DNA from: Macrocystis pyrifera
Lineage: Eukaryota; Sar; Phaeophyceae; Laminariales; Laminariaceae
NCBI GenBank assembly: GCA_031763025.1
Contig: JASSKH010000009.1
Coordinates: 2,170,001 to 2,234,000, forward strand
Reading direction: 5' to 3'
Length of the DNA: 64,000 bases
Within the stretch, counting starts at the first letter, position 1; every line of letters begins with the position of its first letter. The translations under genes were made by a program, and so were the position numbers. A model generated the notes under the pieces. The model searched no databases and had not been told where the DNA came from. It was given only the letters and a program-made list of their open reading frames with translations. This document shows, piece after piece, positions 1 through 64,000 of this stretch.

Positions 1-127
1 TCTCATCGGTGTTCCTGACTTTCTCGCAAGAAGAGATAAAAGTCAGATTTTTTAGTGAGGGGGAATGTGGTAAAAAGTCGGATTATACAACAATGTATTA
101 CGAGTCAAGCGTTGCTTATAGAATATT

Positions 128-376
128 TATTTTCCGGATTCGGGGAGAACAAATTATTTATTTTCCGGATTCGGGGAGAACAAATAAATTATTTATTTTC
201 CGGATTCGGGGAGAACAAGTCAAGATTTTGATGGATATGGTTTTAAAAAATGAATTAATTATTTCGTACTGGAAATAGAGAGAATTATTTATTTTCCGTC
301 TTCGGGCACACGTACGATATGTTATAAACACAATTATAAAACACAATTCTTTATTTTCCGGATTCGGGGAGAACAA
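128..376. repeat. Minisatellite of the TTTTCCGGATTCGGGGAGAA unit
   Basis: Four good copies of an AT-flanked unit containing CCGGATTCGGGGAGAACAA lie at about 130-160, 162-185, 196-220 and 355-376. A variant copy (CCGTCTTCGGGCACACG) lies at about 295-312. Spacing is irregular. The variant and its upstream flank (TTCGTACTGGAAATAGAG) recur at about 9820-9872, so the array belongs to a dispersed repeat. Open frames across it are repeat artefacts. Confidence 0.75.
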
Positions 377-1219
377 ATAGTTGATACTCAACTTTGCAAG
401 CTGCGTAATAGGAATTTTTTGAAGGGGTCTCAGAACTGGCTTTTTTTGCCGAAAACCGGCGATTTACTCGACGGGACTGTCAAAAACACCGGTAGACTCC
501 CCTTAGTTTTCCGAGAGCTTTCTCGAGCACTTTTCCGTTTATCCAGCGTCGTAGTTGGACTGTTCGTCCATATTTCCAGTTCTGAGGACATCATGATTTT
601 TCATCAAGGATCTTCGAAGATCCACTGTATATATCTGGCCCCAGTTCTGACCAACAGCCTTATTGCTGACCCCCCAGAGAAAACGAAAACTGATTGGCTT
701 CTCCAAAAATTAAATTAGGACTCTGGAGAAACGGGAAATTGTTCCTGAAAGAGCATTTTGAGGAGTCTATCGGTGTTGTTGACTTTCCCGCCGAGTGAAC
801 GCGTATGTTTTTCTAGAGCCAGCCTGCAGCAAAAAAATGTTATATTAATAATTATTATAGATGCGAGCAGTATTATATGTTAAAAAAACGAGGACATAAA
901 AACGAAAAAAAAAAACGAAAGAAAAACGAAGAACAGAACCAAAGAGCACGTGTGTTTCATTGGTCAAATTAAAAAAAATACAAGCAGAGATGCCGATACC
1001 TCCGTTTTCACATTTCGTTTTTTTTCAAGTACCAGAGCACTTAATTTTTACGAGATGGGTTTGAATGGGCGTCAAGTAAACGTCTCACCGATTTCAGAAA
1101 GTGAATAATGTATTTACTTTTTTTGAACGACACAATTCGTACCTGTACGTAATACTTTGTTCTCTATATCTCTCAACCTCTGCCTTTGTCTATAATAGTA
1201 GTGTGCATATATTTTTGAG
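377..1219. other. No gene recognised; AT-rich flank
   Basis: This interval has A/T homopolymers and one 99-codon open frame at 419-718 with no recognisable motif or splice context. I see no supported gene. Confidence 0.5.
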
Positions 1220-1439
1220 TTTTGGCCAAAATCGGGTATACCTGCCCACTTTTCGGCCAAAGTCAGTTACATCCTAAAACCAAGTACAAATCGCGCGCCA
1301 CGAGCGGTGTTTAGTCCATGGGAATACTGCGCTGAACATAGCGTGTGGCCTCCAAAATTTGACCTGTCTTGTTTACTTTGGGGTATGGTATAATACATAC
1401 CTGGTAGAAAACAGCAGAGTACACATCATAACAGCTGAA

Positions 1440-1719
1440 TGTTAAGATCAAGGATTGCGGGACACTTAGTATCCCTGGACAGGTCTGCCTTTTAAGTCGG
1501 TAATCGTTGGTACTTACGTGTGTTGCTTGCTTAGCTATAGAAGAAGAGCAGTTTTATTTCCTTTCGTGCACGCGGAGACTGAGACCAAGCTCGTGCGCCT
1601 CTGGAAAAACCCTGGTTTTCCATCTAAGATACGCCTTCCAAGTACTACAAATACGTTCCCAGTGGCTGAACCCAGGTAATTACCGGGCTTTCAACCTCAT
1701 ACAAAGCAGTATCATAACA
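1440..1719 (-). repeat. 3-prime LTR of the retrotransposon
   Basis: This 280 bp repeat aligns almost base for base with 5487-5764, differing by a handful of substitutions and small indels. It has TG..CA termini. Because the integrase is on the minus strand, this lower-coordinate copy is the 3-prime LTR. The high identity implies a fairly recent insertion. Confidence 0.88.
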
Positions 1720-2289
1720 CTAGCCCACTCTGATGAGCCGTATATGCAGAATTATGGGAATTTCGTGGAAACCCCGATTCCACGAACTAGAGCATGAGTC
1801 GAAGATGTGGCTCCTCAAAACCCACTCCCACACCTCTGAACGGCGAGGCAAAGAAGCCGGCAAAGTACGTAAAAAAATAAAGGGAAGACCTAGCTTTAAG
1901 GGGCAGGAAGAAATCGTCGATGAAAGCCATCGCCATGCCGACCGCACGGGGGGGGGGCGAGGAAGATGCACGGAAAAGCGAAAAGTGAGTACGGGAACGA
2001 AAAGAAAGATAACACGGAAGACGGCAAGAACCACCTGAACCCAGTCCACAACTCTGAAAGCGCATCCTGGGCCGCGATGGAGCGGCCGAGTGTCCAGACC
2101 GGTCCCGACTCTGGGCGAAAGGGGTAGGCAGGACAGAATACGCAAAAACACATGCCCAACCCAGCCCAAAAAAGGAAAACACACCAGAAAGATATCAGGC
2201 AGACAAAAATTCATCCCCCAAAGTCCAGGAAGACGACAAAAAATAAATAAATATCGAGTGTAGTCAAGAAGCGAAAAGCAGCTATCCAC

Positions 2290-4470
2290 GGCGGCACCTC
2301 GAGATTCATCTACGTTACGCTGGACCCCCCGTGTAAACGCGCTAGCCAAGTGAATTTGCAGACACCATGAACCTCGTACAGCTCTCGTCGAAGTCGTGTA
2401 GCGCGCCGGAGAAAGAGGAAGCTTGATTGGTCCCGGGTCGTCCCAAAATCGAACCACATATACTCCATCCGTCGGTGTAGCTGCGCTGATTTTCCCGAGC
2501 CACCACAGACCGTCGTCGCCCTTGTACCAAAAGTGGGCCCCGTGGGGAAGTACAGTGTTGCTGTGTCGGCGGAGCCAATCGGCGTGCGATACGCAACCAT
2601 AGCCGGGTGCCAGAAACCGCTCGCCGTTACTCCGAGAAAGCTCCCGTTGTGCCGCGCCAATTCTCATTCGGCGGTACAGGCGGTTGGTTTGGCGGTGTTG
2701 GTTCGGGGTGCCGGCCTAGTAGCGCAAAATTGCGTGGCGAGAAAGCGGAAGGTCCATTTCCCGTTCCCAGGATGGCCGGGATAGTCCCTTCCAGTGCGTC
2801 TCGTACATGACCGCGGTAACACCACCTCGACCTCTAACCGATTGATGTCCAGTAATCTTTTCCACTTTGAGTCGTTCAAAAGGGGTCGAAACGTCGTCCT
2901 CGGTGACGTGGTGCGGAGGAGATTTATTGGAGAAATTGTTGAGCACGTATTGCGTCAACCCCGCCGGCAAATACTTCGGCATGTCGCCACGGTCGTGGCG
3001 GTTGGCACAGGGCTTGCAGCGTTGAACAGATACGCGCCGGCGAGCCTCAGCGCCGGGCATATCGGAAGGGAGATCCAAATACAGGAACTTTGCTCCGAGA
3101 GGAGATCCATCCGGGGTGTCCGCTGAGGAGCAGGGGCCAACTGCGAGAACTTTGTAGGGGCCCGTCCAGTTGAGTGAGAGTTTGGCCTTGAGGACCTTGA
3201 CGTCCATGTCTGGTTTCACTCCCTGGCGGATGGTGGCCGCCGTATTGTACATCCACAACCAACCACCGACGTCAAATTTGGGGACCGGACGCAGAGCGTC
3301 GGAGAGGGCGGAGTTGCGGCGGTTCACGCGATCTCGAACGATATCGTACGCGCGCGGCTGGCGGTCCGTCGCCAAGTCGCAGTAGGCGAGGTGGTCGCGG
3401 GCCAGGCTCTGGTGGCCGGCGACTCCAGCACGCTCGAAAATCGTGAGAGGGAGGCGTGGGAGCCGACCCATATGTACCATGTTGGGAGCCAGACCCGTGG
3501 CGGTACTGACGGAATTGTTGTACGCAAATTCGACGTGAGGAAGCTGTTCATCCCAGTTGTTTTGGAGCTCGTTGACGACCATTGCCAACATCTGGGCCAT
3601 CGTGTGGTTTACACGTTCCACCCCACCGTTGCCGTTTGGGTGGTAGGAGCTTGTGGCAATTTTTCGAACCCCGAGAAGCTGATATACGGCGTGCGAAAGC
3701 TTGGAGCAGAACTGGAGGCCGTTGTCCGAGAGGATGCTGCGCGGGCACCCCCAAAGAGGGATATACTGCTTGATGAGAATGTTAGCCGTGCCCTCAGCGG
3801 TGAACTCTGCCGCTGTAACGGCGTACATGTCAGCTCGGCGGCTGAAACGATCAGTGAAAAGCAAGATGTAGGTATTACCTCGAGGCGTCACCGGGAGGGG
3901 GCCGAAATAGTCGATGCTGACGGCGATGCCGGGCCCTTCTGGCAAAGGCAAGGTGATGGAGGGCCACCGGACCGTCTGCCGCGACGTTTTCCGTGCTTGG
4001 TACTTTAAGCAGTTGCGTAGCCACCACCGGGTGCAGATGCTCATGCCGATCCACCGGTAGAAACGTTCGAGCATACATAGAGTGCGCACGGTCCCTAGGT
4101 GGCAGGAAGCCGTGGAATGGCAAGCCTGCATGACCCAGGGGCGCATGAGCAGCGGAACATAAATGCGAATAGGCTCGTCGTTCAATAAGCAGGCCGTACG
4201 ACCCACCGGGCGTGGCGTATCCAACGCAGGGGGGGGGGGACGGCTGTCGGACAAGTAGAACGATGCCCGCGTCGGTGGTGTGCAAGCGGCCTTTGTTGGC
4301 CAGCTCCTGAACCTCCGAAAAGGGAGGGCGCTGGTGGGAAGGGAAACCCGATAAAAAGTCGTCTGGCAAAACTTCCGGTCGGCCAAGGGCTATGTAGCGC
4401 ATGGCGGCGTTGCACGCGGGCTCAGCCTGTTGTTCCCGAGCCCAGTCGGCGTGCGAATAGCGCGCTGCGG
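2290..4470 (-). pseudogene. Retrotransposon pol fragment: integrase, chromodomain, extra tail domain
   Basis: Translated on the minus strand. A pre-integrase segment has a zinc-finger region with His-x5-His and a lone Cys where the second HHCC Cys should be (CLKY). The integrase core follows with D in SIDYFGP, D in LSDNGLQF and E in GGVERVNHT, the DD35E triad. After it come a chromodomain-like stretch (YETHWKGLSRPSWERE) and a tail with LWWLGKISA..YVVRFWDDPGPIKL, seen in chromovirus-like elements. Damage: a frameshift at the G run 4229-4239 and an in-frame TAG at 2716-2718, most likely replacing a Trp. Another in-frame stop at 4481-4483 separates it from the proline-rich upstream region. It is non-functional as it stands. 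Confidence 0.82.
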
Positions 4471-4483
4471 AATCACCGAACTA

Positions 4484-5480
4484 AAACTCGGCAGCTGCGC
4501 CGAGGGCGTCCAAGTCGGTCGAGGTGACGGGAGGTGCGTCAGTTAGCGGCGGAAGTCGTAAAGGAGGAGTTCCCACGGGCTCGGTGCGGTCGCGGCCGGA
4601 CGGGATGGGTACCGTCGGGACGGACGAGGCGGCAGGCGTCGGGGCCCAAACGACGGGTGCGGGCGGTCGCGGCCGTGGGGCTCGCAACGGGGTGATAGCA
4701 CGCCGGGCTGATGGTCAGGGGCCCCGCCGGGCCCGAAGCCATAATCAACAGCAGGCGGCACGGTGCCAGCGGCGGTGGCTGTTCGTCGGCGCGTCCGAGA
4801 TGAGATGCGGCCTGAAGACGGCAAAACGTTCGGAGGCGCCGGGTTGCCAGGCGGCGATGGGGTAGACGCGGCCGGATCAGTGACAGCGGAATCTTTTCCC
4901 TGTAAAATGCTCGTCGGGGGAGGAGCGCGCTGGGCGACAATCGTCACTGCAGCGGGGGCTTCTGCAGAGCCCTGACATGAAAGGGAAGACGCGGCCGGAG
5001 CAGTGCTCACGACGGAATCTTCGACCTATAAAGTGCTCGTCGGGGGAGGAGCGCGCTGGGCGACAATCATCGCTGCAGCGGGGGCTTTTGCAGAGCCCTG
5101 GCCTGAGAGGGAAGACGCGGCCGGAGCAGTGCTCACGACGGAATCTTCGACCTGTAAAGTGCTCGTCGGGAGAGGAGCGCGCTGGGCGACCATCATCGCT
5201 GCAGCGGGGCTTTTGCAGAGCCCTGGCCTGAGAGGGAAGACGCGGCCGGAGCAGTGCTCACGACGGAATCTTCGACCTGTAAAGTGCTCGTCGGGAGAGG
5301 AGCACGCTGGGCGACAATCGTCGCTGCAGCGAGGGCTTTTGCAGAGCCCTGGTCGCCCCCGGAGGGTACGACAAAAACCGAAGCGAAAGCGTCGTTGGCG
5401 GGGGGTGAAAAAGCCCCCAAGCCAGGACGGCGGTCGACGGTGGCGACGGAAGCAGATACACGAGCTGTCCTGCCGACGAC
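4484..5480 (-). pseudogene. Ser/Ala/Pro-rich N-terminal region of the retrotransposon
   Basis: The minus-strand frames here are rich in Ala, Ser, Pro and Thr and contain the 126 bp tandem repeats described separately. The position, between the 5-prime LTR and the integrase segment, is where gag, protease, RT and RNase H would be. I see no CCHC knuckle, protease DSG/DTG or RT YxDD motif, so these are deleted or this lineage never had them. The frame changes several times. Confidence 0.5.
4864..5355 (-). repeat. 126 bp in-frame tandem repeat, four copies
   Basis: The phrase GCTCGTCGGG recurs at 4909, 5035, 5161 and 5286, giving periods of 126, 126 and 125 bp. The first copy is the most diverged. 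A 126 bp unit encodes 42 residues on the element strand (core QRAPLPTSTLQVEDS), so it was an in-frame protein repeat. The 125 bp interval lacks one G in a G run and breaks the frame. Confidence 0.85.
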
Positions 5481-5486
5481 GCCACT

Positions 5487-5764
5487 TTTTAAGATCAAGG
5501 ATTGCGGGACACTTAGTATCCCTGGACAGGTCTGCCTTTTAAGTCGGTAATCGTTGGTACTCACGTCTGTTGCTTGCTTAGCTATAGAAGAAGAACAGTT
5601 GTATTCCTTTCGTGCACGCGGAGGCTGAAACCAAGCTCGTGCGCCTCTGGAAAAACCCTGGTTTTCCATCTAAGATACGCCTTCCAAGTACTACAAATAC
5701 GTTCCCAGTGGCTGAACCAGGTAATTACCGGGCTTTCAACCTCATACAAAGCAGTATCATAACA
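5487..5764 (-). repeat. 5-prime LTR of the retrotransposon
   Basis: This is the second LTR. Its inner end has lost the terminal G of the LTR (TTTTAAG instead of TGTTAAG on the plus strand). Two bases inside it on the element strand is TGGCGTCGTCGGCAGG (about 5467-5484). TGG is the usual start of a tRNA primer-binding site; the particular tRNA was not identified. Confidence 0.85.
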
Positions 5765-6460
5765 TGAAGTACATGCGTACACAAAAAAAAACAGCACAGA
5801 TATTAGCAGACATGTCAAACAAGGCAAAATGTGCGCGGTCAAGGGTGTAGGGCCGACTGTTCCAGGCCGAAACATAGTACACTCAGTAGTTGGGTCTCGG
5901 TCGAGGCATGTCGAGGCGAAGTTATCGTCTGTCAAGGGGTGAAAAGGCTGTTTTCTGACATCTCTGTTGTACACCCCAAAGGAGAGAACACAGCAGCAGT
6001 GAAATCAACCGTATGTCCGTACGCTATTGCATAAATACATACCTGGTACCAGGTAGTTGCTATTAATAAGTACAAGTACAGCGCGTACGTATGTACCAGG
6101 TATGCTTAAATGCGTACGTACGTAGGAGTACAGAGTTTATACACACAAGAATTGTGCAACCGAGGGACCGCACACCATACGCGGAGAGAAAACAGTGTAC
6201 GCATGACCTCTCTGATTGCTTCAAAATTAGCTGAAGTCCCTTGAAAGCTATAGATAGAGTAGACAAAATCAGGTATGCCCTGGTCACTTCGAGCCTAAAT
6301 CAGTTGCGATGTCAGTCTGGTCAATAGCACAAGGCTCCTCGCGTGTGATTTGTACTTGTTTTTAGTGTGTAACTGCTTTTGGTCAAGAAGTGGCCAAGTA
6401 TTATACCTGATTTGACTACTGCTCGTAAAACCCTATATTTTTGTATCTAACTTACTACCG

Positions 6461-7057
6461 ATAATTGTCCGGGACAAACTCCTCCTACGGATCATTGGCT
6501 TCCAGCGCCGGCAACGCACTGACCACCTCATGTCGTACGCCAAGGCCCTCAAAAAGGCACAGCGCGAGAGCGTTGAGACGACCATCCGCAAAAGACGCCT
6601 CCTCTTTGCGGGGGCCGTACAGCGGGCGACCAATGAGCGGCTGACCCGCCGGGTGATGTTTGGGACGATGGCTGGTGTGGAGAACCCAGGACCAGGCCGA
6701 CCGGAAAATAATTGGACCCAATGTCTAGCAGACGACCTCAGGGTTTTCCAAGCCACCGAGGGGTCCACGGAAAGCTCCCCTCTGCTGTTCGGAGTAGAAA
6801 CGGTGTTATGGCCGAGGGCGGCTAAGAAGAGCGGGAAGTGGTACCGGGGGATCGTCGAAGCGGCGGACTGTTTCATGGCGAGGTGGCACAGGAACGAGGC
6901 ACAGAGGAGCCGGCTACGCCACGCAGCTGAGGACGCCAAGAACGGCGACAACGGGAGGGGGGGGGGGGGGAAGGGCAGCTGTATCCGTACTGATACAGCT
7001 GTCGACGAATGCAGAAACGAAATGATAGATCGGGTGGCTAGGCATCGGTTCGACTAA
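6461..7057 (+). pseudogene. LINE-like reverse transcriptase C-terminal fragment
   Basis: The open frame reads RIIGFQRRQRTDHLMSYAKA, then RKRRLLFAGAVQRATNERLTRR and GPGRPENNW. This is the usual pattern downstream of non-LTR reverse transcriptases, where RLLWFGHV-x-R and RGRPxxxW occur. The fragment ends at a natural TAA (VARHRFD). The catalytic RT domain is absent, so it is a 5-prime truncated copy, typical for LINEs. A run of 14 G at 6957-6970 lies near the end. Confidence 0.68.
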
Positions 7058-8186
7058 CTCTTATAGACTTTTGCCTGTAGCTCCCTTTCTTTCGTGTTGC
7101 TTCGTCCGCGTAGCAGATATCTGTCCTTCCTGAGTACGTATGCTTTCCGTCTGGCAGCCTTTCTGAAGTCCTTGCGTCGTTTGTATTCTGTTTCATTTCC
7201 AAATTTTTGTTTTTGGTTTTGTCTTTTTGTTCTTTTTTTGGTCTTGCTTACCAGGTGTGTTGTTGTGTTCTCGCACCCGGTACGCTGGCATTTCACTTGC
7301 TTGACACTTGAATTTGGGATTATTTTTTATTTTTGGTCTTGCTCTGTCGCACAGTCTGTGACCACGGAATCAGTATCTCTCTAGGATAAGGAGTCGGGAC
7401 GGACACTGGGTGTACTGATGAAACTGGGTAGAAAGGACGATTTAATGTGAAGACAACGACGACAACAACAACAGATAACTTCAAAAGGTCAGAGATTAAG
7501 CTGGATCAAGCCCTCAACCTTCCGAAGTGCGCTGCGTACCTATGTAAGCTTCGGCAGTCCTCAATTTCAATTTGCGGAATCTCGAGATTGCTCGTATGAC
7601 ATGTACGTTTTTATTTTATTTTTAATCATGACTTTTACTTTCCAGCCCGACTCGTAGGTTTTACCCTCGGCGATCTTCTGGACCGGCCGTGGTCACAGGT
7701 GTCTTCCATTCTCCCCCCCGGCAGGTGCCTTTACTACTTGTCGCGCATAGGGTTTAGCATTCCCACTGCTCGTCCATTTTTCATCGAGTGTTTCACGCTC
7801 TCGCGCTTTCCGCTAATCATTTTTTTGTGCAAGAAAAAGTCCCTACGTTCGAGTATGCACTCGGTGAGACTCGAATCCACGGAATTGATCGTGGCACGCG
7901 GACCACCTACCAAGCCACAGGGGACGCCAATGTACTGTACCAGGTACATCAAGCAGCCTATCGGTTTCAGTGTTTCAGTACCCGTATAACGTATGGCATG
8001 ATTACATGTATTTGCTGCTGCTTCTGTACGTACGTATAGAGAGCGACCCTGCGGCATTTCTGCACATCAGAGTACAAAAAAAATCACACCCTGGACAATA
8101 GACAATGGCCCCTCTAATAGCAATAGAATTTGGTGCGCAATGAACGGAGTGGAAGAAAACCCGACCAAGGGAATGAGGAGAGGGGG

Positions 8187-8271
8187 GGGAAACAGGAGTA
8201 GTAGGGAAACTGCAGTGGACGAAAGTAGGAAGGAGATGGCAGACAGGGTAGCAAGGTACCGGACAGGCTAG
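8187..8271 (+). pseudogene. Second LINE 3-prime coding end
   Basis: A G-rich stretch is followed by a frame reading AVDESRKEMADRVARYRTG and a TAG stop. It matches the end of the copy at 6461-7057 (TAVDECRNEMIDRVARHRFD) at most positions. It is severely 5-prime truncated. Confidence 0.55.
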
Positions 8272-8499
8272 GAAGTAGAACATGTCTATACTACTCGTAC
8301 CACCAACTGGTGCAGCTGGTGTGACCGTGGTCTTCCTTTGTCTTCCTTTTTCAATTATTTCTCGCACTCATCTTCTGTGATTTGCATTTTATTTCCTTCT
8401 CTCCCTTCCTTCGATTGATAAGCCTTATTGAAGGAGTCGTGTGGCGTGGGTGGATGACGAGCCTGCTCAGCTTGTTTTGTATTGTCTGACGCCGAGGGG

Positions 8500-8567
8500 C
8501 GGGGCATAGTTGACGAACGCAGGACGGAGACGGCAGACGGGGCAGCAAGGTCCCAAGCGGGCTAGTA
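8500..8567 (+). pseudogene. Third LINE 3-prime coding end
   Basis: The frame reads roughly VDERRTETADGAARSQAG before TAG, matching the endings at 7057 and 8271. The post-stop sequences, rich in TTTT and CTTTG, are also alike. It supports a dispersed family with heavy 5-prime truncation. Confidence 0.45.
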
Positions 8568-9050
8568 GGGAGAACCTGGCTATGGTACTCGTACCACAAA
8601 CTGCTGCGGCTACCTGGAGGGTGCTTTGTGCTTCGGTTTGCCTGTTATTTTCCCTTGGTTCTGAGTCTTACTCTGTTTATAAGTAGTGGTGTTTTTTATT
8701 TAGCTCGTTCTTTTCAAGTGTATGCCACATCCCCTGCGGAAAGGTACGATATATTTCTTTTCCCCTTTTTCTCTTTGGATTTTTTTTCTTTGTTTCTTTG
8801 TTTTCTTTATTTTTCTATATTTTCTTTCATTTTTTCTCTTTCATAGAATGTGTATGTCGTGCCTGTCGTATCCAGTATGATGACATGACGCGTTGTCTAC
8901 TGTGCTTACTGCATACGTAACAATGTATTATAGCATCTCTGTGGCGTAGTTTTGTGACCACATACCTTGTACCTCTCTAGGATTGAACAATCGGCGCGGA
9001 CACTGGTTGTGCTGGATGTCGACGGGTAGAAAGAACGGTTTAATGTGAAG

Positions 9051-11600
9051 AACACACACATACATATTTCTCGTACGTTTCTTTGTACAACCCGACGATA
9101 AAAAGTTATATTTTTGTAAACTATCCATTTGGTAAATCACCCGGCTTTTTTTGTACTACTAAAATAACCCTGTACTACGGGGGGGGGAGAGAAGCGGGAA
9201 GTTTGTATTAAATACCTCGTACTTTGACTTGAGATATGTATGCATTTATATTCCGATTCGGGGATGCAATCATGCAGCTGCTGTTTTTGTTGACACTCGC
9301 GTTGGGTGCGGGAAGATGGTGGCAAGAGAACTGCTGAAGATGAAAAAAAACGGCTGTGAAGAGTGTGGGGAGGTGGGGGTGTTGCTGATCTCGGTCGATC
9401 AGCCTCTTCATGCCTGGCACGGGACTGTCGTTTTAGACCCCGGTACAGACTTGCACGCTTTCACAACAAACCACAGAACGATACCATACTTCTCTTGTGG
9501 GTTGTGGGTTCTCGCTCCGTGGTTTGGGCACGCATGTTGGGCAAAACCAACGATGAAGCCGGCAAGTTGTACGATTTTGCAAGCTGTAGTGTTTTTCAAC
9601 GGTTGTATTCGCCCGCGAACCGTCGTTTGACCCCGATAAAGTCGACACATTTGTATGTTTTCGAGACGGTTTTTGCATGTCGTTCGTGTTTTCGACGTAT
9701 CGACCCGGTTGAGACCCTTGTTTAAAATATACAAATCTACGAGGAAACTTGCTTCACTTTTTTATTTTCAATTCGAAGATGCAATCCGACCAAAACAATA
9801 AAATATTTGACCCATAAATTATATTCGTACTGAAAATAGAGTGAGTTATTTATTTTCCGTCGTCGGGCACACGAAATGGGTTTACCCAGGCACGAACAGG
9901 AACATAGAAGGAGCTCGGAACTTTGGGATTGGGACGAAGTTCCGACAAAGTTTTTACGACCGGTTGGCAAGCGCACCATGGCCGAGGTACTGCATGTGGC
10001 TACCACGCGGCTTGTCTGCCAGCGACGCAAGCATATATGGGAGGGTATGACCAAGGGGTGCCCTCGCAAGAAACCGTGGAATCAGGAAGTTGCTGTGGTG
10101 GTATATTTTTCGACATGAATGCCACTCAACATTCGAACGTCTGCCATCGAACAGCGATGGCCGATACACAACTTCTAGAAGAGCATCACTCCGGATGTCG
10201 CGGGTTGGACCACGAGAACCGCCTGCTGTGGAGGGTGCCTCGCGTGTGCGAGTTGTGTCTGTCCACCGTCGTAGCTGAGCGTTATCGCCGGGAATCACGT
10301 GCTGTGGCGGTTGAGTCATTCTGAAAAACTGCACTGCGTACAACTCGACGCGGCTTTTTCTTTTTTCGTTTTTTTTTCTTCCATTTATTTTTTCTCGTTA
10401 GGGCCCATCTTATCGAGGACTTTTTTTTCTTCAATTCGATTTTTATTTATTTTTCATATTTCAAGTTGCACCTGATTGGCCGAAGAGTGAAGAGTGAATC
10501 ACCAAGCAGGCATTGTCATGGCAAATAAAAAAAAACAGTTTCAGTGAAAAGTCTTTTGGGACTTTTTTCGAGTTTTTTATTATTTCGTTTTCCAATTTGG
10601 GAGTTGATCCGCCTTGCTGTGGCATGTTCATGGTGGGCCAATATCGCCGATGGAGTCTGGGGTGATTCCTGGCCGTTTCGGTGACGACGACCGAGGCGAT
10701 AAAACGCGAACCTCAACGAGAGGCGACCGGAGCAATTGCCGCGCCCACGCCCACAGACCATAGCACATCGCACCCCCGCGGTGGCGCCTAAAAAAAAACA
10801 CGACGGCCACAAGCCCAGTTTTTCGGCATGCTCGATCGGCCAACCATCACGAAAACCGAGCAAACGAGCCAAAAAACAGAGGAACAGAGGATACGCTCGA
10901 GACCTCGATAGCTACATCACCGTTGCTGTTCCGGGCGTGACGCTTGAGGGCTTGGCTCCCTCTGCCCACCCAAGAGATCCTGAGGGTGAAAGCTTCGTAT
11001 CTTGCGCCACAAAAAAAAAGAGGCTGGCGGCGCGCACGCGACAACGCACGCCGTCGCTCTCGTCTACACTCGTCGCTGTTTGTCGGCTGGGCGTTGTGTG
11101 ACGTGATGCGTTATTCCAGGTTATTCAATATTTTTTGTTTTTTTTGACAATTTTACGCCGTTTCCGGATGGGACTCAGACTCGTATTTTTCATAAAGTCA
11201 AGTTCAAATTCGTTTTGTTTTTTCCCAATTCGACTTGTTGCAGTCTTCGTTGAGATAGGCCCTTAGAACTCAACTTCCTGTTTTTTTACGAAAAAGCGAA
11301 AGTCTGTCCGTTCGTTTCGTTTTTTTCGCTTTTTTTTCTCGTTAGGACCGGCCCTTAATGAGGTTGAACGCAACACAACACGATTTTTGCTGGTCACGTT
11401 TAGTTGTAAAATTGTAAAAAATTATACAATTAAAAAAACAACTATTGTTTGTCAGGGATCATGACATGAATGTTTCTTGGTTCTGGATTAGTTCAGAACT
11501 TTTCAAGGTGATGTTTCGTGGCAAATGTCACGTTTTCACGTTTCGGTTTGGGCAAAGACCAATAGTAAGTATAAGTACGGCATTGGAACCTTTTATGGGT
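9051..11600. other. Unassigned repeat-rich interval
   Basis: Several open frames of 70-130 codons exist on both strands (for example 9876-10118 and 10736-11101) but none shows a recognisable domain. The frame at 10736-11101 is basic (Lys/Arg-rich) and contains YITVAVPGVTLEGLAP. It could be an upstream exon of the large gene, but no splice phase fits exon 1. T-rich and A-rich runs separate the pieces. Confidence 0.4.
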
Positions 11601-11609
11601 ACACGGCGC

Positions 11610-12300
11610 ATTGAACTCTGAGAAAGACTTCCTGGGCCCCTCTGTGACTGATCAACGCTCCGTCGTACCTGCAAATTGGCTCAAAAGGCGTGAGTACACC
11701 TTTCGCCGGCTATTCAAGTTGGGCTTGAAGCGTACGTGTAAATGGCTCGACCGATCCCTTTTCTGCCAGCCGAAATACGAATGTTCTCGTGGTCGCCCAC
11801 ACAAGAAGACGGGACTGCCAACCTGGTGAACCTACCTGTCAACACAAACGCCCGAATAAACTACGAAACGCTGCGAACGCAGCCTGTGCCGGAGACGGCA
11901 CAGGTCACCTACCGTGTAAGAACTTGAACGAGTGGCTCATTCTGATTTTCTTGAATGGAAAACAAAGGGGTGCCACACTAACTATAGTATAACGGGTTCC
12001 ATTTTAACTTTCAGTACTTATGTCCTCATTTATTTTATTTCTCCGTGAAGCTCATTATGATGGCCACGTTCTTAGCAGTGGCTGACGGTGCCCTTTTTTA
12101 TGCTACCTGGTAAATGTTATTGCCCCATGTTGACTGACACTTCGTACTGGGTCGCTGCGCGTCATACGGTGGCCATCACGAGCTGGCATGGCCAAGGTAC
12201 AAGGGCCTTCATCCTACGCCCCTCCCTGCATTTTGGGCATCCTTGAGTGCGGACGAGGCGTTGGCCGCGCGCCACAAAGCTATTGTCACATGGCCACAAG
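11610..12300 (+). repeat. Left arm of a large inverted repeat
   Basis: This arm pairs, as reverse complement, with 13305-14000. Matching landmarks on the two strands are CGCCGGCTATTC, AACACAAACGCC, GAGACGGCACAGGTC-like, GGCCACGTTC and GGCATGGCCAAGGTA. Divergence is moderate with small indels. No intact open frame spans it. Confidence 0.75.
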
Positions 12301-12488
12301 CCGTCTCTCGTGTTACGGCTCTCCTCCCTAGTATGTTTTGCTCCCGCACTATCGTATTCATGCGAGATCACCGTATCCTGCGAAGGGGAGCCTGACCTCG
12401 TGATAGTGGTCTATGACATCTCATACGTGATACTGCTGTACCCTCTCGACCTTTTGGGCCTTCTATATATGTAGCTTGTACCACTGCC

Positions 12489-12631
12489 AGTATCTCTCTA
12501 GTATGAAGACTCCGCACGGACACTGCTGTGGGTGTGTTCGATGTGTGTGTTTGTTCTTTGTACCTGTCGACATTCAGCACACCTATTAATAGTAGTCTCG
12601 TCCGTGCTGATTCTTCATCCTAGAGGGGTGC
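12489..12631. mobile_element. Small TIR element inside the palindrome
   Basis: The left end TCTCTCTAGTATGAAGACTC..CGCACGGAC is mirrored by GTCCGTGCTGATTCTTCATC..CTAGAGGG at the right. This gives imperfect inverted termini of about 28 bp around a roughly 90 bp centre. Related left ends occur at about 7373 and 8971. Length and lack of coding capacity indicate a MITE. Confidence 0.65.
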
Positions 12632-12675
12632 AAACTCTTTAGTCACAAAACTATTAATACAACACGACAGATATA

Positions 12676-12786
12676 CTATTGCGCGGGACAATAGTAAATA
12701 GGACCTACGGTACACACAAAAACCTACGCATTCCCCTATGTTACTAACAATATTTTGGTCCTATTCACTATGGGCCCCAGTAATAC
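12676..12786. mobile_element. MITE family A, copy 1 (diverged)
   Basis: About 110 bp, beginning CTATTGCGCGGGACAATAGT and ending TTCACTATGGGCCCCAGTAA, with an internal ACCTACGGTACACACAAAAA. It is the most diverged of the family A copies listed at 33914, 42010, 44009, 52972 and 57101. Confidence 0.65.
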
Positions 12787-13304
12787 AATGGATTACGGTA
12801 AGGGCAGTATACCTGGCATATTCGTATGCCACGGAGGCGGTCTGAGTTCAACAACCATGGGGACTGACAAACAATACCGGCATGTCAAGCGTATGGCAGA
12901 ATGTCATCAACAATCAGTAGAGCTTGCGCCTTATTCGAGAGTATGGTTGATGGTACACTGAAGGAGACAACGGGAATGACGCCTACCAATGTTTATTGGA
13001 TCTGATTGGTCAACTATCTTCTCGAATATGTAGTAAGCTACACTCTCATCTATTGCGGCAAATATCGTTGAATTTGTCAGCGGTTTGGACTTTGCTTGGG
13101 GTCGAGATGCATTTGTGTCGTCGTTTGTAGTTGTGGACCGGCCGCCACCGTTGGCAACAAAACACGGGAAGGACGTACGATGAAGGTCACCACGGATTTA
13201 TTACGGTGAGACTGTCCGCCGCGTCGTGCCCATATCGCCGAAAACCGCACAGCGGCAGCCGTACTGAATACCACTAATGATAACACGGCGATACAATGAA
13301 TCAG

Positions 13305-14000
13305 TACGAATTGCACGGCTGAAGCTTTGCTGCTCGCGGCCAATGCCACCGCCACACTCCAAGATGTAAAGCATTTGAGGAGGGGCACGAGATGGATGCC
13401 CTTCTACCTTGGCCATGCCGGCTCGTGATGGCCACGGTATGACGCGCAGCGACAGCAGTACGAAGTACCAGTCAATATGAGGTACTACCTTGTACCAGGT
13501 AGTATACAAGAGGGCACCCGCCAGCCACTGCTATGAACGTGGCCATCATATTTGAGCTTTACGGTGAACTATAATAATTTAGAGTATGTGTGCTGAAAGT
13601 TAGTATGGAAGCCGTTATGTATGAGTTAGCGTGGCACACATTTATTTTCCACTCAAGAAATTCTTAATGGACCACTTGTCTTGAGTTGTTACACGGCAGG
13701 GGACCTGTGCTGTCTCCGGCACCAGCTGCGTTCGTAGGGTTTGGTATTCTACTCAGGCGTTTGTGTTGACTGGTAGGGTCACCTGATTGACAGTCCCGGC
13801 GATGGTGGCGACGGCTGGCTGTGTTTCAGTTGCCAGGTAGAGGACCGGCCGCGCTATTTGTAGGTACACTTGAAGGCAGGAATAGGTAAATACCAAGTCG
13901 AATAGCCGGCGATAGGTGTACCTCGGACTCCTGAACCACTTGCAGGTATGATGAACCGTTGGTCGATCACAGAAGGACCAGGAAGCCTTTTCTGGAGTGC
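13305..14000 (-). repeat. Right arm of a large inverted repeat
   Basis: Reverse-complement partner of 11610-12300. On the minus strand it reads YTYRRLFDLV where the left arm reads YTFRRLFKLG, so both arms descend from the same ancestral sequence. The arms enclose about 1.0 kb in which smaller elements are inserted. Confidence 0.75.
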
Positions 14001-15375
14001 GTGTACCTATCAATGACTCAAAAGGCGTAGGTGTACCAATTTTTGGCTTTTGCCCTTTTTTAAGGTCAGCGAAAAATAAAAATAAAACTACCGGTATGTA
14101 TGTCTATATGTACCTGGTACGTAAGTAAAGATGACCCTTTCTGGTTTCTGGTCTCTGGCAATCAATGAACGACCCGTCGTCCACACGGGCTGTCGACTGT
14201 CGGGAGTCAGGATATTACGATAAACGAACCAATACGACCGGGACCAAAACAACGGTACAGCCGCTACTGGTATTTATGATACCTGCTATACGAGCGATAC
14301 AGGGTTCCCCTTCGGGATGTGGTTGACTGGAACTCTTGGGGGTGTCGCAAGCTGAAAAATGGGGACGGTCATTATGATCAGGCGTTCCTAGTTCATACGG
14401 TATAGGATGAGGTTTAGCGATGTGTGTTTGATTTTTCATAGTGGACATGAAAAAATGTTTTTATGATTGCTTCTCCTGGCGAACACTGCACGCATACACA
14501 AACACCAAAACTTCGTGGCTGTCACAAACCCCAGAGCTTGAAACGCGGGTGCTGCTGCGGCACTGTAGTGTGTTACATGGCTGCGCGGTTGCCTTTGGAA
14601 TTCCAAGGAGTTGTGGGTGTACACCGTCTGGCCCTCTGTGCGGCATCCATTGATTCCTGACGCAAAACCAAACAATTGTACCGCTTGAGAATATATGCTG
14701 GTTCGCACCAGTATTACCTAGGACGACCGGAGACATGACACACCCACACACAAAGAAGCACCATCCGTAGCGGTCGCAAAGGGAAGAGCTTGATGTGCGT
14801 CTGTTGTCGTACCGTGGCTACTACAAAGTAGAGGGCTTGAGAACTTCAGGGATGGTGCGATACAGATACCTCGTGTGGTACAGCGGCAGAGCGAACAGCT
14901 GGAATTGTAGGTTTTCCATGGTCTTGCGTGGCTTGGCGAAGCGGAATGCAATCCCTTGAAAACGAGCTAGCTCGCGCGATTTTAGATGCCTAGAGCACGC
15001 GCCACGAAGCCCGGCCGGAGCCCAAACGCGCGCCGCACTGTACCCGCTGGGCGCCTGCGTGTCCCGCAGCCGTGAGCGCGAGAAACGGCCCTCGGCTAGA
15101 AGAGAAAGGCTTGTCAATGCGCACTAAAAGTGTATTTCGTACATATACATACATACGAGGTTCCCCTTCGGGATGTGTTTGACTTGTAATCACGGGGGTG
15201 TCACAAGTTGAAAAGCGGTAATACCATCATCAAGCGTTCCTAAACCCGGGCCATGATATCGTCCGTCTGTCGAGACCGGGGCAAGGACGTGACCGACCCA
15301 GCGATGAGATTCCCCGCCTTTTTTTGCGTTACGAAAGCTGCTCACTGCTCCCGACTTGTTCCCTTCCTTTCACAG
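14001..15375. other. Repeat-containing stretch before the large gene
   Basis: A direct repeat of about 90-105 bp occurs at 14297-14392 and 15157-15243 (GGTTCCCCTTCGGGATGTG..GGGGGTGTC..AAGTTGAAAA-like). Minus-strand frames in 14.4-15.1 kb show no recognisable domain. The missing 5-prime exons of the large gene could lie here, but I cannot support any. Confidence 0.4.
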
Positions 15376-15440
15376 GGCGGTCCAGGAGCGCCTGCATAAG
15401 AAGCACAAGACCGGAGGAGACGTTGTTCCCATGGTAACGG
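15376..15440 (+). CDS. Exon 1 of the giant gene (first recognised)
   Basis: A strong polypyrimidine tract and CAG precede it. The frame reads AVQERLHKKHKTGGDVVPM and is basic. It enters in phase 2 and leaves in phase 1 if the donor is G-GTGCGT at 15441. A better-looking donor (ATG-GTAACG at 15433) would leave in phase 0 and not match exon 2. The phase-2 entry shows that earlier exons exist. Confidence 0.5.
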
Positions 15441-18400
15441 GTGCGTTCGAATCACCTCCGCATTTTGTTTTGGCGGGGTCGTTTTTGGTGCTCAATGCAT
15501 GATGCTGACTGCTTCTTCGTTTCTGTCTTCGAGTAGTTGCGTGCCCAACTATTGTTTCCGAAATTGTTAGGACAATGTGTTGGATGCGTGGTATTTCTCG
15601 TGTCCCGATGACCATGGCGTGTTTGCAAGTATAATACCATGGTACAGCAGTAGAGCTTATCGAAACCGCTAGAGGCATCCGCTGCAGACCGTATTTTAAT
15701 AGTGTGTCGCTCACGGCTTATAACCTGGGTAGCGTGTAAAGACGATGCTCCAGGGGGGGGGCTTTGTTAGCAGGCGGGCACCATTACGTATCCCCAACCG
15801 CCAATACCGTCCTCCTTGAGCTTCCGCTCATTTGATAGCCGCACGCGCACGATCAGCGAGCAGGGTTGCTCCAAACTTCAACGGCTCTGTAGCCTGTTTT
15901 GCAAGAGCCGTAGAGTTTTAGCCTGTTCAGCAAGAGCATTAGAACTCTGCCCGGACTACTAAGGGCAGTAGGTACGGGGGGGGGCACGCCTTCGACCACA
16001 GCTTATCCAGAACGCCGCTGAGGGTGAAACCTCCTACGAATTGAGCTCGAAACTAAAAGAAAAAGTGAAGATTATCAATATTGGAATTTTTTGCTCGATG
16101 GAAAGGCTTAAGGTGCTCGCACGGCAGCCAGGATTGGTTGTCCGCCTTGGCCCCCTCACCGCTTACCTTTACCACGCGGTCGTCGCGTCTTCCCCACAAT
16201 CGCAGAGATACGTGAAAAGCGCAGGAATACTAGATGTTTAGAAAGTGGCGGTGACGGTGGGGGCAGCTCTTCGGGCATCGCCGGGTCGCCAATGACCCTG
16301 CAGCTCGACGAGGATGACACGATATCAGACCTGGCCGATAGCGACGCCGAGGTAAAGGGGGGACATGGTGTTTTGGTTTCGTTCCCCATCTGTGCCGTGA
16401 TGTGGTGTGCGTTCTGGCTGACTGTTTTTCCTTCGATCAAGCGTAGGAGGGAAGCAATACGGGCGTTACAAGTCGGGTGCAAGCGCGAGGGTGGCTGATA
16501 TTTTTTTTTCTGGAATCAAATGGTAGCTGTTACAGACGTTCAGGCGCGATCGGCCAGCGGAACACACGGACGCAAGCTACGGAAGCAAAGGAAACCCAAG
16601 CCGGGAGACGGTGTTTTTTTTCTTCGAAAACTTGCGCAACAGCACAGCCGAGAAGAACGTTTGTTCTTGTGTGTCACGACCTTCTCGGCGTCTACAGCCG
16701 GAGGCCAGAAATAGAAGCTACCTCTATGGTATGAATAGCATCATCGGTGAAAAATGTACCAGGTAGCTTTCCTACAATTTTCACCTCTCCGCTAGAACCT
16801 TCAGGAACAAGGGAGGTCCTAAAAAAAGTGGAACGATCGACAGCATCGAAAATAGGTGACCGCGTTCTTTCGCGTCCGATTTTCGTTCGGCCCTTTGTTT
16901 ATGCTTCAACTCGTTTACTTCGTACGTCAAAGACTACGCTACGCTCATTCGAAGTCGAAGTTGTTCGTCCCTGAAAACGTGGGTACAGTGCTAAGCAGAT
17001 ATGTGACGAATTTTCTTAGCGCACACCAGGTTTCGTGCCTTGTTGCCGCTCTGGTCGAAACCGACGGGTGACACTTTTTTTTTTTTTCTTTTTAACAAAA
17101 ACGCTCCTCTTTTTTGGACAGGGCCGTGCGACGTTCGTTGCCGTGCTTGATCTAGAGGGGGCGCGCGCCGTCTCGTCTCCGGATACTGACCCCGTCGTCA
17201 CGAGCGTGGAACACGACAAACTTTCAAAGGGCCCCACCCAAGAAAACGGTAAGAGAGAGAGAGAGAGAGACGATCGGGCGAGTTTTTCAAGGGTAGTTTG
17301 CGGGCATCGACCGCTGTACGTTCCCGGCCTCCAAGATTTTGCGGGGGATTGGTTTCCAGCGAGAGCTATCTGCGGCGACACTTTGCGATAATAGCCGGTC
17401 GTGGCCCTTGGCCTTTGTAATCCAAGGGGATGGGGGGTGTCTGCGGTGGTTCGCTCGATGCTCGGCCGGCTGACCTTTAGCTACACGCCCCGAGCCGAGA
17501 ACGCTGAGCGTTCGTTTTGGATGAAGTTGCACTCGGCATTCACCCTAATATGTCACATGGGACACATAATGACCTACGGTAGATTATGATCTGCCGGTAT
17601 GAGATGTTGTGCAGGATCTATCTATTAATAGTAGAGGTTCAACCCAGGACATGTATGCCAGATCATACAGAGTACCAGGTATACGTTTCCCACCCAGAAG
17701 CATGAGCTAGATCATACAGATCAAGAATGATCTATCTGTCCTGAAGGATCTCATCTCAATCATGAAGTGGGAATGGTCTGTGGATGATCTGTCCGACTTG
17801 TTGAAATGTTGATCTTGTACCTTGTCCGAGACCTTCGTACTTTACGACATGACATGCGCACGTACAGCGCATGACGCCTATGAGTAGGAAAGAGGAATGC
17901 TGGCTCAGGCTGGATTTCTTATTTGGCAAGGGGTGCGTTCCACACTAGCTTCAGTGTAGCGGATCCTGAGTTTATTAGTTTCCTGCAAGTATCAACCTGA
18001 CTTTCTCAGTGCTCGATTTTGTAGCATATGTATTCTCGTATAGGTGTCCTGTACGATGTATGTGAGGATGACTTATCTGCGTCCTCGCCTCGATTATATC
18101 CCGCTGTTCTACTCCTGGTAATGCAAACGAGCGATTGGCACTATTAATAACGAGAAGCTGTGCATTGGATAGTCGTTGTGATTCATCGACCCACTTGGCC
18201 CCGCTTGCAGATCCCACTATTTCTGCAACGAAGCCCTCCACGGTCAGTGAGAACGGCAAGGGGAAAGGAAAGGCGGGGGTTCCGCACAAGATCTGCTACA
18301 CCGTGGCCGGCATGCCTCGTCCGATGAGAGAGGGTGCGTCAAGCGTCGTTGGTGAAAGGAGAGGCCCTCGCGAGGGAACCGTGGTCGCTCTGACCACCTG

Positions 18401-21400
18401 GAAACTGCGTGACCTCAAGGTAGGACTGCTCTGGAGGACTGTGTAAGACCTTTTGCCCTAGAACTAACCCCGACCGCCTGAAAAAAAAAAGCGGAATGAA
18501 GACTTAATGAGGAGTTCGTGTAGTCTATAAGGCTGTTTATATTGCGTTTTTTTTACGATTCGATTTGGGCTTTTCAGCCAATCGCAGAAGTTTTGCGCTC
18601 ACAAGGCAATGAAGTCGGCCGTGCGCTTGTCGGAATGAGTCCATGTACTCTCCGAGAGGTACGCAGTTCAAAAATCCGTTTTTCCGCCAGCGCAGTTCAA
18701 GTTGTGGCCGACCAGGCAAAATCTGCAAAAATGTGAAGTAGGTCCAAATCACAAAATGGGCCTATTTTCTACTTTCGAACGAGGGACAGCTTCAGACTAT
18801 TTTTCATCGGATTTTGCACTGCTGTGGTAAAAAAATCGAACTACGCCTCTGGATAAGCGGATTTTTGGGCACCCCTCAGAGAGACTCTGGACTCACTCCG
18901 AGAAGGTATGGCTGATTCGCTCGGTTTATCGGCCAAACACGAACATACACGTCAGAAAAGCCGAAATCGAATCGAAAAAAAAACGTACACGAAACAGCCT
19001 CAACCTTCTGAAGTTGGCTACATCGTAAACCTGGACTGTATGGACCTTGGCTCAGCTTCGACACAATACAATTACATATGTACTTGCTTTCAAGACTAAC
19101 TCTGACGCCAACCCCAACCGCCTGGGAAATTTCTCGGATTTGAAGAGGTATTGAGGCGTTATTAATAGTGTGGACTATCAACCATTCATCATCGAAGCTC
19201 GACGAAGTCGGTTGCACTACTGCTGTTGTGGGTGACTTCAAGTTGTAGGCGCGCGTGTAGGGCACGGACGGCTTATGTTTCTAGTTGTGAAATAGTGTGA
19301 TAGTCTGGTTCACGGATTTCGTTTCTCGCTGTGTGAGGTTGTGATACTCTGTTGCGAGCGTCTTTTACGTGTGTGAAGCGCATTTGCCATATGGGCTACA
19401 TGGCGTAAATGTTGCCTTTTGGTTTAGTCGTTGGGGCAGCCTGTACATTTCACGCTTGTACCGTGTGTTCACGTGTCATGTATAGAAGGGAAATGGATGA
19501 ACCTACTGAAAATGAAAAGAAGGCATGAAATCTACCTTGTAGCGAACAGCCGGGTCAAGTCCTTGAAGAGCTTTTGATCATGCTGGACAGACATTTTCGT
19601 ATTTACAAATTAGTCTGTAGGAACCCCGGGGGTGCCCGGATGTCACCGGACGATCACAACAGTCCGCCGTTTCACCCCTTTGTCCTCGTGTCGTGTCGTA
19701 CCCCTTGACCAGCAAGCGATCGCGAGAGCGGAAGGTGTAACCTTCACGGCAGACGCTGCCGCCCCTTTATCGGCCGAGGGCGAGAACGAGGCCAAAATCG
19801 ATATCAAGATAACGGTTGCGCCGAACGTGACGGTAAGCCGAGGGTATTTTTATCCCAAAGGGCCCAAAGTACCATACTGATTGTAGTTTTATGGGTATTG
19901 CCGACCCTCGTCGTCGGTTGTACGTATGAAAGTTGCAGTTATTGGTGCACCTAGCCCTACGTGCGATAAGGTGTTTACCGGGGAAAGAAAGACACTTGTG
20001 ACCACGGCTTGTCCGGCAGATCGTTTAGTGTAAAATCTCTTGCGAGTTCAGCTGGCAAGTAGACGTGACAAAAACAAGACAGAAATAACGTAGGTTTTTG
20101 CAACCTCATCAGTAGTAGTTTGCAAGGAAATGGCCACGTCTTCGGCGGGAGGCTGATTGGAGAGGAATTCCTAAACACGCAGCCATCGGTTATGCACACC
20201 ACCGACAACAACTGCGATGGCAGGTCCGCCCACCCGCTCCGTGTTGATAATTGCGTTCTGTCACAATCTATCGTGACCCTGCAACATACTACAGTAGACA
20301 CATTGTTCAGGCGTCGCTTTTCAACACGCGCGCTGCCGGTCTTTTCGCCAGGTTTCGGTTCAGCTCGGTAAATCGAAGACCGTCGGGGATCTCTGGGGTC
20401 AGGTAGCCCGCGCCGCAAGTGCCGATAAAAGAGCAACCGCCGAAGCTGCCGCCGTCGGCGGTGTTGGCGACACGGAAGGGTCCGCTAACACGCTGGCGGC
20501 GATTACCACGGCGGCGGTGCCGATGTCCGACCAGCAAGGCTTCGAGGGCGGTACGCCGGATGAAGGACATGAGGACAGCGACGGCGGTGGTGGTAACCGG
20601 GAGGGGAACGTGAGCAGCTCTGACACCCAAGCGTGTCTCCCACAGGGGCATGTGTTGATGCGTCAAGCTTCGGTCTCTGGAAAGGAAAATGCACCGAATT
20701 CCTCGTACTCCCGAGAGTTTGAGTCCCAAAGTGGTCCAGGGAGCTTCTTGGTGTTTTCTGAGGATACCGTCGGGCTCGAAGGTTGCAACCTGAGGAATGA
20801 TGAAGAGCTGATCCTGGTGCGGTTTGAGCGGCTGGTTGTCAGATATCTGTTGTTGTCACGAGGACCGATTGCCCATGCGTAGGTAGTAGGCATATATACA
20901 TCTAGGCTTACTTGGTTCGTTCGCAATGGATTTCAGCCCGCCTTGCTGCCTCTATTGTTTTCCCGGTTGTCATTCTCGTCTTCAATTTTGGCGTGTTCCT
21001 ATGTTCCTGCTCGAGGCAGTGAAGGCGAAGTCAAAAGCACCTACGGTGTGTCAGCACTTGCCGCACGACCTCATAATGTACAGCCACGACCACAACCATT
21101 GTCAATTTAATCGGTTTATTCTGATGTCGGTTTCATATGGCGAAAGGTGGGCCCGACGGCCATCTCTGCAGACGTCATACCCCACTGGATGGTCCAACTG
21201 CTAGTCCTGGGACAACCGGTAGGCTACGTCTGCATCCCCAACAGGCGCCTTGGGGAACCGGAAGGAAGCGACGCTGGAGCAGGCGGCAAGGCAGCGGCAA
21301 GCGTGGACGGAAAAAAAACTCGGAGGCGCAGAGGCAGAGATTGCTGAAAAGACTACACGACAGCTGCGAACCCTCGGTGACCTCCGAGCTGTCATCTGCG

Positions 21401-24400
21401 AGAAGCTCATGCTTACCCCCGATGGGGCTGATAGGGTGACGCTTTGGATCGCCCCCCCCGAGGACGACCGTACCAGCGGCGCTTTTCCGTCAACCCGCGG
21501 CGAGGGGGGCGTGAAGGAAAGCGCAGAGTCGAAGAATAGGCCAGACAAGCCCAGAGGGGAGAGAGCGACGTCCGACCACATGAGCCTGGGGCACTACGGT
21601 CTGCGTCACCTGAGCGTTGTGGATGTGCGGCTGCGATTTGCAGCACGGGAAAGCGCCGGCGATGAAAGCGGGGCAACTGGGAGTGGGGGTCGGGAAGAAG
21701 GCAGAGAGAAGAAAGGAGACGAGATGAGGGGGGGGCAGGAGGATCTTGTCAGGATAGTCGTCAAGACGAACCGGATGATGACTCGCGGGGAGAGCGGGAC
21801 GGTAAGGATTTGTCTGCGCGCGTGCTTTCACGTGGGAATGGGAGCATACCCGTGTCGCGGATAAATAACTACTGTGTTTGGGCGTGTTTTTCAGTGTTTG
21901 CGGCAAGAATTTTCGAATAGGCCGGACAAACCTCTTGCAGTACAAGAAGTGTTGTCTTGAAAAACGATGTTTACTGTACCAGATATGAGTCTATTCTTGT
22001 CGCGCGCTTGTGTGGCAGGCCTGCGATCATCAAGACTGTCTGTGCTTATTTGTTTTTTTATTCCACCATTTACTTCCACTCCTCCATGTGCGCAGGATAT
22101 TTTTGTGTCAAGGTCCACCTTCAGTCTTAGCCTGGTGAAGATTCTGGCTTCCCGGGCACTTAAACTCCCCCTGGCATCCGTTTCCCGCGTGTGCTGGCCC
22201 GGGGAGCAGTCGACATACTACTGTATGAAGAAATGGCTACACGAATACAAGGAGCTTGTCGGCAACGTAAGTCCTATCCGGTTCGGAGCCATGCTTACAG
22301 TAGGGCGGGTACCGAAGGGTTCTCAGGTTTCTCGCTTGTATAGCTCCATGCCCCCACCACCCCAAAACGAACGATTTTGATAGGGTTTAGCCAAGATCAG
22401 GTATATCTGGCCACTTCTGGGCCAAAATCAGTTACATACTAAAAACATGTACAAATCACACACCTGCTATTGGCCAAACTGACGTTGTACCTGACTTTTG
22501 CTCGGAAAGGCCAGGGTATACCTGGCTTTGTCCACTCTGTCTAGCTTTCAACTGATTTTGGCCAACTTTGAACCATTTTGAGAGGCCATAGGTACACTGT
22601 TTTTTCTCTGCGTATGCGTCTGCGGTCCCTCGGTTGCACAATTCTTGTGTATAAACTCTGTACTCGTAAGTACGTACGTATTTATGCATACATACGTACG
22701 GTGATTTCACTTTTTCTTTTTTTGGGGTGTACGAAGATTTCAGCAGATAGCATTTTCACCCCTCTACAGACAGCAACTTCGCCTCGACATGCCTCGACTG
22801 GCGCCAAACTACAAGGTTTTAGTGTGGAACACTCGGCCCTACACCCTCGACAGCGCACGTTTTGCCTTTTTTGACATGCCTCCTGACATATTTGGTGTAC
22901 GATGTGCTTTAGTTGTTATGATGTGTACTTTTTCGCTTTGTATGGCCTATACCCTAAATATAACAAAATAATTCAGATTTTGGAGGCCACACGTTTAATG
23001 TTCAGGCGCAGTTTTTTTTTAATTGGATTTTCATGGACACAACACCGCTCGTAGCGCGCGTTTTTTTGCTTGGTTTTAGTATGTACCCGGTTTTGACAAC
23101 ATAGATCAGGTATACCTGATTTTGGCCACAGCCCTTTTTGATAAGCTTTCCACGCGCAACCGGATGCACAATCTCGTTGTCTAGGTGAACTTTACGTCAG
23201 AAACGGGATCGCACAGATAGTGTACAGTTCTCTAGTTGAGGAGCCCGGTCACTTAGAAGCATTTGGGCGCAAACACATCCCATCTACCGCGCTGTAGAGG
23301 AATACGTGGTATACCGTACTGTAGAGGTACCGCACTGTAGAGGCATGGCTCTTGACGGAAGGGCGCGAGCTTTTGCATCGGGCGGACATGCAGTCGAGTA
23401 TGATACCCCATCGTTTGGTATACTGGGGCCTGGTTGGGCCCTTACCTTTGGTGCTCGAATATCATAGCGACGAGTTTGTTGGCACACGGAAGTTCCTTCG
23501 ACGCTTCTTTGAAGTTTCTTTTAGGCGTCTTCGAGGTTTCTTCGAAGTTTCTTTGAATCTTCTTTGCATTTTCTTTGAAGTTCCTTCGAGGTTTCTTTGA
23601 AGCGCCACCACTTGCGTTAACGTTGTACGAAGACGAAAACCTACCCACGCGCCGCACCTCTCCCCTGCTCGGGTTTTATTTTCACCCCCAAAACTCGTAA
23701 CCGTCCCTTTGTCCGTCTCCATGGCCGCTTCGTGTTGCCTGTCTCTACTTTGTTTTGTTGCAATAGTTGTCTGTTTCTCACCGGCTTGATACCCGTCACG
23801 TCCCTTTGTAAGTTCGGCCACGTCACCGAAACGACCTGCCCCTCTAGTTGCTAGCCGTTTCTTCTCCGGGACAATCCCTATGTAACATTGGCCAGGTTAC
23901 CGAAACAAGCTTCCCCTCTTGTTGCTGCCGTGGTGTTTGCGATTTCTATACCTGGTGTATCACACAGGGCGCTGCCATGGTCGTGCATGTGGCTGTGCCG
24001 ACGAAAAATATGTACTTTCACGGTAGCGGTGGGCCAAAGTCGGGGCGTGCTCCGCTGGAAAGGGAGTTGACGGAGCGCCCACTCGGGCGCACAACCATGG
24101 CCCTCTGGGTGAGAAAAGAGACTTTTCGACTTTACCATGTTCGTTTCGTGTATGTTAAAGCGGCATAGTCGCCGATGGAGCTGTTGTGAGTACAGCTTTA
24201 ACTGGTGTGCGCCGAAGTTCTGCTTTGGTTGGTGAGATGACACGGCGTTGGGCTGCGCCTCGCGCAGTTTGTCGGTGAAAATGAGAGCCTACAGTAGGGC
24301 AAGCTTCAACGTTTGTTGCCAGCAGGACTCAAGCTGACGCCCACAGCCTCACTCCTAATGAAATGCATGGCTTCTTGAGTCGAAAGCAACACGTTTCGGA

Positions 24401-27400
24401 CGGGGACATCGATACTGCCTAGTCTTTTGTGGTCTGGTACTTTTTTTCACTCGAAACGTAGTGTCTAGGGCGAGATAAAGGAAACCCACGGACGTGAAAA
24501 AACGCCTGCCAGCTGTCAAGGTGGTGGCATAGATCCGCACGCCGAACAGATCAGATTACTGGACAGATCGCACATATCGTTGTCTCGGACTTGTACTATC
24601 TAGGATGCCGCTGGACTGATCCATATATTCTAAATTATCTGTACACATTGCAGCCATACTTGCGTAGTGTGGCTGTGTTATCATCCGTGAAAACGGGCTT
24701 GCGCGCATGTTGTACTCTGATATGGTACGTTCTGTGTGATCACGTACACTATTGCACGCGGCAATCTGTAGGGTAGGCACGATCTGCACACGCGTCCCAA
24801 CCCACAGATCTGTACGACTTTCAGTAGGCCGAGCAGATCATCTATCCGACGTATGCGTAGGACGCTTGTGCAGAAACAAGAGCGCTGTTTTTATTTCGGA
24901 ACGCTTAATAATAGTGAGTGCCGTGATGAAAATAAATAAATAATAAAAAAACGTGGGTTAACAGCTTGCTCCCTTCTGATCACCCCTCCTTGGTCGCTTG
25001 CGTTGCATTCGTGGCCAAAACAACTCCACGAACACCGGTAGCTGGAGGAGTCGAGCGAAAACGGGGCGGATCCCATCGGTGTTGCAGATGCCCCCCTGTC
25101 CGCAACGGTTTACCCTCTCCGTTCCACGTTCGAAAGCGACGGCGCCGGCCTTGAAGAGTGGGGGCTGCTGCGAGGAAACGTCCACGTCTACGTGGTTTTC
25201 TACAATACCAGGTGTGGTGTTATATTGTATGGTACCGAATCATGCATTCACCGGCGGTTGTTATTCTGTTTTTGGGATCGTGAGGCAGTTTTTTTTGTGC
25301 TGTATGATACCTGGTACAGTACCTGGTACGTATTTTTACGCCTGGAGCTTTCTCTGCGGTTCTGTCGATACATATATTGTACGTAACGGAAAGTTGGTTT
25401 CATGCACCCTACCAGGTGTTTGACGTTTGAGGCAGTGTACGTCATATGGCGCGACTGACGAACTCCTTTTCATGCGATTGAAGCTGCCAGATTGTACGTA
25501 AGCCTGACACTTGGATCCCATCCCGTTGCGATCAGATCGGTACTATTAAACTTGGAGCGCAATGTAAATCGCTCCATCTATTTGCTTAGGCGTAAAAGAC
25601 GAAAGAAAAATGATTTGGCCGGTGCCCAGTCAGCGTAGAACATAATCTGCGGTGCGCGCATGCAGTAAACCACAGGTGCTTTAAGGGGGCTCCCCTCAAA
25701 CCTCACCACGCCGTCATTCTCGCGTTTTGCGCACTCTCCGCGGCAGATCCATCGCGTCGGCTTCTGAACACGCGGCGGCAAATCCATCCGTCGGCTTGGA
25801 GGCCAAGTTCGGTTCCGCGTTGTGCTGGCGCTCGCGGCCGGCGGGAACGTCACCAACACGTGCCACCGGTGGCGGTAGTGAGAGCGAGGGCGACAGTCCC
25901 GGAAGCGAACAGGACGACGATAAGGGCGAGGAGGACGACTCCAAGGACGGGCAGGCGTGCTTCTTGTCGTGCCTGTACATGTTATTGAACCATTTGCGGG
26001 AGGTCGAAGAAGAGTGGTGTGAAGACGAGGACGAGGAGGAGGGCAAGGACACCACGGACTGGCTGATGCGTGAGCTGCTGTCTCTCATGAGCCCGAGCTT
26101 CCCCCCGGTCGCGCTCGCGCTGCACCAGCTTAGGGACGTCGGAGGCGTGACCGAGGCCGAGTGCGCGTGCTTGCTTCAATGCCTCTGGGGGCCTTGTGAG
26201 GGAAATCGTGCCGAGGGACGTGCTGGACCGTTGTGTCCTCGAGCACTCTCGCACGTTTCTCACGTGGCTTTTGTCCCGCTCGGCTAGCTCGAGGGACTAC
26301 GTGAAAAAACAGTCGGCGAGAGCACTGCTTTTCCAGAAATCGGAAGCTGCGGCGGCGGCAGCGGTTGCGACTACGGCTACGCCGGCAACAGCCACCGAAA
26401 GCGCAGGTCTTCCCGAAGACGGCACAGCGGTATCATCTCCTCCAGGCATGTCGAAGGTGGACGCGAAAGTAGAGGAGATTCACTTCTACTGCTCGCTACT
26501 GATGGAGCGCCTGGAGCCGGGCCACGCGGCACACTTGAGAGTCAACGGAGAGTGGCTAGAGGGCGCCTACTCGCGTGGGGGGGTGCTGCAGAAACGGCAA
26601 GAGCTTTTGCCGGATACCCAGGGAGCCAAGGATGGCGCCACGGGAGGGGGAACCGCGGAGCCGACGAAGTTTGAGGTTGTCTGGTGGGAGGCAGCCAACC
26701 GATTGCTTCTTACCTGCCCGTTTTCGACGAATCTGGCGGTGCTCAGGTGCGGTGTGCTTTAGTGCGATCTGTTGGTAGTAGTGAACCAACGGATATCGGT
26801 GGTGCTTAGGTGCGGATCGCTTTTGTACATGATCAGGGGCCTGATGGTATTGTAGTGCCCCGACGGATATCGCGCGTGCTTTTGTGCGGAGCGCTTCTTT
26901 TGAGCGTTCAGGGGCATGTTGGTATGTGTGCACGAACGAATGGTGCGTAGTGTCGCTGCGAGTATTGCCTACCAGGTATATATAGCGCCGGTATAGAGTG
27001 TGGAGATCACGATGGTTGGTGCGCGGTCGGATGCCGCTGCTTGGGGCATTTTCTCAGAGTAACACATTAAGTATTTTATTATAGCTTCATTGCTGCGGAG
27101 CGCCGATGCAGGGACGACAAGAAACGCTTTGCTGTACTGGTAGGGACGAGACTTCATGTTTCTTTAAAAAAAATGATTTTATGTATATTTTTTTACTAGT
27201 ATTTGAAGACACTCTTACAGACTCCGGTTTTTGTTGGGAATAAGACATTTAGACTTCGTCGTGTTGCGTTTTATTTTCGATTTTATTATTGCGTTGCAGC
27301 TTGTCTGGCACTGCCGAGGAAAACGATCTCCCTCTTGCTGACCGCCGCGGTTCTGCGAAACTCGCGACAAACTTGACCCGACCCCCCCCCCCCCCCCCCA

Positions 27401-30400
27401 GACTCACGCACCCTGCCGACAGAAACAACATCTCTCTCGCGCCCGCAGCGGACGCCGATGGCGTGGATAGCATGGAAGACCCGATGTCTTGGCTTTCGCT
27501 TGTGGATTGGAAGTCGTGTGTTCGGCGCGCGGGCGAGCACCGTTGGGCGCGCGTGATTGCGCCCCTCAGTCTTGCGTGAGTTTTCACCCTTCTAGAAGTA
27601 CACTGCGTAACGGCTTGGGGAACAAAACTACTCGGACATTAGTGCAGGAACGTGCGGCAGTTGTCAAAAAAGTTTATGTATCCCCTTCAGAACTGCACTC
27701 TCGTGGTGAGGACAACACACTCGGAAGTTTACTGGAATTTCACCCAGATTTTTGGTGCCAGTACAGTGCAGTACAAGAACGGTCTAGACCGGCAGGGCCG
27801 GAGTTTTCGTTTTTGAGTGCGGGCAATCTATGGCAAGAAGTAGAGGGAGGGCTCGGCATGTTTTGTCCCCTGCGTGCCGGGTCGATCGATATGAGTCGCA
27901 CGGTATTTTTCATGGTCGCACGACATGTTGGTGGTCGCACGGCATATTTTTTGGTCGCACGGCGCTTTTAGGGTCGAACGAGTTTTTGATGCGTCCATGC
28001 AGTGGCCTTGCTTGACGACTGCATGTGTTCATCGTCGTGCTGTGTTTCCTGAGGTCGAGTTCCGCGGACTGGGCATTCGCTTGGCCGAGCGGGTACTAGA
28101 AGCAGTCGTTAGTTGGCCATACCTTCCGCCCGACCTTAGAACCGTAATGGTGTTGCTGCTTTTGGCTTTTAACTTGGTAGGGTGCCATGCTGCAGAAGAC
28201 GAGCCCTGTTTCGGGTGCATTGGTCGCATTTCCTTTGGCGTATTTTTTTTTTGCCCATCTTGGGCCCAAGAGATAATGGGCCGAGTGTTTGTTTTTTTTA
28301 TCGCCTCAGATAGATAAAAGCATCTTGAGAGATGGTTTCAATCCCACCCGCCCACCATCGACTCATACGCCCGCATCACAACCCCTTCACACATGAGACA
28401 GATCATCATCTACCGTAGATCATCTAGGTTATTCATCTGCCGCTATTATTTTGTTTGTGCAGTGTCCGTATCGTACATAGATCCAACCCAAGACGTACCT
28501 GGTACGTGGTTAATCTTGCAGATCATACGACTCCCACCCGGCGACATGGTCTATCGAATGACCACGCTGATGCTATAGATCAGGGACCTATCTCCCCTGG
28601 GACAACTACCGGTCTGGGCGTAACTAGAACGACCGCTTATTATTCATGTTGATGTAGAAACGACCCTTATATTTCCGTCAGAGTGGTAGGTCATGCAATG
28701 GGGGTCTGACTTGTCCAATGTGTGCCCCTTGTGTCCTGTACCTTGATTCGGCCGCTGCCGCTCCTGGGAGCAGGAGCGCGTCGTACCCCTGCTTGACCCG
28801 AGACCGCGAAGGGCGCATGTGTGTTATGACCGGCACATCTAAGTCCGCTCTCCGCAACCTCATCATCTTCAGCCCGCTCGAGGGCGGAACGACCTTTGAC
28901 GAGGGTGAGAGGGCTGGGTGTACGGCGAAAGGGTATTCCCATGTGAATGCTGTACTGCGTGCTCCATTTACGGCTGCTGCTGCTGATGTTGTGGTTGCTA
29001 TTGCTGTTACTATTGTCGTTGCTACTGCTGCTGTTGTTAGTGGTGTTGCTGCTGCCGCTGCCGCTTGCTCCATTGGTGCTGCTGCTGCTGCTGTTACTGC
29101 CCGCGAAACTTTATTTATAGCTTGATCTCGTTTTTGAGTATTTTTCCTCGGAGAGGGTCGCAGGAATTGGCGATTGAACGTCAGCGTAGAACACTCCACG
29201 CAGCAAAAGCACCGGGGCGGAAAGGTGTTGCAGGAGCAGCATGTACATCAAACGACGGGTCTATGATTCCTTCTTGAGCTGTGATGTTGTGAGTTTGCAC
29301 CGTGGAGTAGTGTCCCAAAAAACTTCAGGAAAATTGGTCATGAAACCTCCACGAGTGTAGAGGGAAGGAGAGCGTGCTACCACGATTGGAGTAGCGCTAA
29401 AAAATTCTGAGGCTCGTCGCCTTTGAGGAGCTCTGTACCTGACTTAACGACCGACTTTGAGAAACAATGTAAGCTACGCCCGTTACCTAAATCCATTTTG
29501 TGGGCTTGATATCTAATGAAGGATAGTGTAACACAAAACTGTTGTAAGATCGCGTCGTAGGTGAATTCGTATGTAGTTTGGGATCAATGAGTCCTCCTGC
29601 TGCGACCAGCCGGAGACTCTCACCCAGGGTTACTACTTCCGCCTTAATTGTCTGACAATCAACGCGGCACCTCGTCGCTGAGACTAGTTGATGTTGCAAC
29701 GCGTCGTAGGTTACTTCGTATATGTTTGGTATCAATGAGGCCTCTCTGCTGCGGCACGAGATCACACCCATACTTGTTGACGCTTCTCTTATCTCAATGC
29801 CGTCGCTCGTTTGACTCGTATCCTTTCTGCGGGTTCCTTCTCTTCCTTATTGTCCCCAAACTCCTAGCCTACTCGTAGCTGATTAGGGCTTCTGCTACCG
29901 TTGGTTATCCCGTGTGAACGTCGTGTACGATTTTCCATACCCCTCCGACAGTGATACGGTGCTTAGGTATTCGATTGCGGTGTGAGGCATCCGGGAACGC
30001 GTTCACTTGGTAGTCGGTACGCAGCCTTTCGTGGCGTGTCTTCACGCGGTTCGTCCGTAACTAACATACGCTCACGTCGTGCTTGAGGGGCGATAAACGC
30101 GGAGCTTTTATGTGGGTGGTCTCCCAACATTTCAGTACCTTTTCCCAGATACCGCAGCCGGCAACCCACCGTAGTTACCATACGCTTTCGCGTAACGAAT
30201 CACGTATAACTTCTGCCACAGTCGGTATGTTCTCTACGTTCCGCCTGCTCCTCGTCCCCCCATCCCATTCGTTCCTCGACATTCAGCATTGGTCAAGGTG
30301 CGAACGATGTAAGCTAAGCCTGACACGTAAATCCCATTTTATGGGCATAGTATGCAATGAAGAATGGTGCAACAGAATACGCCAGACCCGAATATATTGG

Positions 30401-33400
30401 GCAGTTTGTTTTTGGAGAGCCTCGTCAGTGAGAAATGTTTGGGCTTAAAAGTGTACTCCCAATACCTGCCGTAACCCGGCTCAAGAGCGTCGTTGGAGGC
30501 ATGCAGCTTATTGCGTTCTCGCTTCCGCGCAGTAGGCTTCCCCACCTGCGGCCCCGATCCTGCTGAAATTGCAAGGGCTCTTGGTCGCCCTCTTGAGGCT
30601 TTAGGGGGGGTGGTTTGAGTCGAGTGTTTTTTTCCTTGTTGTGTTCGTGCGATGATCAATCGTGAACCCTTTCACTGCTGCATTTAATTTTCTGAAACAA
30701 CGTGTACAATTTTTTATCCCCCGAAACGTGGGTGCAGCTCGAAAGGGGTTGAGTTAACCCTGTTTGTGTTTCACTGCACACAGGAACATACATATGACTC
30801 TCAATTCAAGTAAATTGTCTCCGAATGGGAGCGCAATCCCGAAGGGGTTCAAGTTGTCTTTGTGGAATTGTTGTAACCGTGACAGCGCGTCTGAACTCAT
30901 GGGCCAACATGTACCAACACGTGCGGGACCCCTTATCCTCGTCACTGGGCCAATACGTGCCAACACGTGCCGGACCCATTATCCTCGCCCTGCCTCGGGC
31001 AGATGGGCATGCCCTTGCTCAGGCACTCAGCAAGCTTGCAAAGCGCAAGGGGGGCTTGCCTGGGGGCGAGTTCGAGGAGGCTGCTTCGTCGACCCGCGTC
31101 GCGCGTGAACTCATTGTGGTGAGTAAGAGTAGCGTTGGGTGCTAAACGCTTCGTAGTGTGGAGGGTGACGTTGAATTGACGAGGGATTGTTACCTTTTGG
31201 CTCACTGGACGATTTATCCAATAGTCTACATTTCCAATTCTTTTCATCCGCGTGAATTCGAAGGATTTTTTCGAGACTCATATTGTTTATTAATAGTGTT
31301 GTGTCCTGAAGGGGCTGAGCGAGGAAGGGGCGACCAAGCAACAGCTTCCGACGCTAAGCTCCCCTCATAGATACACTACGTATGGCAGCATTGAGTGGCA
31401 CGGTCCGTGATAGTATATGTTCCTTGGCGTTGATTTGTAGTGCTCGCTGCGTTGTCTCACGCCCGCGTTCACCGCCAGGTGTGCATGGACTCTTCATACT
31501 CTATGGGTGGGCGCCCAGGTTTCGAGGACGACAAGGATTCAGATGCCGAAGACAAGGCGAAAGAACTCGCTTCCAACACGGTATGTACGGTTCGTGTGGT
31601 ATTTGCCCTGGAAGGCATGGTGGTGAGAGTTTTACACGGTGAAACTTGGGCGTATCGTATATCACTCTTCACGGAAATACTAGGAGCGTTGGAGTATAAA
31701 TATGATGTACAAACGGTCCTTATATTCGGCCAGAGTGGTGTACATTTTCGTGAACGTGGGTTATAGATTATGGCAGAAACTTAATGTGAGATCAACATCA
31801 ATTCAGATTTGTTAAGGGATGGAGTAGTTCTTTTCCCGTTTTTTTTTTTCGGAGACATTAGTCGCAGCGTTTGACCGTAGCAGTGCAACGCGCCGTACAA
31901 CCCCACGGTATATGAACTGTGGGTTTAAGGGCGTTGCTTCGTTGTGTCTTAGGTCAGCGAGGCTCTAGGGTATAGAGATCGAATGAGCTACCCCACCACA
32001 CCAGGCGTTGGCAAGTCAGTATGTGCGTACGACCAGCTTTCAGCACCAGTGCCTGCTCGCTCGCTGCTGGCGAGGTGACTGTCGGCGGCTTCACATGACC
32101 TTATCTCTAAGCTCTTACCCCGTATGGACTTGGCGAATAAGGCACCTGGTACCTATTCGGTTTTGTAGGCTTCAAGCGAGAGAGTGGCGAAAAAACGGAG
32201 CGTGAATGAAGAAAATCGGGAGAAAAAAGTATGATCTCGAGAAGCAGACACGTTCAAAAACTAGACTTCCGTGTCATAAACAAGACAATGAGCAAGCCCC
32301 CCAAGCCCTTTTTATTCCGACTGGAGCGCACCCATGGCAATCCTCTCGTTGTGCTCGCTCTTGTACGTTGGAAGGTACTTCGGGGTTGGATAGTAATCTC
32401 GTCAGCATCGATCGCTGGGGCGAACCCTTCGCCACGTACTGTTACGGAGGAACATGTTACCAATACTAGTAATCAGAACCAAATATGGTGTGTTAACAAA
32501 GAGGCATACCTGATTTTTTGGTTCTATCGTAGGTTCTGATTTATACTGATACCCCCCCCCGACATACTGGATATGTTAATAGGAGCTAAGCTTCAACCAT
32601 TATTGTGGCTCACCAGGACCTGAAATCCAGGGACGAATAAAGTTTTGCTGGCGATAATCGGAGCCGCACACGATTTCTGTTTGTTCATGTGCCCTACCCA
32701 ATAGTAGTAGACTACCGTAGTCCCGTGACTGGAATGTCGCAACAGGTACAGCAGTGGTCCCTCTGTAGTGCCGGTTGAGTGCGTGGTGCCGGCTGCCCGC
32801 TCTAGTGCACGTGAAATCACTTGGCACACACAGTATGGGATTAACCAGTGGTGGCAGTCTGCGGAGTAGTGCCGGTTGCCGCTATAGTGCCGGTATTGTT
32901 GACTGGCGCTTGACGGCTTTGTAGAGAGACTACTACTCTAGTTCCTTCTGACGAACACCTCTCGCTCTGTTTCTTTCATCCTCAGCTGGTGTTCGACTGG
33001 TCCTTGCCCCCGTCGGGCTCACGTGCTTCAAGTGACGAGAACTTCGACGCGAACGGCATGGATGTACCACACGTTTCGAGCGACGACGAAAGCGAAAATG
33101 TCGGAGAATTTGAGGGCAGCGAGGTAACTATGATGCAACGACTGCAACAGCATCGCAGCCACTGTGCGTAACGCCCAATAATAAAACGAAAAAAACGAAG
33201 ACACATTTAGAACCACGAAAACGCAACCGTGGCCGCTAAATCTGCAACTCCTAAGGTCGAAAGTGAATTACGATAGGCTTAGACACATCTAGTTTCAGGG
33301 GAAACGCGCGAATTGTTGGCCTCTTACCGCCCAGATGAATCTAGGCCCTGTTCGTTCGCTCTAACCTTGCAGCTTCGATATACTGTTTGATCACCGGCAG

Positions 33401-36400
33401 TGTCGTTTGAGCACAGCCGGAACAAGTCTGCCGTCGTGCAGCTGGCCTTCTTTGGCTCGTGGCGGGAGTGCCTCTGTCCAGCGTACACAATGTTGAACAC
33501 ATGACCCGACATAACATAGTCGCCGTGCTTCCGTAATCACAACCCCGAGTGACTTTTTTGTGTTCCCAGCACATAAGGGTCTATGGCCCTGTCTTGTACC
33601 GCCAAGCAGAAGACCTGGTGTACGTGTCGTTTCGCTTGTCATCCAAAGTGCCGTAGGTTTTTTTCTACTTGGAACAGTTGGTACGAGTGGTTTCTTCCGT
33701 CTGAGGTTGACGAGAATCGAACCGCCGTTTGGTGTAGCTCTTGAACACGGCGCGCGTGAAATTGTCTCGCGTCTTGGCGCGCTACCCATTCCTAGCTCGT
33801 ACTCGGAATGTCCATGTCTCACGCGTAACGACACTGACGATCGATTATTTTGATGAACGGTCTACAGTAGTATTGGCACGTTACGACCTATTTATAATTA
33901 TGACGGGGGATAGTTTTACGGGGGACCATAGTGAACAGGACCTACGGTACACACAAAAAACCTATATATATATTTCCCTATTTTTTCGAACAATATTTGC
34001 TTCTATTTACTATGGTCCCCCGTGGTAGTGAGAACCAAATATGGGGTCTAAACAAAGGGGGATACGTGTTTTTCGGGTCCACGTGGGTTCTGATTACTAC
34101 GCCCCTCCGCGATAGTACAGTGGTTTCAGTGTGGGGTTTTCCTTGCCTTGACGTCTCTCCGCCAAGGGGCAGAAGTGCCGTCAACCATTTTTTTTGCTGA
34201 CGACAGATACGTTTGACCACGCCACTATCTTCCTGTGTTTGTTTCTGCCTCCATGTGGATGTGGCGTGGTTGTGGTGTCCTCCTCAGTGCGACCGCGCGG
34301 ACCGCTGGAAGGAGCGCACCTTGAAGACTGCCTTGAAGGACGCGCTTATTTCTCACGCCTGCCTACCGCAGCTGCGAGAAGTGGCGCGCATGCTCGACCG
34401 GCGTTTCGGCAGCCTGCTGTCACCGAAGTCCTCCTACAGGGGGAAGCGCCTGTACTCCGAGGTAATGCGATTCCATGGGCCGGTTGTGTAGGTGGCGTGT
34501 TCTTCGTTGGCCGGTTGTGTGGATAACTTTGCCTTTTGCTGTACTGCAGTAGTAGTAGTACCCCCCCTTTGGACTTCAGCGAGGAAAATGGACGATACAA
34601 ATTGACGATGGCGGTAACCATTGTAGCCACGGCGTGATTGGGGGATGACACAAATTGGTGTCCGAGTTACAACGCGAGGCGCAGCAAGATGCAGCACAGG
34701 CGCAATGTGATCCTACTCGTACTTCTGGGCGCTCACGCTCCCAACCATTGTATTGATAACACCAAGTGACCAACCGTTGTCTTGGTCGCTGCCAAAGAGT
34801 TCCCTAAGGGGTTAATATGTGCACTGCAGAAATGTACCCTCACTTATTCCGAGTAGTTTGTCCCCAATAGTGGGGGTGCAGTTAAAAAAGGGGTTTGCCG
34901 CCACATCGTCCGTCGCCTGTTGGCGATTTTGGTTTCCGGATTCTGGGCGTATCTGTGGTCGGCCCGTCACGCTGTTGAGAACCAACGCACGATCAAAGCA
35001 TGCGGTCGGCGTATGCTGTCACGTTCAGCCCTGACGTAGGGTGCTGGTAAATAGCAGGGCTTTTCGCGGGTCATGACCCGACCCGCGGGTCGGGTCACGG
35101 GGTGCTCAAAATGTCACGGGTCGGGTCGGGTCGGGTCAGGAAGTGGTCAAAACCTCACGGGTCGGGTCGGGTCAAGAGGTTTTCAAATCTCACGGGTCGG
35201 GTCGGGTCGGGTCAAGAGGTGGTGAAAAGCTCACGGGTCGGGTCAGGTCATGACCCGCGAGAAACGGGTCACTCGCGGGTCGGGCCAGCGTGACCCGCGA
35301 GTTCTTTTCTGCTGACCCGCGGGTCGGACCCGCGCATCCGGCCCGCGGACCCGACACTCAAAAGTACTTCCCGCTCTCTTACCCAAAGGCTTTTCTCGTA
35401 CAAATACCCAATAATACTCCTTTGGAATCTTATTCAAACATTAAAACACTGTCAAAATCCATATACACATGCCCGCATCCACTAATACCCACTACAGCCA
35501 GGCCGCATATCGCTTGTGGGCACAAAAATTAATATTAAATTGTTTTTGAAGTGTCGACCCACGGGCCGGATCCGCAGGTCGGATCTGCGGGTCAAGATAA
35601 ATAGTCTCGCGGGTCAAGGTGACTTGACCCGCATGAAACCCGTGTCTCACGGGTCAATCCGAAGGTGGCGGGGGTCGGGTCGGGTCGGGTCAGGAGGTTT
35701 TGAAATCTCGCGGGTCGGGTCGGATCGGGTCAGGATATTTTCAAATCTCACGGGTCGGGTCGGGTCGGGTCAAAAGCTTTTTTAATCTCGCGGGTCGGGT
35801 CGGGTCGGGTCAAGAGGCTTTCAAAATCTCGCGGGTCGGGTCGGGTCAGCTGACCCGACCCGACCCGACCCGACCCGTGAGATTTGATCTGACCCGCGAA
35901 AAGCCCTGGTAAATAGACTTCTCCTATCATCACCGACGGGCTGGTTTCTCACAGAAACTTCCCCAATACCCCGACACGCACCTTTTTGTTTTGCTCTGGG
36001 GTTCAGGCTCTGAGGCATCCGATGCCCTTTCAAACATTTCAACTTTTGACCGAACTATAAGCAGCATAAGCCAACGCCAGGAAATGCCTGACGGTGGACG
36101 CGCCGTGCCGCCCCCCCCCCCCCTCCAAAGACTTTGAAGTATCATAATGTCAATTTAGGGAGAAGATGGTATGCGATGCTTGCTTCCTGCGTGGAACGAT
36201 GTGGGATTGTGCTGCCTCCCCGACGATGTGAGTGCCTGATGCTCAGGAAACGATGGTGCCCCAAATGTGTTTACGATCGCTGTCCGCATGGCCGACTGCT
36301 TGGCCCTCTGAATGATATATACTGCCTGTGCTGTGTCGTTTTTCTCTGCTGTAGATGGTACTCGAAGAACTTGTGCTGGAGAACTATTGTCCGGACTCTC

Positions 36401-39400
36401 CAGGAAGCAAGGAGGTCGCGGTAATGAATGCAAAGGTGATATGTCTTCCAGTGGGGGGGGGGGTCGAATGTGTCCAGGTAGAGAACGGCAGCGTCGACCA
36501 CATCTTTTTTTTTTCGGGGGGAGGGGCATAGAGGAAGTCGCTGACTGAGAGGAACGGAAGGCTTCTCACACGCACTATTAATGGTTTGCTTAGTGGGCTG
36601 TGAGTCGGCTGACTATGAGTTGGCGACTAGTCCTTAGTTGGCTACAAGTAGTACGGGCATTAATAGCTACGTGCGATAGTTTGTGGAGCTCTGCGTATTT
36701 GTATCTGACCGGCGCGTTTGATGTTTGTGTTTTTTTATTTTGTAAGAGCATATTCAGTTGGTTTGATCACACTCTCGCCACCCAACTAATAACCAGACAT
36801 GAAATCCGGCCAACTCGCAGCCCTGTTATTTAGGCCACCCCTAGAGCGCTCGTGACTAAAAGCGTGTTTTGTGCCACCGCTGTAGTCGATGGTTGCTCTG
36901 TAGTACAGCGGAGTAGGCGTTCTGCCGTATTTTCGCGTCACCCGTTATCGGTCGGACAAGGGCACGTCGAGCCTTGCCGCATGCCGCTGCCTTCAACTGG
37001 GTTGTCGCTGCTTTGCCAAGCACCGGCAATTTATTGCTGGGCTAAAGCTCGTGACGCGACACTTGCTTTTGTTGCTGTTAACCCTTTGTAAGTCCGCCGA
37101 CGTTTTTGGAGCCAAACTACTTACAGTTGGATGGGCGTGGGCTCGTCATTGCGACAGTATACGGGTTAAGAGAGCGTTGCCTACCGGTAGTAAGTGCCTG
37201 CACTGTTTTCGCGGTTATCGGTTACCGCTCCAACAAAGACCCGTCGAGCCTTTTTGCGCTGCTTTCAACCGGGCCGCTGCTTTGGCAATTTCTTGCCGGA
37301 CTTGCGCGTGGCGCTCCGAGAGAGAGACCGCGACGAATTCACGAGGGTCCAACTACCATAACATAAGACAGCTTGGTGCACCGTCTCATTGGCGGTCGAA
37401 TTTACTTTACATGGTGCAGTTGCCGTACATCTTACCCCACGGCTACTTTGACTTCTTTATTTTTGTTTTTTCATGCTCCGGCGGATTGGTAAAATAAAGC
37501 GTAAGCTCGCCACACTTCCACGTCTAAAACATGTGTCGTGTTTTGATTTCCTATGGTCAGGCGTCGATTTGAAGGCTTGCTAACGTTTCGGTCCCTATAC
37601 CGTGATACGATGGGCTTCGCATGGTCCCCCCTCCTTTCGCTCCGTCGCTCCCCCCGAGAGCGCGTAGTCGATAGGACCAATCATCCGGTAAAATCACATC
37701 AGGTGCGCAGTAAAGCATTGCACGTATCCCTCGTGCTGTGCCATGTATTGATAGCTCCTTGCCACGGAACCTGACTCCGATAGTTGAATTGCTCCCGCTC
37801 GTGCCAGGTGTACCGTCGCTACCGCAAGGAGTTCATGGACATCCTTCTGGAAAAGGAGGGCGATACGGACGAGCAAGAACGCAGTGATGATTCTGAGTGG
37901 GCTCCACGGCAGTTCATTTGCCCCATCACCCAGGTCAGGGACGGGACGGCAGCGACTTGCTGTGTTAATATGTTTTGTTCCGAGTGTCGCAGAAATGTGA
38001 AAATGGTTGCACGCATAACGACGAGGAGACAATCTCCATGACACGACACACCTACAACGCATCGTAACCTGGGGGGTCAGCTGTTTTAACTCGTCAGTAT
38101 ATACAATAGCCTGTTTTTGACCCTCGTCACTGCTGCCAAAAATATCCTACACTCATTCCAAGTAATGTGTCCCGAACATTGGTTGCAGTTCCAAAGGGGT
38201 TAAGGAGTCCCAACGCAATGACAACCATCGAAAGGCATGACTGCGTACAGCGGGTCTTTTTTCCCGCACGAACGACATGTCTTCGACGGAAGGTTCGGCT
38301 TCCCAACGATGGAGAGTTCCCTTTCCAAGACGTTGGGTATCTACAGCAGTAGACACATCCATCTATTATACAAGGCGCTTCGCGTACCGGGCGGTCCCGC
38401 CCGCTGCGCTCGCTCACGAGGAAGAATGGAACGGAACAGACGGTCCAAACAAAGAGTTGGAAACAGGCGACTTGCAAATGCCAAGAGCTCCATGCTCCAT
38501 CCAGAGAAAAAGCCCAGACGCCGCATGCATGTACGTATGTACGTGCTCCTTTTCTTTTTTTGATATGTACGAAAGAGAAAGCACAACACGGCGCAGCACC
38601 GCGAAAACAATAAAATTTGAGAACCGTGATTCGAAAAAGAAAAATGATCCCCGTCCCCTCTGATGTAATAATTTCCCGCCTGATTGGAACACGTTTCGCC
38701 GGTAAAAACAAAATCCAACAGCAAAGCTTCTCTCAGCTTTGTACGCTGCCCGCCCCTCTCGCGACCACCTCGCCACCGATTCGGCCCGGGTAAAGCTTTC
38801 CTCCCTCTCTGCTCCAGTGAGCCCAGTCGCGCGCCTCGCGTGAAGCTCGGTGCTCACCGTGGCCCTCGTTCGCCAGCTCGATAATATTAGTGCTCAGACT
38901 GCAATGCTCTCTCGGAAATCGTAAAATAAGCACCGCTTGAATATTCTTTGCAACCCTAACGGCCGTACATATTATCTTTCAACCCGATATCAGGAGGCCA
39001 GGCAGAGCCCATTCGTACTTCCTTCGTGTCTCGATGTACACGCGACATCTAGCCACGAAAACGGCGACCGCGCTACTTCCACCCCCCCCTCTACCCGCAA
39101 CGCCCGCTGATACCCGCGATGGCGCCGCGCTCGCCCGGGGTGCCGTGCTCTGGGCACACGCACGCACAAAAACAAAAATAATTAAAAAAAAGACTCTCGC
39201 TGGCAAGTAATAGAAGGAGGCGGAGTTCAAGTGGGAGCTGTGAGATGCTAGGGATGTACCCACCGAGCACGCTCAGGAACATATATAAATCTATAAGTAA
39301 GTCTATACTGCAGTTCGTCTGATGCCGAAAAAGCAATATTATCATCAAGTGATCTTTGATGCCCAATTTTTCGCAGCAACTTAGTTTGGAGCAAATGCAA

Positions 39401-42400
39401 ATATAAAATATTCCAGTTTTTCTCCCACACATTCAAAACGCACGGTTCTCCCTACGCCGGCATGTCCAGCACCGTCTGTTTAGGTCGTAGGTTGGGATAG
39501 TACAGCTCGTACTTACGCCGTGCTTATCGTCGTGGCCATAGCGATTCGCAGCTGCTCTATACTCGTATAGCAGCAGTGCGGTTGCTACTTTTAATCTTTG
39601 CTGAGATCGTATCTATCGTTTTCGCTCTGACACTCGTATCATGATTCGTACGTCGCCTTCTGCCATCCGTGCGCGATGAGAGCACCACCACCGATGTCGA
39701 AACGCACGGGGTCTCTGGAGGCCCCTAAATAGCATTTCCATCCTCCTCCGCTCGTGTTCAGAGCCGTGCTGAGTTCGCGAAGCTTGGTCATGCTGAATTG
39801 CCTACTTACCAGGTACCAGGGGTCGTCCTGGGAAAAGCAAGCATACATACGTATCCCGCCGCATATACCAGGTAGGAGGTACCAGCAACCAACACAACAA
39901 TAATAACAGCGACATATAAATATATAGATGCCCATCGCCACCACCACCACCACCAGCAACCACCACCACTGCCGTCACCATCACCACCAGCAACAAGCTT
40001 GTGGTGGTGGTGGTGATGGTGGTGGTGGTGGTGGTGAGGATGGTTGATGATTTCTGGTACCTGGTACCCCGTTGGTTCTCCAGTGACGCAGCAGCACACA
40101 GCAACATAGGTATGCCCACCACCACCACCACTACCAGAAGCAGCAACCACGACCACCACCGTCACCAGCGACAAGCTTCCGCGGCTGCTGGTGCTCAACT
40201 GGTGGTGGTGGTGGTGCTTGACTTGAGAATGATTGTTGTCATTCTTTCCTGCGCTGACACGCGTCGCTGAACCATTAAGGCGACATCCCAAGACTATCTG
40301 AGCAATTATAGGGTTAGATGAAGAGGCGTTCTACGATAAAGGTTCACTCGAATTTTTCTGAGGCTCCTCACTTAAGGAGCTCCATACCTCACCCGAAGAC
40401 TGACTTCAGCCAAAATCAAATTGCATCCCGATGAATAACCCCATGGCCCAAGTGTACAAAACGCCATTTTCGAAACACGATTGGTATTCCAACGATTTTG
40501 GGTTGAGGAATCCCGTCATTCAAAAAACATTTTAGCGGAAAGGTGCTACCTCTATTGTAGAAACGCGTCTGAATACACTCGCTTCAGCAAACTCGGGTAA
40601 AACAAATCCGACACTCCCTATCACTTCTCAAGGCCACACAGGAGAGTATACTGAAACCAAGTAAATACAGATCACGACAAAAACTTGAAATCGTCCAGAA
40701 ATCCCCACCCACTGTTTTTTTTTTTCACGATGACCTTTTCCGGGAGGGTTATTGTTTATGGTTGTTGTCGGCCTAGACTGGAGTGGGAATATTACGTGCG
40801 CTCTTGCTGTCCCACACTAATTCCAAGTAACTTGCTTTGGTATATTTTATTTGCATGGATTATTGTTGTGTTGATGATGTTGGTTGCTGTTGTTTTAGGC
40901 CTTAAGTGGGAATATTTCATGTGCTGTTTCTGTCTTACTCTAATTCCAACTTTTTTTTCCCGTAAACGTAGGAGCAGTGCTAACGGGGTTACTACAAGAA
41001 CGATGGGATTGTGGATCGTGACGTATGGTCTCACAACTGGTCAAACTCAACACGTACAACATACCTGTCCAATAAAACCGCCCACAACGCATTGCCGCAT
41101 TGCAGTTATAACGGGAGTTTGACCACTTCAAGGCATCTGCCACGGTCCTTGTTCTCATCCCTCTATTATATAGTATACACTACTCGCAGTATTTAGGCTG
41201 ATACCTTTATTGCTATCATCCAATATGTTGTATTCTGGAGGCTGGAGGGAACTAAATATGGCTCATCGACTTCGATTCCAGGCGACGGTCAACATTTTTG
41301 ACACACGCCACCAAAATACACGAGATGTTCACGGCAGTCACGTTGACCACACTCGTACTTTCCACTGCTGCCATGGTGCGGTAGGGCAAGATCGCCTTCT
41401 CGGCTCAACTATCATATGAGTGATCTGATTCCAACAAGTAATGCAATTTTGAGCTGAAATTCGGCAAGCATTCTAACTAACAGGCATCTCATTGGTCCCG
41501 GCCTCCGGCGGCATGAAAACACATCTGTATTCTAACCGAAGCATGATACGGTTGTGAAATAATTTTAAAAAAAAAACGCGGATGGGGGGAAAATGGAGAC
41601 CCCCTGCTAAAGACCTTAATTTTCCTTTTCTTAGTCTTCAAAGCATGATTTCTGTCACGTATAATCTATACCAGGTATATTATAGTATCGCCCATAATTC
41701 CTCATGCCCCTCCCTCTCTACCCCCAGGAAATGTGTACGTCCGTGTTTTTCTCAAGCCTCTTCATTTTATTTATTTCCAGCCTCCCACATTCGCTTCATG
41801 ACTACTTCCTTCCTTCACTGTGGCTCTACCGCCGCGGGGGCGGGGTGGGCGCTTATTCCCTACCAGCACCGTATAGCACGCGAGACTACACACCCATAGT
41901 TGTGACGAATTTCCGAGACGATTTGCTCCAAGACAAGGGGGGTACACACAGCCAGAATGGTGGCTCGGGTGGGTGACACCAGTGGCTCCATACCTCACCC
42001 ACTACCCGACTATTACGGGGGACCATAGTAAATAGGAATAAGTATTGTTAATAAAAATGGGTAAATATATAGGTTTTGTGTGTGTGTGCCGTAGGTCCTA
42101 TTTACTATGGTCCCCCGTAATAGGTGAAAAAAAAATGTCTGGTGAGCGCAACCCGGTGGGCACTCACATCAGTGTGTACGCGTGTAACGACCAAAGCAGT
42201 AGGAACAGAAAACATGAATGGGGTTGCGAAGAGGTACGGTACCGCACTGTAGAGGAACAGCATCACGTGAGTAGAAACATAAATGGGGTTACAGAGAGGC
42301 ATAGTACCGCACTGTAGACGAATGGCATGGCTCTCCCGTGGGGCACGGTGGCAGCCCTTCCCTACAGCACTGCTTGGGGAGGTAGAAAAGGGCCCAACGC

Positions 42401-45400
42401 TTGGTGGGGTTGCGCTCGCACGACACCAGAAATGTAAAAATCCCACCCACCCCCATTTGCATCTTCTTTGACACGCCACCGACGGCACCGCCGCGATATT
42501 TCCGCCAAAGGTCGCTTGTTTTCATGAGCGAACGCGAGTTTCGAATTCAGACGGTCCCCCCCCAAAAAGGGACCCCTTTCGAGTTGTGCCTGAAGCGTCC
42601 GACGTGCGCCGTCCACCAACGCACACAAGTTGACGACAGTTACAAATATCCTGCTTGGGCGCAAGCTCCTAGCAACGGCTAAACTACAGTAGTGTGTCTT
42701 CTTGTTTTATGCCGCTTTTTCCCCCCTCGCGTTTGCTTTGGCAGGGCTTGATGGTGGATCCCGCTGTGGCGGTTGACGGACACAGGTGAGAGAGGGTATT
42801 GCGCCGTTTTTCCTAAATTTTTCATGGGGTTGCGACGCGACCAAGCTTTCTTCTCAGAATACATCTATATATATTTAGTTTTGGTTACTGTTCTGTAGCT
42901 ACTCCAACCAATCGAGACCGATGGGGCCAGAGTCTCTTTCCGTTTCACCTGGGTTGTGTTTCAAGGGTAACTGCGTCGATGTGCTTGGCGTGCAAGTAGC
43001 AAGTGCGTTGCCGAACGTCCATCTTCCACGGTGTGGATGGGTATTTGACGACAGTAGGTTTTTCACGGTAGTCAGTTTTTTTTCTTCCCTAACAGTAGAT
43101 TCGCTGAAGAATCAATACGAACTAAAGCACAATTGGCAAAACAAACGTGTGTACAAATGCTGTGCTGTGAGTATTTTTACTGATTTCAGTGTGTTTTGTT
43201 CTATTTCTCGTGGACCGTCTTGTCTACACCAAGCCTTTTTTTTGTAGTAAATCTTCGTGCTTGAAGGGTACATGTGATTTTGCGGGGTGAGGGGTGGGGA
43301 GAGGAGTAGGAAAACATGGACCCGGCTAACAAACCAAGCCATTCGACGTTGCCATCCACACGTGACGAAGTACGCACAAGGTGCCGAAGTCCGCCCCACA
43401 ACGGTTCTTAGTAGGTGAAAACCCGAATTGCTCCGTCCCGGTATTGTAGGGATATGAGGGTATATGGTCATACGACTACGGCCATGCATAACAATGTTTA
43501 CCCCCCCCCCCCCCCCCCCCCCATGCGACGCCGAACACCTCACGGCGCTTCGCGCTTGGTGCACAGGCAATGTCTGAGTGGTCGGTGAAAACCCAACGCA
43601 CTCCGTCCCGGCATTGTAGGGATGCGAGGGTCTATGGTCATACCACTACGGCCATACATAATATCGAGTACACTCCCCCCCCCCCCCCCCGCGCCTCCCC
43701 TAACGATGTATTTTGCTGCTGTAGCTATGAGCGTCACGCAATACTGGAGTGGTTCTCAGCGTGCACCAGCAGTGGAAGACCGTATAGTTCTCCCATGACG
43801 GGTGAGGAGATTCGCAGCGGAGACGTGACGAGCAACCTCGCTCTCAAGAGCAGGATACAGGTGGGGGTCAGGGTCGCTCGTGCCGGCTACGCGTGTACGT
43901 ACAGCACGGGTGAGAGCGGCAAATCGGCCGACTTTGAGTTGGACTTCATTTGTGCAAGCAGCTTGTCTCTTTTAGTACCGCACTGTGCTTAAACGTACCT
44001 AAATCTGATTATTACGGGGGACCACAGTAAATGGGACCAAATATTGTTAGTAAAACTAGGGAAATATTTAGGTTTTTGTGTGTACCGTAGGTGCTATTTA
44101 CTATGGTCTCCCGTAACAGGTTTTTGTCCCTACTACGGTAGTGCAGTGCTGAAGAACTTTTACCAGTAAATCACCCCTGACATAAATAAACTCTGCTGCA
44201 AGGGAGTTGCTTATATGACACGGACCGCGTACAATATCGGGCATGCTTTATAGGACATATGCCTTTTAGGGCATGCCTTACGTTTGGGCTGGGCGAAGCC
44301 GGAGATCCACGCCGTCCGACGGACAATGTCCGATTATGATTTTGTTCACCTGTGTCTCCTTCCACCAGCGCACACAGTTTACGACAGCCAGGCATGCCTT
44401 AAAACAGCTGGCCTCTTTATTGTTACAGTTCTATGATACATCTCTATGTTCGTGAATATAAGATACGTTTGTAAATATTGTGAAAATTGAATTGTACCTC
44501 ATGTTATCGACCAGACTGGTAGCTCTTTTTGTTTTTCTTCCTTGTCGCGCTTCTCTCGGAAAGGTCGAAAGTCTTGCCCCGCAGCGTGGTTTCGGTTGTT
44601 GTATCTGTCCAAATAATTACCCCCACGCGTTGATTTCAGCTATTGAGTCAGCGAGCAGCGGAGAGTAATGTGCGACACTTTTTGTTAGTTTGGTTTTGTT
44701 TTCTCGTCGTTTCGTTTATCACAAGTCGGTTATGTGCGACTCGCCCATCAAATGATGTGTATCATACCTCAAGCATCCCTCCAAATCGGCTTTGGCGCAC
44801 TTTATTCTTCGTGGGAATCTTGGGGGGCTTTTCGGCAGGAGTGGGTGTTGGAAGGGAGCAAGGAAAATGATCGTGGGGCCGGCACCGACGGAGAAGATGA
44901 AGGGGAAGGTTCAAAGTCACCTAGGCGGGAGGACGGCATTCTCGACATCCACGTGAGGTTTAAGAAGTGCCTAGCAACACCTACAATAGGCATAATCTTA
45001 GCTCTACTATTGTACACTGGTAGTCCGGATTCCTACAGCAAAAGTAAGACACAGAAAAGCTGACCAAGGCTGAGTTTCTTACTCAAGAATGATTGCGCTC
45101 TACACTCTGCAGTACCTGTTAGTGTGACGACTCCCGTTTTTTTTTTTCCTGTCAATGGCAGCCTGCCTTTTTTAGTGCTCGTTGTCTTGGAAAAATCGTA
45201 TAGGTTATAGCATAGGTGCCCCGTATTGTATTGTACTGCTGTAGGGCTGCTACAACTCGCAGGTGACGTTTTTGGGATTTTTTAATGAAAGGGGGGGGTG
45301 GGGGTCTCCGATTTTTCACCGAGGCAGAGGGCCACAGGCTTGTGTGCCTTATCGTAGTCCTCATGAATAGGGACCTAAAGTGTTTTCTGAAACACGCACG

Positions 45401-48400
45401 CTTGCTTTCGCTCAAATCAAGATACCTGGTGTCTACCCTGCCCCCCTAACCACCTCTCCCCCCCCCCCCCCTATTATATATTATAGATGGGTTGGGTTGG
45501 CGTCGGTTGGCAACACTATAAAACATGCCGCTCACTACGTGAGCTAGACATCCAGGGTACCATTTTTTGTTTTTGTTTTTTTTTGGGCGGTCGCCCACAG
45601 CTGGTCGTCGAGTTATATCATTTGTGCGAAGTAAAGAACCTTTACTCTGCACAAGGGAATTGATCGTATCACGTAGTGTTCAAGGTAAGGCGCCCAAGAG
45701 GCAGTTACGTAGTACTCCCCATTGCTGTCTCTAGAAGTGGCTACACCGGAAATTAAACTAACTCATTGAAGTTGTCATCCGTACGCAAGTCCGCCTCACA
45801 AGCGGTTCTTAGTAGGATGCAGCTCACCCTTCATGTGACTCGCCGGACACCTCACGGCGCTTCGCGCTTGGTGCAAGCAACATCTGCCTGGTCGGTGAAA
45901 ACCCGACATGCTCCGTCCCGGCATTGTAGGGATGCGAGGGTCTATGGTCATACGACTACGGCCATGCATGAGATCGAGTACATCTCTACTATAGAGTACA
46001 CCCCCCCCCCCTAACCACCTCTCGCTACAGCAGTGCATCCCCGTCCGTTAAACTCGCACCTCTCCCCCGTGACGAACGCTGAAGAGGGTCGATCACGCCG
46101 CTGGAGTCGCACAAGAAAATGTTGAAAAATATATATATATTAACATTTCCTCTCAGCGTGTTTTACCGCGTGCCACTCTGTCCGAAAAAGTAAGGACCAT
46201 TTGGGTATCACTATTAGTACCCAAAATCCTTGCCTTTCCGGGCAGGGTGGTACCAGCAACAAGATACATTACAGAACGACAAGGTGCTGTTTCTGGCAGG
46301 GTTGGACGCGAAAAAAAATCCCTGCGTGTGAGTTTTTGTTCTGACATACGTGTGTTGATGGCAATGGATGCTGCGGGTGGGGTTGCGCAATGCGGACGTT
46401 CACAAAAGTTGGGGTTAAATAATCGGTCTACCGTTTGTTTCACTCGCGTCGGCCTCGAAGGGTTATTGCCTCGGCCAGGGTGGAATACGGCACCGAGCGC
46501 AGAGCCGCCGTCTCGTCTATTGGTAGGAGTCTTGACGATTAAATTACGAGTAGCATCAACCCGGAACGCTTGCTGGCGTCGAGTCATCGCGGCAATCCTC
46601 TTTGGTTGCGGAGGTGCGTCAATCTGGGAGCGAAACGCCTCCTTGCGCTGTTTCCGCGTCTGGATTTGTCTTGACTAGTAATCTTGGCGAACGAAACGCT
46701 GTATTGCGCTGTTTCCACATCTTCATGCTGCTTGGATGTGACGCCCCATCCTCGTTGTCGCCGCCATGATGCTCCTTGGACGCGAAGGCAAGGCAACCCG
46801 TGTTCGTCGATAATAGCAGCAGCATTAGTAGCGCTCACGTTTCGGTCGACCGCCTGCAATATACAGAAGGGCGGTTCGGCGGCTGCATATTCCTCATCTC
46901 TTTTCCCGCCCCCTTTCCCTCTGTCTGCGCCTGCGCTGGGGTACTGCGACACCGTACACCACACAACGTATCGCCGCTTCTAAACCTTCAGATCAAAGTC
47001 CGCTACGGCGACAAGACGTACGATATGCCCGTCAATCGCGCCTCTGGGACCTCTGGTATCGAGCGCATCAAGGCTTTCGTCTCTCGAAGAAGGGCATTGG
47101 GCGTTGTTGCGTCCACCGCAGAGGCAGGCGGTGGCGGCGGCGGCGGAAGCCGTAGAGGGTGCCGCAACCGTAAGGGGAGGAAGCGTCGGCCTGTTGCTCC
47201 AACGCCGGATACATCGATGATCTGCCCTAGGACGATCCGGCTTATCCACAAGGGCAATCGTCTGGTGAGGCTTGCGGCGATGTTCAGAGAGGGGATGGGG
47301 GATGTGTACCTCACGTTATGCATGGCTGTAGTCGTATGACCATCGACCCTCGCATCCTACCATGCCGGGACGGAGCACGTCGGGTTTTCTCCGACCAGGC
47401 AGGCATTGACTACACTAATCGCGAAGCGCCGCGATAGGGGGGAGTGTACTCATGGCATGCATGGCCGTAGTCGTATGACCATAGACCCTTGCAGTTAGGA
47501 GGGAGGGAGGGGGGGGGTGTACTCGATAGGAGAGATGTACTCGATCTCATGCATGGCCGTAGTCGTATGACCATAGACCCTCGCATCCCTACAATGCCGG
47601 GACGGAGCATGCCGGGTTTTCACCGACCAGGCGGACATTGCTTGCACCAAGCGCGAAGCGCCGTGATGTGTCCGGCGAGTCGCATGAAGGGTGAGCTGCA
47701 TCCTACTATGAACCGCTCGTGAGGCGGACTTGCATATGGATGACAGCTTCAATGAGCTAGTTTAATTTCCGGTGTGGCCACTTCCAGCGACAGCAATGGG
47801 AGTACTATGTAACTGCCTCTTGGGTGCCTTACCTTGGACACTACGTGATACGGAGGGGGGGGGGGGGGGGAGAAGTGGGAGGGGGGGAGGGGAAACATCT
47901 TAGCTGTGATACGAAGTATGTGCGAACTTTGAGGATGTTTTTTTTATTTCATAATTTGCTGCTTCGACGGGAAAACATTTTTTGTAGCGGTGGATTGGAG
48001 GGGCGTGCGCTTGTTGTGACGTGTGCGCAGGGCCGCGATCGATATATCGCTTTCTTGGAATGCCGTTGTGGTTGCAGGTGGAGTAGCGTTTGTCTGCAAG
48101 CCAAAGAAAGCGCCATCGGCAACACGCGACAGGCGGCTGGCTACTTGAGCCCTATCCAAGAGCCGTGATTTCAGGAGATGTTTTTATTTTAATCGGTTGT
48201 TCTCGCTGTTTTGATGATCTCCCACTGTATGTTTCTCATGATAGACCAAACTTACGTGGGAGGAATACGGATAACGCCGTTTTCGATACCCAAAGGCAGC
48301 GCGCACACCCCCTCCCCCCTGGTCGCGCACGCTCAAACATGGGGCGAACGATATGTATATACATGTGCCCGATTTCTAGCCTCACCCTGTTGTGCATGGT

Positions 48401-51400
48401 TTTGTTTCGCAGCAATACTCGCTACTGGGCTTGCTGGAGGGAGATGTGGTGCTAGCGCTTGACGTGGAGGTGCCGCAGTACGTGTCGTTCACGGTGAAAC
48501 TCGAGCAGTCGGGCGAAAGGGGCATGTTTCTGCTTGCCCGTCGGGGAGAAACGAGCTTCTCCATCAAGCTCCGCCTGTGGGCCCGGCGTGTACTGAGGCG
48601 CCCTAGCACCACTGCGTGAGATATACTTCGTATATATATATATATATACCGCAACAAGAAAAAACGTAACCTGCGTTTTACGGTTGCGTCGTTGGTGTCT
48701 GAATAGTGCATTCGCCATGATCGGTGCCTTTTGTGGTGTTGACAGTTTCAAGCATGTGTGTAGAGGGCGCGCGGCGCGCGAGGACGGGGGGTCTTGTACC
48801 CCCCTCCCCTCTTTCCCTCTCCGGGACAGTTTATTTATGATGCAAGCAGGTTTTGTATGATGGTCAGTAGCTTTTGTAATCTCTCTCCGGAACAGCTTTT
48901 AATATCGTAAGCAGTTTTATAGTGGGTAGATTTTGTATTGCGGACAAGTTCTCGCTGTGACCGGTACCAGGTTCCATTCTGTCTGAATATTAGAACCGCT
49001 CTGGTAGTGTTCATGTTAGTGCCAAGACGGTTCTTATTTTTGCGGATATATTTACTGTAGTACGATTTTTTTTACGTTCGCGTTATTATTAGTGACGGCT
49101 GTCCGTCACTCTACCCCCCCCCCCCCCTTCTTGTACCCTGTCCGTAGCCTGTGGCATGGGCTTCGGCCAGCCGGTGATGGGGTGGAGATGGGCATGTGCC
49201 TGTCAAACGGCATGTGTCCCCCCGCCCCGAAGCCCTCTAGCATTGTCCTCGCGCAGACAGAGGGGGCGGGAGACGCAAGCGAGCAGCCTCTGGATGCTGT
49301 TTGCACCCTGGAGGTGTACATGGCCGATCCTTACAGGTGAACTGTCCGAACAAGCGAGTCGTGCCACCGAGCATGGAAGAGCTCTGCACCCAGCGCAAAA
49401 AAACGACTTAAGAAGTACGTATATAGGCATGATACGTGCAACCTGACGGGAAATGGCGTGGGCTACGACATGTAGAACCTACTGTATGTAGCGACTGAAA
49501 GTGTGAGCACAAAAGGGAGTGCAGAATTGTAGTCGAGTCTACCGACAGTACATAGGTTCCTTATCCCCGTTTGGGTGCTGTTGCAGATGCCGATCTAAAC
49601 AACTACTAGGTATATCGTTTGGTGCTACCGATCGTCTACGAGCAGCATGCGCGCAGCAGTACAGGTATATCATCTTGCGGCCGTGCCGGACTACGGCTGC
49701 TTGCATTATAACTCGGACACCAATTCTATCACTACCTCCTTTTACGCACGATCGTTTCTGTGTTGGTCACTTTTTACCGTATTTTTTCTCCTCTGAAGTC
49801 CCAAGAGAGTTAACAATGGTTGGGGAACCCCGTCAGACAATTAAAAAATGGGCCCAAAAGTACCCCCCACACACACAACCGCACTGTAGAGGCATGGCTC
49901 AAGCGAACGATCGTTTGCGGGGAGTGAGTGCCAAACGTCCCCAAGTGAGTACACGCCCGGTTGGAAGTGGGGCTCTCCGAAACGGGAACCTCATCGTTTT
50001 TGTTTTAGGACACAAGGTTTGCCTACGGAGGCTTTCGGGCGTGGGGCGATGCAAGGTAAAAATACGGTGACGTTTTCGTAAAGCTGAAAAGGAACGAAAC
50101 GCCCGCCAGTTTTTTTTTTTTCAAGTCTTTACGACCAGCGAAAGGGTATTGGTACATTAATTTTTGAGGGGTTGAAGCCCGGTGCTTAGAGATGCTATTA
50201 ATGGGAGAATTTTTTCTTGGGGCGCGCCAAGGCGTCTTTTTGGCCTCATCCCCCACGAGTGTAGATAGCACTGCACTCCCATTTTGGGGAGACATCACGT
50301 AGAATTATGATAAAAAATTCGTAGGCGCTTCTGTGAAGCGCGGTACTACCATGGGGATTATACTAATGAGAACCCCAACATGCTGTGAAAAAAATCTGTA
50401 ATATGTAGGTTTTTGTGTACATGCTGAGTCCTGATTACTATGGTTCCCCGCACTAGAAGGGTTGACAAGGCCTCTTTCGACCTTATCTTTTGGTCTTAAC
50501 ATTTTCGTTTTTGTTTAGGGGGGCTGTCAGTCTAGAGGTCAAAATGCGGTCTCCTGTTGCTACAACGCACTTGGTATATCATATTTGGTGCCTATGCTTA
50601 CGTGTTTGTGCCGCAGGTCTACTTCGAGCTCAAGGCCTTCCCTCACGAGACTGGACGCTGTGAAGCAGCTGTTCCATGCCTACATCAACAGGTGGGGCGA
50701 GGCAGACGCGTGGAGGGAGACTACTAGATGTATACGGGAACCGAACGGAGAATAGCAATAGTCCGTGCTATGCTGTAAGAGAGAAAGGGCAAGCCCGCCG
50801 TGGTGAACGCGCGGCGTGAGTCCCCTCGTTCTGGTAAATGTTACTGTATGCTATTGTTTTGAGCTCCAAATATCGGTTATGTTGCTCAGATTGTTTCCGT
50901 CGCGGGGTTGACAGCTGGCAACAGATACAACAACAGGTATTTACGCCGCTCGTTTGACTCCCCGCTCGCTACATACGGTACATGGTTGTCTCTTGCATGA
51001 GTTCTGATTACCTTTTCAGAGCACGCCGCCTGTGAAATCGGCGAGGACGTGGTTTTCCCGCGCCAAGCAGATTCGCGTACGTATCGCGTCTTCACCCTTG
51101 TGCAAAACACCCACGTTTATCGGAGCAATCTACTTGGGACTAAAGTGGGGTGATTTTCGCAGTATTATTGGTAGAAGGGTTCATAGTATATACCAGTATG
51201 CTATATTTAAAAGAGACCGCGGTCTAACCCCTTGGCTGACCGCCCCCCCCACACTAAAACTAGCTTGCTAAGGCCAAAACAGGCCTAAATAAGACCAAAA
51301 GGGGCCTCTGCACATAGCCAAAAGAGGCCTCTGAACAAGGCCAAAAGAGGCCGCTATAATAGGAGACCGGTTTTTGACCCGTGGATTGACGGCCTCCTAC

Positions 51401-54400
51401 ATTATAACTAGGTTGTTAAGGCGAAAACAGGACTGAACAATGCCCAAAGAGGCCTCTGAACAAGGCTAAAGAGGCCGCTATTCTAGGAGACTGAGTTTTA
51501 ACCCCTTGACTGATCACCCCCCTACGCTAAAGCTAGTTTGCTGAGACCGAAACAAGCCATAATAAGGAGCCTCTGAATGAGGCCAAAAGAGGCCGTTATA
51601 GTAGGAGACCGATGTTTGACCCCTTAGCTGACGGCCTCCCTACATTATTGAAACTGCAGTAGCTTCCCAGGGCCGAAACAGGCCTTAATAAGGCCAACGT
51701 AGGTCTATACATACGGCCCGAAAGACTTGTACGAATAGGAGACCGCGGTTTGACCATTTGACGCCCCCCCTACACTAAAACTAATATCTTGAGGCCAAAA
51801 GAAGCCTTCGCGCGCCTAAAAAGACCGGTCTCCTATTATAGCATGTTTTTGGTTAGAATCGCGTGCCGCTTCATATACCAAATACGAACGAGGCTCCACA
51901 ATTTATGCCCTCGATCGCTTTTTCTTGAAGGACTCAAGCGTACGATCTTGCGGTGGAAGTTGGACTGATCAGCTTCGGATCGGAGGTGGATGTCGTATGC
52001 GAACCCACCCCCCTGCTGGAAGACTTCCGTGACCAGGCGAGTTGCAGGGCACGGGTATTTGCGATGAGGCTGCGCGCACGTTTTCTCGCCATGTACACTT
52101 TGTTTTTTCGTATCAAGAGTGCGCATGATCTACGGATATATTCCATGCGGTCTGGAGGTAGATGTGTTTTATTCGTAGAGCAGTGCGTAGTCTGGATGTA
52201 CGTATGTGCTTCCTTTTGTGCAACCTGGATGTAGAACTTTTGCTTCTTTGTGCAGTGCTGATGTATATATTTTTCTTCGTGCAGAAGTGGCTACAGCGCG
52301 AAAGCGTCCGGACGAGCAAAAGGTGGCGAGGAGGCTCGTGAGTCTCTTCGCTAAGGCATTGGCGCAGCAACGACGAGTTATTCGACAGAGGACGGACAAT
52401 CGTTCTTTCCAGGACCCAGTAGGCCGTTCAGGCGCGCGTTTACGCTGTGCTGTTTTTTCCGCCCGTGTTGAGAATAAACCGTTTCGGAGGCGGTTTTTGT
52501 TTTTGGCGCGTCAAAACCTCTTCGGACCTTGATTTACTAGTTCAAGTGTAGGGGCGGTCAGTCAAGGGGTCAAACCATGGTCTCCTGTTGACTTTGATGT
52601 ACTAGTTTTAGGGCAGGGGAGGTCAGCCAAGGGGTGAAACCGCGGTCTCCTGCTGACCTCAATGTACTAGTTTCAATGTAGGAGGCGGTCAGTCAAGGAG
52701 CCAAACCGCGGTTTCCTGTATATAGCATATTTGGTTGGAAACTTTTGGTGCGTGTTGCCGTCTAGGAAGAGGGCCCCACATTTTTTTGTTGTTTGAAAGA
52801 ACCATGTTTTCAGGTGTTTCGAAAGATAATAACGAATGTTCTCTGTACATGCTACACGTACTCGTACCCAGCGTAGTTTGCCTCTTGTGTGTGAACGCCA
52901 CGTTTACTTTCTTGGAGGCGTTTCTTAGCCGGACACGTTTTTCCAGCAGTAACATCGATATGCCACAAGCAACTATTACGGGGGACCATAGTAAATGGGA
53001 CCTACGGTGAACCCAAAAACCTATACATTTCCCTGTGTTTACCAACAACATTTGGTCCTATTCACTATGGTCCCCCGTAATAGTACGAGGGGGCATAATA
53101 GTCAGAACCCACGATGGACGCTCAAACAATACTATCCCGTTAGGTTTACGCACCATGTTTGGTTCTGATCACTGTGCCCCCCCGTAAATACGGCGAGAAC
53201 GAACGGTATCACCCACATCCGTCCTGCGTTGTTTTTCCTGGTTCTCTCCCGCCAACTCTAGGTAGACATTCTGTCCAACAGCGGCGACACACGTCTCTGG
53301 GACGCCTTGCAGATGGCGTACACCCTCATCAAGAAATGGAGGTCCACCTGGAAGTCCAAGGCCAAGCAGCGCCGCGCCGCTGACCACCGCCGCAAAAATG
53401 CCTCCGCCGCGGGGCATAGCAATGGTGGTGACAGCGACCGAGACATCCAAGCTAGTCGCGATGAAGAGCCGATCGCGCGAGTACTGGTGCTGAGTGACGG
53501 GAAGGACACCAAGTCGGATGCAAGCGCGCACCTGTGAGACTGGGGTGATGTTTGCATGCAGTTGAGATAGGGGTTTAAGGGGTGGGACTTTGGGCGGGGC
53601 GTTGCAAAGGGATGGGTGGGGGTGGAGAGCTGGCGGTTGAAAATTGGTGACCCCCCCCCGTTTCGTTCGTGTGGCTCTGATGTATCTTGGAGAGGAACGT
53701 GCTATGAGGTGTATTGCAACGTTAAGCTGGTCGACCGCGCAGGCGCTCGAGCGCGTTGGAGAGACATATGATGTGTTACTCGTGATTCATCAGGACTGAT
53801 AAAGAGCTCTAGCTCTCGCCCCCGCGTCCCTGATCCCTCCCCCCGTCTCCCCCCCCCCTCCCCGCTTCTTCCACATTTCTCCCTCTCTCCCCCCCATCCC
53901 GAGCGCAGCGTTTGCAATCATCTTCAGAGGGCGGGTGTTTTGGTGGACAGCGTTACGGTGGGAGCGGAAAGGAACGAGTCTCTCAAGTGCCTGTCGCTGG
54001 CGACGAGTGGGTATGCCTTCCACCCAACGAGCCTCCGGCAGGCGCTGAGGCTGAGCGAGCTTGAGACGGTGCTGAGCGCTGGGCAGCGGGCACGGCGGGT
54101 GTCGAGCACGAAGGGGCGGAAGAACAGCGGCCCCTTGACCAAGCTGGTGGGGATATATCTTTTGCTATTTTTTTCTTGATCACAATTGTTGCCCCTCTGG
54201 CGTAGAGCCGTCAGGTGGAAGAGAGGAGTGCGATGCAGCCGTTGAAATTTGGAATCACGCTCCTTCAGCTGGACGTTTTGTTTCTTTTCTCAATAGGAAG
54301 ACAAAAAAATGTTCGTAGGTGCTATAGATCGGGTAAATACAGCAGTGTTTTTTTGTCATCAGATTCCTGACATGAGGAGCTCTCTGTACCTCACCCAAAC

Positions 54401-57400
54401 AACGACTTTTGATGAAAATGAACATGAGGACACGCGCAACCCGTTTTGGACAAAATTCCGCCCGCTATGACAACGTAGGCATGTAACGAGAATGTTGGAG
54501 GCGCTCGCAAATGTTGCCGTATATAATCCTGACCAGCATATTTTCTTCTTCGTTTCGAATTTGGGCTTGATGTTTGGCGCTGTTTGGCGCTCTTACGATA
54601 TTAGCCCTTTCGGGGGACTTTTTATGAGGGGAACCCTGATCGAAGATATATGTTACAAGTTTCAGCATCGGCCTCGCGAAGCAGTCTGTCACAGGCCATA
54701 GGCTGCTGGGATATTAGGGGATGTATCCGAGGTGAAACTTAGGGAGATGTGCATGGTGAACCTTAGGGAGATGCACATACAGCACGTGTGCCGAGCATTA
54801 TCACACTTGTACTGCTGCACGCTATGATACACCTTTTGAGGCGTTCCGAGAAACTTGATAAAACCACTATTGACTGGCCTTTTAGTTGGTCGCTTTACAT
54901 GGGGTCCGAAAGAGCCATAAAGTAAGCTAATCTTGGCTGCCTTGCGGGTCAAAACCGCCTTTAATCAGTGCAACCGGTGCTGTCGTGGTATCGCATGATA
55001 CACCGCCAACCAGAAAGCATTGCTTTTTTTTCTACACGCAACGAGCCCGCAAAAAGTCGAAGCTTACGCAGTACGTACTACTGCTGAGCGTACTGGAAAA
55101 AAAAAACGCTCAGAACCCCGTTTTTGTTTCAGGGCTTCTGAGGGGAGGGGAGGAGGAGTGTACTCGATATCATGCATGGCCGTAGTCGTATAACCATAAA
55201 CCCTCGCATCTCTACAATGCCGGGACGGAGCATGTCGGGTTTTCACCGACCAGGCAGACATTGCTTGCACCAAGCGCGAAGCGCCGTCAGGTGCCTGACG
55301 AGTCGCATGTAGGGTAAGCTGCATCCTACCAAGAACCGCTTGTGAGGCGGACTTGCATCTGGATGAAAGCTTCAATGAGTTGATATAATTTCCGGTGTGG
55401 CCACTACCAGCGACAGCAATAGGAGTACTATGTAACTGCATATTGGGTGCCTTACCATTAGCACTACGTGCTAGGATCATTCCCCTTGTGCGGAGTAAAG
55501 ATTCTCCACGCGGTACTAATGATCTAACTCGACCCCCAGCTGTGACCGACCGCCAAAAACGAAAAAGCGGTACACTGGTTATCTGGCTCAAGTACTGAGC
55601 GGCATATTTACAGTGTCGTTGCCAACCGACGTCAACCCAAGCTATTCATATTATTTAGGGGGGGGGGGGGCGTACTCATTCGTTGCTTGCCTCCGTCATT
55701 TGACCATTGACCACGCATCCCTTTCAAGACGGAGCACCGTTCCTACTCCTACTGTAATAGAGACACCAGCAATTGGCGCTCATTACGTCGTTTCCATATA
55801 CTGCATAGAAACGTTTTGCTTATTTTATCCCCTCCTGTTTCGCCGCCTGTGGTCACCACCTATCTTGTGGGATAGCGATTTTTTTCTCGCTGCTGTCTAG
55901 TGTGCCAACCTCCTCCAAGTCACATTCGTATATTTCCCTCATCTCCTCTGCGAGAACGTCCCGTTTCTCCTTGTACACTTCACATCGTCCTACTATGTTA
56001 GTTCTACTCGCTATTGCTTTGCCACACGGGCACATCTTTGGGGAAACACGTTGAAAATGGATTTACTTGATTATTGTACAGCATTGGCCGCACCAAGCTG
56101 GCCGGGGTACTGGGGTATACCAGTAGGGGATAGGGGATGCGCCCAAAAAAGCTGCAATGCACGGACCTGTATGACACGCATGCAGCATCATCACGATACT
56201 TGTACTACTGCTGTTGCGTGCTCTTTCCTATGCCGGGGTAACATATCTTATCATATTATAGGGTAGTCATAATCAAACATGGTGTGTAAATATACAGGGG
56301 TACATGTTTTTTCTAGGTCCATCGTGGTTCTGATTCCTACTTTAGCCCCCACCCCCTGTCCCGGCATTGTAGGGATGCGAGGGTCTACGGCCATACGACT
56401 ACGCCCATGCATGATATCGAGTACATCCCCTACTCACCACCATATTATACAGGTGTCGAGCGAAAGCCAGCTGTTGGCCGAGGCGCGTATGAGCTCGGCA
56501 CACGACACCGAAGAGACCGCGACTCTCAGGGAGGACCCCAAGACCAAGAGCATATGCAGGTGAGGCATTGATTGTCGTGGACAAAACAACAATCGAGCGC
56601 GCCACGATGCATTCGAGCATCCGTGCAATAAATTGTGTTTGACATTTTATTACAAGCGAGGCGAGTTGCTACTTTTCAGGGCTATTCACGGGTCGGGTCA
56701 AACCTTGCGGGTCAGGTCGAGGCGGGATAGGTATAGGTGATTCGACCCTACCCGTTAGAGTTTGAAGACCTCCTGACCCGACCCGACCCGACCCGACCCG
56801 ATCCGTGAGATTAAAAATATCTTCACCCGACCCGCGAGTCGGGCCATGACCCGTGTAGAGTCCTGAAAACTTTTGTTTGCACGGCCGTCTAAAAGATAGG
56901 GGGTCCTTTCGAGTTGGGTGAAGCCGGGGAAATGTGGGTCGTCCGACCGACCGAAAATCGCTCTCAAAAGCATTCGTACCTCATTCGTTTCATGTTTCTG
57001 TGCCTTCGACCAGCGCACTTGTGACAAAGAGCGTCAAATATACTTACCATTATGGGCGGACATACAAGGACCGTCAGGTCTTGACATTTATGTTTAAACG
57101 CTATTTTGGGGGACCATAGTTAGTAGGACCTATGGTGTACATTAAAACCTATTTATGTACCTATTTTCCACTGACAATATTCGGTCCTATTTACTATGGT
57201 CCCCCGCATTACTGTAGTTATGTTTCCGCCCAGATTTTTCCGCCCAGAATGGCATATACATACACGTACCCACCGGCGCGAGTTGGTAGCGAGCGAGAGA
57301 GCGAGAAAGGGCGACCCTGTAAAGACGCAAGGTCGATTTTGTGGTTGTTGTGGTTGTTGTTGCTGGTGTTGGTCGTAGGTTGTTGTCCTTGTTGTCGTCG

Positions 57401-58840
57401 ATGTTGACGTCGCTGTCGATCTCGCATCAGATAATTTTCCATACTGGTGTAATCCGCTATGGGGGATCATATTAATCAGGACCCACCAAAAACCTATATA
57501 TTCTACGAAAGGTTGCGTGCCGACTACCAGGTAAACGCGTTCCGGGTGCCTCACACCGCAATCGCATACCTCAGCGTCATATCACCGTCGGAGGGTACGA
57601 AAAATCGTGCACGACGTTCCCACGGGACAACCAACGGTAGCAGAACCCCTAATCAACTACTGTAGGCTACAAGTTTGAGGACACTAAGGAAGAGAAGGAA
57701 CCCACAGAACGGATACGAATCAAACGAACGACGGCCTTGAGATAAGAGAAGGGTCAACAAGTATGGGTATGATCTCATGCCGCAGCAGAGAGGCCTCATT
57801 GATCCCAAACTATATACGAATTAACCTACGACGCAATGTTACAGCAGTAGTCTGAAACAGAAAAGAGGGGACGCCAGCAGAGTGGGTCCCTTTTAGGGAA
57901 AACCTCAATGTTGTACTGGAAGACAGTGACTACTTATCACTCCGTGAGCGATATCGCAGCTCTTCAACAGCACGACAAAGTCGAAAGAGGCTTGGAAAAA
58001 ACAGACCATCCCGCCCGCCCATCGTTGGTAGCGAGGTGTACCGTCGACAACATCAGTTTTGTTAGTGTTTATTTTACCGGGGTACCTACTCTCTGCCACG
58101 AAGTGCCGCGTTGATTGTCAGACAATTGACGCGGAAGTAGTAACCCTGGGTGAGAGTCTCCGGCTGGTCGCAGCAGGAGGCCTCATTGATCCCAAACCAT
58201 ATACCAGTACGAGTTAGCCTACGACGCAATGTTTCAACAGTAACTTTACTGAGCGTATTTAGTCCTGATTACAATGTTCCTCCGTAATAGCCGGTGGTCA
58301 CGAATAAGACACAATTGAGTCCACCTTTTTCCAGGGAAAGTAAACTTCGAGAGCGGTTACATAAGCTGAAGTTAGTGTAGAAAAGATCTTTGCTAAGCAA
58401 ACAAATCTAGCCTAAGGCCATTATTCCGGTTTCTTGAGAGAAGGCCGGTGCAGTATATATACTTCGTAATATACTATATATACTTCGTAATGTATTATAT
58501 ATACTTTGTAATATATTATGTATACTTCGTAATATATTTGTCCTCTACCAGTACATTTCGTTAAGCGATGAAACCGCGCGCCCTTCCTCCCTCGTGTTGG
58601 GGATTGGACTGCAGGCCATTGCTTGCTGCGCTCGCTGGCATTGCGCCGACAGAGAGCACTGCTGCCAAAGATGGTGCAGGCGGCGGCGGCGGCAGCGGCG
58701 GTGGGAGCGGTGCTTCGTCGACGGAGGCGCGCGCGATGCACCGCCGGACGCGCGGGAATGCCGGCGGTGGGGCGGTGCATCGCGAGCGTGCGCGTCGCGT
58801 TCAGCAGGAAATGATGAACATGATCAAGAACCCACACCCG
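15376..58840 (+). CDS. Giant spliced gene: multi-UBL, U-box, vWA ubiquitin ligase (exons 1-30, both ends open)
   Basis: Thirty coding segments on the plus strand are joined by GT-AG introns (one GC-AG). Phase matches at every junction, and domains continue across splice sites, which is the main evidence for one gene. Predicted order: UBL-like segments (exons 1-10), acidic helical region (11), linker and vWA strand with DxSxS (12-15), acidic linkers (16-17), U-box (18-20), UBL (21-23), vWA remainder (25-28), low-complexity linker and E2-like helix (29-30). U-boxes recruit E2 enzymes and act as ubiquitin ligases, so the expected role is ubiquitin transfer, with UBL and vWA parts probably binding partners. 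Start codon and final exons are not identified. Exon 11 has a one-base frameshift. Codon totals are about 2,030. Alternatives: a recently broken pseudogene, or two adjacent genes, although continuity across the introns argues against that. Confidence 0.75.
16206..16351 (+). CDS. Exon 2, Gly/Ser linker and UBL C-terminal strand
   Basis: It follows TCTTCCCCACAATCGCAG and ends at GAG-GTAAAG. It contains a Gly/Ser-rich stretch and then MTLQLDEDDTISDLADSDAE, which resembles the last part of a ubiquitin fold (L-x-D-x-T-I-x-D-L). Phase 1 in, 0 out. Confidence 0.62.
17122..17248 (+). CDS. Exon 3, end of UBL and linker
   Basis: Begins after TTTTTTGGACAG and ends at AACG-GTAAGA. ATFVAVLDLEG continues the beta strand of the UBL begun in exon 2. 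An acidic and polar linker follows. Phase 0 in, 1 out. A GA dinucleotide repeat (about 17252-17270) starts right after the donor. Confidence 0.65.
18211..18419 (+). CDS. Exon 4, start of second UBL-like segment
   Basis: Bounded by GCTTGCAG and AAG-GTAGGA. After a Lys/Gly-rich stretch (GKGKGKAG) comes ICYTVAGMP, then GTVVALTTWKLRDLK, which looks like a ubiquitin-fold hairpin entering its helix. Phase 1 in, 0 out. The length fits 69 codons plus two bases exactly. Confidence 0.7.
18578..18658 (+). CDS. Exon 5, helix of second UBL-like segment
   Basis: Twenty-seven codons between TTTTCAG and GAG-GTACGC, reading PIAEVLRSQGNEVGRALVGM. It continues the helix predicted at the end of exon 4 (LRDLK-PIAEVL). 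Phase 0-0. Confidence 0.65.
19713..19832 (+). CDS. Exon 6, start of third UBL
   Basis: Forty codons between CTTGACCAG and ACG-GTAAGC. It ends KIDIKITVAPNVT, a clear first beta strand and turn of a ubiquitin fold that continues in exon 7. Phase 0-0. Confidence 0.7.
20352..20834 (+). CDS. Exon 7, third UBL with a long insert
   Basis: It starts after TTTTCGCCAG with VSVQLGKSKTVGDLWGQVAR, the second strand and helix of the UBL begun in exon 6. An Ala- and acid/Gly-rich insert follows, then SFLVFSEDTVGLEGCNLRND and EELILVRFE, the closing strands. The donor is uncertain: 20609 (GTGAGC, strong), 20816 (GTGCGG) and 20834 (GTTGTC) are all in phase 0. I favour a late one because the closing UBL strands lie beyond 20609. 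Confidence 0.65.
21223..21801 (+). CDS. Exon 8, fourth UBL and start of fifth
   Basis: 193 codons from ACCGGTAG to ACG-GTAAGG, phase 0-0. A charged, probably coiled-coil segment (RQAWTEKKLGGAEAEIAEK) precedes RTLGDLRAVICEKL and DRVTLWIAPPEDD. After a charged insert come LGHYGLRHLSVVDVRLRFA (fourth UBL end) and DLVRIVVKTNRMM (fifth UBL first strand). The acceptor could alternatively be the stronger AACAG at 21244, but that breaks phase. Confidence 0.72.
22096..22266 (+). CDS. Exon 9, core of fifth UBL
   Basis: Fifty-seven codons between TGTGCGCAG and AAC-GTAAGT, phase 0-0. DIFVSRSTFSLSLVKILASR is the second strand and helix of the UBL started in exon 8, followed by SRVCWPG and an aromatic, charged stretch (YYCMKKWLHEYKE). 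Confidence 0.75.
22385..23135. mobile_element. TIR element (copy 2), uninterrupted
   Basis: About 750 bp with imperfect inverted termini of about 80 bp (GCCAAGATCAGGTATATCTG at the left, mirrored by GATCAGGTATACCTGATTTT at the right). It is a reverse-oriented paralogue of 1220-1439 plus 5765-6427. It shows the unoccupied retrotransposon target (TTTA at 22908-22911, corresponding to TGAA in copy 1). It lies in intron 9. Confidence 0.72.
23487..23603. repeat. Degenerate GAAGTTTCTTCGAGG minisatellite
   Basis: About eight imperfect copies of a 12-15 bp unit based on GAAGTTTCTTCGA and CGAGGTTTCTTTGA. It lies in intron 9. Minus-strand frames through it give Lys/Thr-rich artefacts. Confidence 0.7.
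25042..25211 (+). CDS. Exon 10, end of fifth UBL
   Basis: 56 codons plus two bases from ACCGGTAG to CCAG-GTGTGG. It ends LEEWGLLRGNVHVYVVFYN, the typical closing turn and strand of a UBL (L-x-x-x-G-L-x-x-x-x-x-V). Phase 0 in, 2 out. The acceptor resembles that of exon 8. Confidence 0.68.
25747..26683 (+). CDS. Exon 11, long acidic helical region with a frameshift
   Basis: The largest exon (937 bp). An acidic region (SEQDDDKGEEDD) is followed by helices rich in Leu and Cys (CFLSCLYMLLNHLREVEEEW, LALHQLRDVGGVTEAECACL). The frame then shifts: the continuation LVREIVPRDVLDRCVLEHSR lies in the next frame, and both halves fit together if the GGGGG at 26187-26191 has one base too many. The later part has an Ala/Thr run and KFEVV before the donor TG-GTGGGA. 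The family is not recognised. The shift may be an assembly error or a disabling mutation. Confidence 0.68.
27300..27575 (+). CDS. Exon 12, proline-run linker and helices
   Basis: It has one of the best acceptors here (long T-rich tract then TTGCAG) and the donor TTGC-GTGAGT. It encodes LSGTAEENDLPLADRRG, a proline run from a C homopolymer at about 27381-27399, then DSMEDPMSWLSLVDWKSCVR and HRWARVIAPLSL. Phase 2 in and 2 out, matching both neighbours. The C tract length decides the frame, so it deserves checking in reads. Confidence 0.65.
28774..28904 (+). CDS. Exon 13
   Basis: Between CTCCTGGGAGCAG and GAGG-GTGAGA, phase 2 in and 1 out. It reads RDREGRMCVMTGTSKSALRN, LIIFSPLEGGTTFDE. Strand-rich; it could belong to the fold that includes the vWA start in exons 14-15, but no domain is named. 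Confidence 0.62.
28970..29105 (+). repeat. CTG/GTT triplet repeat
   Basis: About 130 bp of imperfect trinucleotides (GCTGCTGCTG, GTTGCTACTG, GCCGCTGCC). It directly follows exon 13. The Ala/Val-rich open frame here is a repeat artefact. Confidence 0.75.
29487..30020 (-). repeat. Dispersed element, inverted partner of 57500-58240
   Basis: Its reverse complement matches 57500-58240 over several hundred bases. Shared landmarks include GAGAGTCTCCGGCTGGTCGC, CCTCATTGATCCCAAAC and GGTAGCAGAA. The order of blocks is the same in reverse. No intact coding frame was seen. Confidence 0.72.
31003..31118 (+). CDS. Exon 14, leads into the vWA first strand
   Basis: Between CCTCGGGCAG and GTG-GTGAGT, phase 1 in, 0 out. 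HALAQALSKLAKRKGGLPGG is helical and basic. The exon ends VARELIV, which with exon 15 forms a hydrophobic strand right before an MIDAS motif. Confidence 0.68.
31479..31580 (+). CDS. Exon 15, vWA MIDAS DxSxS motif
   Basis: Thirty-four codons between CACCGCCAG and ACG-GTATGT, phase 0-0. It begins VCMDSSYSMGG. D-S-S-Y-S (31488-31502) preceded by a hydrophobic strand and followed by M and Gly is the DxSxS metal-ion-dependent adhesion site at the start of vWA domains. An acidic stretch (FEDDKDSDAEDKAKE) follows instead of the usual first helix. Confidence 0.72.
32470..32550. mobile_element. Small TIR family B, copy 1
   Basis: Starts AATCAGAACCAAATATGGTG and ends TAGGTTCTGATT. About 80 bp. The inner part (GTTAACAAAGAGGCATACCT) matches copies at 34029, 53091 and 56268. 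Confidence 0.6.
32986..33123 (+). CDS. Exon 16, acidic linker
   Basis: Forty-six codons between CATCCTCAG and GAG-GTAACT, phase 0-0. After LVFDWSLPPSGSRASSDENF it is dominated by Asp, Glu and Ser (VSSDDESENVGEFEGSE). Probably disordered. Confidence 0.7.
33914..34027. mobile_element. MITE family A, copy 2
   Basis: About 114 bp with termini TTTACGGGGGACCATAGTGA and TTTACTATGGTCCCCCGTGG. The centre has ACCTACGGTACACACAAAAA. It is immediately followed by a family B copy. Confidence 0.78.
34029..34103. mobile_element. Small TIR family B, copy 2
   Basis: AGAACCAAATATGGGGTC at the left and CCACGTGGGTTCTGATTAC at the right. It lies one or two bases from the end of MITE A copy 2. Confidence 0.6.
34288..34461 (+). 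CDS. Exon 17, helical segment before the U-box
   Basis: Fifty-eight codons between CTCCTCAG and GAG-GTAATG, phase 0-0. Helix-rich and basic: RWKERTLKTALKDALISHAC, LPQLREVARMLDRRFGSL. GC-rich codon use contrasts with the flanking AT-rich introns. Confidence 0.75.
35055..35908. mobile_element. hAT-like non-autonomous element made of GGGTC repeats
   Basis: Flanked by identical 8 bp GTAAATAG (35047-35054 and 35909-35916). The termini are CAGGGCTTTTCGCGGGTCA and its exact inverse. CAGGG ends plus an 8 bp target duplication are the hallmark of the hAT superfamily. The interior is two arrays (about 35075-35300 and 35570-35890) of CGGGTCGGGTCGGGTCA separated by short spacers (AAGAGGTTTTCAAA-like), around a 250 bp unique centre. 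There is no transposase, so it would need one in trans. Intron 17. Confidence 0.88.
36915..37305 (+). repeat. Direct repeat of about 100 bp, two copies
   Basis: About 36925-37035 and 37200-37300 share TTTTCGCG, GTTATCGGT, CGTCGAGCC, CTGCCTTCAACTGGG/CTGCTTTCAACCGGG, and TTGGCAATTTCTTGC-like. Intron 17. No coding role is evident. Confidence 0.5.
37808..37933 (+). CDS. Exon 18, start of the U-box
   Basis: Forty-two codons between CGTGCCAG and CAG-GTCAGG, phase 0-0. A charged helix (VYRRYRKEFMDILLEKEGD) leads to APRQFICPITQ. The FICPIT signature is the first loop of U-box domains, RING-like folds held by hydrogen bonds instead of zinc. Confidence 0.85.
39940..40222. repeat. CCA/TGG triplet arrays facing each other
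   Basis: ACC repeats at 39940-39990, GGT repeats at 40001-40040, ACC repeats at 40118-40165 and GGT repeats at 40198-40218. Opposed arrays could fold into hairpins. The His-rich and Val-rich open frames in this area are artefacts. Intron 18. Confidence 0.8.
42010..42123. mobile_element. MITE family A, copy 3
   Basis: Termini CTATTACGGGGGACCATAGT and ACTATGGTCCCCCGTAATAG are perfect inverted repeats, extending imperfectly to about 30 bp. The orientation of the centre (AGGTTTTGTGTGTG) is opposite to copies 1, 2 and 5. Intron 18. Confidence 0.82.
42745..42785 (+). CDS. Exon 19, U-box centre (41 bp micro-exon)
   Basis: Only 41 bp, between GCTTTGGCAG and CACAG-GTGAGA, phase 0 in, 2 out. It encodes GLMVDPAVAVDGH, the conserved middle of the U-box (canonical form L-M-x-D-P-V-x-x-x-D-G-H). 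It lies 4.8 kb after exon 18, the largest intron found. Confidence 0.88.
43260..43700 (+). repeat. C-tract element family, two partial copies in tandem
   Basis: Both copies carry GTGAAAACCC..CTCCGTCCCGG..ATTGTAGGGAT and ATGGTCATACGACTACGGCC-like sequence, and both end in long C runs (22 C at 43501-43522; about 16 C at 43674-43690). It is the right-end portion of the element seen complete at 45466 and, inverted, at 47500 and 55140. Just upstream of exon 20. Confidence 0.7.
43725..43860 (+). CDS. Exon 20, end of the U-box
   Basis: Between TGCTGCTGTAG and CAG-GTGGGG, phase 2 in, 0 out. YERHAILEWFSACTSSGRP, then SSPMTGEEI and SNLALKSRIQ complete the U-box (Y-E-R-x-A-I-x-x-W, S-P-x-T, N-x-A-L-x-x-x-I). 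All three U-box exons join without gaps, so the domain is intact. The E2-binding hydrophobic residues (I in FICPIT, P in SPMT) are present. Confidence 0.88.
44009..44118. mobile_element. MITE family A, copy 4
   Basis: Begins ATTACGGGGGACCACAGTAA and ends TTTACTATGGTCTCCCGTAA. The centre reads AGGTTTTTGTGTGTACCGTA. Just after exon 20. Confidence 0.8.
44839..44952 (+). CDS. Exon 21, acidic linker entering a UBL
   Basis: Thirty-eight codons between TTCGGCAG and CAC-GTGAGG, phase 0-0. EWVLEGSKENDRGAGTDGED continues the last U-box helix (SRIQ-EWV). The exon ends ILDIH, the first strand of the UBL in exon 22. Confidence 0.75.
45466..46012 (+). mobile_element. C-tract element, full-length plus-oriented copy
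   Basis: About 545 bp between two C homopolymers (45459-45471 and 46000-46010). It contains GGTTGGGTTGGCGTCGGTTG near the left, CTCACTACGTGAGCTAGACA, GGCGCTTCGCGCTTGGTGCA and GGTCATACGACTACGGCCAT near the right. No coding frame. Intron 21. Confidence 0.72.
46992..47264 (+). CDS. Exon 22, UBL with basic Gly-rich insert
   Basis: Ninety-one codons between AAACCTTCAG and CTG-GTGAGG, phase 0-0. IKVRYGDKTYDMPV and IERIKAFVSRR form the hairpin and helix of a ubiquitin fold. Then comes a Gly run with a very basic stretch (RGCRNRKGRKRRP), possibly a nuclear localisation signal. RTIRLIHKGNRL then resumes the fold (compare ubiquitin L-I-F-A-G-K-x-L). Confidence 0.82.
47330..47870 (-). mobile_element. 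C-tract element, minus-oriented copies
   Basis: Reverse complement of the 45466 element: CATGGCCGTAGTCGTATGAC occurs three times (47320, 47460, 47550), so the outer 100 bp is repeated. The main copy runs to about 47830 and ends beside a G run at 47855-47869. It lies inside intron 22, which splits the UBL. Confidence 0.7.
48413..48615 (+). CDS. Exon 23, UBL end and a beta-rich segment
   Basis: Starts after TGTTTCGCAG. YSLLGLLEGDVVLAL closes the UBL of exon 22, in phase 0. The rest (VSFTVKLEQSGERGMFLLAR, SFSIKLRLWARRVL) is beta-rich and basic. The exon ends at TGC-GTGAGA in phase 2; reading through would give an immediate TGA stop. Confidence 0.78.
49148..49336 (+). CDS. Exon 24, linker and strand before vWA helix 1
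   Basis: Sixty-two full codons, between TCCGTAG and ACAG-GTGAAC, phase 2-2. GMCPPAPKPSSIVLAQTEGA is linker-like. It ends VCTLEVYMADPYR, a strand. A vWA DxSxS is not present here, although this is where one would be expected in an uninterrupted vWA domain. Confidence 0.68.
50345..50456. mobile_element. MITE family A, strongly diverged relative
   Basis: It has ACCATGGGGATTATAC at the left, GTAGGTTTTTGTGTACATGC inside and TGATTACTATGGTTCCCCGC at the right. The order matches family A but many bases differ. Confidence 0.45.
50617..50691 (+). CDS. Exon 25, vWA helix 1
   Basis: Seventy-five bases between TGTGCCGCAG and AACAG-GTGGGG, phase 2-2. STSSSRPSLTRLDAVKQLFH then AYINR is the amphipathic first helix of a vWA domain (R-L-x-A-x-K motif). 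Confidence 0.8.
51195..51850 (+). repeat. Degenerate tandem array before exon 26
   Basis: About five units of about 120 bp. Each has AGGAGACCG, TTTGACCCCTTGGCTGAC, CTACACTAAAACTAG and runs of AGGCCAAAAGAGGCC. Copies are clearly diverged. The last unit ends about 80 bp before exon 26. Confidence 0.78.
51931..52036 (+). CDS. Exon 26, vWA strand 2-3, with a GC donor
   Basis: Enters in phase 2 after TTCTTGAAG and leaves in phase 0. AYDLAVEVGLISFGSEVDVV and TPLLEDFRDQ are the usual vWA strands (VGLITF-like) and the segment before the MIDAS Thr. The only donor that keeps frame with exon 27 is CAG-GCGAGT, a GC donor. Both sides of the exon carry tandem repeat arrays. Confidence 0.82.
52510..52735 (-). 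repeat. Tandem array after exon 26, opposite orientation
   Basis: Three units of about 65 bp: GTACTAGTTT..GGCGGTCAGTCAAGGGGTCA..CGGTCTCCTG. Each is the reverse complement of part of the unit upstream of exon 26. Exon 26 therefore lies between inverted arrays. Confidence 0.75.
52972..53084. mobile_element. MITE family A, copy 5
   Basis: Perfect outer inverted repeats ACTATTACGGGGGACCATAG and CTATGGTCCCCCGTAATAGT. About 113 bp. In intron 26, followed seven bases later by a family B copy. Confidence 0.82.
53091..53180. mobile_element. Small TIR family B, copy 3
   Basis: GGCATAATAGTCAGAACCCA at the left, and GGTTCTGATCACTGTGCC at the right as its approximate inverse. About 90 bp. Confidence 0.58.
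53262..53533 (+). CDS. Exon 27, vWA core with MIDAS Thr and Asp
   Basis: Starts after CCAACTCTAG. VDILSNSGDTRLWDALQMAY holds the MIDAS Thr (GDT, 53289-53291). A basic insert (KKWRSTWKSKAKQRRAADHR) follows, then ARVLVLSDGKDT with the MIDAS Asp (53496-53498). It ends in phase 2 at CACCT-GTGAGA; unspliced reading gives a TGA two bases later. Confidence 0.85.
53930..54146 (+). CDS. Exon 28, vWA C-terminal half
   Basis: Begins after TCTTCAGAG, phase 2 in, and ends CTG-GTGGGG, phase 0. GVLVDSVTVGAERNESLKCL and TSGYAFHPTSLRQALRL give the last strands and helices of the vWA domain (V-D-S-V-x-V-G, then Gly-Tyr-x-F). A basic tail (RARRVSSTKGRKN) follows. The acceptor two bases upstream (CAG at 53927) would break phase. 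Confidence 0.82.
55140..55672 (-). mobile_element. C-tract element, minus-oriented full copy
   Basis: About 530 bp from GAGGGGAGGGGAGG to the G run at 55658-55670. It matches the 45466 copy in reverse order, including CGTGAGGCGGAC-like, TTTCCGGTGTGGCCAC and CCAACCGACGTCAACCCAA. Intron 28. Confidence 0.72.
55672..56035 (-). pseudogene. RT C-terminal fragment, inverted partner of 63383-63712
   Basis: On the minus strand the frame has CPCGKAIASRTNIVGRCEVY, KEKRDVLAEEM and GTLDSSEKKIAI. The pattern CxC..H/N-I-V-x-x-C-x-x-Y is the short zinc-binding end found after some non-LTR reverse transcriptases. The DNA is the reverse complement of 63440-63712. Only the extreme C-terminal end is left. Confidence 0.5.
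56268..56350. mobile_element. Small TIR family B, copy 4
   Basis: Contains ATAATCAAACATGGTGTGTA, GGGGTACATGTTTTTTC and CATCGTGGTTCTGATTCC, the same plan as the copies at 32470 and 34029. Confidence 0.55.
56453..56559 (+). CDS. Exon 29, polar linker
   Basis: Between TATTATACAG and GCAG-GTGAGG, phase 0 in, 2 out. VSSESQLLAEARMSSAHDTE then ETATLREDPKTKSIC. No domain; probably a helical linker. Confidence 0.7.
56677..56865. mobile_element. Second, smaller hAT-like GGGTC element
   Basis: CAGGGCTATTCACGGGTC at the left and GACCCGTGTAGAGTCCTG at the right are imperfect inverses of each other and match the 35 kb element ends. The interior has GACCCGACCCGACCC runs. No clear target duplication. Intron 29. 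Confidence 0.65.
57101..57212. mobile_element. MITE family A, copy 6
   Basis: Begins CTATTTTGGGGGACCATAGT, ends ACTATGGTCCCCCGCATTAC, with AATATTCGGTCCTATT near the right end. Intron 29. Confidence 0.75.
57500..58240 (+). repeat. Dispersed element, inverted partner of 29487-30020
   Basis: Opposite orientation to the copy in intron 13. It contains two partial copies of the CCTCATTGATCCCAAAC..CCTACGACGCAATGTT block (about 57790-57845 and 58178-58235), suggesting an internal duplication or two fragments. Open frames here are not exons. Confidence 0.72.
58450..58545. repeat. 21 bp AT-rich tandem repeat, four copies
   Basis: Unit TATATATACTTCGTAATATA with small variations. The 21 bp period gives a 7-residue periodic minus-strand frame that is an artefact. 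It lies just before exon 30. Confidence 0.78.
58615..58840 (+). CDS. Exon 30, low-complexity linker and E2-like first helix
   Basis: Starts after GGATTGGACTGCAG (phase 2) and ends CCG-GTGAGG (phase 0). A Gly/Ser/Ala-rich linker precedes HRERARRVQQEMMNMIKNPH followed by P. That pattern (basic helix, then N-P-x-P) matches the N-terminal helix of E2 ubiquitin-conjugating domains. The catalytic Cys region would be in later exons, which I did not find before 64 kb. Confidence 0.65.
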
Positions 58841-59234
58841 GTGAGGATCAGTGGAGGTGCGGTAAAGGCCTGCTGCTGGTTGATGCCGTCCGTTTGTGAG
58901 AGCGGTGGATCGTGATTTGATGCAACATCCATGTTGTCGAATCGTGTTTTGTTTTTTTTTACCGGTGTTTGCTCGTGTGCGTTTGAGAATCTTGTTGCAG
59001 GTTACTTTGTGTTGTGTGCTCTTTGTACCGGTATACCCTGTACTTGGTACCTGGTATATATAGATATATACGACTGGTATATATAGATACATACGATAGT
59101 GTTGGTGCTGCCTTGTGAGCGCTTCTCAGCTTTTCTTATATGTATTATTTTGCTTTTTTCGTGCTAGCTCGCGATGAGGTGCATCTCTCGGCCCGATACT
59201 CCCTCATCGTGATCCCCGACCCCGACTGTGTCGG

Positions 59235-59865
59235 GTGCGGCCTCTACCACGCTCGCGCAGTGCCCAGACGAGGCGCGAGAAACACTTCAAATACGTCAGC
59301 TGTGAGTTAGACCAGTTGGGTGATCGATACTGAGTGCGATGGACCAGTCGAGTGGTCGATACTGAGTTCAACGAGTTGAGTACTCGATACTCAATTTTGC
59401 AAGCTACCACGGTACGTGATTTATTACAGCAGTCTCGTGGCCAAAGATTTCGGTTGACGGCCTACCGTTGCCCCGTCAGGCCTACCTTTGGCACGTCAAA
59501 CCGTCTTATAAATGTATAATTTTTAGCATTGGGATGTCCTTCACAGCTATCCGTCACGGGGCAAATGACAGCCTCTACCACGCTCGAGCAGTGCCCAGAT
59601 AAAGCGCGAGAGACATTTCAATTACACGAGCTGTGAGTTGAACCAGTTGATGAGTGGTCGATGCTGAGTGCGATGGACCAGTCGAGTGTGGTCGGTACTG
59701 AGTTCAACGAGTTGAGTGATCAATACCGATACTCAATTTTGCAAGCTACCAGCACTTGCTTTATCACAGTCTCGTGGCCAAATATTTTGGTTGACGGCCT
59801 ACCTTTGCCCCGTCAGGCCTACCTTGGCCCGTCAAACCGTCTTTTAAATTTTGATAGTTTTTAGC
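59235..59865 (+). repeat. Two direct copies of a roughly 300 bp repeat
   Basis: CCTCTACCACGCTCG..CAGTGCCCAGA starts at 59240 and 59572, so the offset is about 332 bp. Both copies share GATGGACCAGTCGAGTG, GAGTTCAACGAGTTGAGT, CTCAATTTTGCAAGCTACCA and GTCAAACCGTCTT. A fragment (CTCAACTTTGCAAGCTGCG) occurs at about 387-405. Confidence 0.75.
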
Positions 59866-62800
59866 ATTGGAATGTCCTTGACAATTATCGTTCAAAGGGC
59901 AAATGTGCCGTCAACCGACATCTACGCTTGCTCGTGTCGGTAAAACCATTCTGTTTTCGATGCCAGCACCCAGCTTGGACCTCTACTTGTTTGGCCGAAA
60001 CGAGAGAGGCTGCAGCCTCCGCGCAGCCTCCGCGGCTTTTTACAGCTCATGGCGGTAAGAGTGTGGGAAATTTGGGCCGGGGTGGCCGGTCTCGTGCTCT
60101 GCGATTGCGCGTGGGTTGAGGGTTGGGCGTCGCAGGAACGAGTGTCGAACTACCAGTGTGCTTCCGTCTCGTCACTTTTTTTGCAGTATCTCTTCTCGCG
60201 ATTTCTGTTTCTACAGCAGAACGATCGTGTGCGGTGCAATAAATAATTATACTTCGAAGCATGATGACAGTTTCTTTCGTGAACATTCAATTTTTATTTG
60301 TTTACAGCTTCTTGGAAAAAAAAAAGATTTGCTGGGTTATTCGGAGTAGATTTTTCGGAAGTCGGCTTAACCTCTACGTTTTCCCGCGAGGTCAGTGTGC
60401 AGTTTTTCCTTCGGGCATGCGAGATAATTCCCCTTCTCTCCCGCAAGCTCGCCGGTCGGGCTGATGCCTGATATTTCCAGTTATTTCGGGTATGCTGACA
60501 TGCGGAAATAATTTCCCCCCCCGCAAGCTGCGTGAGTGGTGGGATAGTTTCCGCACCCCGCAAAAAGTACAAGAATGCAAGGCGCAAGTGTCAGAACAGC
60601 ACGCATGGCGCAGCGTTTGGCATATCATAATACGACGTGGTGCACATTATTCATTTTTCATTTTTGTTGTTGGCACCCCATGCGACTTCGTACTGCTATG
60701 ATGCTGTGTCTTGCTACTCCCTGACTTATCACACGTGAAACACGACAACAAGATGCATCGTTACAGCAAGGAGGCATCCTAACATCTGCATGATGGTGTC
60801 TGGGCACTGGGCACAAAGAATATCACAGGTATCAGGTGTCAGCATATCAGCTGCTACCACGGGTCCACTGGCTGCAGTAAACATCTCACATGTACGTGTG
60901 CAGTCCTCCTCTTGTACTGCTACCTGCTGTCATACTTGCTCGTGCTACTACTACTGCTGCTTTGTGTGGCTTGCGTTTTGGAAGGGTGTCAGTGATATGT
61001 TAAGGCGTTATTTGAGCGGGATCTAAAATATTGAGATTGCAAAACTGTATTGTGTATTGGTAGTCATAGACAGAACGACGACGCAAAGTAATCCGACAGA
61101 CTCGTATGATCGGAGAAATTGGTCGGTTGACGTAAGTAGCATGCATGTGAACACACGTACGTTCCGATCAGACTTGTGTCCATTTAAATTATGTAGGGTT
61201 TATATTTGGCAAGAACGGTGGTACCTATGTTTCGAGTGGACCAATGAGATAGCGGCGGTGGTGCCGTCATATTGAAGTAATCTGTGTATGCATTCTGAGC
61301 GTTCCCTTGCAGTATACATTGATGGGTCGCACCGAGTACTTGCAGCATATAGCAGGTCCAACCTTACCGGCATCTCACGTGCCGGTCAAGCAGAGGCTAT
61401 CATATATATTTGTGATTTTGTACGCGTTCAGGGTAAAGTTTGGCAGCACAACGGTGGTATTGCTTTTCGTGGGCGGACGTCGCAAGCAGGCATAGCAAAA
61501 ACAAAATCATAGGGAGAACGTCAACGACAACGTCGAGGAAGCTGGTGGTGGCGTCACGGCAAACGTCATAAAAAAATAACAAAATAGTAATGCCTCCTCA
61601 CCAGAAATTATTAAATACCACCGTACACCCCTTGGCAGTACGATCGGTTTTGAGGTCGGCCGCTCCGTTTACCTACTCTACGGGCATGCGCGAAGCCGCA
61701 GGCGGCCTTCAGCCCGCCGCGGCGGAGCCCCCCTTTTATACCTATGATAATCCTCAGCCTTGTCCGATCCGTTTTGGTCGGCGAATCTCTCCCGCCTCTG
61801 ACCATCATTCCGCGCGTTTCTTTTGCCGGGGCATTCCCCCTCGACGCCCGAACCGCCCGGCGTCGGAGGATCCGCCCACTCAGCGCCGTGGCACCCGCGC
61901 GAAGCCTTGAATTTGAGATCTACGAAGGAATCTCCGAAAATGCCTGCACTCTCAGTGTTTTGGTCCATGGTCTCTCGACAGAGTGTATCCAATCGCGTGG
62001 TTCTTTCCGGCACGTCCTCTCCGACCTCTGACCCATGAGGAGGGTCACCTACCCGGCCGCCGTCGCCATTGTGGGGGCCTACGCGGGTGGCTGTATCTGG
62101 GACATCGACGGAACGCCCCGATAGCACATGCCACCCAGACTTAGTTGAGAACCGCCATCCATAAAAGAATATGCGTGGATACATGAGAGATGTCGCATGT
62201 CACCTACAGCCAGCAGCACTTCTGGCGTGTACGCTATCGTACAGCGGCAACAGTAGTGGGGCTGTACTACGTGGCTGCGGAGATGTACAGCTGCAGCAGT
62301 ACTGCTACAGCAGCTGCTGTGGCGGCACCTTTCCACGGAGCTGCTCTGTCTGTCATCGCGTACTCCCTGAGTTAGAAGTTATTAATAGTTACACCGCCTT
62401 CTACGATTCCGCCGCATTTCGGTTAATCGGCAAGTAATCGTCAGCATTCTGCCGCCTTTGCATTTCTCAGTTCGCTGTTATTATGAAGACACACAATAGC
62501 TTCATCTCACACTTGTCAGAGTGGAGGGCGGAGCGCACGCTCTCAATCTCTTGGCATCGAGTCTAAGCCTTCTCCTACTCCTCTACTTTATACTCCCTTC
62601 ACGCGAGCCTGCGACCGGCGGCCGTCCAGGCCCCCGGCGTAGCCCCTTGTATATACTAGTATATATTTGGCTACGTTTGAGAATCCTGTTATGCGTGTTG
62701 CATTGTGTAGTGTTCCGGTGACTGGGAGGCCTTGGATAATTTTAATCGCCCGTGTTGTGTTGTTTTTGTTTTTCGGTGTGTTCGGATTCGTTTCGATACT

Positions 62801-62969
62801 CTTTGTGTGCGTGTCGGAGCTCATCTAGGCAAACGGTCGCCCTCGGGCCATTCGCGGTCGGGCGAAGCGGAAGACGGGGCTGTTTCGGCAGGCGGAAAGC
62901 TCGGGTGTTTGTCGAAATTATTGCCTCTAAAGGCACCGTTCCGCTGTTAGTGCGTTCACGCTGTGCCTA

Positions 62970-63125
62970 TTTTGGGACTCCAGAGGCGGAAATTGGCGAT
63001 ACAAATGACGATTACAGCAACCATTGTGCCCACTACGTGATTGGGGGATGGTATTGTACAATATTGTGTCCGGGTTACAATGGTTGAATGCAAGGAGCCG
63101 CACGCCACGGGCGCAACATGATCCT
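62970..63125 (+). repeat. Dispersed repeat, copy of 34572-34735
   Basis: Both contain ACGATTACAGCAACCATTGT/ATGGCGGTAACCATTGTAGC, GTGATTGGGGGATG, GTCCGGGTTACAA-like and GCGCAATGTGATCCTAC-like. Direct orientation, about 28 kb apart. Confidence 0.6.
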
Positions 63126-63382
63126 ACCCGTACAGTAATGCTGGTTGCTCAACCTGTCTGTGGACCGTCGAAAACGCCAACGTGGTACCAGGTAGTTGTT
63201 TTGGTCGGTATCTTGGGATGCCGAAGGGGTTATTGGTTGGGCTTGTGCCGCCGTACAGCACGCCCTGCTCGTATTTGTACTCGTGGCCCAAATACGAACT
63301 CCACAATGATTCGTTCCCAGGGTACCGTGAAGAAAAGTTTCAGACGTGTGGTTGCCTCTTCGTGTTGCGGTATTGCCCGCAA

Positions 63383-63712
63383 GAGTCTTATCGAAGCACA
63401 CGCGCGACTGGTGCAGCCACCCCCCCTTGTATTAGAAGAGGGGATGAGGGAAATAGACGAATGTGACATGGAGGAGTTTGGTACTCTGGATAGCAGCGAG
63501 AAAACGATCGCTCCTAGGAGATAATTGGTGGCCACAGGCGGCGAAACAGGAAGGGGATACGAATAGCAAAAATAATGTAATATTTGAAAACAACGTAACG
63601 AGCGCCCAAATGTTGGTGTCTCTATTACATTAGGAGTAGGAACGGTGCTCCGTCTCGAATGGGATGCGTGGTCAATGGTCAAACGACTAAGGCGAGCGAC
63701 AAATGAGTACGC
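63383..63712 (+). pseudogene. RT C-terminal fragment and flank
   Basis: The frame reads LVLEEGMREIDECDMEEFGT then LDSSEKTIA, the same as 55853-56035 on the other strand. It continues as GAAACAGG..GGTGTCTCTATTACA down to the C run at 63713. It borders a C-tract element on the same side as at 55.67 kb, so the two form one composite unit. Confidence 0.5.
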
Positions 63713-64000
63713 CCCCCCCCCCCCCCCCCCCCCCCCCTATATTATATACCTGGTACATGTACATATATAGGTTGGGTTGGCGTCGGTTGGCGACGACGCT
63801 GTAAAACACGCCTCTCACTGCGTGAGCTAGACAGCCAGGGTACCGTTTTTTTTTGTGGCGGTCATCACGGCTGGCGGTCAAGTTAGATCATTTTTGTGCG
63901 GGGAGAACCTATACTCCGCACAAGGGGGATGATCGTATCACGTAGCGTGTATATGGTGAGGCACCTACGAGGAAGTTACATAGTAAACCCATCGTTGTCT
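63713..64000 (+). mobile_element. C-tract element, left part cut by the window end
   Basis: A run of about 25 C (63713-63737) is followed by GGTTGGGTTGGCGTCGGTTG, CTCACTGCGTGAGCTAGACA and GATCGTATCACGTAG as in the 45466 copy. The rest lies beyond 64000. Confidence 0.7.

What the first reader, a model, noticed from the sequence alone, without database searches (positions are those of the whole stretch)
15376..58840. Giant gene combining UBLs, a U-box and a vWA domain in one polypeptide
Thirty phase-consistent exons encode several UBL-like segments, a full U-box and a vWA domain. The U-box signature is complete across three exons (FICPIT, MVDPAVAVDGH, YERHAILEWF, SPMT). I know of no named family with this full combination. 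Known facts: U-boxes bind E2s, UBLs often bind ubiquitin receptors or the proteasome, vWA domains mediate metal-dependent binding. Inference: a scaffold-like ubiquitin ligase.
Basis: partly seen in the sequence, partly recalled or inferred. Interest (0 to 1): 0.85.

Follow-up and report, generated by a model that had tools for sequence, protein, structure and literature searches.

The report
Brown-alga fused E2–E3 ubiquitin ligase gene
The giant spliced gene is real: it appears to be a brown-alga member of a scattered, database-named but apparently unstudied protein family that joins two ubiquitin-tagging enzymes in one chain, with the ligase module inserted into the loop where a binding domain normally holds metal and its partner.

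The parts
15376..21801 (+). Exons 1-7 (15376-15440, 16206-16351, 17122-17248, 18211-18419, 19713-19832, 20352-20816, 21147-21801): N-terminal region with possible UBL-like segments; begins inside a reading frame, upstream exon not found
   Evidence: tblastn of P0001, P0002, P0003; apparent frameshift near 21.32 kb
22096..27575 (+). Exons 8-12 (22096-22266, 23968-24108, 25042-25211, 25747-26746, 27402-27575): conserved linker and helical region; apparent frameshift near 26.19 kb
   Evidence: 56-83% identity to Laminaria P0003 in the tblastn pieces
28774..31580 (+). Exons 13-15 (28774-28904, 31003-31118, 31479-31580): region before the vWA, then vWA strand 1 and MIDAS loop (ELIVVCMDSSYSM)
   Evidence: vWA N-half profile 132 bits
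32986..36435 (+). Exons 16-18 (32986-33123, 34288-34461, 36355-36435): first part of the insert inside the vWA (acidic and probably helical)
37808..37933 (+). Exon 19: U-box start (APRQFICPITQ)
42745..42785 (+). Exon 20: U-box middle (GLMVDPAVAVDGH)
43725..43860 (+). Exon 21: U-box end (YERHAILEWF..SPMTGEEI)
44839..49336 (+). Exons 22-25 (44839-44952, 46992-47264, 48413-48615, 49148-49336): UBL-like region(s) inside the vWA insert
   Evidence: same position as PF00240 in P0004 and P0101; no Pfam match in the window itself
50617..54146 (+). Exons 26-29 (50617-50691, 51931-52036, 53262-53533, 53909-54146): rest of the vWA from helix 1 (LTRLDAVKQLFHAYINR) through GDT and SDGKDTKS
   Evidence: VWA_2 7e-8, profile from position 9; 251 bits
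56453..56559 (+). Exon 30: linker between vWA and E2
   Evidence: 54% identity to P0001
58615..58840 (+). Exon 31: linker and first helix of the E2 (UBC) domain (HRERARRVQQEMMNMIKNPHP); the rest of the E2 is not in the window
   Evidence: (20 residues, 65% identity to the E2 helix 1 of P0001, E 2.5e-4)

Best explanation
The gene belongs to a family of fused E2-E3 ubiquitin enzymes (database name 'putative bifunctional E2/E3 enzyme', R795-like). Shown here: the exon chain, the U-box, the vWA and the E2 first helix in the window; in relatives, the complete E2 with its cysteine and a vWA split by an insert that holds the U-box and a UBL. Inferred mechanism: E1 loads ubiquitin onto the C-terminal E2 cysteine. 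The vWA binds the target through its metal site (MIDAS). The U-box hangs from the loop that forms that site, so it sits next to the bound target and promotes transfer of ubiquitin from the E2 of the same chain, or of a partner chain, onto it. Because helix 1 of vWA domains can shift when a ligand binds the MIDAS (recalled from integrins), an insert placed between the MIDAS loop and helix 1 could also let target binding switch the U-box on. The UBL segments may dock proteasomes or control the E2. Likelihoods: family membership about 0.95; working as a self-contained ligase about 0.6; ligand-gated switching about 0.3.
Against: The window's own E2 beyond helix 1 was not seen; the whole-genome search did not complete (13 tries). 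Two apparent frameshifts could mean a damaged gene. In relatives the position equal to UBE2D Ala96 is Asp in 48 of 66 embedded-type and 13 of 16 C-terminal-type proteins, and Phe62 is Phe in only 1 of 66 and 0 of 16. [quoted passage not shown] By a loose pattern the U-box position that is an Arg 'linchpin' in many ligases (recalled) is Gly in 51 of 80 and Arg in 5 of 80 embedded-type rows, window included. The other MIDAS residues were less uniform by simple patterns: DT in 71 of 103 (no match in 19), Asp of the DG motif in 95 of 103. The P0001 vWA itself is under Pfam's cutoff (19.4 against 27 bits). No U-box profile match in 8 of 104 relatives. I know of no measured activity, target or structure.
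Confidence: 0.6

Rival explanations
1. The E2 and the U-box do not work together. The U-box uses free cellular E2s, and the fused E2 works without a RING/U-box (as UBE2O and BIRC6 are thought to act; recalled), the two being parallel activities on one target scaffold.
For: Asp at the UBE2D Ala96 position in 48 of 66 and 13 of 16 relatives and Phe62 almost never Phe; F62A/A96D known to break RING/U-box contacts; six agaric relatives keep E2 and vWA but have no U-box match; P0017 has a RING after the E2 and no U-box match.
Against: U-box and E2 stay in one chain across fungi, animals, algae, protists and viruses; if unpaired they could separate freely. The U-box may have changed in step with the E2.
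Confidence: 0.25
2. A decaying copy (pseudogene) of the family gene.
For: Two apparent frameshifts in exons 7 and 11 relative to Laminaria P0003.
Against: Both lie at homopolymer runs, a usual place for long-read assembly errors (general knowledge); no stop in the three translated pieces; splice sites, MIDAS and U-box residues intact.
Confidence: 0.12
3. Two or more neighbouring genes, wrongly joined.
For: Very long introns (up to 4.8 kb) and no transcript data for this genome.
Against: P0001, P0002, P0015, P0018 and transcript P0101 carry the same order in one protein; the vWA itself spans the U-box exons, so a split there would cut a domain.
Confidence: 0.04
4. The gene came from, or belongs to, an integrated giant virus of brown algae.
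For: Mimivirus and Terrestrivirus encode the same architecture.
Against: At least 31 exons; in the vWA-C/E2 tree the window groups with P0001 and P0002 (set of 3, 100/99), and the viral rows form their own supported clade. Three viral-contig scans found nothing, but with few patterns.
Confidence: 0.03

Closest known systems
Mimivirus-type 'putative bifunctional E2/E3 enzyme' (name R795 recalled; P0099, P0026) and its fungal and protist relatives
   Same: U-box embedded between vWA MIDAS loop and helix 1, E2 at the C-terminal end
   Different: P0099 has an N-terminal zf-rbx1 RING-H2 and is 1,297 aa; the algal gene is longer, intron-rich, shows no such RING in the pieces scanned, and most of its E2 is outside the window
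Animal relatives (sponge Oopsacas P0042, fish Serrasalmus P0104)
   Same: vWA followed by an E2, plus a U-box
   Different: vWA not interrupted; U-box at the C-terminal end after the E2
BIRC6 and UBE2O (large multidomain E2 proteins; named as such in passages of PMC11354881)
   Same: Large proteins with a UBC domain that act as E2 and ligase (recalled)
   Different: No U-box and no vWA (recalled); not compared by sequence here
Plant U-box ligases (U-box protein 12, 7xed_C; 1t1h)
   Same: U-box motif along the whole domain
   Different: Separate E2; no vWA, UBL or UBC in the same chain (recalled)
vWA domains of the TFIIH subunit and Rpn10
   Different: Uninterrupted vWA, different partners (recalled)

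Membership tests
R795-like bifunctional E2/E3 enzyme | U-box (PF04564) | tested here: met
   E 2.3e-14, 53.7 bits against a cutoff of 21.4
R795-like bifunctional E2/E3 enzyme | vWA domain with MIDAS | tested here: met
   VWA_2 33.5 bits against a cutoff of 27; DSSYS, GDT, SDG present
R795-like bifunctional E2/E3 enzyme | U-box inserted between vWA MIDAS loop and helix 1 (embedded type) | tested here: met
   vWA N-half 1025-1154, U-box 1330-1405, vWA C-half 1664-1888 in the model protein
R795-like bifunctional E2/E3 enzyme | C-terminal UBC domain with active-site cysteine | tested here: inconclusive
   Only helix 1 is in the window (65% identity over 20 residues to P0001); the rest would be past 64000 and the genome search did not complete
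R795-like bifunctional E2/E3 enzyme | Long homology to a member | tested here: met
   51% identity over 98% of the searched region (residues 1290-1890) to P0001; linked tblastn pieces
R795-like bifunctional E2/E3 enzyme | E2 and E3 activity | not testable with these tools
   No assay
Ubiquitin-like domain (PF00240) in the insert | Pfam ubiquitin match | tested here: not met
   No ubiquitin-family match over exons 14-31 or in the insert segment
Ubiquitin-like domain (PF00240) in the insert | Homology of the segment to one that matches PF00240 | tested here: inconclusive
   P0004 and P0101 have PF00240 at this position; hhalign 96.7% over 98 columns, but mostly behind the PF00240 stretch itself

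The most novel reading that the evidence does not exclude
A self-contained, target-gated ubiquitin enzyme: target binding at the vWA metal site moves helix 1 and swings the U-box embedded in that loop onto a fused E2 whose E3-facing surface has been rewritten (Ala96 to Asp), giving a private E2-E3 pair that does not cross-talk with the cell's other RING ligases. The E3 module has moved between positions in evolution (inside the vWA, after the E2 as U-box, after the E2 as RING, or lost) while the vWA-E2 core stayed.
Probability: 0.3. Interest if true: 0.75.

Novelty: new member of a known kind. Interest (0 to 1): 0.5.

Why it matters
Ubiquitin transfer normally needs separate E2 and E3 proteins. 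A widespread family that fuses them, embeds the E3 in a metal-dependent binding site and replaces a standard E2-E3 contact residue would be a natural test of how E2-E3 specificity is built and switched. Nine full-text searches in the held library aimed at the family or at E2-E3 fusions found no study of it (listings, of which I opened four papers for passages). The closest was a transcript named 'probable bifunctional e2 e3 enzyme r795' in an eel expression table (PMC5560681, passage). The library lacks most subscription papers.

Tried and rejected
Gene finding: a first home-made splice model with weak penalties gave a useless 702-exon path; a stricter one gave the chain. A first 33-exon chain contained two exons that relatives do not support (16536-16610, 57512-57594), missed 22096-22266 and placed some exon ends wrongly (among them 58653-58856); corrected with tblastn. 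The reverse strand gave a lower-scoring prediction.

E2 in the window: tblastn of the P0001 E2 against the whole window found only helix 1 below E 0.1 (eight best rows shown). First UBL exon upstream: not found.

UBL by Pfam: none in the scanned window pieces; best OTU1_UBXL E 0.17, under its cutoff.

A second, N-terminal degenerate U-box: seen in C-terminal-type relatives (hhalign 93% of ten such segments to the family U-box) but not detectable in the algal proteins (0.2%); not claimed.

Viral and prokaryote relatives by DNA scan: three scans of viral contigs and one of genome contigs confirmed no relative; this says little, as the peptide patterns were few. Foldseek on the P0023 model listed mostly E2 chains, with TFIIH vWA chains at ranks 8 and 30 of the 50 shown.

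Full report
What is there. The window comes from an intron-rich eukaryote, about 50% GC. The most identical named protein is from the kelp Laminaria digitata (P0003, 87% identity over the 20% of the searched region that aligned), so the source is probably a brown alga; the species was not given. On the plus strand 31 exons from 15376 to 58840 form one chain. tblastn of P0003, P0001 and P0002 hits these exons in order.

Quality of the reading frame. Two places break the frame relative to Laminaria, near 21.32 kb and 26.19 kb, both at homopolymer runs. Intact copies exist in relatives. I read the gene as three pieces and changed nothing. Assembly error is the likelier cause, but a damaged gene is not excluded.

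Domains. The three U-box exons give a Pfam U-box at 2.3e-14; exons 25-29 give VWA_2 at 7e-8, but only from profile position 9, that is, without the first strand (repeated on one longer piece, 8.5e-14 and 1.3e-8). That first strand and the MIDAS motif (ELIVVCMDSSYSM) lie at 31.0-31.6 kb, before the U-box. The last exon encodes HRERARRVQQEMMNMIKNPHP, 65% identical over 20 residues to the first helix of the P0001 E2 domain. The remaining 5.2 kb of the window show no further E2 exon. No ubiquitin-family Pfam match was found in the scanned pieces.

Relatives. Three protein searches gave 104 proteins in all: from Laminaria and two unnamed brown-alga-like sources (P0001, P0002), Symbiodinium, Chromera, many fungi, a sponge, a fish, giant viruses and environmental data. 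Named ones include 'putative bifunctional E2/E3 enzyme' (Terrestrivirus, Cercospora, Pseudocercospora) and 'Putative ubiquitin-conjugating enzyme E2, von Willebrand factor, type A, U-box' (Septoria). The name R795 for the Mimivirus protein is recalled; an eel expression table uses 'probable bifunctional e2 e3 enzyme r795' (PMC5560681, one passage).

The U-box is inside the vWA. I built profiles of the vWA N-half, U-box, vWA C-half and E2 from nine relatives (the U-box profile from eight) and searched 104 proteins and the window model. In 77 of 104, seeds included, the order is vWA-N, U-box, vWA-C, E2, with 248-998 residues between the halves. In 16 of 104 the two halves are 3-8 residues apart and the U-box follows the E2. 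The other 11: six agaric fungi with an insert but no U-box match; P0017, with a gap of 275 residues, UBL matched at 756-822 inside it, no U-box match and a RING after the E2; P0054, with a vWA matched from profile position 1 and no U-box match; and P0003, P0053 and P0102, which lack an E2 match (P0003 is partial). The junctions line up directly: AIIVLLDVSWSM-DEEYEHG-MTRLQAVKQLFHAF in the sponge, against IVVCMDSSYSM, about 525 residues, LTRLDAVKQLFHAY in the window.

Chemistry. MIDAS DxSxS was found in 102 of 103 rows with both halves matched, window included; by simple patterns the DT motif was seen in 71 of 103 (AT or GT in 13, none in 19) and Asp of the DG motif in 95 of 103. In the E2, at fixed distances from the cysteine, the Asn77 equivalent is present in 90 of 90 examined (15 of 105 rows skipped for a missing or incomplete E2 motif). 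The Ala96 position is Asp in 48 of 66 embedded-type, 13 of 16 C-terminal-type and 7 of 8 U-box-less proteins. The Phe62 position is Phe in 1 of 66 and 0 of 16. [quoted passage not shown] with NleG U-box effectors F62A had no such effect (PMC2891834, passages). In the U-box, the position of the Arg 'linchpin' (recalled) is Gly in 51 of 80 embedded-type rows and Arg in 5, by a loose pattern. This argues against ordinary U-box-E2 docking and for either a changed private contact or two independent activities. The window's own E2 could not be read, so the E2 counts are about relatives.

History. In a tree of vWA-C plus E2 (66 of 98 usable rows) the window falls with P0001 and P0002 (set of 3, support 100/99); the 16 C-terminal-type rows form a set (99/92); Mimivirus, Terrestrivirus and five unnamed rows form a clade (100/100) among the embedded-type rows. 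Many deep forks are unresolved (22 of 63 inner branches open), so the direction of the U-box move is open.

Function. Best reading: an enzyme that carries its own E2 and U-box and uses the vWA metal site to hold a target. Every step after the domain assignment is inference. Rivals are separate activities for E2 and U-box, a decaying gene, a misjoined gene pair and a viral gene, in falling order.

Novelty. The gene is a new member of a kind already named in databases but, as far as nine full-text searches show, not studied. Papers seen, passages only: PMC5560681, PMC11915834, PMC4327156, PMC11354881, PMC13290226 and PMC2891834. The passages of PMC4327156, PMC11354881 and PMC11915834 mention no U-box-vWA-UBC combination. 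The embedded position and the Asp substitution are the parts a specialist may not know.

I added one Pfam scan and one recount, lowered the observation verdict to 'partly confirmed' because the UBLs are only indirectly supported and the frame breaks twice, and left the odds as they were.

Noticed in passing
1442-5718: Minus-strand integrase (rve 3.8e-8, Integrase_H2C2 9.7e-8 in ORF 2716-4389) between two near-identical direct repeats of about 230 bp (1442-1672 and 5489-5718): looks like a short LTR retrotransposon with a 126-bp tandem repeat inside (4829-5352).
   Followed up: partly
45718-46009, 47509-47827, 55151-55450 and shorter copies at 43.4, 43.6, 56.3 and 63.7 kb: Dispersed repeat family in introns and downstream, direct and inverted, 66-94% alike, some copies ending in a C-run.
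   Followed up: no
35082-35848: Minisatellite of CGGGT-rich units in an intron of the gene.
   Followed up: no
near 21.32 kb and 26.19 kb: Two apparent frameshifts at homopolymer runs relative to the Laminaria protein.
   Followed up: partly
P0017 (not in the window): Relative with UBL but no U-box match in the vWA insert, and a RING (zf-C3HC4_3) after the E2: the E3 module seems to have been exchanged.
   Followed up: partly
P0012, P0044, P0046, P0047, P0049, P0052 (not in the window): Agaric fungi keep vWA insert and E2 but have no detectable U-box; in the U-box-less set the residues after the E2 cysteine mostly differ from the rest of the family.
   Followed up: partly
P0099, P0005, P0006 (not in the window): Some members add an N-terminal RBX1/APC11-like RING-H2, a second E3-type module.
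   Followed up: partly
P0002 (not in the window): Brown-alga-like relative whose model begins with a uracil-DNA glycosylase domain (PF03167); real fusion or joined gene models not tested.
   Followed up: no
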